Assembly (NCBI GenBank): GCA_036674765.1
Contig: JARVKI010000005.1
Coordinates: 558,001-622,000, forward strand
Reading direction: 5' to 3'
From: Seiridium cupressi
Taxonomy: Eukaryota; Ascomycota; Sordariomycetes; Amphisphaeriales; Sporocadaceae
DNA: 64,000 bases
In this document: positions 1 to 64,000 of the stretch, piece by piece
How positions within the stretch are numbered: position 1 is the stretch's first letter
Layout: each line of letters starts with the position of its first letter
Position numbers and translations under genes: made by a program
Notes under the pieces: model-generated
What the model saw: only the letters and a program-made list of their open reading frames with translations
The model's database searches: none
What the model was told of the DNA's origin: nothing

Positions 1-345
1 GTTGTCTCGTATGCAGTAGGTTTTATAAATCACATTGCTATGATAACCGTCCTAGAACAACCTTTGTTCTTATAGCTCATCAAAGTTTCCAGGATGTTTC
101 TATATTAGTGGACGTCTCAATAGCGAGAGACTGCATCATGTTTCATGGGTGTTGCTAATTGACACTGGTCCGGCCAGACGTCTGCGATCAGCCGACACCT
201 AGAACTCTCCGAGCTACGACATGCAGCACCTGATGCAAGTGGCGAGATATATGATCTTGAGAAGGATAGCTAACATAGACTGCTTTCTTGTTTCTTTACT
301 GTCAACTGTCCAGACTACGGAGAGTGATTACGAATCTACTCAGCA
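1..345. other. Left-edge intergenic DNA
   Basis: No open frame or recognisable element was seen. It presumably holds the promoter and leader of the gene starting at 346. No TATA-like or other motif stands out enough to call. Confidence 0.4.
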
Positions 346-1204
346 ATGGGTTGCTCTATAAGTTGCTGCCAGGGAGTCCATTCCCGTTCCGACAAAACTC
401 GGTATATTGCGTCTCGTTCCGGAACTCGTGAGCGGCAGCACATAATAGCGATTATGTCGAGCAGCAGAGCATCAAGCAGGCAAAGTGAGAACAGCAATCG
501 CGCTGAGGCTGGTGGTGACAGGCGACAATCTCGCAGGCACCCAGGTATGACCAGGTCGTCAGGCACGACCGGCGACTCACCTATATTCTCTCGAGCACTG
601 TCTAATGCTGCTCTAGGACCGAGCTACTCGACCCCGCCGTATACTGTCCCGACTATGCAAAACCATGCACGCAGCCCAGACCACGTCGGTTCATTGTGGG
701 TAGAGAATGCCGGTCTTCTTGAGTACATTCTCAGAGTCTTCACGCGACTCTTCGGACACAGAGACACCAGAACTCCTCAGCGTAGCCATGTCGACAACTC
801 CCATCAGTACGACTATATTGGTGACCAGATCAAATCACTCATGCAGCACATAAATCAGCTTGAATCAGAACTGGCCGATAAACATTCGCGCTTGGACCGT
901 GAGAGGAACAGGGCGAACCGCTACAAGCAACGAGTGGGAACCCTTAAATTGCAAGCATCCGCAAGACTGAGTGGCCTCATTGCCAATCTTGAAAATCGAC
1001 ACATCTCGACGTCGGAACAAGCACTCGATTTGTTACACGAGGTCATGGTTTACAAAAGCGAAGCAAACAGGCTGGACTCGCTGGCCAGAAACATCATTAA
1101 CAGGTTCCAATCAAGGTGAGTTCTGCTAACAGCCTTGAAGTTCTATGGAAAGGGCAACTTGCTGATGAGATTGTCGTAGATGGGTCCAAGAAGTGCCGAT
1201 CTGA
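346..1204 (+). CDS. Hypothetical coiled-coil protein with a predicted acylated N-terminus
   Basis: I do not recognise a family. The frame opens with MGCSISCC: Gly2 could be N-myristoylated and Cys3, Cys7 and Cys8 could be palmitoylated, so membrane anchoring is likely if this ATG is used; the next in-frame ATG is at 454. Residues about 35-95 are Ser/Arg-rich and low-complexity, and about 165-250 form a heptad-like coiled coil. The open frame stops at 1119, but GTGAGT at 1116, a CTGAT branch near 1162 and an AG ending at 1179 make a clean 64-nt intron. Splicing replaces the stop with a short tail ending VQEVPI and gives 264 residues. The gene lies upstream of, and in the same direction as, an MFS transporter. 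Confidence 0.5.
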
Positions 1205-2079
1205 TCAGGACGGTGATCGGAGGCTGGCGCAACCAGCAAGGAGCATTGTTCCGGGATCAAGCTTGAGCACAGTTCATGGAGGTGACAGAATTGCAGATGT
1301 AACCATAAGCCGCAGACTGACTAGTGGAAATGTAGCGTAGTTTGTAAACCGGATCAGAGGGGTTAAATCATGCCATTACCAATGCATGTCGACCGAAAGG
1401 GATCATGGGCCTGCAACTGCTCTGCTTAAAAGCACTCACCACAGTTTGGGCATGTGGCCGGCCTCGGTGATAAACCGGCGATTAGATACCAGTAAGATGG
1501 TGCCCAGGCAAGTTCCGTAGCCAAAGAGAAGCATCCCAATTATCTGGGTCATCCGCATTCCATCTCATTTCACGCAGCGCCAAGCTTTATTAGTCCCAGC
1601 ACTTCCCCCGCTTGGTGAATGTGCCGTTACGACGCCCGCCTCGTCGCGAAGGCTGGGGAGTGGGCTGTGGATAGCAGCGGCGAAGTTTTCTGAGTTCAAT
1701 CCACCCTCAGCTGGGTACATACTGCTTCTTTTCCTTTCGCATTGCTTTGTTCTGGGACCCGAGGAGTGCTCAAGTCATGAACCGTCGGTGATAGACCTTG
1801 CAGCATCGGCGTCGGACTCATTCTGCCAGGCACGGGGCTGTGTGTAATAAGTGACGAAATTGTTCGCCGGGGCCCTTCTGACGTATCTCCCCGCCCCCGA
1901 GCATCGCGCTCCACATCCGGCGTGCCTTAGCATTGTCGCTCGATTGTGCTTTCGTCCACGACCACGGATTGAGGAGCAGACTTTCGGTACACGACCAGGA
2001 CGCCGACATCTGGCTTCCGACGGTCCATGAGGCGTATCTATCAGCTGGAGAATCGAGGAGCTTGGCCGACACAGCAGAC
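1205..2079. other. Intergenic region upstream of the MFS transporter
   Basis: Only short antisense or non-ATG open frames are present. The frame of the downstream transporter is open back to 1933 but begins there with TTG, so 1933-2079 is treated as 5' leader. No repeat or RNA gene was recognised. Confidence 0.35.
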
Positions 2080-3897
2080 ATGGACACCCGAAGATCTCGC
2101 CCGCCGGCGCGCATGACCTCGCGAGGCTCGTTTCGCGCAGGTTCGCCATTGCCGACTCTGCGGTCTACCCTACGGAATAGTGGTGCACTACGAAGACATT
2201 CGACGACCCAACACTACCAGACCTTTCCGACACCGCCACCGAAAACGGCAGGCCATCGAGGGCGCGGGTCCAACTCTTCATCGTCGACATCACTTGCAAC
2301 CGACGAGCACCACCATGCAACACCTTTAAAAATAGGACAGCTAGCCCTGCTCGCGCTGCTGTCGTTGGCGGAACAAACAGCATTGAACTCGATATCGCCG
2401 TATCTGCCGGCCATGGTGGCGTCATTTCCCGGTATAGACAGTGAAAAAGTTGGTGTATACGTTGGCTTGCTTGCATCTGCATTTGCACTGGCGCAATTGA
2501 CGACAAATCTGATATGGGGATATCTATCAGATATAATTGGTCGGAAGCCTGTCATGTTGTTAGGCACGTCGTTGCTCTGCGGTTGTTTCGTCTTGTTCGG
2601 GTTCTGCACGCGGTACTGGCACATCGTGCTGGTGCATGTGGCTATGGGACTTCTCAATGGCAATGCGGCCGTTGTGCCAACTTGCCTCGGCGAACTGACG
2701 GATCGAAGCAACCAGAGCAAAGCTTTTACCTGGCTACCCGTGGTGTACAGTCTGGGCAGCATCACTGGGCCTGCGCTGGGTGGTTTGTTGGTGGGCACAT
2801 TAGCTGGTGACCAATACCCATTTCTGGCCCCTAATATTCTGGGCTCATCACTCCTGGCCGCCAGTGTCATAGTCTTGTTCATTTGGTTCGACGAGACTCT
2901 GGAGGAAAGGGGCGAAGCATTTGACTGGAGGGAACACCTCGGCTGGCTATGTTGTTGTATGAGGAGGACCAAAAATAAACTGAAGCACACGCTGGATAGC
3001 TCGTCACCGGAAGCTCGAAACGGCAGGTCAAACACTTTGCTGGAGGAAGACGAGACAGACGAGGAACGCGGTCTCCTTGGCCCAGATGACGAAGACGAAG
3101 GCGGCGACGCAAAAGAACCGTCCGATCCGGCGACATGGCGACAGCTATTCAATCGCACCACTTTGTTGCTTCTGACCACCTATCTTGTTTTCCAAGTCTC
3201 AAACATATCTTTCAGCAGCTTATATCCGCTATTTGCGGCCGGACCGCCTCCGACCGGTCGAGGTCTACATGCGGACGTCATCGGAGTCTCACTCTCGGTT
3301 GCAGGCATTTTCACCATCCTATTCCAGCTCTTTGTGTTCAGACCGATCAAGGCTAGATTGGGCAACCTTGGCGCCTATCGGGTGTCACTGCTTGGTTTTG
3401 CAATCAGTATGGCTCTGATGCCTTGGGTTGGCTATCGGGAGTCGGAACCCCCTTTCGGGTTTGGGGACAGCAAGATCTGGTTGTATGTTGAGTTGGGTCT
3501 CATTCTGGTTATCAAAAATATTTGCGCCGTTGGAGGCCTTTCCAGCGTGATGCTCTTGGTATGTCGCCACATATGTGCTTTATTTAATTATATTGCTGAC
3601 ACCTCCCAGATTACCAATTCAGCCCCTTCTCATGCCAGCTTAGGAACATTGCAAGGCGTCGCACAAACACTGTCTGCAGCGGGAAGAAGCTTTGGGCCAT
3701 TTGTTTCTGGGAGTCTCTTCTCGTTATCAGTACACGTCCAACCCAAGGGGGAGGCACTCGCGTGGGGTTTGTTCGGAGGTATTGCGCTTGCTGGTTGGCT
3801 AGGAACATATGCTATTCATAGCGAAGGATTGGAAAGCACCGATGATGGATTCGAGGAGGAGGAGGACGAGCAGCATTCCGATGATGAACAAGCGTGA
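2080..3897 (+). CDS. Major facilitator superfamily transporter (YCR023C / zinc-induced facilitator-like)
   Basis: A membrane transporter of the MFS_1 type; the substrate is unknown. The first in-frame ATG is at 2080, followed by about 85 polar, Ser/Arg-rich cytosolic residues before the first membrane segment. The motif GYLSDIIGRKP follows TM2 as the MFS motif A. A charged acidic loop (about residues 290-345) separates the two six-helix halves, and the tail is acidic. GTATGT at 3559, a CTGAC branch and CAG ending at 3609 define a 51-nt phase-0 intron. Its length is a multiple of three and it has no stop, so the unspliced frame reads through. Removing it joins SSVMLL to ITNSAPSHASLGTLQG, a conserved stretch of this subfamily. 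The product is 588 residues. Confidence 0.85.
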   Translation: MDTRRSRPPARMTSRGSFRAGSPLPTLRSTLRNSGALRRHSTTQHYQTFPTPPPKTAGHRGRGSNSSSSTSLATDEHHHATPLKIGQLALLALLSLAEQTALNSISPYLPAMVASFPGIDSEKVGVYVGLLASAFALAQLTTNLIWGYLSDIIGRKPVMLLGTSLLCGCFVLFGFCTRYWHIVLVHVAMGLLNGNAAVVPTCLGELTDRSNQSKAFTWLPVVYSLGSITGPALGGLLVGTLAGDQYPFLAPNILGSSLLAASVIVLFIWFDETLEERGEAFDWREHLGWLCCCMRRTKNKLKHTLDSSSPEARNGRSNTLLEEDETDEERGLLGPDDEDEGGDAKEPSDPATWRQLFNRTTLLLLTTYLVFQVSNISFSSLYPLFAAGPPPTGRGLHADVIGVSLSVAGIFTILFQLFVFRPIKARLGNLGAYRVSLLGFAISMALMPWVGYRESEPPFGFGDSKIWLYVELGLILVIKNICAVGGLSSVMLLVCRHICALFNYIADTSQITNSAPSHASLGTLQGVAQTLSAAGRSFGPFVSGSLFSLSVHVQPKGEALAWGLFGGIALAGWLGTYAIHSEGLESTDDGFEEEEDEQHSDDEQA

Positions 3898-6725
3898 TGA
3901 TGTCCCCAGTGGACTTCATGGTGACCAAGATTGGGGCCATCTATCTAGAATAGCATTAAGACTTTGGGATAGAGTATTCACCGAAGATTGTAAACATGGT
4001 CAGTCCTTGTTATGGGATATGATGTAGGCAAGATATTTTACCTCATCAACCGGATGGTATCCAAGGTGAGCCACAGAGTTCTAGCCAATGATGGATCTCC
4101 ATCCGCCAGCTTCCAGACACGGGAGGTGAGGAACCAGACTGGATAGCCTGCAGCAGTGGATCTCTCAAAATAGTAGTGATCCTGAGCACCTTGTAGGTGA
4201 TAGCCAACCAGTCAGTATATCAACGACTTTCATAACCTCAACCTGATTTTCGGTTTGTTGATGGCCATATTCTCGAATGGTCTCAATAATCTGATAGCTA
4301 AAGTAAGGAACCTGAAAGATGTGGTACCGCTCATCTGATAACCACAACATCCAGAACCTGCCAGCCAGAACCGGCCATCCATTTCATGTGATGCATGGTA
4401 TCAAAAGTGATGTTCTGATATGTGACAAATTCGTTGTAACCAATGTCAACCCCAGCTTCAAATCTTGACTGATAACTGGCGCATGAGCTCACTCAGCACC
4501 AAGGCTGAATAGCCAACCTCGAGATCAAGCTGAAGTAAGATGATGAATAAGAGTGCACACGACCAAGCTCGCCAAAGGGGTGAGCATCAGCGTCTATGGC
4601 CCATTGGATGACTAGGCGCGCCATGTAGCCAATGATTACATACTCTCGTTATTAAAGTGCAGCATGAGCCGGTATAGGGAACCGTCTAGTCGGGCTTGAG
4701 TAGCTGAGAATCGGGGAAGGAAACAACCAATGGAGTCATGGTAGGTATTGAGTTGAGCAGCCGGTTGTTGATGTTGTTTTTGCTGGGACCACGAGATTAA
4801 TTTGAGAAACAATCCGAGTTCAACATCTTGATCTTTCATGTAAGGAAAAGTTCACGAGCGGCATTGCGGAATTGGCTTGATTAACGAACTGTGCACCGCT
4901 GTCGCCATAACAGCACACAGCCACGGAAGCCGGGTCGCTACAATTCCGGTCGGCTAGCCACGTTCTGCCACAATTCAGCCCTAGAGCCGCTGGATAACGG
5001 ACAATCCAGTCACAATGCCTCTGCACTAATGTAGACTTCAGTGGAATCATCACGTTCGCTAATTCTCCGCTTCATCATGATTTCGAAACAAACACTTGGA
5101 ACTGGACGACGAGGCCTCCAAAAAGTACTACGGTCCCCATCGTCTTGGAAGCAATACCAGAAATAGAAACGACGTAATCTAGCCGAACCGTGTTAATAAG
5201 CCGACATGTCAATACGGGCCGACTGCAAGACCTGTTGCGCGGAGCAGTAGGCGTTGATCAGATACGACTGACAACCATGTTGACCCAACGGGGAACTAAA
5301 TCACCTGGACAGGCAAAGAGCTATGGGCTCCTCCCGCGCTTGCATGGTGATCGCTACATAGTAAGCTCAATCTTGGAGCAACGATTCTATATCACTGGTG
5401 CTGCAAGGACCTACAATGACTCCGAAAATATCACGCATTCTCATGCGAGGTACTCTCATGCTCTCCCGCTTTACTCTCATATGGAGGGACACGATGTAAA
5501 GGTATACTCATGCCTTAAGCTGTCCATGACGTCGGACACACTTCTTGGCCATAACCAAAGGCTTCGAACGAGAGCAATGTTTCTGGGGTGCGGCTCAGCC
5601 CTACAGCATGCAAGCTAAACTCTCACAAGTGCTACGGCCATGCAATGGACCTAGGTTACCGTGGTCCGTGCCGGCCTGGCTGACCACGGCTGTAAATGGA
5701 CAGGTCTCTCTTGGGGATTACTCAATCCCTCTTCCGGGACTGCTGGCATGTCTGCGGTTTTCGTGCTTACACGCTTGCCTTCATACCGTGTTAGGGCGGA
5801 GAACTAAAATACTTGCATGTGTCAGCACGGCGTTCCCCTGACCTCGACCTATCATAGGGCTACACTGTGGACCCAGCATACTCGTGATGCGATCCATGCA
5901 CAATGCCGACCTTTGCTAATTGTGTATAGCGCAACGGTGTACCATGTTTCCCGGACCAGAGAGCTTTCAGCCTCAATATCATGACCCTCCGGCCAAGACG
6001 CATCAGCAAGTGCTGACGGTCCGCCAAATGGCAAACCTCGTTCTTTGTATGATGGGATCCAACTATGGAACCACTGTATAGCAGCTGATAGTCTAATCGA
6101 TGATTGTTCATCATAATCGCCTATTTAAAACGTGTGTCAGCATATCAACTTCGTGTGATGCACTTCACCATCATCATCAACACTTGGGGCAAGGGACCGT
6201 GGCAACTTTTACACTCGTTCTCAAGCATCCTTACTTAGTCATTATCATAATCTTCGTGTTACCGAGTCCTGCTGAGCAGGATCTTAGAATAAAGTCATCG
6301 GGGCCGGTCGGTAATTAGCCATCTATTTTAACAAGAGTCAAGCGATTGGACGACAATGCAAAGGACGCTGATAGTCAGTTCCGGAATTTCTGTAGAATCA
6401 ACGGTGGAGACGATGTTCGATGATTAATACCTCTTCGGTGAAGACTCGAACTGGGACATATGAAGATATAATCTCGGTTTAAAGCCGACACTTTCAACAA
6501 GAGGTCAGGCAGTTGAACAATCATCCCGAGGCCTGGAAACGAGACGAAAAGTTGAAAGCAGATCAAAGGTAGGCCTGCGGGCAACGAAAATAAATATGTT
6601 TCTCAGAAATACTAACGTGTTGGGCACAGAAAGAACAAACAGTTGAAATTATACTGGGGCTGATTCTATTATATCCTACCATCTCGGATACCTGCACTTC
6701 TGAATCTCAAAGGCAACAAAGAACC
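3898..6725. other. Gene-poor 2.8-kb intergenic stretch
   Basis: Open frames on both strands are short, have no spliceable partners and resemble no family. The longest forward frame (5190-5618) shows no domain or compositional signal. I saw no tRNA, tandem repeat or transposon ends. It could hold a decayed element or a non-coding transcript, but nothing in the bases supports a specific call. Confidence 0.35.
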
Positions 6726-7468
6726 ATGTCCTCGCGTTCAGGCCGCTCAGACGGAAGCCGGGCTTCACACGGCAGCAAGAAGAACCGAGCCAGCCAAGTG
6801 CGGACTGGATTCTATTTCGTAACTTCTCCTAATTCTGAAGACTACCTCCTTCCATCTTCCCTAATCAAATATGACCCCCTTCCCGGTGTCACGCGGCTAC
6901 GTACACTAACATCACTGCCGCGATCTAGACATCCAATCAGCAGCTCATCGAGTCACTGCGCACTCACAGAGTCAATACACTAACGGAGCTTTGCCGCATT
7001 GAGAAAGTCGCGGCGAGCTGCGAGACTGAGGAAGATGCCATTGCTTTCCAGGAACCCATGACTTCGGCCTGGACGTACTATGTCCAGAACCAATTCCTCA
7101 CCGAGCTTCGAGGCTTGACGCCTAATTATCCTTTGAGCGCAGAGGTTGTCAATGAAGCAGTTCGAAGGGTCAGAAACGATGCCGACTCGAATAGAAGTTG
7201 GAACATGGCTTGGCTTTGTCTGGTCAAGATCCGGGATGAGTGAGTGATATCCTTGGGATTTTCAAGCCTATTCGTTCTGACTAGCTCTCATAGCGGTCTA
7301 ATTCCCCACTACGCAAATATCGAGGGATGGAACAAGGACATGTGGGGTGGACGGGATCCTACGCAGGAAGAAGCTGACCAGCTCAGCCAATGCTTCGAAT
7401 GGGAATGGAGACAGGCTGTGGAGAGTATGCTAAGACACTGGGATACGAGCATGCCTACATGGTACTGA
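6726..7468 (+). CDS. Conserved fungal hypothetical protein
   Basis: Function unknown. Starts MSSRSGRSDG with a basic, Ser-rich N-terminus. The body, encoded at about 6929-7239 and 7294-7468, is helical and rich in Trp/Glu, including AWTYYVQNQFL and the C-terminal HWDTSMPTWY. The second intron is clear: GTGAGT at 7240, branch CTGAC, TAG ending at 7293, 54 nt, joining IRD to DGLIPHYAN. The first intron is uncertain. The acceptor is probably the TAG ending at 6928 behind a CTAAC branch, and the only plausible in-phase donors are GTAACT at 6819 (110-nt intron, 192-residue protein) or a weak GTC site at 6888. Residues about 30-55 of any model should be treated as provisional. Confidence 0.5.
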
Positions 7469-8221
7469 TCAATGTCTTTGATTGGAAATATCACACCACC
7501 GGACCATTATTAGAGGGGAATCAGGCGCTGGAAGGTTTTTGTGGCATTTTCATGGCGGCATAAGTCGGGGCGTCATGGTGATCGCATTGTTGAAATTTTG
7601 TTGTTTGCCCTAGCGACATGTGTATCTTCTTCGTTCTTAACCTCATTCAGATTGCCGACGCACTAGAGATATATCGAGCAACTCTTGGGATAGAGTCATT
7701 CATGATGTTTACATAATATATGCCTGCTATGTTGAGACTCGAATTCCATGCAATGTTTTCAAATACAAATTTTTAACCTCATTGCTCCGTGCCTGCTAGA
7801 ATCCAAGCGTGGAGGTTTGATAAGCTTCTGCTGTTGTATGTGATTGAATACATATCTACAGTATGTAAAAGATGGCGTATCACTAGTCGAGGCTGGATGA
7901 TCAGTCAGACCCTACCGAAACTGGCCTCACTCCTATAATGTGGGTGGGTCAATGTACAATGTACATTGAATCAGCGCATTGGAGCTAGGCGCCTTTTTAT
8001 GCGGGGCTGTCTCAGCACCTCCCCACCAAGCATCATCACAACCCATGGCGGACCAGGCCGTTCTTATAACAGCCAATTGAGTAACAGACTTGATAGGCTG
8101 CATATTCCTTCGTTTTTACCCAAGAGCATTGAGACATACGTCTGCTGTGCAGAATTGTGTGACGCTATCACCAATGACGCGCCTCGCCTGGCGACCATTA
8201 AGAGAACAGACACCCTTCAAG
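7469..8221. other. Intergenic DNA upstream of the beta-helix/GH128 gene
   Basis: No coding signal. An in-frame ATG at 8174 could extend the downstream protein by 16 residues, but the extension is not a convincing signal peptide. The near-palindromic TGTACAATGTACA lies around 7955. Confidence 0.35.
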
Positions 8222-10966
8222 ATGGCTTCCCCCGATCCCATATCCGAAGCAAACGCCACCATCTTTGGCCCATATGTCTATGTCTTTGATCCCAGCATGC
8301 CGGCAGCTGCCATCCAGGCGAGGGCCACGGCGATATTTCAGAGGATGGAAGCCAATGAGTTCGGCGCAGAGGGGTATGCCCTGCTCTTCAAGCCCGGCAC
8401 CTATCCGGTCCTCTTTGATGTAGGCTTCTACACGCATGTCGCTGGTCTTGGACAGAACCCGGACGATGTACTCGTTGATGGTGGCGTCAATGTGCCTGCC
8501 TATTGGATGCCCAATCGAAATGCTACGTGCAATTTCTGGCGTTCCTTTGAGAACCTGGCTATTCGTGCTTCGGATGCGACCAACTGTACCACAACTATAG
8601 CCGTATCCCAGGTAAGTACCAGTAGAGGAATTTGCAATAACCACCCCAAAATCATTGACGCAATAATACATAGGCAGCACCTTTACGACGTCTGCATATC
8701 AAAAGTGCGAATGGTTTGTGGCTGTTCCAGGTTGATCCGGCTACTGGTGCAGGTGGCTACGCGAGTGGTGGTTACAGTAAGCAACTTCCGGAGTTATTTC
8801 ATGCCCCGTATAGCATATTTTGGGTGTTTAAAGGTTCCTGGTTCAGCGTTTCTGCTCTTGAAATATGGGTTTCGATTCCCGGCAACTCATCAAGCATGTT
8901 AGAAGAGGCAAAGACTGACTCCAGATGTTGTAGTGGCAGACTCGGTGATTGATGGCCAAGTGCTCCCAGGATCTCAGCAGCAATGGCTATCTCGGAACAG
9001 CAAATGGGGCAGCTGGGCCAACGGTGTCTGGAACATGGTGTTCGTGGGCAGTGCTAACGCCCCGAGCCAAGCCAACTTCCCCACGGAGCCCTACACCACG
9101 ATAGATTCCACACCTGTCATTCGTGAAAAGCCGTATCTGTACATTACGCGGGACGGGAACTACGCTGTTTTTGTTCCAGCTCTCCAGACAACAACTCAGG
9201 GGCCGAGCTGGACGCAGGGTGCCACCCCTGGCAACTCGATATCAATCGATGATTTCTACATTGCACAGCCACCGACGGCAAATGCCTCTAGCATCAACTC
9301 GGCATTGAAGTCGGGAAAACACGTTCTCTTTACGCCGGGAGTCTTTCTGTTGGACGAGGCTATCGAAGTAACAAGCGCTAATACCATTATACTAGGTATT
9401 GGTCTACCTTCGCTCATCCCTACCAGAGGCAACTCAGCAATCCGCGTGGCTGATGTCGATGGCGTCACGATTGCCGGCCTCATTATCGATGCGGGAACTA
9501 TCAACAGTCCGGCACTCCTTGAGATTGGCTCTACAGGAAGCGCATCAGCTAGACATACTCCCAATCCGATTTTCTTGTACGATCTGACAGTTCGCACAGC
9601 TGGACGTCAAGCAGGCAAGAATGACGTCGGGATAATCATCAACAGCCATGATACAGTGTGTGACCAAATATGGTTATGGCGCGCTGATCATGGCCCTGGC
9701 GCCGGATGGGATTCGAATCCTTCGAAGAATGGGATCATAGTTAACGGCGATGATGTGACAATATACGGTCTCTTCAATGAACATCACAAGGAGTACCAGA
9801 CACTCTGGAATGGCAACGGCGGTAGAGTATACTTCTACCAGTCCGAGATACCGTACGATCCACCAAATCAACAGAGCTGGCTTTCAGAAGGCGGAACGAG
9901 AAACGGATATGCTTCATACAAAGTGGCCGACCATGTGACCACCCACGAAGCATGGGGCTTGGGTGTCTACTCCTATTTCCGCGACGCACCCGTCAAAGTC
10001 GAGAACGCTATTGAGGCCCCCGGCGCTGATGGTGTGAAGCTGCATCACATGACGACAATCTGGCTGAATGGCGTAGCTGGAAGTGAGATAAGTCACATAA
10101 TAAATGGTACTGGCAGCCGGGTATGTGGTAATAGCCCCCCTGAAGCTATGCGGCAGGCTGTGAAAGAGTTCCCAGGTCAAGCTCCAGATGCGCCTGGTCC
10201 ACGCCCTTCACTGCCCGCCCCACGGCTGTCGAAACGGGGTCTCTGCTGGCCAGCTGATAATGTTGACTCAGTCATGCCTTTCACCAAGCCTGGCACTAAG
10301 ATCAATTGGCTCTACAATTGGAGTCCGAGCCCCTCGCCCAAGGCAAAGTCCGGCGTGATTGATTTCGTCCCCATGCAGTGGAACCATGTCAACATCGATG
10401 AACTTCGCGATAAGCTGAATCATTGCGGGGCTCAAACATTGCTGGGCTTCAACGAACCAGAACTGCCGGACCAGTCCAACATGTCCGTCGACCTCGCGGT
10501 GAACGAATGGGTACGTTGCATCGAGCCGCTACGGAAAGTGGGCGTCCGCGCCGGGAGCCCAGGCATATCGTCAGCTCCCCAAGGTGTCGGCTGGCTCAAG
10601 GACTTCATCTCCAAAATCCGGGCCCAGGGCAGCGACATTGACTTTTACTGTTTCCACTGGTATGGGGAGAATCTGGGCCAGTTCTACGACTACATATGGT
10701 CTACATACTATCAGCTGGGCCCCGAGAAGCCCGTGTGGATCACCGAGTTTGCTTGCACGAACTGGAACAAGGAGAATCCTCTGCCCAGAGAGCACGTTGA
10801 GAACTTTGCGAGGGAGAGCGTCAAGTATCTCGATACGCTCGACTGGGTCGAGCGGTATGCTTGGTTCGGGCCTATGAGAGATCCGGGTACCGTGGGGAAA
10901 TGGGCTGCAATGCTGGATAGTGACGGGAAAATTACGCCGTTGGGTGTGACGTATAGAGATGAATGA
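8222..10966 (+). CDS. Parallel beta-helix (pectate-lyase-like) / GH128 glucanase fusion protein
   Basis: Probable carbohydrate-active protein of 841 residues. Residues about 1-570 match the fungal 'coagulation factor 5/8 / GH55-like' beta-helix family (for example LLFKPGTYPV, HVAGLGQNPDDV, ASGGYMADS, VEAPGADGVKLHH-type blocks). Residues about 590-841 are an Asl1-like GH128 domain, with the presumed acid/base Glu672 in GFNEPEL and nucleophile Glu769 in WITEFAC. GH128 enzymes cut beta-1,3-glucan. Exons are 8222-8611, 8674-8776 and 8934-10966; the first intron (8612-8673) is ordinary and the second (8777-8933) is introner copy A, in phase 1. Both domains share one uninterrupted frame in exon 3. 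No signal peptide is seen at MASPDP or at the alternative ATG 8174, which is odd for a secreted family, so an unrecognised upstream exon is possible. Confidence 0.75.
8777..8933 (+). mobile_element. Introner-like element, copy A (157-nt intron)
   Basis: Runs from GTAAGCAACTTCC to the TAG at 8931-8933 and is spliced in phase 1, giving GGY-M-ADS in the host protein, which fits the family. It matches copies B (35495-35651) and C (51903-52059, minus) end to end without gaps. The first 38 bases are identical to C and differ from B at one base. The branch site CTGAC lies 16-20 nt before the 3' end. A CAG at 8922-8924 is also in frame, but copies B and C show that the distal TAG is the family acceptor. 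Confidence 0.85.
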
Positions 10967-13357
10967 ATGGACAGAGATTGTATATCTCGTCTATCGGAGT
11001 GCTGTTTTGGAGGGTCACATTGTTGATATAGTAAAGGTCCCAGTTGAAACGTTACTATTTCTGTGCCCACATCCACCACAGCCCGCAGAGATCTCCCTGT
11101 CGCCGATTATCAGAGAAGTGGATGCTTATAGAAGGTCGGGTTATTAAATCGGACGAACCATTAGAGCGTGCAGATCGATCGGGGAGATAGCATTGACGTT
11201 TCATGCAGTTTGTGTATAAAAATAAAGATGTGCCGGGCGTTGCGACAGGCATGCTGCTTCGCCACTAAATATGCAGAATCCCTTGCTAGGCGCACCGGAT
11301 GCGATGTGACATCGAGACACAAGTTATCGAACATGACAACTTTTGTTCTTTCGCCATAGATGATGTGAAACAGTTCAATTCATGAATATCTGCAGGCTTT
11401 GTATGCAGGGAGGATCCTATATGCGGCTCAACCACCGCAGCGCAGATTACTATATGCGATCACTTGCATATGGTCTATCATCAAAACAGCAATTTTTAGA
11501 AGACAATCGGAAACGAACGGAGAGAAACCGGCCGCACTTGACATTTTGTTGTCGTGCGATTGTCGAGCCACCTGTCGTGCACTGAATAGTGAATAAACTG
11601 AATACATATGTAGACTGACTACCCCATCATCCACATCTGCCTGCCTCCTTCTCCTCCTATGCTACCGCATGAGAGCTCGAAGGTTATCCCGACAATCAAT
11701 ACATCTCATGTGGCTGTGCGTCCCTCTTCATCTGTGGGCTGGGTTCCCGAAGTGTGCATCTTCTACATCATGCGCTCCTTATCGGTAGTGCCTTGCAGAC
11801 GGTAAGGCGTTCCTCCAGCCTCCTTCGGTGGACTCGTTCGCCTTTCCTACTTCCTAAAGCGGCACCATATCGACGCTGGTTCGCTCTTCCCGAGCCAACG
11901 TCAACCCTGACCTTGATGCCATGGGATTCATGAGAATAGCAATAGATGTGGGACTCGCCTTGGCCGTCCAAGCCATATTCCAGCTGGCATGGTAGTGACG
12001 AGTGAGGCGATTCTCTCAAAGGGTCATAATGTAGAGAGCGATCCGTCTCAGTCCCTTGCATATGCAATCATGGTACTGCGAGCATGGATACACGTAGGCA
12101 GAGGGATCATCACCACAATACTGTAGCCGTAGAATATGTCAATAATTTATCCGTGGAAGTGTTAAACCGGAAGTACAGGGACTTCTAAAGACGTCGAGCA
12201 GACAGATCGTTTCCTCGAGGCAGCCTCATGGATAACGAAACATTTCGCGCTATCTTGCTTTCGTCAACAGAGGCCGAGCCGCATTCTGGATCTGCACCAG
12301 GATTGTGTCCTCCTTATCCGAGGTTCAGATCAACAGATATGACCTGATTCATAGAGAGGCTACCTATCATGATTCCAAGCCACGAAACGCGCTTAATATC
12401 CCTTCTGCAGCGATGTTCGGTTCGCGAATCGACGATGCAACGAGGCAGTGCATATTTAGCGCGAGGAGACCAGCAAGATTGCCCAATTTGGATAATGAGA
12501 AGTCCGCTAGCGATGACAGCTGTGCATTCCCCTACCACTGGTAATTAAACGTCATGCACGCTATCGAACGGCTATACTTGCTGTTTCTCTTCTTCAGACG
12601 TCCTGATGTCTATTCATCGTGAATCTGGAGAGACGACATCTTCCCTCAGGGGTAATTTGAGTTGTCATATCTGGTGCTGCGTGTGGGCTATATCGGGAAA
12701 CCCGTTTCGCGCTGATTGGCTCGGGCGTCCCGTCAGGAAGGGGAACCTTGTGCTGGAGCATTAACACGGTGACATGTCGGAGGCTTGCACAAGGTCAACC
12801 TAGAGCCTCAAACCCCTCATAACAGGTAAGGCAAATAGAGTGTAGATAAATCCGAGGGCGCAGATTCAGGATGGGATATTGGCCGGGAACCGAACTACCA
12901 CCCTACCCACCATTTTTGTAGCATGTGAGACCACCTATGAGCCCGCTAGCTTCGGGGGTGGGCTTGCCGTCCGCTAGTGGAGACAGCCCACTAAACCGTG
13001 TTGATTTGCTGACCGAACGCGATCTGCCAAACCCACTAAACTGGGTGACTGGGCCCTAGAACACGGTCGGCACACCGGAGCAAAAGAGGGTGCGTGAGCA
13101 TGGGAGCGGCCGATCCTTGCATTGCCGTCCAATGCTACTTACACATCGAGCTGCATACAAAATGAGGCGGTGCCTTCGACCAGATGGCAACGTTGCCAGC
13201 AGCCAATTGGATACCCTGAAACCATTGTGGTGATCTGTCGACTCGTGCTATTTTGAGCACCTTCAAATATCCCGAGCCGCCTCCTACATGTGGGGAAAGG
13301 CAACGCCAGTTTTGGACGTCTTTCAACGCAACCTACGGCCATGTGTAGAGATTCAAG
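10967..13357. other. Gene-poor 2.4-kb intergenic stretch
   Basis: Short frames only, none with domain resemblance or sensible splice partners. The last few hundred bases before 13358 presumably hold the promoter of the transcription-factor gene. No RNA gene, tandem repeat or transposon was recognised. Confidence 0.35.
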
Positions 13358-15366
13358 ATGGGCTCGCCAACAACAACGGGAACCACTGGCTTCCAGTTCA
13401 TCACGTCTGTGAATACCATCAAGCGTGATGACGAAACTCGGAAGAGAGTGCGCTCCCACGCGCGACGGCAAAAGCTGCCAAATGAGCCGGCATCGAAGCA
13501 GCCGGCACAGAAGAGAGCATCTCAAAAGGAAAGGGTATCGAAGTTTCGGCTGAACAAGAGGCTTTCGGCCCCTACCAGTTTGCAAACGCCGCCAAAGTCG
13601 GCCTCGCCTCCGAGTGATCCGACACCCACGGATCGGTCACCAACCCGGTCAACACTGTCTGATTCTACGTTAGCAGACCCATCACCAACGACGTATGATG
13701 TGATTATCGACGAGATCAGGGTGGAGAAGCCGGATGTATGGAAAACTGATATGATCACCAACGAACTCGTTTTCACAGTGGCCGCCGAGCTTCCTTCATT
13801 CTCTGTTTTACCAATCCGCACGACGCCACTGACGGAGAAGTTGTTCAAATGGATGATATGTGTATGCCTTTCACCGCAGGAGAAGTTTGTGCAGAAATGG
13901 TTCGATCGATGCGGAGCACCGGCCTATTTCAACACATACCACTCCAGTTTTCTCGCTCTGGCCTTCTCTATGAACCCTCAGGGGAACTGGTTCGACTTTG
14001 TACGGACCTTTTCTAATTCTGGATTAATGCTTGGCTGACTTTCTTCCAGATAACGGTTGATCCGGCCATGACACATGGGTTCATGGGGCTGGTGGCAGCA
14101 ATGCATTGTGCCTTAGCCGAATGGGACGACATGACGACAATAGACTTCCATCGCTATGAAGCAGTAAAGTACATCAACGAAAGACTCAACCTCGAGGGCA
14201 GGGACGATGCCACCGTGTCAGATGGCGTCATCGTATCAGTGTCCCTCCTGGTTCATGTCGAAGCATTCATTGGCTCGCTGCCCGCCGCCAGAGCGCATCT
14301 GATGGGTTTGAGGAAGATGGTGGAGCTGCGCGGAGGAATACTCGACGGCTTTGGACACAGCACCATCCTCCAACGTGCTCTGACATGGGCAGACTTTGCT
14401 TATGCAACCGCTGCCCAGAGCCCGCTGTCTTTTCCGTTTATCCCCGGCCTAGCGTCTACACTGGACATACACAATCGATTTCTATCACGGTCTATGATGA
14501 TCAACACAATGTCAGCGAATCATGGGGGTGGATTGACTATTCGAAACCGAGAGACCATTGAGCTATTCGAGCTCCTCTATTCGACGTCCGTAGCAGTCAA
14601 CACATTTGATTTCGACAAGCTGGACAGCCTTCAAACGAAACGAGGGCAAATGAGCGACAGCGTATACATGGTCGAGTACAGGCTATGCACTCTTGAGGAC
14701 GCGATTCGTTTGCGGGCAAGTATAGTGCCATCACTTTCACCAAACGGAGTATCCGACAATCAAGCCTTGATGAACTACAACCATCCCACCGACCTGTCGG
14801 ACGCGTTGGTTTATGCTAGTCACCTGTACCTGCATATGGCATTAAGGGGACAACCACCGCAAGCGAAGGGTCACAGGCTACTTGTAGAGGCATTAATGTC
14901 AAGCCTCTACCACGTAGTAATCAGCCTTAACCTATTGTCGGATACATGGCCAACTGCGACCGAGTATCCGCCAACCCAATCCCTGGAGTATTCGGTGGTC
15001 GACAGGTCCTTAAACGAGCGTTGGCTAAATCCAAACGGGGAGTACCATGCCGGGTCTTCGGATAGTACGCCTGATTCCTCGAGGGAGGAGACGAGGGACG
15101 AACTCCACGAGGACATACTTTTGTGGATACTTTTCGTGGGATCCTGTGCTCGGGTGCCACTATCTCATTCGTGGGATGGGTTTGGAACCATGACCGACTG
15201 TCGCAGTTTTTTCCTTAGCTCGCTGAGGAGATACTGCTTGACCCGAGGTATCTTGGATAGGGAAGTGTTGACCCTGAGATTGCGGGATATAGTCTGGCTA
15301 GACAGCTGGGGCGAGAAGCAACTCGAAATGATTTGGGCTCGCATTGGTACCGAACTGGGTATTTGA
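13358..15366 (+). CDS. Fungal-specific transcription factor domain protein without a Zn2Cys6 cluster
   Basis: 652 residues in two exons (13358-13999 and 14050-15366) split by a 50-nt phase-0 intron (GTACGG ... branch CTGAC ... CAG). The start FQFITSVN followed by KRDDETRKRVRSHARR is the hallmark opening of many fungal proteins with the PF11951-type (Fungal_trans_2) regulatory domain. After a Ser/Pro/Thr-rich linker (about 60-110), residues about 150-640 resemble that helical domain, including an AHLMGLRKMVELRGG motif. No CX2CX6C zinc cluster precedes it, so direct DNA binding is not evident. It could act as a cofactor or a degenerate regulator. The targets are unknown. Confidence 0.75.
14000..14049 (+). 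other. 50-nt intron in the transcription-factor gene
   Basis: GTACGG donor, CTGAC branch at 14034-14038 and a TTCCAG acceptor. It removes an in-frame TGA at 14036-14038 and joins WFDF to ITVDPAM in phase 0. Confidence 0.8.
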
Positions 15367-16144
15367 GGACACACTGTAACATTATCGCAACGGAGCAATA
15401 AGGGGCGGCAGAAGGGAGCGCATTTTGTGGGCATCTGGCGTCTAGGACAACTGTAACGATCATGGGTACAACAGGAGTTGGGAGAGCACTGGGGAGCACT
15501 GGGAAGGAACAGCGGCTAACTAGAGAGGCGTTTACATGTCCTAGGATTTCGGAGCCACGATAGCTACGATGGATTTTTACATGATGATATAAGCAGGATT
15601 CATCTCCTGGGTAGTGAAATTCACGTCTTGACTTGCGCGTATGAGAAGAATATGTGGATTTGTCCATGAAATCGGAAGAAGGAGATTGTCCTTAGGGGGC
15701 CGCAGGATGCTGACCAAAACGGCAGCGAAAAGCTGAAAGTAACCACATGCCTGCGTCACTGGCTTTCTAGTGTTTCTCAATAGTGGGCCGGCAGCGAAAA
15801 AGCCACCTACCAGAGCGGGCGTTGATCCGGACCTAAGACGGACCCAGAGGCCCAAGGAACATTTCTCATCTCCCTTCGAGAAAAAAAGCCGATAAGAAAA
15901 AATTTCGAGGGGCAGCCGCAGCCGTCAGATAAGCGGCGCTGCCACATCGGATTTCTGGCAACTCTGGCGGCAGGATTTCAAACTCTTCTGCTCACAATTC
16001 ATTTTTCTGCGCCCTGGCTTACAGGCGATTTTTGGGCGATTGCTGGTTGTATCTCCGATACACAGCGCGGGTCTTCAATAAGGCTCAACTTTGCCCCTGA
16101 ATTTATTTCTGCTTTCCCTTCTTTCCTCGCATTATCTGCCCGCG
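15367..16144. promoter_or_regulatory. Promoter and leader region of elongation factor 3
   Basis: No genes. The 60-70 bases before the ATG at 16145 are strongly pyrimidine-rich (CTGCTTTCCCTTCTTTCC), a common feature of highly expressed fungal genes. The open frame extends back to a TTG at 16091 but has no ATG there. Exact promoter elements cannot be assigned by eye. Confidence 0.4.
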
Positions 16145-19100
16145 ATGCCTCACCCAGTATCGCCGCCGATAATGATCACTAAGTCGGGGCTGACCCCTCC
16201 CCCGCCATTCGTCGAACTCCTCGAGAGCATCTTCAACGCAAAGACATCCGACGAGTCGATCCAGCGCGCATACGCCCTCTGCGATGAGCTCTTGTCCACT
16301 GTCGGCTACCAGGGTCTCACCGACTACGGTGTCCTAGCCAGGGTCAGGGCCGGCGCAGCCAACAAGAAGAGTGGCCTCGAGCGAGAGTCCGCCCAGAACC
16401 TGCTTGGTGCGCTCTTCGAAAGGATCGCCGCAAAGCAGCGACTGAGCGAGGTCGCTTTCTTGCGCCGTCAAGATGGCATGATCGCCCCTGCCTTGGACGC
16501 CCTGTCCGACAAGGGCGCCGTCGTGCGCGATGCCGCCCAGTATGGCATCGATGCACTCTTCAGATCTTTGAGCGCCGAGGCCCTCGTGGTTGGTCTGCTG
16601 CCCGCTGTTGTTACCTATCTGTCAAAGAAGACCGGCAAGTGGCAGGGACGTGTTGGCGCCTTGAAGCTGTTGCAGAAGATGGCCGACAAAGCCAAGATGG
16701 AAATTGGCTCCACCAAGGAAGAAGCCCAAGAGAAGGACTTGCTCAGAGAAGCCATGGGCGCCAAGCTGGCCAGTCTTATCCCCATCGTGGAGGGAGACAT
16801 GCACGATCTCAAGTCCGAGGTCGAGAAGCAAGCCCTTGTAACCATGACCTCCCTTACCACCCTGCTTTCGAACGACGACGTGGCTCCCAGAATTCCTCTC
16901 CTCATCGAGACGATGCACCACCCCTCAACCCAGACCCTCCAGAAGGCCATCCACGCCCTTTCGCAGACCACCTTCGTCGCTATTGTGACATCTCCCGTGC
17001 TGGCGCTCCTCACTCCTTTCTTGGAGCGTACGCTAAACAACCCCTCCACAACCCAGGAAGTGCTCCGACAGAGTGTGGTCATCACTGAAAACTTGACAAA
17101 GCTGGTGCACGATCCCATCGAGGCTCGTACCTTCTTGCCCAAACTGCAACCTGGTGTCAAGAGTGTCCTCGGTCGTGCTTCTCTTCCCGAAGTTCGTGAA
17201 CTTGCACAACGTGCTCTCGATGTTATGGACAAGGCCATGGGTAACGAGAACGCTGTGGTGGAGAAAATCAGCGCAGATGATGTATGGAACGTTGTCCAAG
17301 GCGAAATCAAGAAGGCTGTTGGTGGTCTCGACATCCTCGCCGAGGACGAGCGCGTCTATCTCTGCGAAATGGTGGCCGAGGACGTCAACCATCGTCATAT
17401 TTCCCGCATTGAGGACAGACTGTCACCTTACTTGAAAGATGCAATGAAGTCTGAGCCCAGTGAGCCAGTTGGCGTCGCGGTCCAGCATTTCTATCTCGAG
17501 GAAGACCAACGCAAGTTTGGTGTACCGGAGAAGGAAGACGATGGCGAAATTGAAATCGTCAACGCCGATTTCTCTCTTGCCTATGGAGGCATGCTTCTGC
17601 TCTCGCACACCAACCTACGCCTCCTCAAGGGTCACCGTTATGGTCTCTGTGGCCGCAACGGCGCTGGCAAGTCTACACTCATGAAGAGCATCGCCAATGG
17701 CAAGCTGGAGGGATTCCCCTCTCAAGATGTTCTGCGGACCTGCTATGTCGAGCATAACCAGGGCGAGGATGCCGAGATTACCATTTTGGACTTTATGGTG
17801 AAGGACCCTACCATTGCTTCCGAAGGTCGTGAGCGCATCTCCGAGGTCTTGGCCGAGTTTGGTTTTACTGCAGGTCCCGAAGGTAAACAGTCTCAGCAGG
17901 TCGGCTCTCTGTCTGGAGGTTGGAAGATGAAGCTCGCCTTGGCGCGAGCTATGCTGCAGCGTGCGGATGTTCTCCTGCTGGACGAACCTACCAATCATTT
18001 GGATGTTGCCAACATTGCATGGTTGGAGAATTACCTCAAGACTCATACCGACATTACCAGTTTGATCGTTTCTCACGACTCGGGCTTTTTGGATAATGTT
18101 TGCACCGATATCTACCACTACGAACCGGGCAAGAAGCTTGGCCACTTCAAGGGCAACCTCAATGATTTCGTCAAGGTGCGGCCGGAAGCCAAGGCTTATT
18201 ACGAGCTTGCAGCGACCACTGTGCAATTCAAGTTCCCGCCACCAGGAATTCTGAGTGGTGTCAAATCGCAGACAGCCGCAATCATCCGCATGACTGGCTG
18301 TTCTTACCAGTATCCTGGCGCGTCCAAGGTCCAGCTTGCCGACGTTTCCTGCAGACTTACTCTTTCCTCCAGAATCGCGGTCATCGGCCCCAACGGCGCG
18401 GGCAAGTCCACCCTCATCAAGATGTTGACAGGCGAGACAATTCCCACTGTCGGTCGCGTCGAGAAGCACCCTAACTTGCGTATTGGCTATATCAAACAAC
18501 ATGCTCTAGAGCACGTTGAAATGCATCTTGAAAAGACTCCGAACCAGTATCTGCAATGGAGATATGCCAACGGTGATGACCGAGAAGTTTTCTTGAAGCA
18601 GACCCGTATCCTTTCGGACAAGGACAAGGAACAGATGGAGAAGCGCGTTGATCTTGGCGATGGCAAGGGTGAGAGGCAAATCGAAGCCCTGGTCGGTAGG
18701 CAAAAGTGGAAGAAGTCTTTCCAATACGAAGTGTAAGCATTTCTAGAATATCCCTTCTGTGAAGACAAAACTAACATGCCTGCTATTAGGAAATGGAGAT
18801 TCAGACTTCCGAAGGAAAACTCACAGGTCTCGCGTGAGACTCTGTTGGAATGGGGATTTGACAAGCTGATCCAGGAGTTCGACGATCATGAGGCGTCTCG
18901 TGAAGGTCTCGGTTACCGTGAGCTTCAGCCGAAGGTCATCTCCAAGCATTTCGAGGACCTCGGACTGGATCCAGAGATTGCGAATCACAACGAGATTGGT
19001 TCCTTGTCAGGTGGTCAAAAGGTCAAGGTCGTCATTGCAGGTGCCATGTGGAACAACCCTCATTTGCTTGTGCTGGATGAACCTACCAATTTCTTGGATC

Positions 19101-19507
19101 GTGACTCTATGGGTGGTCTCGCTGTGGCTATCCGCACTTTCAAGGGCGGTGTGGTTATGATTTCCCACAACGAAGAATTTGTCGGGGCTCTGTCCAACGA
19201 GCAGTGGCATGTGAATGATGGCAAGATGGTCATCAAAGCTTCCAACATGCTTTCCCTGGAGGAATCGCGTCCAGGCTCCGGACTGACCAGCGCTGTGGCC
19301 AGTACCGCAGCCAGCAGTGTTGTCAGTAGCGCAGTCAACAGCGGTGCTGAAGATAATTCGCCATTGAAGTTCCGCGGCAGGAAGAAGAAGAAGAAGACCA
19401 AGAAGGAGTTGAAGGAGCAGGAAGTGAGGAGACGTTTGAGACACATTGAGTGGCTCAACAGCCCGAAGGGCACTCCCCACCCCGCGGATACTGATGACGA
19501 GGAATAA
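16145..19507 (+). CDS. TEF3: Translation elongation factor 3 (ABC-F ATPase)
   Basis: Fungus-specific, ribosome-bound ATPase that releases deacylated tRNA from the E site during elongation. 1101 residues, near the usual 1050. Order: N-terminal HEAT repeats (about 90-400), first ABC domain with GRNGAGKST (about 503), LSGGWKMK (about 589) and LLLDEPTNHLD (about 610); second ABC domain with GPNGAGKST (about 747), a chromodomain-like insert ending SFQYEVKWRFRLPKEN, then LSGGQKVKVVIAGAMW (about 934) and LVLDEPTNFLD. The C-terminus is highly basic (KKKKKTKKELKEQEVRRRLR), as in yeast. One 57-nt intron (18733-18789) lies inside the chromodomain insert. Start ATG 16145 (MPHPVSPP); the next in-frame ATG, eight codons on, cannot be excluded. 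Cytoplasmic, essential in yeast. Confidence 0.95.
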
Positions 19508-20238
19508 GGGGTTGGATAGGAAGCGGGACTCGATGGAAAAATGATATGTGATGATGACGAACTGGACTCGATGCGACAGTTCTGATGCATAATTCTGGCT
19601 TTGAAAGCGAGTGCTTTGGGATTTAGACGAAACCGCATCCACGATAGACCGACATTGCCTCTATGTACAGGGATGGGGCAAGGCAGGGTATAGAGGCGTT
19701 GTAATGACACATTTAGACGCGAGGCGCAATGCAATTGTTTTAGATCGTCTCATACCGACTGTAATTGCTGTGAATAATACGTGAATCTTAGTGCCAGTTG
19801 TGAACCGGTAGGTAACTGATAAACTTTTCGTTATTAGTATCGAGTTTTTAAATGGCGCCCAGGATTAGCTTCAGGAATATATGCCAGCATAAATTAATAT
19901 ATTAATCTACAATGTAGAGATGGTACAACATGAATGGTAAATGGTGGTTAAACTAATGTACTGGCTAAAGTCAGTTTTGAAGGGAGTCCGGGCTGCCACT
20001 TACTGCTGATTACTGGCACTAGCTGGGCCCCAATGCCAAGTCTCCATAAAACAGATCAGGTCACCGGTTTGCTGCCTCAGGTAGCCCGGGGTAAGACTCC
20101 GCCGGCGTTTAGCAACATCCATCATGATTCGGTCGATGGCCCATTCACCACCGCTCACTTTAAAGCAACCTGAACCAATCTTCAATAAACTTCTCTTTTC
20201 CATATCCCCATGGTTTTCAGATTCAAAAGCCACTCATC
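19508..20238. other. Intergenic DNA between TEF3 and the 1649-residue unknown
   Basis: Holds the TEF3 3' end and the promoter of the next gene, both in the same direction. An AT-rich patch lies around 19850-19930 (AATTAATATATTAATC). No coding signal. Confidence 0.4.
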
Positions 20239-23200
20239 ATGGCGGCACCTCCACTAGATAACAAGATTATTCGCAGCAGCGCCCCGCCAGAGCTAGCTCG
20301 GTACCTGCAAACACAGCTCAAGTCCAGTCACTGGAAAACAATTTCGGATCACCTCGTTGTCTCAGTCGCTACAGGGTCTATTCCTCCAGACGTGTTCCAA
20401 GTGTGGCTAGGCGTCTGTAAAAGTGCAGACGCCATTGTCGCTGCCCTTCGTCAGGATGTGTCCGTCCTCGCCCGCCATGTCGCTATTCGCCGGTTTGGGA
20501 AATGGCTGAGAGGAGGTGCAGATTTCTCAGCTATCTGGACAGCCGTGGGCCAAGTCAAAGGTTTGGTGGATTTGATGGCAGCATTCAGCGTAGACCATGT
20601 CGGTGTGCTGTGCCAGACCATCTCGTTCTCATGCAGGGCTACTGGTGCCGTAACACAGCGTCAACAGGCTATGTCCGAGCTATATGATACATTGCACGGG
20701 AAGGGAGAGGTCCCAAATCCTGATGCACGCCCTCTGGAGTCTTTCTACAAGCAGCTCTTGCCTGCATGCACTGCCGAGACTGCGCTGGCCCACACCAAGG
20801 ATCGCACACCTGGACGCAAGGCCTTGGATGTGCACAGGGCAGCCTACGAGGCGAGGGCCATGCGCGAACTATTTCCCATTGAAGGAAAACCAAAGACGGT
20901 CGCGGACTTCACCACGCTCTTCGAGAAAAATCACCAATTTGCCTACAGTGTACTCAAGCGCATAGCCACTGATCGGGCGGCTTTGGAGTTCAACGGGGGT
21001 GTTCTCCTGCGGCATGTTGTCTTACCACTCCTGCGGCATCTAACTCGAGCTCGCAATCAGACAGCTACAGACCCTGTTCTAAGTCTGACACTCAAGTGCG
21101 CACAGCTTGAACCTAGGGTTGCTGAAAGCCTATCCTTTGACAAGCAAGATGTGCTGTTCTACGCCATCCAGCACTGGAAGCGGTCTCACAATCGGGAGAA
21201 GGCAGAGGAACTGTTGACAGGTCTCATTGCTGCCGTTCCGCGGGAGGCTATCGTTCCTTTCCCGGCCATGGCATCCTTGGTTCGAACGGTGAACCCCATC
21301 CTAAGATGGTCTCTTCTACATCTGTTCTTACTCCACGCCAAACGGTACACCATCGACATCAACGCCGAGACGGATGAGGACAATAAAAAGCTCGCAGACT
21401 TGGGTAGCGTTTGGACGGTTGAATTGTTCATGTATTTGCACGCGCCTGCGGCCCTGAGATTGTTCTTGCGGCTTGCAAAGGCTCGCCCGGATGGCAAGTT
21501 CATCTCACGGGGATATTACAGCGGCGAATATAAAGTTGTCACTTCCACCGCTGTTGGTGACTGGGAGGTAGACTCGGACATCATTGCAGCTCATCTCCAG
21601 TCACGGTTGGCCGCAGTTCTTGACGAGAAGTCGGAGTGGTTTACGCGAGCAAAGAAATTCGTATTTGAGCGGAGGAATAAAGCGTCAAACACACGGGAGT
21701 CGGAGGAGCGCGCTGAATGGGCGGAGTCTGCCTTCAAGCTCTCTATTGCAACCGGTTCACTTAACCTCTATGCCGATACTCTCTTATGGGCTCGTCGCTT
21801 TAACCGTGACCACCATACGGTCAAAAATCTGTATCACTCATCCATAATGCACACTGAGGAGGGTTTGGATCTACTTAGTGCACTCCCAACACAGAAGAAC
21901 AAGCAGCGCGTACTGTTGTTGGAAGATATCAAGGCCGGCGTGATCAAGAGCAACGAAATCATGTTTGCATTGCTAGAGACAGCGGCTATGGGCATCCAGG
22001 AGCCCTGGTTCAGTCAATCAGATTGGAACTCCGTACGAAACCTACCGGCGAAAATTATAGGCAGACGCCTGCAACGGTTCCAGGCAATTCAAGACAAGCG
22101 TGGCTTCTCTGATGAAGAAATTTCCAACGCCATCTGGGAGCCTACCATCGACTTCTTGATTAAGACAGAGAAATTCTGCCTGGAAGAGCCAAATGGCCGA
22201 CTTGCTCTGGATAATATTCACGGCACTCTCGGAGACTGGCGTGTTGCCGTATTGCCAACGACATCTGCATGCACATTCTTGGATAGGTTAGCGAAGCAGA
22301 GGGACGCACTTTGGACCGAGTTCCGTCCCACTGTCCACCCTGCTACAACGACTCTCCGAAATCAATGGCCAAAAGGTTTGCCGGTGCAGGCTCTCTGCCC
22401 GGAAATAGACTTGCTTCGTCCCGGGCTGCCTTCCATGCCTTTTCTCGAGGCCCGTTGCGAGCGTGTTGTCTTTTCCGACAAATCAGTTCTTGACGCAGTG
22501 CCAGATGATAAAGAGACTCAAGATGCAATTGGTCCGTTTGTGGACCATTATGCATACGCCTTCCGTATCTACTTTCTGGGCGCCAAGCAGGGAGAAGACC
22601 GAATTGACCGGCTACGGAAAGCTTGGGCACATGCTACAACAGTCCTTACTGGGACACGAATGTCAGCAGCTCAGGCTATTGATTTCTGGAAAGCCGAAAT
22701 TATTAGTGCGTGCCCCTTCGAACACAACTTGGAAGATGATCTAGACCGCTTGAACCTTGCCCCCAAACGCAAAAGCACATTGCCGCAACTACCTAAATCG
22801 GGAGATGATGGTAGCCCAGCTGAGTGGGATCCATGGCCAACGTCCAAAGCCTCACGGGAGTCTCCAAAACATTTGCATCGAACGTGCCTAGACTCTATGC
22901 TCGGGTCAATCTCAGGTTATTATGGTGCGCCCAAGACCGTCAACGGTCCATTCTACAAGAGGCGGTCGCAAATGCCGAGTCAGCAGCTATCACATTTCTG
23001 GAGCATCCACAAATACGAAACTGATCTTTCAGGACCAGCAAAGGACGCATTGATCGCTGCTGGTATTAGTTACATCAACACCAAGTATGGTTCTGATTCT
23101 TCACTGTTCCTAAAGCACTTTCCTTCCGAGGATGACGTGCGATATCCTGCTCTGTACCTAGACGAGGATTTCTTAGAGAAGCAGAAGACAAGGGGCGCAA

Positions 23201-25333
23201 CTGAACAGCTGGGGATTCTTTCTTGCTTCTCATCTCGTGTTCCCATATCGCTGACACAACAACTTTCTCATTCGCTCATGGCGCGACTGAACAAGAGCGA
23301 GAAGGAAGATCCTGAAGTCCGTGAGGCGGCCATGGCCGTAATCAAATGGCTTGTGCGCAGCGACCGCCCTGAGAAAGCATGTCATCTAGTGCAACAAGTC
23401 GTGCTTGATCGTCAAGATGATAGTTCGTGGCATCGTCACGTATTCAATACTGGATTCCTGCGGCGCTTGTCATCTAATGACGCAAAGACACTTTTAGGGG
23501 GGCTTGCCGCAGGAATTCAGCAGCGACAAGAGAAGCATGTTGCCGATCAGGCTAGAAGGAAGGCCAAAATCCAGCATACCGATCAGGATGGAGAAACTAC
23601 GCGGACACCGACTAGCGACGAGTCGATTTTGACAAAGCACGAGGTCGAAGCGCAATCCACAGCGCCCATGATCAAGGTGACAACGACCAAGATGTTTGCG
23701 CAGATACTACGAGATGCCGACTTTATCGATCAAGGATCCGCGTGTGATGCTCTCTTCGCTCTATTGAACAGTTCTTCACATCCCGATATCCAGTTTGCTA
23801 TTGTCGAGGGTCTGATCTCCACGCTGGTACAGACCAAAGACAAGAAGCTTCGAGAGCTGATCTATGGGGGTTTGACGACGCATGTTATTCCGATTGCATC
23901 ATCAATAAACGAGCGACGATTGCCAAAAGAGGAAGTGTGGCTCGCTGCAGAAGCTGGCGATGGACCCTTACCTGAGACGTATGATGGTAGTCCGTATGTA
24001 TCTTTTGAGTTTCTTCATTCTGCCGTCGTCTGCTTTTCGATGTGACTTCAATCTTCTGGGGGTCGAACACTTTGGGACTCTTTTAAGAACTCCCAGAACC
24101 TATCTGTAAGAGGCACTGCTGACTCAAGCTTGATATAGAATCAATTCCCATCCCCCGCTTCTTCAGCTCCTATCGAATGCGGCAGTACGGTGGAAGGAAG
24201 ACAGTCCCGAGTATCACGACTGGGTAACGCGAATTCTCCTGCCCATTGCAGAGAGATCTGCACAGGAGAACACACGCTGGAACGCCATATTTATGAAGCG
24301 TCACAGCTTTGAGATCCCTCCCCAATACCTTCCGGCCATACCGGTGAAACCGAGTCAGCTACTTAACTACTGGGCCACGATCCCTCAATCAAGAACCAAT
24401 GCCAACTTCGAAACTCTCAAGCGCTACGCGCTGGTCAACCTTCGACCCCACATTGGCCTTTTAGCTGCCAACGAAGCCGTGAAGAAAAACGCAGACCTGC
24501 TCAAGTCCAACGCCGGCAAGCATTGGCTCTACCTCTGGGATAACCCTGGTAATCGGGCATTCGACTGCGGAATAAACCAGATTGCCGTTTCTCTCTACTT
24601 GGTGAACTCCAGCGACACGCATGAGGTCAACGCCGCAAGAGTTCAAGGATTCCTTCGCTACCTTATGGTTGACTTTATTTCCAAGGCTGAAGTGGGTAAA
24701 TTCGAGCATCTCATGGGGGCTTTCGGCTCTGTGACACTGGATCGCAAGGACAAGTGGATGGCCAGAATACTGCCGCTGCTTGAGTACGCCATAACAGAAA
24801 TCGACGGTCTTCGAACGGAGGAGTGGCAACGTAATCCGCAAAGAAGCCCCTCTAGATTACCACAAACCTTACCGATCAAGCAGAGGATTATGATGGATAA
24901 GTACGTCAAGGTGAACTTTCATACATTGCCTCAAAAGTCCATCGACGACTTCCTGGCAGAATATTCCGTTCTCATCGACGAGATGATTGCCGATGATGCG
25001 CCGTATCACGATCAATGGGTGACGTTCCCTCGTCCCTTGGCTATTTTCTACCCGTTCAACTGTCTTTCGGTTGCTTTGGCTCTTGTGGAAGGCATCGAAA
25101 CGCAGGCTCCAACCCTAGCCGAAAGCCTGAAGATTGAGGTTGCAGACGCCCTATTAAAGCAAAACTGTAAAGCAAGAAATGAACAAGAGAGGGAAAGGGC
25201 TGAGACGGTCCTGAACAGGTGGGTTGATAGCCCTGTGGAGAGGATTCGGCTTAGGGGCGAGGCAACATTTGAGCGACTGAGGGAGCTAGCACGGCATGGC
25301 GATGGGTGGCTGACGAAAGACGACGGACGATGA
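20239..25333 (+). CDS. Large conserved fungal protein of unknown function (1649 residues)
   Basis: I recognise no named family. The sequence is almost wholly alpha-helical in character, with leucine-rich helix pairs like a HEAT/ARM-type solenoid but no clear repeat consensus. No signal peptide, membrane span or catalytic motif is evident. A Lys/Arg/Gln-rich, charged linker occurs around residues 1095-1145. Exon 1 is 20239-23993 and exon 2 is 24139-25333. They are joined in phase 2 by a 145-nt intron (GTATGT ... CTGAC ... ATATAG), giving DGSPINSHPPLLQLLSN. Without the splice, exon 1 would end at a stop at 24045 and exon 2 would look like a separate 346-residue gene, so automated annotation could split it in two. 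Confidence 0.75.
23994..24138 (+). repeat. 145-nt intron, possible degenerate introner copy
   Basis: Longer than most introns in the window. By eye it shares collinear landmarks with the 157-nt introners: GAGTT then TTCA and TGCC near the 5' end, AACTCCC near position 95 (98 in copies B and C), AAGAGGCA as in copy A, CTGACTC at the branch, and an ATAG end. The middle does not align convincingly. The intron call is strong because of phase and branch site; its membership of the introner family is tentative. Confidence 0.4.
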
Positions 25334-26211
25334 AAATAAACAAAAAGGATGCTACTATTTTGTCGGCTCCATGGGTGAACAAAGGAATGCATAATCTCTC
25401 CTAGAAATCTTATTCAGAGTATCCAAGAACAATAGTGAAGAAGGGGGAACCCGTACGCTCAGAGATAATATCTGGTATTATACTGATGTGGTTTGCAGAG
25501 CCGGCACGCTTTGGGCGGAGGTGGTCGAGCATCGCGTTAGCTCATGGCGGTTCGCTTAATCGTATGGCCGACCCTCTGTAAATCGAGCAGACCCGTGTGA
25601 TATCCCAGTCTATCAGGACAAGTACACGCGCAAGTGCCTGCCGCGCTTGGGAGCACTCCGCCGACGACCAGCCTTTGGCCAATACCCACCGTCTCACGAA
25701 AGGGATCGGCGTCGCAAGCTGATGTTTGAGTGGACCAGTCGACTGAATGGTAAAGACTTGGAGTGATAAAAACGCTCAAGTTCAAGCTCTGGTGGGTGCG
25801 TTCAAGGTCTTGGAGAAGCCTGGCACACTGGGGAAGACAATTTCAAGCACCCGCAAACTCCCCCGCATACTGACCCCATCTAGTTACCCCGCGAAACCTC
25901 TTTTAGGAAACAATAGACGCCGCGGAGCACCAACTTGGACCCCGGTCATGGAAGACAATACCTAACACTAATCTGCCTGGGGAAACAATCCATGTATCCA
26001 ACAATGACTCGGCAGGTGGGAGTGGATAGGCGCACTGCAGTGCAACACGGCATATGACACGACCAGCATGCGATGTCGCCTGCAGTGAGCCGTTTGAATC
26101 CGAACTGGTCTACATAAATAGGATTGGATCGCCAGCCTCCTTAAACGAAAAGCCCGTTGGACTAGATTTCCAACCGACAAGCTTCGAATCGCGAAGCCTC
26201 GATCAGTCAAG
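25334..26211. other. Intergenic DNA upstream of the sugar-type transporter
   Basis: No coding signal beyond short shadow frames. Both flanking genes point rightwards, so it holds a 3' end and a promoter. The frame overlapping 26054-26211 is open, but the conserved transporter starts at ATG 26212. Confidence 0.35.
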
Positions 26212-28172
26212 ATGGCAGAAAAGGCAGAGCAAGAGCAGCCGACGGTCAATCATGAAACCGTCGAACACGGACCAGTGCACGCTGATCAGGTGGCCACGGC
26301 GGACTGGAGAGTGGAGGCCGCTGTCAAGGATAGATGGCATTCTATCAAGGCCAATCCGAAGATCCTCTTCATCGCTTTGTTCGCCTCGTAAGTCTGGCCT
26401 CTATGGCAAAGTCAACTCCTCATTCCACAGTGGCTGCGGAGCCAGCGCTGATGAGAGTCATGACAGATTCGGCGGTTTTGAATATGGCTATCAGCAGGGA
26501 ATCCTGTCGCAGTCGCTTGTTATGACTCGATTCACCGCGAATTTCCCCTCTGTCGTAGAGTCATCCACCGCGCAGGGTTGGTTGACTTCCGTCCTCCAGC
26601 TAGGCGGTATCGTGGGCTCCCTGACTGCTGGTCTCTTTGGCGAAATGTTCTCTCGCAAATACACCATGTTCAGCGCTTGCTGCTGGGTGATCCTGGGCTC
26701 GTATCTGTACATCGGAGCCAGTGCTGGCCATCCCCAGCTATTGTACGCGGGACGCTTCTTCACCGGTCTGGGAGTGGGCACCTTCTCTGGCGTTGGGCCA
26801 CTGTACAATGCCGAGATATCAGCACCGGAGACCCGTGGCTTCATCGTCTCTTTCTATCAACTCGCTACGATCCTGGGCATCTTTTTGAGTTTTTGGATAG
26901 GCTACGGTAGCAACTACATCGGTGGCACCGGAGACACACAGACGGACCTTGCTTGGCGTCTGCCCTCCATCATCCAGGGTATTCCGTCCGTCCTGTTGGC
27001 CATTGGCATTTGGTGGATGCCATTTTCTCCGCGATGGCTTGTGAAGGTTGGACGATACGACGAGGCGAAATCCACTCTGGCCTGGTTGAGAAAACGCGAC
27101 ATCGAGGACCCCCTGATCCATGCCGAATACCTCGAAATCAGGGCGGAAGCTCTCTTCGAGGAAAGAGTTTTCAGGAACACTTTCCCAAAGCTGGCAGCAA
27201 AGGTTCGGATCATAAGCCCATTTTCTTATAATCAAACAAAGTTCTAACGATATGACCGCAGGAGAAACAGAGCGTGTTCATCCGTGAAATCTCGGGATAT
27301 GTCCACCTGTTCAGGACCTGGGATAATTTCAAAAGGGTGTCGACAGCGTGGCTTGTTATGTTTTGGCAACAGTGGTCGGGCATCGATTCCAGTACGTTCC
27401 CCGGCTTCTCAAACACTTGAATCAGTTCTTAACCGGCGAGACAGTCATCTATTACGCCTCCAATGTATTCCAGAGCTATGGCTTCTCGGAGGGGACCATT
27501 GCCCTTCTAGCGACTGGTGTGACAGGCAGTGTCTTCCTCGTTAGCACAATACCCGCTATGGTTAGTAGTCCCGACCCAGCATTCGTGACCGGCCGTCATT
27601 TTGTCTAACGCGGGTGATAGTTCTTGATCGACAAACTCGGCCGAAAGTCCATGCTCATGACTGGATCGATTGTCATGTTCGTCTGCATGGTAACAGTCGG
27701 AATCATTGTTGCCAAATTCCGACATGACTGGCCGCATCACACTGATGCTGGATGGGCTGCCGTGGTGCTGATCTGGATCTATATCGGAGCCTTTGGCTAC
27801 GGCTGGGGCCCCGCGTCGTGGGTTCTTGTCTCGGAAGTTTTCCCACTTTCGATCCGCGCCCGGGGCGCGTCGATCGGCGCTAGTTCCAACTGGCTCAACA
27901 ACTTTGCCATTGCTTTCCTGGTACCCCCTATGTTCGAGGCCTGGGCGTGGGGCACTTACATCTTCTTTGCCGTATTCCTGTTCTTCGGCTTCTTCTGGGT
28001 GTGGTTCATACTTCCGGAGACGAAGAATGCCACGCTTGAGGACATGGACCGCGTCTTCAAGAGCCATACCGGGGCTCAGGATGCAAAGATGCTGTTGGAC
28101 GCTCAAAGAGACGTCGGGTTACTGGATTTTCTGAGGACCGAGGTTGACGTGCGTAAGGCTCAAAAGGTGTAG
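26212..28172 (+). CDS. MFS sugar-type transporter
   Basis: 569 residues in five exons: 26212-26387, 26467-27202, 27262-27391, 27445-27560, 27621-28172. Phases agree at every junction. Sugar-porter landmarks: FGGFEYGYQQG in TM1, GRFFTGLGVGTFSGVGPLYNAEI near TM4, PFSPRWLVKVGRYDEA after TM6, QQWSGIDSIIYYAS in TM7, and SEVFPLSIRARGASIG before TM11, ending LPETKNATLEDMD. It probably imports a hexose or related polyol across the plasma membrane; the exact substrate cannot be read. The third exon's donor is ordinary, but the donor at 27203 is the weak GTTCGG, supported by a CTAAC branch and frame. The next gene downstream is a FAH/hydrolase fusion in the same direction, possibly a catabolic neighbour. 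Confidence 0.88.
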
Positions 28173-28699
28173 GCACATTGGACGCTGAGCTTTCATATAG
28201 GGGCCATGACAATCCGCTTTTGGGAAGCCTCAGACACCTACAATAAGTCAAGCATATTCTCAGTCGACAAGCTGTCAAGGAGGAAAATTTGTCAGGTAAA
28301 GCATGCATCAAACCACACGCATAATGCTTGATTGCCATATAGGCAACTTTTACGGGCAGAACAAATAGAGAGTGGAAATACCTATCAGCTCAACCACAAT
28401 AACTGGTGTTCCACAATATTAGTATTGTCAAAATAGGTTCCCATACATAGGTAATATGGAGCGCTGCTCTCTGTTCATGTGCGTGCCCCTTGCTTTTATG
28501 GTATATAATTGGTTCGAGTTCCGCGGTGGGTTGGGTTCAGAGGGTGATAGGACGTCCACAGTACCCCGCTCAGAGGCCATCTCCGCGTTCGGATCCTCTA
28601 GATTGGTTGATTAGACTCTCTGCAATTCGACACTTGTATACTCGACCCACGCTACAGTATTCTATTCATCCCTTGGGAAAGGCGCGACGCCCAGGCAAC
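28173..28699. other. Intergenic DNA upstream of the FAH/hydrolase fusion
   Basis: No ATG-initiated coding frame. The downstream frame is open back to a TTG at 28490, but the first ATG is at 28700. Promoter of the fusion gene presumed. Confidence 0.35.
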
Positions 28700-30641
28700 A
28701 TGCCATCTTTCACCAATTACATATCCTATGAGGATCCCCAGTCGGCGAGACCGCGCATAGGCCATTATGATTTGTCTGAAAAGAGGATACTCCCGTTGAG
28801 TTTTGTATCAGGCACACGTATAGATAATTTGTACCAAGTAATCGAAGCTGGCGAGGCGAACATTATTCCCGCTTTGAGCGAGGGTCCATTGCCTGCTGCA
28901 TCGGTCAGGGTGCTGCCTCCCCTCACGGGTCGGGATATTCTCTGCGTAGGGAAGAATTACGCTGAGCACGCTCGCGAGTTCAACAGCTCGGGCTTTGACA
29001 GCTCGGACAAGGTCGACCAGCCATCTCACCCCGTCATCTTCACCAAACGCTATACCTCGATCATCGCTGATGGGGATGGCATATTTCCCCACCTGGACTT
29101 CACACAAACGGCGGATTACGAGGGGGAGATCGGTGTGATCATTGGCAAGCCTGGATATCGGATTTCAGAGGCTTCCGCAATGGACTATGTCTGGGGATAC
29201 ACCATCATCAACGACGTGACTGCGCGCGAGCGTCAACGCGACCATAAACAATTCTATATCGGCAAGTCGCCCGACACATTTTGCCCCATGGTACGTATGT
29301 CGAGTCGGTCCGTCGAATGAATGAGTCGGCAGGAACTCTCGATTGGCTGACTTCCTGCCGCGTTTCAGGGCCCGATTGCCGTTCCCGCTTCAAAGCTTGA
29401 CAAGGTCCTGAGAGTCCAAACTCATGTCAATGGCGAGCTCAGGCAAGATGCTACCACCAATGACCTGATATTCTCTGTCCCATGCTTGATCAGAACAATG
29501 TCAGAGGGACAGACGCTGATGCCAGGCGATGTTCTAGCTACCGGGACAGTAAGTTTTCCTGTATCCTTGTGTTCTTTTTTTCATTGGCGTCACGTGGTTC
29601 AGTATAGGATTTTCTGACCGTTGGGACATTCATCAGCCTGCCGGTGTTGGTATTGGTAGAAAGCCACCAGTTTATCTGCGAGAAGGAGACACAGTCGCTA
29701 TTTCAGTCACTGGGCTGGGAACCTTGACGAACAAAATTGCGAGTCCCCAATCACCAAATCCTGTATTCGATTCCGTTTCTAAAACCCCAGCTTCTTCGCA
29801 TTTACTTTCATCGAATACCACCAAGGTTGTCGCCAGTTCGAGTTTGACTATCATTAACGGCAAGCCTCTCCACTACAAAGCTCTAGGTATTTCTACTGGT
29901 GCACCTATCGTCTTTGTCCATGGTCTGGGCGGATCCTTGGAATCTTGGACCCCTCTCATACAATCTCTAAATCTAGAAGACTCTCACACCCTCCATCTTC
30001 TTGACCTTGAAGGCCACGGTCTCTCGCCAACCAGCGCACTCAGCAAAATCACCATCTCCTCCTTCTCTGAAGATTTGAATGGTGTCTTCGAGCATGCAGG
30101 ATTGCAATCGGGGGTAACTGTGGTTTCTCACTCCATGGGTAGTCTCATTGCAATCCAGTTCGCCATTGCACATCCCTCGAAAGTCAAGAATCTCATCCTC
30201 CTTGGTCCACCAGCTTCTCCTCTCCCAGCAGAGGCTAGTCAAGCATTTCAAGCACTAGCACGACAGGCACGTACACAAGGGTTGGCTGCAATAGTTGACA
30301 CACTCATCACTGAGGGCACATCGGGGAAGTCCAGGAAGGCCAACCCCCTTGCTGCCACTGCCGTGAGACTGTCAATACTAGGGCAGGACCCGGAGGGCTA
30401 TGCGAAAGGTTGTTCAGCTTTGGCGGAAGCGACGGATGGTGTTGATACCAAGAAAATCACAGCAAGGACTTTGATCATCACAGGAAGTGAGGATCAGATA
30501 TCGCCACCCAGCCTTGTTGAGAAATATGCCAGTACTTGGGGCGGAGAAATTCAAACTAAGGTGCTCAAAGGGGTCGGTCATTGGCACACCTTTGAAGATG
30601 CTAATGGCGTGGCACAAGCATTAAGCGAGTTCATGTCATAG
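28700..30641 (+). CDS. Bifunctional fumarylacetoacetate-hydrolase-family / alpha-beta hydrolase fusion
   Basis: 591 residues in three exons (28700-29290, 29369-29548, 29637-30641), all phase-0 junctions. Residues about 60-280 are a FAH-family domain: CVGKNYAEHAREF, DYEGEIGVIIGKPG with the presumed metal-binding Glu141 and Glu143, YTIINDVTARERQ and MPGDVLATGTPAGVGIGRKPP. After a Ser/Thr-rich linker (about 287-330) comes an alpha/beta hydrolase resembling 3-oxoadipate enol-lactonase: VHGLGGSLESW, nucleophile Ser423 in SHSMGS, Asp543 in SEDQISPP and His572 in GVGHWH, so the triad is complete. FAH-family enzymes cleave or isomerise oxo-acid products of aromatic rings, and such hydrolases act in the same pathways. 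The natural reading is two steps of an aromatic or oxo-acid catabolic route on one chain. The exact substrates are not known. Confidence 0.85.
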
Positions 30642-30859
30642 GAATTATTGAATTGGGTCTCAACAGGTGCTTAGCGATAGAAATACTAATCTTACATGCT
30701 TTCTGGAGCAAAGCAACTCCGTCTTCTCACCTCAAACCTCCACATTAGCCCTGAGATCTGATTAGTGTTGATTGAACCCCATCGACGATCGCGTACTATT
30801 ATACTGACAATTACATGCATAAAGGACACGAATATTCTCATCCGTTTCGCACACTGGTC

Positions 30860-33036
30860 CTAGTGACGAGCCATAGTTCCTGACTTACGTCTAGAGTTCC
30901 CAATAGGATTTGGTGCAATCTCCTCCAGAGCTATATTGCGCAATCGCCCAATAAAGTGTCGCTTCGTACCTGGCTCTATAGAATGGCGTTGCCGAATCTC
31001 GGGTACCACTGAGTCGTCGGACGATATGTTAGATCTTTGATCCGGTGGTATCGTTTGCCCGTCCCCTGTTTGCACAGATGGCGCCCGTCTTGGGCCATCG
31101 GTACGTCCGTCTTCAGGGCTTGCTTCTTCGCCTAAACCCTGCCCCGCGCCGGCGTGTTTGGCGACATCCTGGACATCTGGAAAATACCAAGACATGGCAG
31201 CGGATATCATCATTAGCGGTGTGAAGACGAGGAGCCTTATTGCCAGTGCCTTTTCCGGTATTTCTGCGTTGTTATAACGATTGATGATGGCGCCAATTAT
31301 GATGGCTCCTACCTTGCCCGACGCTGCCGCTATGCCGTAGAAAGTACCTCGATACACGGTGGGGAATATCTCAGCAGGTAGGACAAAGAGCAAGGGGTTC
31401 GGGCCGATGTTGAAGATAAACTGTAGCAAAGAGTAGAATACAGTTGTCGGTAAATAGCTTTTCTTTGCTTGTTCTGCTACCACAAGAGTCGCGCCAGCAA
31501 TAGCGAAGAGAATACTGAGAGTCAAGAATGTTGTGGTAAGGATGACTTTTCTGCGGAAGAGATTGATGATCAAAATAGCTCCGAAGCTGCCCACCAATGA
31601 GGCTAACGACACAATCAGGATTGACCTTAACGAGTTCTCCTCAAGCATATCGTAAATCGTCATCTGGGTGTCCCAACAGTCTGTATCCCAGTAAGTCTTA
31701 TTTGCGCTCGAACAACGATAATCGCGCCGTTTATAATGACGCCCAAAGTCAAGGGCAGTCGAGTTGTTCGCTGGGTCGTATGCTAATATTGACAGAAGGG
31801 TCGGACTGCCGTCGGACAGCCCATACCATGCGATATCCATAATGGCCCAGAGCACTGAGACGTTCGCTAAACGTTTCCAAGGCTTGCCAGGGCCTATCAG
31901 GTATTCCCATGCGCCCCTATACCAGTGGTCGCCGTCGGTAGTTCCCGTTGGTACGTCGGCTCCCGCGGGGGTATGATCTTGAACCACTGTCGTACCGCGA
32001 TATACCTTGAGGGTATTTTCAACAGCCTTGCGCAGATCTCTCATGATTCCGGCGTAGTAGCGGGGAGTCTCGGGGATAGTGAGTCGAAAGAGGATGGCTA
32101 TTGATGCAGGTATAATTCCTATTCCGATGGTCCATCGCCAGACCTGGTCGGCGACTAGTTTTGCGGTATCGCTATCTCTTGGATCTTGTTCTGAAACTCC
32201 CCACTTGACACTGACGATTCGAACTGCGCCAAGATTCACAGCAAACGCTAGAAGACGACCGACCGATTGCATGGCAAATACGGCAGAAAGCATGGTACCC
32301 CTAGATTGGGTTGACGCCCACTCAGACGTGATGATTGCCGATAAAGGATACTGTGATAGAGGTTAGACTCGACCACCTTATTCAAGAAAAATCATTTCAC
32401 TCACTTCAGCACCTATGCCAAAACCAAGCAGAAATCTCCACCAAATGATCCAGGAGTAAATATCCATGGAGCGAGTCTTGTCGGCGTCATCGCTCCTCGT
32501 CATGAATCCTTCCGATGCTTGTACTACACCGAACGTTGCCATGATGAGGATGGCCAACTCCACTCCATACCATCTCTTTCTCCCTCCTCTATCTGCCAAG
32601 TGCCCCATGATAAGCATGCCCAGAACACTTCCGATATACGTTAGCTCGTTGATGGCTACATCTACCTCGCCAGATAATCTTCCTTGCGGTGGATAGGAAT
32701 AAGTAAGCGCTGGCATGATCACATTTGTGGCAAACAGGCTATAGGAAGACGCTAGGAAGCCAGAGGCTGCCACGAAGAACACCAGGGTCTTGAATCCACC
32801 ATCGTCCACGATTCTCGTAATCTGTCTCTCTCGCTCGGAGTCGTTCTGTACGTCCTTTGTCAGCAAGTATAGAAGTCAATGCGGCGGTGAACCCTAACAT
32901 AATCAACCAGATATCTAAAAGAAAGATTGGGATCTTTCCAAAGTTTGAACCGTAGCCATTTGCTACGCCTATCACTAGCCTGCGGATCAGAGGCGGGCTG
33001 ATCTTGTAGCTCGGTCGGAGCATTATGTTGAGCCAT
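30860..33036 (-). CDS. MFS transporter, PHO84-like (phosphate:H+ symporter family)
   Basis: 689 residues in three exons on the minus strand: 33036-32899, 32845-32405, 32350-30860. The first intron (32846-32898) has a weak GTTAGG donor chosen by phase; the second (32351-32404) has a standard GTGAGT. The order fits the phosphate transporter family: SSYSLFATNVIMPAL in TM1, GHLADRGGRKRWYG after TM2, GAEYPLSAIITSEWAS in TM4, a long central loop, and VLPAEIFPTVYRGTFYGIAAASGK in TM10-11. The roughly 120-residue hydrophilic C-terminal tail is longer than in yeast Pho84. Pho84 itself moves phosphate, but relatives carry other solutes, so the substrate is inferred. The gene converges with the FAH fusion (218-bp gap). 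Confidence 0.82.
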
Positions 33037-33738
33037 GGCGATTGTGGATCGTGTCAATTGCGATCATTAAGATTAGACTTTGAGCATATGCGAGGTACCA
33101 GGTCGACCTTTGACATCAAATAAAGCGTGCATTGGAGAAATCATTGTTTGTAGGGATCTCCACGTTATTTTACTTCGTATTAGATGCGTACGCAAACTGC
33201 GCCGCTTCAATTCAGCTAGGACCCAGAGTCTGCCTGCCTAGCTACATGTAGCTTTTACTTTGGTTCGATGTTTTACTCAGTCAGCGCCTCAATTGGCCAC
33301 CTGTGTCTCCTTGGGGGCCTATCTTTAGGAGCGACTCGAAATAATGATGGGTTGCACAAACCATCCCTGGAGCCTGGCGACGAGGCTGCACGTGGGATCG
33401 CTTGGCTACTTGATTCGTTCAAATTCCGATGTCACCCACAGGGGGTCAGTGGAAGCTGTACGGTTCGCATGCACCACCAGTGGAACGGATAAGCCCTGTG
33501 ATGGATGTATTGAATTACTTGGCAGGGCTTTGACAAGTGCTCATCGGTGTCCTAATCCTGTTTTGTGGCAACCTGCGCCGCAAAGCCCAGTAATATTTAC
33601 ATGAATTGCCGAACGAAATACCCTGGACCCTGACGCCCAGGCTGATACCAACACCTTCTTATGACCCGCATACCTGATCATGTTGAAGATATACAGTTAA
33701 TTTGTCGTTATAATCGCTCCTGCTTAAATCGGGACTCT
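33037..33738. other. Divergent intergenic region between PHO84-like and STAND-like genes
   Basis: The flanking genes point away from each other, so this 0.7-kb stretch should hold both promoters. No motif is distinctive enough to call, and short frames inside it have no family resemblance. Confidence 0.35.
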
Positions 33739-35756
33739 ATGGACCCAGGCACTGTTCTTGCAGTCATCTCACTGGCTGTCCAGGTCATTGAACTTGCCAA
33801 CAAAGCCGTCTCGACGTTCAATCGTTCGCAGAACGCACCACAAGAGTTGAGGGAATTCAATCTCTCCGTGCAGAGGCTCCTCAAACAATCCCGGAAGCTC
33901 CAGGCGAACTTGCAGATCATTTCTATGCAAATAGACAAGGAAGACATCCACCAGATAGAGGACACCCTTCATCTATGTAAATTGCTGTTTGATGAACATG
34001 AGGAGAAACAGCGCCGGGAAGGTGTTATCAATGGTGTTATTCGGACCTTCTTTTGGCCTCGCTCCATCAATGAGCGGCTCCTCAGGTATAAAACGCGGAT
34101 AAACGAGCACTATTGGACGATTATACTACCGCTTTGGTCCCAGTGTATAAGGCAAGAGCTCGTCGGGCGACGGGAGATTTATCAACTAATTTATTGCCTC
34201 GCAGTGAGCGAACGAGTCCAGACCTGGAGCGAATCGTCAATACAAAAGTCCGAGAACAGCTAGAACAGATAAATTCCCGTATTGGCAGCCTCAAGGCGCT
34301 CAAAGAAAGTAGTAATGTGGAGCAAGAAATTCGAAATGTGGATCATGACTTAAGAGAGATACGATCCGAATTAGGGTTCCAAGTTGAGGAAGACTTCTTC
34401 GAGAGTCAGGATGGGGACCTTGCCGACGACGTATTATTAAGTGGTACAGAATGCCTCTTTACAATCATGGCGCCAACATCAGTGCACGGCTGACAAATGC
34501 CGCTTTGCAGATAGCCGGCGTCGATCAAGCCTGAGATTCAAGACTGCACCAACGAAAATGTACGTTTTCAATAGCCTTTCATAGCTCTGTACCAGACCTA
34601 ACCGGAATCCAGGTTTCTTGACGGTGCAATCCAGCATGAAAAGCTCAAGCTGGAGCGACTGCACATCATGGCACGAGATAAAAAGACGAGAATTCTTCAG
34701 TATCAGAACAAAGACGCGTCAATACATGTCACACATATAGGCAAGTACATGCTTGATCCATACTGAAGGCTGGAGGTTGCATCTTACTAACTGGCGACCA
34801 GTTCCGTACGGATGCATCCCACGCACCGAAACCAGCCGGGCAACTGACGTCAAGTTCACGGACCTTCAGACCATCACAGTAGTCGACAGCAAGGGTTACC
34901 ATCTGTATCACGTCAAGCCGAAGTACCATTTCGATACGTTGGAAACTTGCGAGGAATTCCAGTCGACGTTGCGAGAGAGAGATCTCTGTGGTGCCTTCGA
35001 CACCGTGCGCATCAAAGAAGCTTCCGAGGTGACCTCTACAAGACAAGTGGTGCAGTTTTGGCGAAGAGAGGAGCCACACAAACCTCCACTCCTCACGATG
35101 ACGTTCCTACAGAACGCAGCTCCTGACAGCGCCGGTACACAGTTCAGAGAGATAAATGTCATGGACTTTGAGAACGAGCCTTATCCTCATTCGACCCTGA
35201 TTAAGAAACTGTCCGGAAATACTACTAGTTCAAACACGCTAGACCTCAGGCCACGATTGCCCATCGACAGAAAAAAAAGCTTGTGTATTCGTTTCGAATC
35301 AGAAGGAGGTACGTGGCCATTGTGTACTCACCAGCAAGCTGACTTACCAGACCCCAGATGCCTCAAGGTTTGTTGAACGGTTCAAAGAACTCCACCCTTA
35401 TCGCACTGCTTCAGCTGTTCCATCCCTGATATCGACGTCCGAGACCTTGTACACGCATGCGACTTCAACGGCACCCACTCCTCAAGATGCGAGCGTAAGC
35501 AACTTCCAGAGTTATTTCATGCCCCGTATAGCCTGTCTTGGGAGTTTACCGATTCTTGATTTAGCGTTAGCGCTTTTGAAACTTGGGTTCTAACTCCCGA
35601 CACCTCACCAAGCATGTCAGAAGAAGCAAAGACTGACTCCAGATGTTATAGTGGAATACACTATCCGTACCAAGGGATCTCACCGTCTTAAACTTGGGCG
35701 AGAGCCCAAATGACTGGGAGGAGTTGCACCGAGTTATTAATAAGAGTTGGGAATGA
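33739..35756 (+). CDS. STAND/NLR-type N-terminal domain protein with a PH-like C-terminal region
   Basis: Predicted 527 residues in seven exons: 33739-34142, 34205-34430, 34483-34559, 34613-34740, 34802-35308, 35358-35494, 35652-35756. Residues about 1-110 (VLAVISLAVQVIELANK and on) look like the helical N-terminus found on fungal STAND/NLR and ankyrin proteins. A charged coiled coil follows. The region ending LCIRFESEGDASRFVERFKEL reads like a PH-type fold, though I cannot name a family. No P-loop or NACHT/NB-ARC motif is present. Intron four (34741-34801) is GC-AG and intron six is introner copy B; all later junctions are in phase. The first junction is the weakest: the donor could be GTGTAT at 34143 or GTATAA at 34086. 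It sits 370 bp from a HET pseudogene, which suggests an allorecognition or stress-signalling context (inference). Confidence 0.6.
34741..34801 (+). other. GC-AG intron (61 nt)
   Basis: The donor is GCAAGT after ATAG, matching the strong consensus usual for GC-AG introns. The branch is ACTAAC at 34785-34790 and the acceptor GACCAG. Phase 1 is kept on both sides (THI-V-PYG). No GT donor nearby gives an open frame; reading through meets a TGA at 34765. Confidence 0.65.
35495..35651 (+). mobile_element. Introner-like element, copy B (157-nt intron)
   Basis: Phase-0 intron joining PTPQDAS to WNTLSVPRD in the STAND-like gene. About 85% identical to copy C over 157 ungapped bases (23 differences by hand count, mostly transitions). 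A 7-bp inverted pair, GGGAGTT (element positions 46-52) and AACTCCC (98-104), could form a hairpin. Use of the upstream CAG would put a TAG in frame, so the terminal TAG is the acceptor. Confidence 0.85.
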
Positions 35757-36125
35757 ATATTGCCAAAATCGGGCTACATACTTGGTCTGCTCAAATACCT
35801 TGTGCCCGCCTTCACATAAACAAGACTACCTAGGCACTTATGCCGAGAAGTGAACTGTAGTCTTTCCAGAGCCAGTCTGCTGTCATGCGACCTATGCCTC
35901 TGCAAGAAAATCACCCGGCCAGGATGTATACTGGATTCATGATGGCATGTTAGTGGGCTTGTGGCGCAGCTTCTGTTCAGCTCAGATGGGCCTGCATTTT
36001 CGCGCAGTTCATGTGAACGAACTGTAACCATTCCCACATCCTCGCGTACACAATACTACTCTATATCGCCAGTCTCCAGTCACCTCCTCGACCATTATAA
36101 TCTAGCCCACGACTTGTGCCGACCC
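35757..36125. other. Spacer between the STAND-like gene and the HET pseudogene
   Basis: No coding signal recognised. The frame of the HET pseudogene is open upstream to about 35961 but does not resemble HET proteins there. Confidence 0.35.
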
Positions 36126-36746
36126 GTAAGGTTGCTGCTGGGTACGGGATCTCCCAAGGTGGTAGAGTTCATGGGCTGGATCCCGCCTGGCGCCATTCTC
36201 TGCCAAGTCTGGGAATATGAGGTTACTCTTCTCGACCTCAGCCTGCCCAGATACGCAGCATAAATCAATGAAGGGTTCGTAAAACTCAAAAATGCATGTG
36301 CACATGCCCGAAAGGATGGGCTCGAATATACATGGATCGATGCATGCTGCATCGACAAAAGCAGCAGTGCGGAACTGTCAGAGGCCATCAACTCGATGTT
36401 CAGCTAGTCATGCGGCGCGGCCATTTGCTTCGCATTTATGTCCGATGTATCGACTTTCGACGAGATCGATAGCGATAATTCAGACTTCTCACAAAGGCAA
36501 TGCTTCACGTGCGGCTGAACGTTGCAGGAGCTTATTGCTGCAAAAGATGTCGTTCTCGGTTCCAAAGACTGGAAAGATTTAGGCACAAAAGCCCTGCTCT
36601 CCCAACATCTGCTACGGTTAACATCGGTCGATATATCCTTTTTAGAGGGTGCAGACCTTGCCACTGCTAGCATTGCGCAACGAAGGTCTTGGGCGTCACG
36701 ACGAGTCACGATAAGATCCGAAAATAGTGAAGAGCTCTTCCGATGA
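36126..36746 (+). pseudogene. HET (heterokaryon incompatibility) domain pseudogene
   Basis: A single frame shows the HET domain in order: VRLLLGTGSPKVVEFMGWIPP, AILCQVWEYEVTLLDL, then LEYTWIDACCIDKSSSAELS, AINSMF, MSDVSTFDEIDSD, LQELIAAKDVVLGSKDW, and SWASRRVTIRSE. Intact relatives trigger cell death after fusion of incompatible hyphae. The frame is broken by stops at 36261-36263 (TAA), 36405-36407 (TAG) and 36516-36518 (TGA). The last two stand where the family has Trp, so TGG became TAG and TGA. The start codon position reads GTA. Nearby changes such as Arg to Gln and Arg to Cys are also G-to-A or C-to-T. The domain ends abruptly after 36746. No frameshift is needed, so point mutation, possibly RIP, killed it. 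Confidence 0.8.
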
Positions 36747-38058
36747 ACCTGTCGAAAGTAATTGTTGTTTTCGCGCTGGTTGCGGTGATCTCAAGTATAT
36801 ACCACCCATTTACTTGGAAAAAGCAGAAACATCGTCGCCTCCTCTGGTGATGATGAACCAACCTCAGCCGACCGCACAGCAGACGGTAGCTTTCCAAGTC
36901 ATTTTGCACTCGCACTACCTTTCCATCGGCGAACCTAGTGGCGATAATTTGGAACGGATCCCAACGTCACGTGCTCTAGATCACCATAATCCGGATCTGC
37001 CATTCATCTTTCGCATTGCCTTCCGTCCAGATGACACCTGGAACCTCGCACTCTGGTTACTCTGCTAGAACAGTCCCAATTTCCATATAGAATCCGATGC
37101 AGTGACCCCACCAACGGACGGGTTTTCAAGATTAAACGAGTGTACGACGACATTCTTGCACGCGAAGTGATATCTCCGATGCGGTTCAGGAGTTGGCCAA
37201 AGGTTGGCCTCATGATTACCTCCACGGCAAGTTAGGTTGACAAACTACGTCGTGAAAAAACAAAGGTCAGCTAATCCAGGAGGTTTTACCAACGGGAGAA
37301 AACGTATATACGATTTTTATCCAGGGTCATAGAAAATATTAGAGACCACGGATGTCTCTAAATTTAGAGATTAGAACACCAATAGTATATACACCCGTTT
37401 TGTTTCCCAAATTCGTGGTTTTACAGCTGAATTCAAGATGTATAAATGTAGACCTTCACTGGGTTATGTAGTAAGGCACTACGATCCCGGAGGTTCCAAG
37501 CAAAGGACTAATGCCGCCTGCCATATATGATACCACGGTGCTTCGATAGCAAATTTCAATTGTAAACATGAGGAGGATAGTGAGGAGTTTCTAGTTTCAC
37601 GAAGGAGCAGTTTATGTTCATGACCACAATCAAGGGCAAGTAGCCACAAGAGAACAAGCGTTGCTATTGCCAACTTAGCCCTCTAAAGGCAATGCCCGAC
37701 TAACTGGGGCTCATATAGGTCCTCTAAGTCCTGATGATGGATTCATAATAGCCATGATCATTCATATCTTGAGATTGCAGTTGCGTAGGCCTATCTTCGA
37801 GCTTTCACTGGATGTGTAGCTCATCACTCCTATGCACGAATTAATAATATGGTCGTGGAAATCAAAGTATCTTCAAATGTGAAATGCAAGAATGTAACAC
37901 ATTTGTGTGTTCAATAAGATTCATGTGTTTTGTTTGATTTCCGTGTAATTCACAACACCATGTTCCAGCGAATGGCCTTGCTTCTCATCATAGTCAAGAC
38001 CCCAAGGGTCAAGAACTTCTCATCCACCAGTCTTAAGCCGCCATATCTATCAAGCAAC
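36747..38058. other. AT-rich, gene-free stretch with palindromes
   Basis: No HET continuation is recognisable. At 37340-37370, TAGAGAC and GTCTCTA flank a 7-base loop, and the overlapping TCTCTAAATTTAGAGA (37355-37370) is a perfect 16-bp palindrome. Composition becomes AT-rich from about 37250 to 37950. It may be remnants of decayed repeats, but no transposon domain was seen. Confidence 0.4.
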
Positions 38059-40855
38059 TCATCGCGGAACATCTGCAGGGCCACTTTGTCTCGCTTGTCT
38101 TTGCCTTTGCATCGCCTGCTGGGCTATCATCGAACCGTTGTCCCTCGTAAACCTCAGATCGCTCAGAGCTATCGCGACATCCTCGTGAAGATCTGGCTCC
38201 TTCAGCGACGGTGTAGCAATAAGCTTCTGATATGTTTTCAACATAGATCGGCTAGTATCCTCGCGCGTGCTAAAATATTCTTCATATGAAAAAAAGGTTT
38301 CCAATTCTTCTTGGCTCAAGTTGCCATGTGCAGACGCTTTTCCTTGCTTGTAAACTTTGAGCGCAGTCGTGAACGGTGGTGCCCGGCAACGGCGCAGCCG
38401 ATCCTCGACCGTAGGCAGTTCGTAGAAACTCTTCTTCAGTTCAAGATACGTCTCCTTTTCGTCTATCAACCAAGCCTCTATGATGTCCTGGGGGCTATTA
38501 TGGGGTTCGCAAAGGCTCTCACGGAGTACCAGCATGGGGATGAATGGATTGCGGACACCCAGGCCTCCGAGCTGCTCGGGAAGAAAGATGAAAGCATTGG
38601 GAATATCGGAAACCCCGAAGCGTTCCTCAATCCTTGCTTTGAGGTACTGGACCACGTTACCCGGCTCTGCAGTGTCTGAACCGAGATGGTCACCCTTCGT
38701 AGATTCAGCTGCGTTACTAAACAGTACGGTCTGCATGTGCTCATATGTCTCCAGTATACTGTCCAAATGTTTTGGGCCCAAGCAAAACGCGGGCTCCCCA
38801 AAGGTATGGCTGAAGAATTGCCCAATGCAGCTATTCCATGTCTGCACCTGCTTCTGATCGATGACCCATTCGCCACTCTTGGGATCGAGCAGAAGATGGC
38901 CAATCTCAACCGGTCCGCTCGGAAGGCTAGACTGTATGGAAGGGTCGCGAGATATCTCATCATTCGTAAGATACACGGAACCTGTGACGGTCCTGGTCTT
39001 CAGTTGTGGTTGCAGCTGCAGCAGCCACAACCCAGCCACGTCACGTGTGTGGCTAGTGGCACTAGCTAGCAGTAGATAAACCCATCGGTGGGAGCTTACA
39101 GAACGCAACCTCCTCACCTTGATAATCTTCACCAATATAACCCATATTGGAGGGCAGCACTCAGTCCGTGACAGAACCAGTTTTATGCATGTTGAACTCA
39201 AGGCCCATAACCTTGGCGAATAGCCCCATCACCTTCCATGCTTTAGCGCACCGTGCTGGCTCGCCGCATAGAAAGAGGTCGTCATGGAGACGGTACAGTA
39301 GCAGGCCCGTTTCCCTGTTGACCACAAGATCCATGACGAACAGAATGAGTTCTCCAATGAACTTTTCTGTTGCATGGGCCATCGGCACACCTCGTCTGCG
39401 AGTTTTCGGGTCTCTAGGTCCATTTCTGTCAGATGCCGGGGTCATATTCAGGGGAGCCGCAATGACTTTTCTGTAGAATGCGATGAGCTTATCAGGGAGC
39501 CCAAAGAATCGCATCACCGCAAAGATGGTGTTATGCGAAAGCCCTGTCGCATACCATTTCAAGTCAGACTGAATGACAACGACTGAACCGCTTAGTCTGC
39601 GTCCCAGCAGTACTTCGGTAGCAATAGTCCTGAGGAGTTCTTGCTTGATGTTCTGGACAGCTTTCTTGTCGCCCTCATCCTCGCTCCCTGCGCCATCATT
39701 TACGTATGTCCCAGATCCAAGGGCATTGACTGATCCCGGTAGTTGTGACAAGAAGAACTGGTCGATGTAGCGGCTCTTACGCTGAAGATTGACGGTGTTT
39801 CCTCTCGAAAGACTCTCATTGGTGTAGTTTTCACGCCGTAGACGATCAACTGTCCTTGGCTTAGTCCCCGTCGTCCATTTCCAACTCGCCGAATCGTCGA
39901 TTAAATCTCTGAGGATAGGTTTGACCTTGATGCAGCATTGGATTCCAACAAACTCTATGAAGATGGCCTGAAGGACGTCTTCATCCATCCAGATACGATA
40001 TTTGCCGTTCAGTTGTTGGCGTGGGAGGATTGGGATTCCATCTTTTCCAGCTTGCCACTGCCATGAGTCAAAGTCTGCATAACGCATATTCAGAACATCC
40101 CCAATCTCCTTCAAAGCCATTTCGTTCTCGAGAAAGTCTCGAAGAATGACTTGCTTCTCATCGCTGAGTAGATCTTCTGCAAGAAGTCCCCGCAAACACC
40201 ATTTGAGCGTCATGATATCGAACGGGTTCTTCCTGGTCATGAGAGATTCACCGGCATATTGCATCTGGCGTCGAAGCCCCTCCAAGCTCTTCGACGCCTC
40301 GTCGCCTTCGAACAAGTCGCTCATGAAGAGGTCGATCTCGACTTCGTCCGTCTCAAGGGGCTCAAATACTACCCGTTCAAACTTGTCGCACAGTTCCTGC
40401 AGCCGCTCCTTCTGGCGATCCACGATTTCGAAAGAAGCATCATCTACTACGGGGACCTCTCCTATGGGATTGGCAGGGTTCATCCACTCGGTTACAAGTT
40501 GCGAGTACAGATGGGCAAGACCTAGCTTCCGGCTTTGGACTTCAAGCTTGGACCTCAGCACCTCCTCCCACGCGTGCAGCATCTCTGCTGGCACTGAGGC
40601 ATCATAACGAGCTTGCTGAAGCCAGTATTTGATGTTTTTGACCTTCTGATCGTGTGTTGCCTCGGGGTAGAGATCGAGCAGCCCTCGAGCCAGCCTAGCA
40701 ATCCTCTTGTGAGGATCGTTGGGAAATTGGTCTGCTTGCTCGAGGGCTCCATTCTTGCATTCTTCGTATCTAGCGCGTTGCTTCTCGATCTCTTGTGTCT
40801 TGGTCACTGAAATTGATTGGAGAGTACGGGAGAGGACTGAAGCTGGTGGGGCCAT
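38059..40855 (-). CDS. rvt: Cellular reverse-transcriptase-related protein (rvt class)
   Basis: Predicted 866 residues. Fungal genomes carry single-copy, non-mobile rvt genes; their products polymerise nucleotides in vitro but their cellular role is unsettled. Here residues about 1-330 are helical and charged (start MAPPASVLSRTLQ), then RT motifs follow: A with Asp431 in VVVIQSDLKWY, B as RRRGVPMAHATEKFIGE, and C with Asp525-Asp526 in LYRLHDDLFLCG, so all three catalytic Asp are present. The C-terminal part (LPSGPVEIGHLLLD, RFGVSDIPNAFIFLPEQLGGLGVRNPF) matches the family's thumb/extension. No integrase, RNase H or endonuclease is present and there are no LTRs. Exon 1 is 40855-39178 and exon 2 is 38981-38059; the 196-nt intron has a poor GTTCTG donor and is the weak point. 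The start is M at 40855, as upstream frame lacks a conserved ATG. Confidence 0.78.
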
Positions 40856-41729
40856 ATTGGGCTTGAACTTGACCGTCAAAACTAGGACTAGCAGTAGTAG
40901 TTGGTTATAAAGAGGTAACAGAAGGATAACGGGTAATTCCTCGATGCATCTAGGTGATGGAGTCAAAAATAAATATTGTAACCGAGTGCGGGGAGTAAAG
41001 CTGAAAAATTCTTTTGGACAAGAGTCTTTTGAATTCTGATTTATGTTCATCCTTATACTAAACTTCAATGTAAGGAGTAACTACAGCTCACTTGCGGCCA
41101 GGTGGGGTCGAGGCTGCCTAGAGCTGCCGCAAGCTGAGCCAGGATCCCAGTATTGACACGGCATCAGTTCATTCACTCGTAGGACTAAACCAACCACACA
41201 TAGTCTGAACAGAATCATGACTCATTTGTTCATGGATTCCTGGTGATCCTGTAGAATCCTCGAAAATTCGCTCTTGTCTTCTAGCGTTGACCAGATCCAT
41301 CTGCGCCCTATCGTCGCGGGAGTGTCGACCTGCACCAATCGTCTGCACAACCTCCACCTGACTCCACGAATTTACAGTCTGGCATTAATTCGATTCCATT
41401 AGATTCCATTCCATTGAAACTCAGTCGGGGGGGAGAGCGGATCTGCTGAGCAGAGAGGTGATTTTCTTAATATTTCGTCATGAATTTGAGTGGATAATCA
41501 TGAAAATATAGGTTGGGCTTTTGAAGGAGAAAAAAGAGGTCCATTGCACAGTACTGAATCGATAGTCCTTTTCGAGACACTCTATGGTCTAGACTAGCTC
41601 ATATTCTTTTTCTTCCCTGATTTACTCCTCGCTGGCCGCGTATGAATTAACGACACGGTCATTTATGCAATTGTGCCCCTAAGCTGAGGTTGGCACACGC
41701 AAACTGTTTGTGGAGATAATAAGGCTCCT
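40856..41729. other. Intergenic DNA between rvt and the SET gene
   Basis: Both flanking genes are on the minus strand, so this holds the rvt promoter and the SET gene's 3' end. A short GATTCCATT-type tandem reiteration occurs at about 41392-41416. The rvt frame is open upstream but begins with TTG. Confidence 0.35.
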
Positions 41730-42962
41730 TTAGCCAATGTCTTTCCGCAGCCTCTCAACTGTGCTCTTTACGAGACGGTCAATGTGGCTCCATCTAGTCA
41801 TCAGTAAATCCCGCTGGCATACCTCACCTTCCTCCATCCCCTTCATGCTGTCTGTCATCCTCTTGATGACACCTCTGTAATTCTCCAGCAGTTTTACTAA
41901 CCGCTTGTTTACGTCGCCCTGGCTGCGCTCTCCGTCGTCCATGCCGTCAACGAACCGTGTCCATTGTCGCGAATTGCAGCAGAGCGTCCTCATCGCGACC
42001 TGAGTGCGGTAACACACTTGGCTTTGATCTAGAACATAACCGCCAAGGAACCCGCGGTCCTCCAGCATCTCCCTCTGCTTCTCATCCAATTCGGGCAAGA
42101 CGACCTCATCTAAACCAACCTCGTCCCATTGATTCTCGTCCATCACGAAGCCATACTCAACCATGAGGAAGTCACCTCCATGCCGGCCGTAGCAGATTCG
42201 TACCTCCTCGTCCTTCTCGTACACTCTGTTTGCTTGCACAACGAAAGACTTTGCGTCAAAGTTGACTTTGCAACCTTCATCAGCGTGGTTGAACAAATCA
42301 GCCACCGGTTGAAGAACCATGCGGTCTTCTTTCGTTCGTCTTCTCAACGTGGGACTTAGATAATAGAAGGTTCGTGTGTTGGCTAGAAGCCAGCCATACG
42401 TGTATCGATCCTCGTCCAGATCAGGAAAGGCGGCGCTCACGGCGGCCCAGTCCTTTGCCAGCTTGGCCTGTTGCTTTGATAATAGCTTCTTGGCGGGCCC
42501 GGGAAGCAGTGGCTGCAGAGAAGCAGGCCAAAGGAGAGGCATGGACGCAAAGTCTTCTGGCGAGGGACACACGGCATTCCAGATGATGTACTTGCTGATA
42601 GTATCGAGGGCGAGGTCTGCGGCGAGCAGACCATGCACCGTAATGTCTTTTGGCAGCTTGGAGCGGATGACTTTGGGGACAGTGTCAATGCTCCGAAGGC
42701 TGGAGGTAGGAACCTCGAGTACGACTTCATCGGCCTGTGAGATGTGTCAGCGGTTGGTGCATACAGGTCATGCGGGTTTGTGGGGTATGGCAATGATCAT
42801 ACAATGAGCAAATAGGTATCGATGATGAGGATCTCTACAAACCTTGATTGAGCGGGTTGCAATGACGCCAACACCGCGCCCGGGGAGACGCTTTGGAAGA
42901 ATGCCGTTAAGCTCGATGCCTCGTTCTCCGGCCCACTCAAGAAGCTGATCCACGGGAGCCAT
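41730..42962 (-). CDS. SET-domain lysine methyltransferase (SETD6/RKM-like)
   Basis: 374 residues in two exons (42962-42843 and 42734-41730), phase-0 junction, 108-nt intron. The split SET domain begins LPGRGVGVIATRSIK (residues about 26-40) and ends with the conserved PVADLFNHADEGC Asn-His motif and VRICYGRHGGDFLMVEYGFV, whose Tyr is the catalytic candidate. A helical insert lies between, as in SETD6 and yeast Rkm enzymes. The C-terminal helical region resembles a Rubisco-LSMT substrate-binding domain. It probably methylates lysine on a non-histone protein, such as a ribosomal protein; the target is not visible. The start MAPVDQLLEWAGERG is typical for the family. Confidence 0.85.
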
Positions 42963-43543
42963 CGTGAAACCTAAGCAGGCGACTGTGGGTGGGTAGTTCA
43001 GGTCGGGTCAAGGTGGATGAATATAAGAAACAAGATGAATTCTATGAGAAGACGATTCCATCATTCAAAGGCTGCATTATCATGTTGAAGTCCAGACGCA
43101 TGCCATCCTTTTCACTGAAACGAGTGAAATGCAAACATCACAACGATTGAGGCGTCCGGATTGTGATGACAATCTTGTACATCGCGATTCGTAGTGGAAA
43201 TTTCGGATGGAGCCGTTAGCAAACTTCATGCACGTTGGATCCACACCCCGCGTAAAGCCAGGAAAGGAAGTCTGTGATAGCCTCACTTGCTCGGATCTTT
43301 TGGCAGCAGCATGGGATGAGTCTAGAGATGAGAACAACCACGTCGGTGATTATTAAGCCTTGCGGTCTTTCTTCCCCTACGGTCATGTGGAAAAGTGGTG
43401 AAGTAATCCTCACTTTGCGCCGGTCAATCAGATTAGACGAACCCGCCCAAACGCCATCTGCCCCTTTGCAATACATTTTGCTTTCCCTGCCTGTATATAT
43501 GACAATCGTGATGTTACACCTCCAGAAGCATAGACCTGTTGGT
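42963..43543. other. Intergenic DNA between SET gene and CBP4
   Basis: Promoter of the SET gene and 3' end of CBP4, both minus strand. No coding or structural signal recognised. Confidence 0.35.
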
Positions 43544-44072
43544 CTAGTTGCCCGAGAGCCCTGATTCCCTTCGCATAGCCTCTCTTTGCGCCTTTGCATC
43601 CTCGGCGGCCTTCGCATCGTCCCGTAACCTCTCTTGCTTGTATGCTCTTGCTGCCTCCTCTTGTACCGTCCAGACTGAAGGGTTATGTTAGTGTTTTTTT
43701 GTCCTCGAATGACTGCGCAGGACATATTCTGGCGTACTTGGTCTATCCGACTTGGAGAAGTCCTTTAATTGGTTGACAAAATCATCGAACTCCTGCTGTT
43801 TCTCGAATCGTCTCTCCAGGCTCTTCTTTTGTAGGTCGGGGTTGTATCGCTTGAAGAGCTCCTCGTCGGTCGGCTGTACCCAGAAGACAAGCGCTGGGCC
43901 ACCTACGCAGACTACGATACCGCTGCGTTTCGGATGATCGTCAGTGTGCGTTTGCGACGGGCAAGGCGCAAGGCGCAATGTCGGAGACGGAAGGCGGAAA
44001 TCATGACCTGAAAGGAAGTACTTACGTGCCCAGCATCTTGACCCATGTCCCTAACTTTGATTTTGCCGCCAT
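43544..44072 (-). CDS. CBP4: Cbp4, assembly factor for mitochondrial cytochrome bc1 complex
   Basis: 120 residues in three exons: 44072-44026, 43922-43738, 43674-43544. Introns are 103 and 63 nt, phases 2 and 1. The protein opens [15 protein letters not shown], has one membrane span ([15 protein letters not shown]), then [20 protein letters not shown] and the family signature SDRPIWTV, ending in a charged helix ([20 protein letters not shown]). Cbp4 acts in the inner mitochondrial membrane with Cbp3-Cbp6 during cytochrome b synthesis and bc1 assembly. The unspliced frame hides it: exon 1 is only 47 nt and the longest open frame reads through both introns. Confidence 0.88.
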
Positions 44073-47000
44073 CTTGATCGTATTTTGCGGAATAACAAAT
44101 ACGACGACACATTCACGTTGGCCGCTCTGCTAGTCATGGAGCTTCCGATGGAGCCAAAAGATTCAATGACGATTATCCAGGGTGGAGTGTCGGGTGGCGG
44201 TGCAGTTGTGGCGTTTACATATGGTTCTCTCGCCCAATCTACAACAACAGGCTGTCTATCTCAGCGTGGTACTGGGGCATAATTGCTACTGATGCATCAA
44301 CCTTGAGTGCAATGAACTTCATAAAGTTTGCCCTCAATCCACACACTAGCCAATAACTGAGGTATTTGCCTGGAATCCGAGCTCTGAGTGAGCAATGTGA
44401 GTTGGGTTGGAGGCGTTTCGTCGCTGGCCGCTTCCGTACGGCCCAGCGGTTCAATCTCAACCTGGCTGTGATACATTAGGCGCCACGAATAAGCGCGCTG
44501 TTCATGCTGTGCAGATGGCTTACAACGTGGAAGCATGTTGCAACAGTTAAAGCTACCTATTCATGGTTCGGTGGCTGCTCTAGACGGGTATGTGCGTTGT
44601 GGGGAACGGCTTATATCCTAAACATCAGTTCTAGGCGTCGTGCGCCCATGGCCAATCCGTGGAACGCCCGAAAGAAGGCAGCCAACCTCCTGCACAAAGC
44701 CAAGGGAAGTATTCTAGGCGTTGCTCGGTGTTAGGATTGGCATGCTCCTCCCGTCTTGACTGGAAACCCGGGGGACCTGAGGATCTGCCAGCGCAGCATG
44801 GGTGATGCTGTGTAACCACCCCGTGGAGGACCGTTCCGTCAGCCGTGATGTGGTCCACGGCGCTTGGCTGGGGGGATATCGTGGATATGGTATTTCCTGC
44901 AGCCTGATAATTCCTTGTTCTGACAAGACCATCGGCATCAAGTGGCAATAAGAGTGATGCTTCTTCATTCCTTTAGTGGCTCAGGTACGCGGCAGCTAGG
45001 TTTTGTATAAACAAGCTGCCGGCTTGTTTTAGCGCGTGATGCTTGTAAAGTGGTTCACAGCCTCCTACTGGCAGCTGGGGTTGGGCAATGCCTATTCAAG
45101 TCTCACATTGGCCACTCTTAATCAGCCCATGACCTGCATGGCAGACTACTTCCTAGTAGGTTACATGTAGCTCGGCCCTTTCTTCGTCTATAAGCAGGCT
45201 ACGAGGCCTCCTGATGTCAGCATGGCAAGTGCCGAAGAACCACTGCTTCAATGTAGTTATTGGATTTTCGTCCAGCAGGGCCTGATGAAACAGGCAGTTC
45301 GAGTTACCAACATTCCTGCCGTTGTTGATGTATAATGTCCAGTAAGCGTACAACTAATACCTGAGCATTAGGTGGTCTGCTGTACTCCATAATTAGAGCT
45401 TAATGCCCCCACCCATAAGGCATGATGTTCAATTCTCAAAGTACCTTACCTACCAGATCCCAAGGCTCCCCGTCCCTCGTCTTGCTTTCCTCTGATTTTT
45501 GTTCCGACAACTTCGCACCATGTGTATACCATCTTGACCGGTAAAGAATGATAATAGATTCCTTCACTTCGGTCGCAGCATCGAGACCCGCTCCCCTGCT
45601 GGAGCAATAAAAGAAAACAGCATCTGTACATAGAGGTTTGGCACCCAAGAATCCGGCTCATCGGAAGAAGTTTGCCAAGACTTTGGCGGATTCGGAGCGC
45701 CCAATCAGTGGCTTCACCCTCGTGACCCCTGACTGATTTGATACAACGCTTGGGTATGACGATAGCGATGCTGGTATTGCTTGAAGATGCTACGAGACCA
45801 ATTCAATGCACTGATCCTCAAGTTCTCCTGGAAACCTCCTTGCAGTGGATGATCCCGACATCTTCAGACGTTTTCAAGTGAACGTCCGGCGTCTTTACCA
45901 GGGCCAGGGTCATGTTGGCCAAACAAAGCAAATGATCTAGTTCGTGGGTGATTAGTCGTATCTCGACCCGAGAGCGAGACATAGGACCCAACTTCGGAGC
46001 TGCAAGTCAATAGGAATGCACTCGCCAACCTCTCATGGCGCCATTGTACCTAGCACAATACAAAGGCAGTACAGTACGCAAAGGTGCCCGCCCTCTAACA
46101 AAGCAGCCAGGGCTCGTTCGGCACTTACGGTACCATCCAGGCCAAGGGTTGAAGAGCATTTCATTGATTAACCTGAATTTGACCCGCAACCCAGGGTATC
46201 CCTCTGGCACTTGTCATTAAAGTCGGTGCTGTGCAGCCTCGTCCGTGATCACACTCGTCTACGCTCAGGCCCAGCATAATCTTCTTCCCTGTTGATCAAA
46301 GAAGATCTTGATTGCATTTACACTAAGCGTTTGGAGGAAGCTTTCCCTCGAGGAGGACTTCTACAACGTCAGCTAGTGGGTTCTAGTCGAAGTCAGTTTT
46401 TGAATCAGCAGACAATCCAATTCCAAGAGCGGGCGCGCTTGTGGGGAGTGAGACATTACTTAAGGTAACCTTAGCACCGATTCTGGGGGTCACCTGCCGC
46501 TGTTCCCTCGAGCGAGATCTGTCCGAAATACCTAACCGTGTTAAAAAGCCCACGAATGCATCCGTCGCTTGTCATCTTGGCCGCATGCCACTCAAAGGGA
46601 CCATTCGCCGAGCTACTGCCCTGGGAGGTACCTGTTGCATTAGGCCGCCTGCCCCCGTCCCGCAAGACCCAAGACCAGGTCCCCATCTTCCTGCTGTAGC
46701 GGGGTCCTGCCCACTGTAGTGCTGGCTGGCAACGGTTATTACCTTCCTACAAAACCCACCGTGCCCCGAAACCGACGATCAGCACCGAGGCGAAACCGCC
46801 CCCTCCCAATTTTAGAAAAAGCTCACACTGCGCTCCTCTCCTTTGCGACAGCGGACACAGTGCCGCTGGTAACACTCGAGCGCTGTTCTTGGGCTGCCTG
46901 GAGTTGGCCGATCTGACAAGGAAATCCTCCCGGGTACCTGGCAGTAACCCGAATCCTACGACCAAGAACAACACAATAACCACCCACACCCACACCCACA

Positions 47001-47183
47001 CGCACGTTGCAGCTTATGGCTTATCCATGATTGCTACGAACAACCCCTACCGATCATTCGCCTGCCGTAGACACCGACCGCGCAAGAGAGAGCTCGTGTT
47101 CTGTTGTCCCCGAACAGAGGCCTTCCAATTGCCTGCACTCTTGAGGTAGCGGCGGCCTCTCGTCAAGATACCTGCGCGCAAAA
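44073..47183. other. Divergent 3.1-kb intergenic region
   Basis: CBP4 and CHS4 point away from each other, so both promoters lie here. No convincing gene. An 8-bp inverted repeat (AAACAAGC with GCTTGTTT, 5-base loop) sits at 45009-45029. The CHS4 proximal part is C-rich. No RNA gene or transposon was recognised. Confidence 0.35.
46980..47006 (+). repeat. CACACC microsatellite in the CHS4 leader
   Basis: Short CACCCA/CACACC reiteration, about 180 bases upstream of the CHS4 start codon. Probably in the promoter or 5' leader; no function inferred. Confidence 0.6.
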
Positions 47184-50068
47184 ATGGCCTACAACGGAGG
47201 ATTCCAGGAGCAACGCCCCTACGCAGGACCCGCGGGGCGGAGACCTGCTCCCGGCGGAAACATGCCCCCTCCGCCACAGCAATACGACCAGTACCAGGAC
47301 GATTACGGCTACGATTACAACGGCTACGATGATGGCTATGATCAGGGCTACGGCGCGCCGCAGCAAGATATGAATTATGGACGAGGAAGACCGCCGCCAA
47401 ACGGGAATTTTCCACCACAAGATGGATATGGAGGAGGCCCTGGAAGAGGTGGACGCCCGCCCCCGCAAAATACTAGAGGTCCGATGCCGAGGGGACGAGG
47501 AGGACCAGCGCCAGGTCCTGGCCGTGGCGGTTTCGGTCCTGGACCAGGAGGCCGACCAGGTCCTCTTGAGCGCTCAGCTTCGTCAGATCCTCTAGGTAAG
47601 ATGTCAAGAGACACAGTTGCGCGAATACAAGCTAATTGCAGCAGCCAATCGTCGAGGTGCACCCAACGTGATAAGTCCGCAGGAGCAAAGCTTCGGAAGC
47701 CCGTTCCCGAACATGCCCGGCAAATCTAGAAGATCAGACCTCGACGAAGAGAACCGGATACTAGCCGGCATGGAGAACATGAGTATGAGCGGCGGGGGTG
47801 GAGGCGGGCGCGCTCCCCCGAGGAGACAGAACATGCCACCACCTGGGAACAGGGGTCCTGGACAGAGGCGGCCAACAATGGATGATGGATATGGCGGGAG
47901 ACCGTCCATGGATAGCCAAAGGGGTGGTCCGCGGGGACCGCCTCAAGGCTTTCCTGACAGGCGTGGACCACCACCAGGCCCGGGCTATGGTGGGTTTCAT
48001 GATGATGGTTACGGAGGCGGAATGCCCCCGGACAGAGACGGGTATGGGCCGCCCGGGCGGAGCATGACGTTGCCAAGCAATCCAGAGCCGCCAATGGGTA
48101 TGGGCATGCGATCACCGCCGCGCGGAGACAGTATTCCACATGGACCGCCAGTTAGGGGCCTACCTGCAAGACCGTCCACAGCACAGGGCAATCGTCCGCC
48201 GCCGCAAAGAATGTACCCTCCTCAAGGACCACCCGGACCGCCTGGACCTCCAGGACCTCAAGAATGGGACAACTACGAACCACCAGGGCAAGCACCATGG
48301 GCACAACCCCCGGTGCGGGCCTCGTTTGGTGATTTCTACGACGCTTATTATCACCCTAGGAACAGTGATAATCAGTATCCTCCGGGGCGCCCGAACGACA
48401 TACCAGATTTTGATGAAGCACCAAGTCAGGGACCCAGAGGCTCCTTTGATCAGCATATGCGTCCGGGTCCTGGAATGCCACAGCAGGGTCCAGCGCGCGT
48501 CGCTGAACTCAGCCGAACCAAATCTCAACCAAACCTGCGTGAACCACAAGCCGCAGTCTTTGAAATGGCCGGTGATCTGCCTCCTGTTCCCACTGGTGGC
48601 TTTCAGGCATACAACCCCCAGCAACCAGGACCACCTGCTGGCTCTTTGCCCAATGTTCCTCCTGCCAAAGCACCCCAGTCTGGGCCAGGATCAGGACATC
48701 CTGCGCCTATTCGACCCGGGCTGATGCCAAATTCTATGGTAAATATGCAAGACAGACCTGCACCGCAGCGGCAATATACTGGGCCGCCTCCAGCAGCTAT
48801 GCTCGCTCAGGGTAGACCGCAACCTAGTCCCCAACAACATGGTCGACCTGGCTCAATCGAACATGTTCCGGTCACCGTGGAGGAATTAGAGCGTCTACGT
48901 GCTGTTATTAAAAATGAGCCGAATGATCAGCAGTCGGCGCTTACGCTCGCGAAGAAATTAGTAGAGGCGGCTGACGTTTTAGTCCCCAAATTGCCGGACC
49001 CTAAGGCTCGTGCAAGATCACGAGAACGATACGTCATGGACGCTCACAAAATTCTCAAGAAGCTGGTGAGCGCACAAAATTCCGACGCCATGTTCTTCTT
49101 GGCAGACTGCATGGGCCGTGGCATACTTGGCTTTGAACCGGACAACAAGGAGGCTTTCACTCTGTATCAGTCTGCTGCGAAGCTTGGCCACGCTGCTGCG
49201 GCTTACCGAACTGCCGTTTGCTGCGAACTAGGCAACGACGATGGAGGCGGCACGCGCAAAGACCCGTTGAAGGCGATTCAATGGTACAAGAGAGCTGCGA
49301 CGCTCGGCGATACTCCCGCGATGTACAAGGTTGGAATGATCATGCTCAAGGGACTGCTTGGTCAGGCTAAGAATCCTCGGGAGGCCGTCGGCTGGCTCAA
49401 GAGGGCAGCTGAACGCGCTGATGTCGAGAACCCCCATGCATTGCATGAGCTTGGTCTCCTCTACGAATCTGCACAACCTAATGATGTCATCCTTCGTGAT
49501 GAGCCTTATGCACTCCAGCTATTTGAGCAAGCCGCCAACCTCGGGTACAAGTTTAGCCAGTTCAGAATGGGCTGCGCTTATGAGTACGGTCTTATGGGCT
49601 GTCCGATTGACCCGCGGTCTTCTATCATGTGGTACTCGAGGGCCGCAACACAAGAGGAGCATCAATCAGAGTTGGCCTTGAGCGGTTGGTATTTGACCGG
49701 TACCGAGGGGGTTTTGCAGCAGAGCGATACTGAGGCTTACCTCTGGGCAAGGAAAGCAGCTCAAGCAGGGCTGGCCAAGGCTGAATATGCCATGGGCTAC
49801 TTCACGGAAGTTGGCATTGGCATCCCCGCCAATCTGGAAGATGCGAAACGTTGGTACTGGCGAGCTGCTGGTAAGTCTAATCCTACCCAAGTTGCGTGCA
49901 TTACCAAGGGGTACTAACCATCGAAACACAGCTCAAAACTTCCCCAAAGCTCGTGAACGTCTCGAAGATCTAAAGCGCTCCGGCAAGAACGGAGGCCCAC
50001 GTCAAAGAGAGCGTATCTCGCGAAGCAAGATCGGCAAGCAACAGGAGGGAGAGTGCTCTGTGATGTAG
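47184..50068 (+). CDS. CHS4: Chitin synthase regulator Chs4/Skt5 with Sel1 repeats and CAAX box
   Basis: 925 residues in three exons (47184-47595, 47642-49870, 49932-50068; introns 46 and 61 nt, both phase 1). Residues 1 to about 410 are disordered and rich in Gly, Pro, Arg and Tyr. From about 435 there are tandem Sel1-type repeats (for example FFLADCMGRGILGFEPDNKEAFTLY, AIQWYKRAATLGDTPAMYKVG, EAVGWLKRAA, AYLWARKAAQAGLAKAEYAMGYF). The last exon encodes a basic tail ending CSVM, a CAAX prenylation motif, as in yeast Skt5, which is farnesylated to target the membrane. Skt5 activates chitin synthase III at septa and bud necks. The last exon is needed to reveal the CAAX box; reading through its intron would end the protein at KGY. 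Confidence 0.92.
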
Positions 50069-51522
50069 AGCACGCAGGCACTCAGAACTCCACAGCGAGA
50101 GAACCTCGAAGAATCAGTTCTTCCTCCACGGAGCTCTTCCTTGCGAGATCTCATGTCATTCGGCCGTCGCCCTGATGTAAAGCGCCTGAAGTCGACGCCT
50201 GCTGCCGCTGCCAAAAGAGCAGATTTGTTAGGGGCAAGAGACCCGTTTGCTGACATTTGACGAATCCCATTTCGCTTCCTTCTATTCTTCAAGGAGCAAT
50301 ATCGTATCAGCATGCATCATTTATTTTCATGCGAGTTTCCCATGACAGCAGGTGGAAAAACATTTGCTGTTTGGTATAGATGTGTTGTATAGTACGGACA
50401 TGGATTTTGCACAAGTAACTCCTAACGCATCATTCGGCGTACTGGGATCAAAACATGATGAACGAGAAGACTAGGAAAATTGGACCTGGCGTCTGGTTAT
50501 CTTACTCGATGATACCATGGACATGATGAAATTCATTGAGGCTCAAGGGCCTGGGGAGTTAAATGCGACTGAAGCTTGAGGAAAGGGAAAGAGAAAAGAA
50601 TATACATAATAAAAAGAACAATTTGGCTCTTATAGAAACGAGCGTCACTGTGTAACCATGCTTCGATCTCATAGCGCCATGCTTTCGTTGTGGGATTGGA
50701 ATTCCAGGCTCGACCATCATTCCCATCAAGACCAAACTGAATAGAGCAGAGTGCATCAAGCCCCAGACGCCGGAGAACAGGAGGCCGACCGATCCTGTGG
50801 TAGAAACATGAGATAAACACCTAAAAGCAGTGTCGGGCATGTACTCGCTACTATGGCCTAGAAAATGGCCAGAACGATAAGCATTGGGGTCTAAAATACC
50901 TCATTGTCTTGGAGACATATCGTTCAACGCTATCTATTGGTGATTGATGCTGTTGACTTGGTCACAAATAATTGATTGTCCAATCTGTGAAAGGTGATTG
51001 GTCGATCTATAGACCCTCGTGCTGACGCCCGAGATATTATACGTGCATTGGCTACATGGACGTGTGCCTTCTTACGGATTTGAGCCATTCTTATACCATG
51101 GCATGAAAATCGATAAACACTATGCCCGTACCTCATAAAACTCTTCCACCTCCGTTGTAGCGGTCCTCCGTTCGACTGTCGGAAGCACTAGTCTGGTCAT
51201 TTAGGGTATATCCTTTGAGTCACCATAATATACCAGCATATAGCCACGAATCCGTCATGCCAGACTGCGATAAGATGCCATCTTGGGAGGCGTTTTTCAA
51301 CAAGTACTTCTTTGATCAAGCTCGCAAAGGCATATGAGTATGAGGTTCTCCTAAGTTTTGCGTCATAGACTCTGACTTACATTGTTCATGTACGGCATGT
51401 TGCAATATCACGGTGTTTACGGTAATTCCCAACTCTATTGTTCCCTACAGTTGTGATATAAGCTACTTTTACCAGGGCCCTCAATGCTCGCTGGAGCATT
51501 CAGAACATGCAGGAAGTAGTCA
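50069..51522. other. Convergent intergenic region
   Basis: CHS4 and the iminopeptidase gene converge here. At 1.45 kb it is long for two 3' ends, but open frames are short and unlike any family. Nothing else seen. Confidence 0.35.
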
Positions 51523-52757
51523 TCAAGCCTTGATCGACTTGAACTTGTCAGCAGCATCGACCAGAGCCTCCTCAATAGTCCGCTCATGAGCACTGTGGCC
51601 AGAATCACCGATGATCTTGTACTCGACGTTCTTGTTGTCCTTCCCGCCCAGCGCCTTGTACAGGTCCCAGCTCGTCTTTGGCGGGCACACGACGTCATAT
51701 CGGCCCTGGATGATGACGATCGGGAGATGCTTGATCTTGTGGGCGTCGTCGATGAGCTGGCCATCCTTCATCCATCCCCCATTCACAAAGTAATGGCACT
51801 CGATTCGTGCGAACGCCAAGGCCCTATTATCGTTAGCAACGTCGTCTCCGAGATCGATTAGGTTGATTCGTACCACTCTGGACTGTCTGCCTTGGCAATG
51901 TACTACAACGTCTAGAGTCAGTCTTTGCTTTTTCTAACATGCTTGATGAGTTGTCGGGAGTTGAGAACCATGTTTCAAGAGCGGAAACGCTGAACCAGGA
52001 ACCGGCAAACTCCTAAAACAGGCTATACGGGGCATGAAATAACTCCGGAAGTTGCTTACAGTTGGGTCTACAATCAGCTTGCTCGTGGACATTTCCCATC
52101 GACTCCAAGCATCAGCACTGTTTTGAAGCAAGAATTAGCTTTGGATCTTGACATCAAAGGGGCCGAAAAGAGGACGTACCACTTCAGCTTTTCCTCCTCA
52201 TTGTCACCGGTAAGTCTCTTGTAATAGGCTTGCATCATATCCCCCCTCTCCTCCTCAGGAATGACGGACGCATAATCGTCAAAGTGGTCAGCGAACAGAA
52301 AGTTGGCTCCTTGCTGGTAGTACCACAGCAGCTCCTCTCGACGCAGGGTGAAGATACCTCGCACGATCAGACCGAGACACCGGTCAGGATGCTTCTCCGT
52401 ATAGGCCAGCGCGAGGGTCGAGCCCCACGATCCGCCAAAGACGATCCATTTTTCGACGCCGAGGTGCTCTCTCAGCTTCTCGATGTCCTCCACCAGGTGC
52501 CAGGTGGTGTTGTCCTCCAGCGAGGCGTGCGGGGTTGATTTTCCGGAGCCGCGCTGGTCGAACAGGATGCTGCGGTAGTGGGAGGGATCAAAGTATTGTC
52601 TGTCCGAGTCTTCAATGCCTCCACCCGGGCCTCCGTGAAGGTAGACGATTGGGACACCTGAGGGTGCGCCGCAGTCCTCCCAGTAGATGGAGTGAACCGA
52701 GGAGACGTCAAGGTGACCTGACTTGTTGACGTCAAACTTTTCATATAATGGGGGCAT
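51523..52757 (-). CDS. pip: Proline iminopeptidase (alpha/beta hydrolase, peptidase family S33)
   Basis: Removes N-terminal proline from peptides. 321 residues, about the usual length. Exons on the minus strand: 52757-52180, 52117-52060, 51902-51874, 51823-51523. Motifs: LHGGPGGG (residues 40-47, oxyanion), RSILFDQRGSGKS, nucleophile Ser110 in VFGGSWGSTLAL, Asp in QGRYDVVCPP, and His in GDSGHSAHE, so the catalytic triad is complete. Splicing restores KLKCADAWSRWE, then YIAKADSPEWALAFARIECHYF, both typical of the family. Intron two is introner copy C, and exon three is only 29 nt. No signal peptide; cytosolic. Confidence 0.93.
51903..52059 (-). mobile_element. Introner-like element, copy C (157-nt intron)
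   Basis: Minus-strand intron from 52059 to 51903, phase 0, joining KLIVDPT to YIAKADS. About 88% identical to copy A (18 differences in 157 by hand count), with no gaps. Inverted arms GGAGTT (element positions 47-52) and AACTCC (98-103), and an inner CAGCG/CGCT pair, could fold. Ends CTAGACGTTGTAG; reading the upstream CTAG as acceptor would leave a stop, so the end is the final TAG. Confidence 0.9.
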
Positions 52758-53012
52758 GGTCTTATTCGGAGACAGTTCTTGTAAGGCGCTGGGTTTAATT
52801 GCTTAATTCTCGTAAAATGAAGACTCCCAGCTTAATTGCTCCGAGATTGACGTTTGACAGACGGTCGAGCGCCGACTATAACCCCGCCTCATCCTCCGGC
52901 CGACCCACACCCAAAGCCGCCCGCAGCCGTGGCGGCGGCTACAGTAGCTACCCACTTGAATATTGAAGAAAGAAATGTGCTACAACCACCTTCCCAGCGT
53001 CTCAGCATCTAT

Positions 53013-53516
53013 CTACTTGCTCCCCTTTTCCGCCTCGAGCTCATCCAACTTTTTAAGGGCCCTGATAATCAGCCCCCTCAGCTTCTCCGTCCCCTGACTG
53101 TCGACGAACTCGAGCGCATGCTCGATCTTCTTCCCACTCTGATCCATTTTGAAGACGAAGATGTATTCGCCCCGGTACTTCCACTCCTCCTCGTTGTCGC
53201 TATCCTTGACGTGATCGTGAAAGTCTGCCACAGCGTTCGCCCAAACGGTGCACTGGTTCAGGGATGGGTTTGGCCAGATCTGCTTGATCTGCCCGGGGAA
53301 GCCGCGCATGATCCGAGTGAGGCTGCCGAGATGACTATTGAAGGCCTCGCCGGACTTGAGGTGCGGCATACCCAGGGACGCAGGCGCAAACTCGTGGCTG
53401 TAGTTCTCAGCCTGTATTGGTACGAGCTTGCTTGTGTCTAGCGTTTCGAAGACTTGGATGAAAGTAGTTGCGGTTGCTGCTAGGGTAGACGCTGCGACTT
53501 GTGATGTTGACGCCAT
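53013..53516 (-). CDS. NTF2-like / SnoaL-like protein
   Basis: 167 residues, no introns. The cone-shaped NTF2-like fold is suggested by helix-rich starts (FIQVFETLDTSKL), FAPASLGMPHLKSGEAFNSHL, then long beta strands with HDHVKDSD and EYIFVFKMDQSGKKIEHALEFVDSQG. Fungal proteins of this type are mostly uncharacterised; some are polyketide cyclases or small-molecule isomerases, others are ligand-binding. No signal peptide. It lies 255 bp upstream of the iminopeptidase on the same strand, with no other link visible. Confidence 0.65.
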   Translation of the reverse strand: MASTSQVAASTLAATATTFIQVFETLDTSKLVPIQAENYSHEFAPASLGMPHLKSGEAFNSHLGSLTRIMRGFPGQIKQIWPNPSLNQCTVWANAVADFHDHVKDSDNEEEWKYRGEYIFVFKMDQSGKKIEHALEFVDSQGTEKLRGLIIRALKKLDELEAEKGSK

Positions 53517-55092
53517 CTTTCTGTGATATTTTTGTATCTAAAGATCACCTTTTGGTGCTTTATGTGAGACTTCTTTTGTTTAGTCGGCCATATGAAGATG
53601 AGAACGTCAAATATGTACGCAGAACTATGATTCGGCCCATTCTTCAGAGTTGTCCGAATCTGGCGGCTTTAGGACTTAGACGCATCATCATCCGCTGCTC
53701 ATCATGCATGTAATCAATCTTTGGGGTCAGGTTGGTCTGTCATGAGCAACGTACAGCTCGGATGATCACGGTGGACTTAAGAGCTCATGTTGCTTCATTA
53801 CCTTCTATAACAGCAAGCATAGTCTCATGATCCGATTTCCAAGCACCGTAATTCCAGGCTCGAACATGCTTACGTTGTTTATCGCTCGGCGCTCCGCCCC
53901 ATCGCTCAAACATAGTCGTCATAATCCAGTGCGATAATCTGCGCTAATCAAAATCAATTCTAAAAGTAGACATGGCAAAGTCCTGCAACGCAGCATTGGT
54001 GAATTGTATGTTCTTTTGAAATTCAAAGCTATCGTCAAACCACCCCGTTCACATCAACTGCCTTCCAAACCATAATCCTACACATCTCACAAAGGGCTTG
54101 ATAATTCCGTGCATTTCCCTCATGGTAGATCATCGACTATGCCATGTCGCTTTAAATCTCGGCATTGGCCCAGGAATACGCGCTGTGCCATTGCTGGTTT
54201 TCTCCATTGCAGCATTGACCTAATGGTGGCAGTGTTATGGCAGAAGGAGGTTTGCTTCTACCATCTTCACCGACCATCTTAGTCTGTCCCTTTTAGAACA
54301 TTGCAGCTGCGTAGATGAGTCGTACGATATGTAAGCGTGCCACACATCTCAAAGCTACTCCGAATGCTACCTCGAGCTCTGAGTCTCGATAGCGTTTGCT
54401 GACAGCAGTCAATAACTAGCTCATCTGACTGTATAATTTGATTGTTCGGGCAATTCCCAATCAAGCACTGCTACCCGCGTGGTGTCGAACATACAGTTTG
54501 CCATCGTGATTCTTTTCCAAGCTTGTTCATTGCATACGTCGCAGTAGCACAGGGAAAAGTCGGCCAGATGACAGATGCAGTCTCCATAGAGACGGCGAGG
54601 AGTAGGGAGAGAAATATCGGGTAGTTGTAAACTGTGACGGAGTTTGGCTTGGACGATCAGAAGCAACCCATCATATTTAGTAATCCCCTCGGATAATGAC
54701 CTCATGGCATCTTGAATTGTCGGAGGCACTATCAGTGTGTTCAAAAACCTGCGGCGCGCAAAGTGATGAGTGGGTAAATCGCGTATCAGGATTTGTGCAT
54801 ATGCATCTTTGATGAATTGAATTTGTTGGGGAACATCCTGACTTCACGCTTTCGCATGTGTGTGGATGCCGGTATCAGTTTGGCGAGAAGCGTCGTGAGA
54901 AAGGGGAGGTTAGGAATGGCGCGAGCCCCGTGACTCGGCCCGGCCCTCATAATGACCCCATCCTGGCAGCGAAGCTTTCTGCCACTGCTGACTGGCACCA
55001 GAGCCAGTCTGACCGTTTGGCAGCTGCTTCAGTGGTTGTTGCGCTGCTGGGCCTCTGAAACCAGTGGTAACATGCGCCGACGAACGAGAATC
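53517..55092. other. Intergenic region, 1.6 kb
   Basis: Holds the promoter of the NTF2-like gene and the 3' end of the RNA-binding gene, both minus strand. A minus-strand open frame at 54421-54744 has protein-like composition but no match that I recognise and no splice partners, so it is not called as a gene. Confidence 0.35.
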
Positions 55093-56360
55093 CTATTCTC
55101 CGCGCGGTCGTTTGGCACCATGAGGGTTCTGTTGCCAGTCATTGCCGCCTTGGTTGCCACCAAAGAAATTGGGATTGAAGTGTGGCTGCATGCCATTACC
55201 CATCATCCCCATTCCCATGTTGTTTGGCATGCCTCCCATTGGCATACCATTGAAGCCTGTTCAGAACCAATTAGCATGCCGGTGAACAACACGTAGGCGT
55301 TTTGAGGGAAGCCGAGAAGAGACGTACCAGGCATACCCATGTTGCCCATATTGCCCATGTTGCCCATCATGTTATTCATGCCACCACGGCCTCTCATACC
55401 GCCTGCGCCACCGCGCATCATGCCTCCACCGCGGTTGTTGTAGCCACCGTTGAAGCCGCCGCCCATGGCAGGATTGAATCCTCCTCCTCCACCCATGTTA
55501 TTGTTGAAGCCCATATTCCCGCCGGAAAAGTTGTTGTTGAAACCCCCGCGAGGCCCACCGCTGAAGTTACCACGGCCGCGGTAATTGTTATTGTTGTTGT
55601 TGAAATTGCCACCCCGACTAGTAAAGCCACCAACAGCGGGACCGCCCCGTGTAACTTGATCCTTATTACCTCGAGCGGGAGCATCTTTTGGCAGGGTCCG
55701 GAATGGGTTGTTGTTAGGCGTTGAATAGACCGCACTTGCCTTCTTACTACCGGGCGGGGCATCACCGTGGTCGATCTTGTGTTTGGTTGAAGTGGCAGCC
55801 TGCTGCGAGGTGAAGTGGACATAAGCTTGACTAATGGAGGGAAGTATTAGTGGATGATGGACGGACTTGCTAGAAATCGCGAAGGACACGGCAGATATCG
55901 AGTCAACTTACCCTTTGCTCTTGCCATTCACCTTGTGCTCACTGAAGGTGATATCTTTCAGTTCGTCTTCACAGCCAGCTTGGACAATCCACTTGCGGAT
56001 GTCATCATCAGTGTTCCACCAGCTCAGGTCCGAGATCATCAGGGAGCTCGTAGCACCAGGATCAATCGGTCGTTCATCCGAGCCCTCCTTGCGCTTGACA
56101 CCTTGCTGGGGTTGTTGAGAGACTGATCGCGATCTGTCCTCGTTGTTGTGAGTCTCTAGACCATGGCCATTATGATCCTCTGTGCCGTAATCATCGTGAC
56201 GGCTGGACTGGTTATGTGTAGAGTTGTTCGAGCCGTTTGCTACAGTGATTGCTGTGTTATTATCATATGCTGAAGCATTGCTCTCCTGGTTAGAACCATC
56301 GTGCTGCGCCTCAGTGTCAGCAGAGCCGTAGATGTCGATTTCAAAATCCTCGTCGGCCAT
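55093..56360 (-). CDS. RRM protein resembling cleavage factor Im 68 (CPSF6-like)
   Basis: 371 residues in three exons (56360-55912, 55830-55328, 55256-55093; introns 81 and 71 nt). An acidic, Asn-rich N-terminus (MADEDFEIDIYGSAD) precedes an RRM at about 105-180, with SSLMISDLSWWNTDDDIRKW as the RNP2-like strand and GKSKGQAYVHF as RNP1; the double Trp and the D-D-D pattern recall CPSF6/7. The rest is a Gly/Asn/Met-rich tail with RGG-type motifs (RGRGNFSGGPRGGF, GGMRGRGGMNNMMGNM), ending AKRPRGE, a possible nuclear signal. Mammalian CPSF6 acts in mRNA 3'-end cleavage; a similar nuclear role is likely but not proved here. Confidence 0.8.
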
Positions 56361-57960
56361 TTTGAGGCCTTTGGAAGTATTGATGCGGTTTTTGGATTGG
56401 TAGTCTTGGTCAAAGTGAGTCGATTATACTAGTAATTTGGCGGACGAGAGTCGTAATGGATCGCTCTACCAACAGTGTTGATAGGGCTCGAAGGGCGTGC
56501 TGAATGGGGTTTGAACAAGTGATTGGGCAACACTCTCAATGTAGATCAGAGGTCAAAGAGCTGTCCTCCTGTGATGTAGTAGAATACAGCGCAAGTTGCT
56601 AGGTGCTGGTCGGCAAGCACCCTTGTGGCCGTCGGAAACTGCTTCGGTAGTCCTACGTCGTCGTCGCCTTTAGCGCGAGATGCCCAAATCACGGAGCCTC
56701 TGTAAGAAGCTGAGACTGCGGTCTGAATCGGGCGATGTCAAAGATGGCGTGTATTCCTCGAGATAAATACACGTCCCTGTCGTCTTCCGAGCCATACTAT
56801 TAGTGATACGTAACGTATATACATGGTGCGGGAGGTGAATAGAATGAAAACAAGCAAGCCAAAGGCGAAGGACAGAACAACAACTCGCGCGAGCTTGTCG
56901 TAGCTATACGTACAGTCCTAATATGCCTCCCTGAGATGCACAATCGACGAACAGACTCGCCTTACAGTATCAAGCTTTTGGTTCTTGCCCCTTGACAGAC
57001 GACGGAAATGGGTGCTCAAGAGCTACAAATACGCCGGCCTTCCTCAGATGTGGCTGCCGAAGACGAAGCTCTGTGCTTGCAATCTGGTCTCGTAGAATAT
57101 GAGAGTACAGGCAAAAGGAACGTGCTCGTTGAGATGATGACAATACAAGTGAAGCTCAAAGCTCTCTTCTCCTAGCTCAACCCTAGATTGTTCGGATCGT
57201 CGCGGTTCGGGAGGCGCCGCTGCGTTGTCTTTCGAGTTTACGCGAATCAATCGAGTGGTCAAACGGGGGAACAATAAGATGATATGTGATCAGGGAGAGA
57301 TGGCTTAGTTAAGCTATTAGGCTTTCCAGGTTCAGAAAAGAAATCACGGCCTGAGAGGTACAAGAAGTGGCAATGCCAGTAGGGAGCTTGGGCTTGACGA
57401 ATCAAAACCACGATGATATGGCAGAGGAACAGAAGATGCCCAATTTGCTGCGAGTGCAGAAGATGCCCTTGGCTATGGTTTGAGGTCGGACCTTTGGAGC
57501 TCTGCTTGCGAGTGGCCTGCGACTGGAGCCAGAGCTCGGATGTGCTTGCAGTCGACCCACCAAAAGGGGTCCTGCGGGTACGGCCTTTCGGCGCTAATTA
57601 ATCCCTAGCTTGGCGTCAGGGCGTCCGCGCCCCATCCCTGCTCCCCTGACCCCGGAGTTCTGGCAGCTGAAAAGGCGCTGGAGCACGAACGCCACTTGTC
57701 AAGGGAAGCCTCCAGACTTGCCCACCCCTGCCAAAGTTCTAACCCAGCAATCTGGCCGCATCTATCCATCACCACCCCTAAAGGCCAGCTCCGATTAATT
57801 TATCAGGACCTCGCCAGATTGCGCAACCGTTCCCTTTCTGTCCACGCAACAACCTCCGACCGCCAATTCACCTCGACGATCCGCTTGACAATTGTCACTT
57901 CCGGCGACCCTTCTTGTCGCGACATAAACCACCACCACAAACCACACCACATTCGTCAAG
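56361..57960. promoter_or_regulatory. Bidirectional promoter region between CPSF6-like gene and SSS1
   Basis: The flanking genes diverge, so the promoters of both lie in this 1.6 kb. Open frames inside are short and overlap on both strands with no family resemblance. The SSS1 leader just before 57961 is rich in CA (ACCACCACCACAAACCACAC), common in fungal 5' leaders. Confidence 0.35.
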
Positions 57961-58379
57961 ATGGCCGATCAAGTCAGCGAGATCCTCGACCTCCCCAAGG
58001 ACTTGTAAGTGCCAAAACATGCTCGATAATCGTCCTTCTCTATGCGTTGTCGAAACGACCAAACATCGAAGGACACCGAAAGAAGCGGGAATATTCGGCT
58101 CGTCTGCGAGCAATACCAAAGAGAAAGCTAATGCGTCTTCCAGTGCCAAGGAGGGTTCCCTGTTTCTGCAGAGGTGTACCAAGCCAGACAGACAGGAATT
58201 CGTGAGTCCTCCCAGATCGCCGCTTCCTCTCAATCTCACGGATATATCCTAATGCAGACATGTTACAGGTCAAGATCTGCCAAGCAGTTGGCGTCGGTTT
58301 CCTGATCATGGGCGCTGTCGGATACATTGTCAAGCTCATCCACATACCAGTCAACAACATCCTCGTTGGTGGTGCATAA
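57961..58379 (+). CDS. SSS1: Sec61 gamma subunit / Sss1, ER protein translocation
   Basis: 70 residues in three exons: 57961-58004, 58144-58201, 58269-58379. Introns are 139 nt (phase 2) and 67 nt (phase 0), each with a CTAAT branch. The assembled protein reads [15 protein letters not shown], then [19 protein letters not shown], then [20 protein letters not shown] and [16 protein letters not shown], a nearly exact family layout: cytosolic amphipathic helix, then one tail-anchored span. It clamps the Sec61 channel in the ER membrane and is essential in yeast. All three exons are too short to appear as open frames of note, so it is easily missed. Confidence 0.95.
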
Positions 58380-58802
58380 TTATCGAAGATGGGACAGGCG
58401 GATGAATGCATTTTCGGGGTTAACAAGCAACGTAAGGTCGCTTGGTGGATTTCAGCGCAGGTTGGGAATGATGCAGACACAAAGCCATAAGGATAGAGAG
58501 ATCGGACCGCACACTAATATCTCGATGCGAACGATCGCGACTCTGTCTTCGGGGATTTCGGTCACAAAAGTGTACAGTGGGATACTGCATCAGAATGCCA
58601 TTGGTTCATTGCATTGGTATTGGGAGCTATGTACAAAATATGAACCAAAACATTGGACAACGAATGAATTTGTCACGAAAACCATCCGCCTTTATCGTCC
58701 ATTACAGATGCGAATTTTCTCGTCATGTCGTGAACTAGTAAAAACGGACAAGCTGAAATGAGTGTATTTCAGCTTTCGAGGAGATTGGATCTACGGCCTC
58801 AG
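58380..58802. other. Convergent 3' region of SSS1 and the WD40 gene
   Basis: About 420 bp between two convergent stop codons. Presumed to hold both 3' UTRs; no further element recognised. Confidence 0.4.
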
Positions 58803-60907
58803 TCAGAGTTCGAAGTCACCGTCGTCCTCATCTTCTTCTTCATCCTCGTCTTCATCTTCGTCCTCGTCCGAGTCCTCCCAAATATCTGATGATCCAGATG
58901 GGGTGTCTGCGCTGACCGGCCTGAGCTTATCAGAGTATCCCGTGCCCATTCGCGGTTTCCCATCATCCGAGTCGTTCTCATTAAAAGAGTGGACAGTGAC
59001 AGTCCCGACGTGGTGATCCCAGCCGTTGAGTGAAGACGCTTTAAGAGGACAATTAATTAGCTTTGCTGTAGAGTTGTGCGGTTAATAAGAGTACAAACTT
59101 ACCAGCAATAAACGGCGCAGTGGGATGCCAACTAGCGTCTCTGACGCAAGTCGACCAGCCCTGGAAGCCCCTCCTCCGAGAATGCTGCCTCCATCGTCCC
59201 GGTAAAGAGCGATGTTTCATGCTTGCCTTGCGCACATCGATGGTGCCGGCCACCGTGGCGTCCATGTTATACACCCAGACCTTGCCATCATGACTACCTG
59301 TGTAGACGTATCTGCTATCTGTACTGCTTGGTGGGGAGAAATGACACCGGATCAATGTCCGCAGCACCTTGTGGCCGCCTCTGAATGTCACGACTGAGTT
59401 GTCATCCGGGTGTGGGAACCAATCATTGTCATTGTATGGCTCCCAGCGGTAATCGAAGTTGGAGTAACCCGTGTGCCGCGTGGGGTTCTTCTCGCGGAAT
59501 TCAGCCGTCGTATACATCATCTTGAGATCCCAGAGCTTCATGCTCTGGTCTTTGCCGTTGCTAAGGATGTAACGCCCGTCGCCTTTGCTGTCGATATACG
59601 TCAGACCCTCGATGTGTCCCACGAACGCGCCTGCTTCACGTCGATCACCCATGGATCGCCGATCCCACACCTTGATGGTGGCGTCGTCGGAGCCCGAGTA
59701 CAGGATGTGCGGAGATGACTTGTCGGCAAAGCAGACGGCATTCACGTGGTCGTCATGGCCTTCAATTGAGTGCAACACGCGCCTGGACTCAATGTCGTAG
59801 ACCACTATTGAGTTTGCGTTGGTGCCGGCCACCAGCTCTTTGCCATCTCCTGAGAAGCGAATTGACCAGATACCAAAGCCACCACGCCAGCCGTGTGTAC
59901 CACGGGAACTTCTGTCACCGGCTAGATTAAGCATGTATGGATCACCAGTATCGTTGGGATCTGTTGGCGCTAAGCACACATTACTCTCGATCGAGGTATA
60001 TGCCAACCACTTGTTATCGGGGCTTAGTGATGCATCGGTCAGTGTCCAGGAACCTCCAGGAAATGCAACGGTCTTGTAGTGCCTCCAGTTCTGCGGATTC
60101 GATGTGTCGTACATCCGTACTTTGAAGTCTTTTACGCAGGAGTAGAAGAAGTTTCCGTCGTCTGAAAATTGGCCCGAGTACACTGGATCATCGTAGTTGA
60201 TGACCATTTCAGCATCCGTGGTGGGTAGCATGGATTGCGCCATGAGTCTCTGGTTTACCTTCCTGGAGGTCGAGTTGCCTATTCCCATCTCGCGGTCTAG
60301 AATCCTCCGAGCGATGCGCTTCCTAGCGCTGAGGCGCATCCGGCACTCTGTGGCTCCAAAGGTTCCCGAGGTCATGAGCTCCCTGCCCTTGTCACTTGGT
60401 ACTGGTGGGAATCTGTTGGGATCTCGGTTCCGTCGTTGCTGCCGCCTCCTCGCCCATGGCCCTTCATCGTCATCGTCGTCGAAAAGGTAATGACCGAGAT
60501 TCGAACCCCGTAACATTGAGAGTAATTGTCTCTGTGTAAGTGCGATCCGGGGGTTTCCTATCAAGCGGATCACGCGCTGCGATATGTCATCCTGAGTTGG
60601 GTTTCCTTCTTCGGCTGCCCCGGTGGCATTATCTTCTACCTCGACGACGAATTCGATGTCTCCTTGTTCGGCATCTACATTAAGTCAGAATCGCCATGCA
60701 TTCCTGGGCCACGGGCGATGGGAGGGTACCATGGAACTCGTCATCCTCCTCCTCGAAGATATCGCCGGTCAAGCCGTCGTCTTCTGCGTCGTCGGTATCG
60801 GCGGGTTCGAAATCATCATCTTCCTCTTCTATGTCGTCTGCGGCGTCCATAAAAACCTCCTGGTATTGATCCTCACGATCCTCCGATTCTGATCGTGATC
60901 CGCTCAT
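58803..60907 (-). CDS. WD40-repeat protein, DCAF11 / LEC14B-like
   Basis: 661 residues in three exons (60907-60730, 60674-59103, 59038-58803; introns 55 and 64 nt, both phase 1). An acidic N-terminus (about 1-95) is followed by NPRIALTQRQLLSMLRGSNLGHYLFDDDDD, typical of this family, then WD repeats with blades such as VYSGQFSDDGNFFYSCVKDFKVRMYD, GHDDHVNAVCFAD, ILYSGSDDATIKVWDRRS, YILSNGKDQSMKLWDLK and RYVYTGSHDGKVWVYNMD. It ends with VGTVTVHSFNEND and a poly-Asp/Glu tail. Animal DCAF11 is a substrate receptor of CUL4-DDB1 ubiquitin ligases; a similar adaptor role is plausible. The poly-acidic ends are the only compositional oddity. Confidence 0.88.
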
Positions 60908-61896
60908 CGTGGCGGAAGTCACGGTTCGTTATCTCTGCGAGCCTGGAGCTGAGCCAGCTGAGCTTATAAGCTACGATCGCCGTGGTATCGATGTCGGTAT
61001 GGACGGAGGTCAACACCAGGGTGGTCATGAATTATAGACAGCTTAATTTGGTAGAAGAGCTATTAAATGTAGGTGTCTATTCAATAGTAATGTTTCATGA
61101 CGACACGACCGATTCGCGGGTCCTTTATGCGTTTGGCGGGGTATCATGCTTGTACAACAGCTTATCGCAGCTGCACGGCGGCGTTATGCGGACTTAAACC
61201 ACCATGGACCCTGAAGCTACAATGTACATGCGGCCCGGGTGCTCCGCGCTGCAGGCCGCGACCCGTCTGATTCTCAGCTTCTGCTCTCCGACACCTAGTC
61301 ACAAAGAACAACTCTTGATGAATTGATTAACCTAGCCCTAGCTGGAAGAAAAAAAAAATTTTGCGTTTAAAGACTTCATGTCCATGTTCTATCGAAGCAG
61401 ATTGGGCATTACCAGCAAAAAACGGTAAGAAGCACCATCTGAATAGCAACAATGTTACATATGCTCGGACTTTGATCATATTCATAGACAATTCCAAGTC
61501 ATGACATCCATGTCGACAGCGGCCGACACTAGCTTGTCAGGTCCATTGGCTTCAGGCGAACAGGGCTCTGAAGTCTATTCGACGGCCTGTAGGACTAGAC
61601 CCATAACAACGATGCTCAGCTTGGCGGAGCAGCTCTCGCTGGTGCGGCACAGTTCCTTTTAGTGCTGATCCCTCCAGTAGTTCTAAGCACTCCGCCCCAT
61701 GATATGATTCAAATCGATGCTAATGGCGTCGATCCGCGAAATGAGCCATCACTCCTGACGTTGCAGGTCGCCCTGTTTTCCATCTCCACTGCGTGCTGGG
61801 CTGGTATATACAAGAAGGATGCATCCTTGGAACCAAATGGCGTAGATGTTTGTTTCTCTGAATTCTACTATGATTCGAGAAACCATCTAGGCGGCA
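60908..61896. promoter_or_regulatory. Divergent promoter region of the WD40 and ankyrin genes
   Basis: The flanking genes point away from each other. It contains a homopolymer run (A9 then T4) near 61348-61361 and no convincing coding sequence. A forward open frame at 61662-62123 overlaps the ankyrin gene in another frame and is rejected. Confidence 0.4.
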
Positions 61897-64000
61897 ATGG
61901 CTTCGACCTCTTGTCTAGACCTTGCTGCCACTTGCGCGGAGCTAATTGGAACTACCAGCTCGTCGGCTGTGAAACTCAACCAACTGTTGAGGGTGTACCG
62001 CGATGTAGCCTCACAATTGCGAGAACTCCAGTCTCAGGTAGCATCCGCAAAACAAACGCTGGATCGGATTTTGCCCTTGCTAGATCGCGACGTACCAGCT
62101 TTTCAACATGCCAGCGACATTGAAGCTTTCGATCTACATTTCAGAGCCATCGCCTTCGTGATCAGGGATGTGCAGCAACATGTTACGAAGGTGGAACAAG
62201 CCAGGTCGAGCCCCTTCCCCGAGTGGGCTTCTGTTCGGCAAATCTGGGAAGACGAGGACATTGGCGAGAGCGAAGCCAGGTTGGGCAGGCAACTAAGTGG
62301 TTTAGTAGTTTATCTCAAAGTCTCACGGCCTGAAAGCGAGGCTGAGCAACTTGTCGAGGTCACAGATCCCAATGACAGAGCGTGTCTCATCGCTGCGTGG
62401 GACGATGCGGCGTTTTATATATCTCCTCCGGCTCATGTACCCTCTCTCGCTGTTCCAGTCAGCGTCGATGGTTCCCTCAGCCCTAGAACTCAACACACCG
62501 GTACTGTGAGTCCGGGAACAGAGAGCAGTCAATATGCTCAAACTGTCCAGGATGCTCCGGCAGTACGCCACGACTCCGCGGCCAGTCATACAGACTCGTC
62601 CAACTCATCTGCAACAAATTTTGCCACAGTATCCCACCTGATTCTGCAAGCATCATCAAATGCTCCGGTGGACCTGGGGCAGCAGCGGGGGAACGGTTAC
62701 TGGCGCGACGCTATCAAGGGCCAGGGCATGTACTTACCATCAGCCAGGAAAATCAAGTCCATGGCCATGCTCCAAAAGGCACCTATAGAACCCGCAATAG
62801 TGCGAGATTTCGCTGGACAAGGGGACGAGGTCAATCCTGCAGAGTTTAAAACCAGGGTTTCAGGATATGCTCGCGGCATATCACCACTCTGGGAACTTGC
62901 AACAGTGTCAGCAAAGAAGAAGGAGTCCAAGCAGAGGTATCGAAATCGGTTCACTAGAGATCCTGCAGACGACTTGTCCCAAGAAAAGCTGCAATCTCAG
63001 TTCAAGGTGGCCGAGAAGGAGTTGTGGGATGCCATCTTGAACAGAGAGGTGGAAAAGGTTCCTGAGATCATGGAACATCACTGGAGTGACAACCTCATTG
63101 TCGAGAAGCGAGACCGACTGACCGCTTTACACCTCGCCGCCTCTCTCGGCCTTTGTAGTATAGTGCAAATACTGGTCTCCTTGGGGGCGAGCCCGAACCA
63201 CCCAGATCGATATGGCGTTACGGCAATGCATTACGCTGCTGACTTTGGTTGCGCAAGATGCTTGCACATACTCGCCTTGGCAAACGGCAAGCCCGACCAA
63301 GATTTGCCCAAGGCCCACGTGAAGACAGCGCTCTTCTACGCGGCAAGGAACGGCAATTTGGAAGCTACCCGCGCTCTCCTCAGCCTCGGCGCTCGTGTAT
63401 ACACGCAAAATACAACACCACAGGAGACGATACTTTACGCGGCCGTGGAATCCGGAAACATTGAAGTCTGCGAAGCGGTTCTTGACAAGGGCGGAAACCC
63501 GGGAGAGAGCTTTGATGTTCTGGCTCTTGCCGCTGCAACATCGCGGGAGATCTTGGCTCTGCTAACCAGCGCCGGGGCTGATATCAACATCCACGACTCG
63601 GAACGCGAAACTCTTCTCCACAAGTTCGTTGCGATGAGCAATATGAGTATGGTCTCTTTCCTGCTCGCGTTAGGCGCCGACCCAAAAAGGACCGCGGACA
63701 ACGTTGGGAGGATGGCACTTCACTTAACCTTGGACAAAGGTGGCAATCCCGACTCTCCCGTCCTTGCAAAGGCCCTTCTCGAAGCTGGAGACAATCCGGA
63801 CGCGCGAAACTTTCTGGGCCAGACACCACTGTATCTAGCTGTAGTATGGGGCCGCGCCGACGTCGCGGCTGTCTTGTGCCACTACGGCGCGAGAATGGAC
63901 ATTGCAGACTCCAAGGGGGCAACACCGTTGGAAGAAACGCAGCTGTTGAATTACGAGAGGCGAGTTGGGAATACCACATTTGCAGACTTCCCAGGGACCC
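61897..64000 (+). CDS. Ankyrin-repeat protein with a helical fungal N-terminal domain (3' end cut by window)
   Basis: Open from ATG 61897 to the window edge, at least 701 residues with no stop or obvious intron; the C-terminus is missing. Residues 1 to about 100 (MASTSCLDLAATCAELIG, LLRVYRDVASQLRELQSQV, IEAFDLHFRAIAFVIRDVQ) resemble the helical N-terminal domain of fungal ankyrin and STAND proteins. A Ser/Thr-rich linker covers about 150-270. From about 400 there are seven or more ankyrin repeats, for example LTALHLAASLGLCSIVQILVSLGASP, KTALFYAARNGNLEATRALLSLGA, and QTPLYLAVVWGRADVAAVL. Such proteins act as protein-binding scaffolds, and some belong to fungal recognition systems. The partner and role are unknown. 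Confidence 0.8.
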   Translation, partial: MASTSCLDLAATCAELIGTTSSSAVKLNQLLRVYRDVASQLRELQSQVASAKQTLDRILPLLDRDVPAFQHASDIEAFDLHFRAIAFVIRDVQQHVTKVEQARSSPFPEWASVRQIWEDEDIGESEARLGRQLSGLVVYLKVSRPESEAEQLVEVTDPNDRACLIAAWDDAAFYISPPAHVPSLAVPVSVDGSLSPRTQHTGTVSPGTESSQYAQTVQDAPAVRHDSAASHTDSSNSSATNFATVSHLILQASSNAPVDLGQQRGNGYWRDAIKGQGMYLPSARKIKSMAMLQKAPIEPAIVRDFAGQGDEVNPAEFKTRVSGYARGISPLWELATVSAKKKESKQRYRNRFTRDPADDLSQEKLQSQFKVAEKELWDAILNREVEKVPEIMEHHWSDNLIVEKRDRLTALHLAASLGLCSIVQILVSLGASPNHPDRYGVTAMHYAADFGCARCLHILALANGKPDQDLPKAHVKTALFYAARNGNLEATRALLSLGARVYTQNTTPQETILYAAVESGNIEVCEAVLDKGGNPGESFDVLALAAATSREILALLTSAGADINIHDSERETLLHKFVAMSNMSMVSFLLALGADPKRTADNVGRMALHLTLDKGGNPDSPVLAKALLEAGDNPDARNFLGQTPLYLAVVWGRADVAAVLCHYGARMDIADSKGATPLEETQLLNYERRVGNTTFADFPGT

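Follow-up and report, generated by a model that had tools for sequence, protein, structure and literature searches.

In a Seiridium genome, one family of introns about 157 nt long and of canonical-looking GT-AG type has spread to many copies, which lie almost always directly before a T, mostly between the bases CA and TG (written CA^TG below, with ^ marking the insertion point). By sequence comparison, every copy that was checked splits a stretch that used to be continuous, with no base added or removed. The origin of spliceosomal introns is an old open question for which this family offers a handle: a nearly strict, directional target base is a testable signature from which empty sites can be predicted, and it lets candidate enzymes or RNA-target pairings be sought, RNA and DNA routes predicting different outcomes. 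We found no report in the open-licence papers searched of introns in Seiridium genomes or of an exon-target bias of ascomycete introners, and the preference for a following T is new relative to the published ascomycete introner families, which look targetless.

Three copies in the window and their host genes

Three copies, A, B and C, lie in the window, that is, the whole stretch of 64,000 nt that was analysed:

8777..8933, + strand: introner copy A, 157 nt; the host gene encodes a glycosyl hydrolase (PF11790 'Glyco_hydro_cc')
8775..8776, + strand: 5' target flank of A, CA
8934..8935, + strand: 3' target flank of A, TG
35495..35651, + strand: introner copy B, 157 nt, with two candidate host frames
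35493..35494, + strand: 5' target flank of B, GC
35652..35653, + strand: 3' target flank of B, TG
51903..52059, - strand: introner copy C, 157 nt; the host gene encodes a proline-iminopeptidase-like alpha/beta hydrolase, interrupted in phase 0 at ACT^TAC
52060..52061, - strand: 5' target flank of C, CT
51901..51902, - strand: 3' target flank of C, TA

As originally predicted, the three introns are of one length and align end to end without gaps, and the differences put forward for A-C (18) and B-C (23) were recovered, with 27 for A-B. All three begin with GTAAGC and end with TAG, and the 38 nt at their 5' end occur three times in the window and in none of 100 dinucleotide shuffles. The original prediction also held that removal of each copy restores an open frame, a claim that stands to different degrees in the three genes. 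For copy A the predicted restoration is secure: the intron is in phase 1, splitting a Met codon as A^TG, and the join GGYMADSVIDG is read across by the S. unicorne protein P0121, which matches the gene at 100% over the 676-aa downstream exon (relatives of this host are named GH55/pectate-lyase-like). The restoration predicted for copy C is good, with alpha/beta-hydrolase domains flanking the copy on both sides and a join, read by eye, of DAWSRWEMSTSKLIVDPT^YIAKADSPEW; an ordinary intron of 50 nt comes next, at 51824-51873. For copy B it is not secure: two frames are candidates, the 211-aa ORF upstream has no Pfam match, and a broken HET gene lies 0.6 kb downstream.

Copies across the genome and seamless insertion

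The genome-wide search that had been proposed for further copies located the family at no fewer than 125 places (a lower bound), spread over 70 contigs in a genome of 45.4 Mb, bearing out, together with the end-to-end similarity, the claim that an intron has multiplied in unrelated genes. The expectation of many copies, drawn from three in 64 kb, was right as to many, but that density implies about 2,100 copies, whereas the 125 places amount to 0.18 per 64 kb. A 24-mer from the 5' end of the family gave 107 genome matches, of which 100 were listed, and a 26-mer from the 3' end gave 62, both with 0 control matches; in one genome scan for family copies, 40 of the 112 candidates were scored. The family had no match in viral contigs, and an exact 18-mer was present in 6 bacterial contigs, about the chance expectation for that collection. 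No other repeated introns were seen at E<=1e-6 within the 216 kb examined.

We read the copies at 73 of the 125 places and used 72, leaving out one (L118) whose 3' end is not clear and which may be a broken copy. For 48 copies with long flanks, the acceptor was picked among TAG and CAG by its fit to the last 12 bases of the family, and one end was corrected; for 24 copies with short flanks, the ends were set by hand, several old copies offering more than one possible AG. All 72 copies begin with GTA, and the presence of GT and AG in them is no independent test because these bases served to place the ends. From splice motifs and gene models we infer that the copies are spliced. At the places found by an 18-nt 5' arm alone, 11 were read over about 200 nt each; they hold diverged copies of about 150-166 nt, one without a clear 3' end, and no longer element with the same ends was recognised at these 11 places.

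The insertions appear to be independent, as the masked flanks of 44 blocks share three similarities at E<=1e-6, one of which is HET-gene paralogy. Sense-strand Pfam domains were found beside 26 of the 48 long-flank copies, the other 22 being without Pfam support; since these scans covered sense frames only, sense orientation is unevenly assessed. A small coding-potential model proved too weak, choosing antisense for 12 of the 48 copies, several of them with sense Pfam domains. A first frame test was barely above its null (median 46 versus 34 codons; more than 15 codons in 46 of 48 versus 87%), and we therefore relied on homology. The automatic phase in that test was wrong for copy C.

Comparison with PDB chains was gapless across the join in five of six genes, with no residue gained or lost, while the sixth gave no clear answer, and the predicted join is present in annotated Seiridium proteins of the two genes checked (P0001/P0002 and P0121). 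No target-site duplication was seen, in that no direct repeat of 2-8 nt rose above shuffled pairings. Evidence that the intron positions are new comes from paralogues, with DNA-level comparison confined to this genome, and is best covered for a HET gene, followed by an MFS gene on C82. The window itself holds an empty site:

36343..36346, + strand: unoccupied CATG in a HET paralogue, cut point between 36344 and 36345; the equivalent site in another HET gene is occupied by the copy at C93:122108

This HET relative carries GATGCATGC at the insertion point, that is, an empty CA^TG site, and 48 of the 57 HET gene matches outside the C93 gene run continuously through that point. In the case of the MFS gene, most of the best paralogues are continuous through the site, and C46 breaks at the same place.

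Target preference and comparison with known families

The flanking exons had been described as dissimilar, which is true of the distant flanks; the two or three bases adjoining the intron on either side, by contrast, depart strongly from random. The first exon base after the intron (+1) is T in 70 of the 72 copies (97%), compared with 10 of 43 predicted ordinary introns (Fisher 1e-17); among the same 72 copies, G is found at +2 in 59, C at -2 in 47, and A at -1 in 44, with G at -1 in two. The target is mostly CA^TG, with T-purine directly after the intron, and the preference is more marked on the 3' side. The CA and TG flanks are independent of each other, occurring together in 27 copies (25.0 expected). 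T is found at +1 in all 11 diverged copies used, whose ends were set by hand, and conserved Cys/Trp codons in many genes (from PDB comparisons for some, by eye for others) indicate that TG predates the insertion. A purine at +7 was considered as an extended target (53 of 61) and rejected, as it is present in 2 of 11 older copies.

Introner-like is the right class for this family, because it has multiplied end to end, in unrelated genes and in many copies genome-wide; insertion is seamless, without target duplication, and in the best-covered gene, HET, most paralogues lack the intron. The original prediction compared it with Dothideomycete elements, and the class holds, but the host is a Seiridium (Sordariomycetes, Sporocadaceae). 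Introner-like elements of Dothideomycetes were reportedly described by van der Burgt in 2012. Those of Fulvia, Dothistroma and Zymoseptoria are, in the relevant passages of PMC4457414, near-identical, longer-than-ordinary introns in unrelated genes that are seamless, lie in sense in genes and decay into ordinary-looking introns, all of which they share with our family. Compared by description rather than by sequence, the Seiridium family differs in fungal class, in its 125 or more places and in its T-purine target. The Dothideomycete elements are cited, in a passage of PMC8469720, as preferring AG/GY, whereas the Seiridium copies rarely have G at -1 (2/72) and nearly always have T at +1 (70/72).

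The sister (stw)introns of Hypoxylaceae/Xylariaceae, as described in sections of PMC8469720 and PMC12403724, share with the Seiridium family Xylariomycetidae hosts, seamless insertion and repeats near both ends that can pair, one member of the pair lying between branch site and acceptor. Unlike them, the Seiridium copies are single introns, not nested, and with GTA at the start of every copy and G at -1 in two, they lack the G^GT start of a [D1,2] stwintron, in which the internal intron lies between outer donor bases 1 and 2. According to parts of PMC9860276, the DNA-transposon introners of algae and protists are likewise mobile and high in copy number, with inverted repeats near their ends, to which the weakly pairing near-terminal arms described below may correspond; the same parts describe ascomycete introner families as having no terminal repeats or duplications. 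In contrast to these DNA-transposon (MITE) introners, the Seiridium family has no target duplication (k = 2-8) and carries its splice sites inside the element.

The near-terminal arms of copy A are as follows:

8782..8796, + strand: 5' near-terminal arm, CAACTTCCGGAGTTA, which can pair in part with the 3' arm
8916..8930, + strand: 3' near-terminal arm, TGACTCCAGATGTTG, overlapping a putative branch-site motif

The motif, a candidate branch site, is CTGAC at 8915-8919. Pairing is possible at 13 of 15 near-terminal positions in some copies, and the consensus terminal duplex exceeds shuffles at a level of about 1%. Folded as a whole, the element shows no unusual stability (z -0.8 versus mononucleotide shuffles). 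Within copies the two arms show no covariation (0.899 paired, versus 0.903 with shuffled 3' arms), and a stem maintained by selection was rejected on this ground. Conservation of the terminal arms in old copies was also rejected, since the 3' arm is preserved little better than the interior (0.652 versus 0.604). The weakness of this stem counts against the reverse-splicing-like mechanism considered below.

Possible routes of insertion

The best explanation, to which we give about an even chance, is the insertion of excised intron RNA, 3' end first, before T-purine. The mobile form would be the excised intron RNA, as a lariat or debranched, held by the spliceosome or a spliceosome-like complex, which would join the 3' end of the intron to the coding strand before a T-purine dinucleotide, either in DNA exposed in transcription or in a transcript later copied back. 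The 5' end would be joined second, the cell would then copy the insert into DNA, and splicing would afterwards hide it. Joining of the 3' end first would account for a strict T at +1 and a looser A at -1, and entry of coding-strand RNA into the coding strand would account for the sense orientation. The stronger 3'-side bias fits such a reverse-splicing-like reaction; against it, reverse splicing is not known to prefer a following TG. More tentatively, a spliceosomal intron may here act as a site-specific retro-element, whose RNA would read T-purine (best CA^TG) via the base beside its 3' end and insert seamlessly and in sense, in analogy to group II introns, which recognise the base that follows their insertion point. 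If this is true, introns in this fungus would be gained by a targeted reaction whose specificity can be read, rather than by random capture.

It is rather doubtful that the family moves by DNA transposition without target duplication, as a non-autonomous element with subterminal inverted repeats and a transposase acting at CA^TG, of which the sense, exonic, spliceable copies survive or get noticed. Spy elements insert at AAA^TTT and Helitrons at A^T, in both cases between fixed bases without duplication. The seamless, site-specific insertion, a target close to a palindrome, and inverted arms near the ends, which together with the flanks give CA(G)TA...TAGTG, all speak for such an element, but the asymmetry between +1 and -1 weakens a palindrome-reading transposase, and sense-genic assignments are frequent (26/48). 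The target also differs from those of Spy and Helitrons, with strong 3'-side asymmetry, and neither a transposase or partner nor, at the 11 places read, a longer element was found. All of this would still be compatible with a partner that has diverged or disappeared.

A further possibility, put forward for the (stw)introns of Hypoxylon, is unlikely here: that double-strand breaks capture the excised intron RNA or its cDNA. Such capture would agree with seamless insertion and near-terminal complementary arms, both described in sections of PMC8469720 and PMC12403724, but random sites would be expected, so that a break-maker preferring CA^TG would be needed. Those sections report no exon bias for the Xylariales (stw)introns, whereas the Seiridium family is strongly biased.

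We give a still smaller chance to later selection, in which copies would land anywhere and persist only where a TAG^TR junction splices well. The T kept by the diverged copies agrees with this, and CA and TG could lengthen the terminal pairing; against it, the bias is absent from ordinary introns of this genome, CA and TG are mutually independent, and the conserved Cys/Trp codons show a pre-existing TG. A CACTA-type MITE, with CAGTA...TAGTG as its own ends, is very improbable and was rejected because joins are seamless and the empty HET site already contains CATG: although 59 of 72 copies have TAGTG where the 3' end meets its flank (fewer have CAGTA at the 5' end), the mRNA would gain CATG plus a target duplication, whereas five of six joins have no added residue and no duplication is seen, and -2/-1 are too variable for element sequence.

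Codon phase 0 was over-represented among the insertions (15 of 27, versus 3-5 expected from target availability), an excess that the reverse-splicing-like mechanism does not predict.

The introner family in the window and the genome

The original prediction held that the window carries three introns of exactly 157 nt that align end to end without gaps, and our realignment confirmed both the length and the gapless alignment, with 27, 18 and 23 pairwise differences. The 38-nt 5' end of the element occurs three times in the window, versus none in 100 shuffles. The copies and the related features are as follows.

8777-8933, + strand: copy A, in a gene for a glycosyl hydrolase (PF11790); the counterpart in S. 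unicorne matches the 676-aa exon with 100% identity
35495-35651, + strand: copy B
36270-36404, + strand: broken gene with a HET domain (PF06985), lying downstream of copy B
51903-52059, - strand: copy C, in a gene for a proline-iminopeptidase-like hydrolase, where an ordinary 50-nt intron lies 29 nt further on

The N-terminal part of protein A (8936-10963, + strand) has myxobacterial relatives (Cystobacter P0128, sharing 72% identity across 66% of the query sequence), possibly reflecting a transfer between kingdoms.

We searched the 45,361,241 bases of the genome (228 contigs) with four probes: the 5' 24-mer (3 mismatches allowed) gave 107 matches (control 0), the 3' 26-mer 62 (control 0), an internal 22-mer 88 (control 0), and the 18-nt 5' arm (2 mismatches allowed) 105 (control 3). 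The expectation of many copies genome-wide was thus borne out, as merging the listed matches gives at least 125 places on 70 contigs. The internal probe coincides with listed 5' places in 74 of its 88 matches and adds 14; all 13 of these that we read can be taken as GT...AG introns, which is not an independent test since their ends were set at GT and AG, and 11 of the 13 have T at +1, the first exon base 3' of the intron. In total, 73 copies were read and 72 used, 48 with long and 24 with short flanks.

In a set of 61 copies, pairwise identity has a median of 0.82, and the copies diverge from their consensus by a median of 9.6%; nearest-neighbour identity over the 72 copies has a median of 0.90 (best 0.968, worst 0.62), and even the youngest pairs are not identical. 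The family has been active over a long time. An M28 peptidase whose gene carries a further copy shares 99% identity with proteins of S. cupressi and S. cardinale, Seiridium belonging to the Sporocadaceae (Sordariomycetes, Amphisphaeriales). Together with the fully matching S. unicorne protein for copy A, this places the host in Seiridium, probably as S. unicorne.

Seamless insertion into a strict target

Alignment of the joined exons of six host enzyme genes with solved structures showed no gap at the join in five (serine dehydratase, beta-galactosidase, isoaspartyl peptidase, ADP-sugar pyrophosphatase and leucine aminopeptidase); for the sixth, a reductase, the structure is too distant to judge the join. 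Gene models likewise have DMTGF at the join in the annotated Seiridium aminopeptidases P0001 and P0002 and their relatives, and GGYMADS in P0121, the S. unicorne match of the copy A host, and in Truncatella and Neopestalotiopsis proteins. No direct repeat of 2-8 nt flanks the copies above shuffled pairings, and the masked flanks show no relationship between copies except for a HET-gene resemblance.

The base at +1 is T in 70 of the 72 copies (G in 2), and that at +2 is G in 59, A in 10 and C in 3, so that T followed by a purine is found in 67/72. Upstream, C stands at -2 in 47 and A at -1 in 44, the complete CA|TG occurring in 27/72; CA and TG are independent of each other (27 copies with both, 25.0 expected), and the bias is tighter 3' of the intron than 5' of it. 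From -40 to +40 in the 48 long-flank copies, only -2, -1, +1, +2, +3 and +7 depart from background (p<0.01). Of 43 predicted ordinary introns, 10 carry T at +1 and 18 carry G at -1, the difference in +1 T being significant at p of about 1e-17. Seamless fungal introners are already known from PMC4457414, PMC8469720 and PMC12403724, and section 8 of PMC9860276 describes ascomycete families lacking TIRs or TSDs. Hypoxylaceae and Xylariaceae introns are given as having no exon bias in section 3.6 of PMC8469720 and the discussion of PMC12403724, and PMC8469720, in a passage citing earlier work, gives an AG/GY preference for Dothideomycete elements. As far as our literature searches reach, the strict |T target is new.

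The intron RNA may be joined to its target 3' end first, by a reaction like reverse splicing, in which case seamless, mostly genic insertion and a strict base next to the intron 3' end would be expected. A transposase leaving no duplication would account for the near-palindromic target, but less well for its asymmetry. Random capture at breaks, discussed in PMC8469720, leaves the target bias unexplained.

Orientation, codon phase and predicted structure

For 47 of the 48 long-flank copies the longer sense exon was scanned against Pfam, and 21 had a match there; 4 more were matched via a neighbouring sense ORF and copy A via a longer piece, giving 26/48. Around 14 unassigned copies the longest nearby ORF runs in the sense direction in 11 cases and antisense in 3, one of the latter encoding a DnaJ domain some 300 nt past the intron. 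A sense bias of insertion is likely, although the scans covered sense frames and these three antisense ORFs and so weighed the two strands unevenly.

Several results do not fit. In 27 host genes with a trusted phase (partly assigned by eye), phases 0, 1 and 2 number 15, 7 and 5, versus 3.3, 17.1 and 6.6 expected from CA|TG sites and 4.7, 10.7 and 11.6 from |TG sites; the phase-0 insertions, which fall before Cys, Trp or Tyr codons, are far above target availability. A purine at +7 is found in 53/61 younger versus 2/11 older copies. Finally, a near-terminal stem is present in the consensus, at about the 1% level against shuffles, but its arms are not maintained as pairs, and the whole-element fold is not unusual. 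One copy (L089) is missing portions of both near-terminal arms and is still readable as GT...AG.

Empty sites and doubly hit genes

The copy at C93:122108 interrupts a HET gene at WIDT|CCID, a point uninterrupted in 48 of the 57 other HET matches of the genome; in the broken HET gene of the window the corresponding DNA reads GATGCATGC, an unoccupied CA|TG at 36343-36346. Most of the best paralogues of an introner-bearing MFS transporter gene on contig C82 also run through the insertion point uninterrupted. One (C46:143648-144074) breaks at about the same residue, perhaps through an ordinary intron in that position, by parallel gain or descent.

Another MFS transporter gene contains two copies (C66:230181-230335 and C66:230356 onward) separated by a 20-nt exon, and excising both restores MALLNYLTDAYEIFA, as judged by eye. 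Two further copies, at C2:500168 and C2:501123, lie <1 kb apart, apparently in one gene, with sugar-transporter domains downstream of both. Elsewhere, the stretch labelled L084 holds a 124-nt direct repeat (3269-3392 and 3417-3540, 87% identical) unrelated to the introner, and the copy at C26:39028 seems, by eye and from the downstream peptide, to divide a start codon as A|TG.
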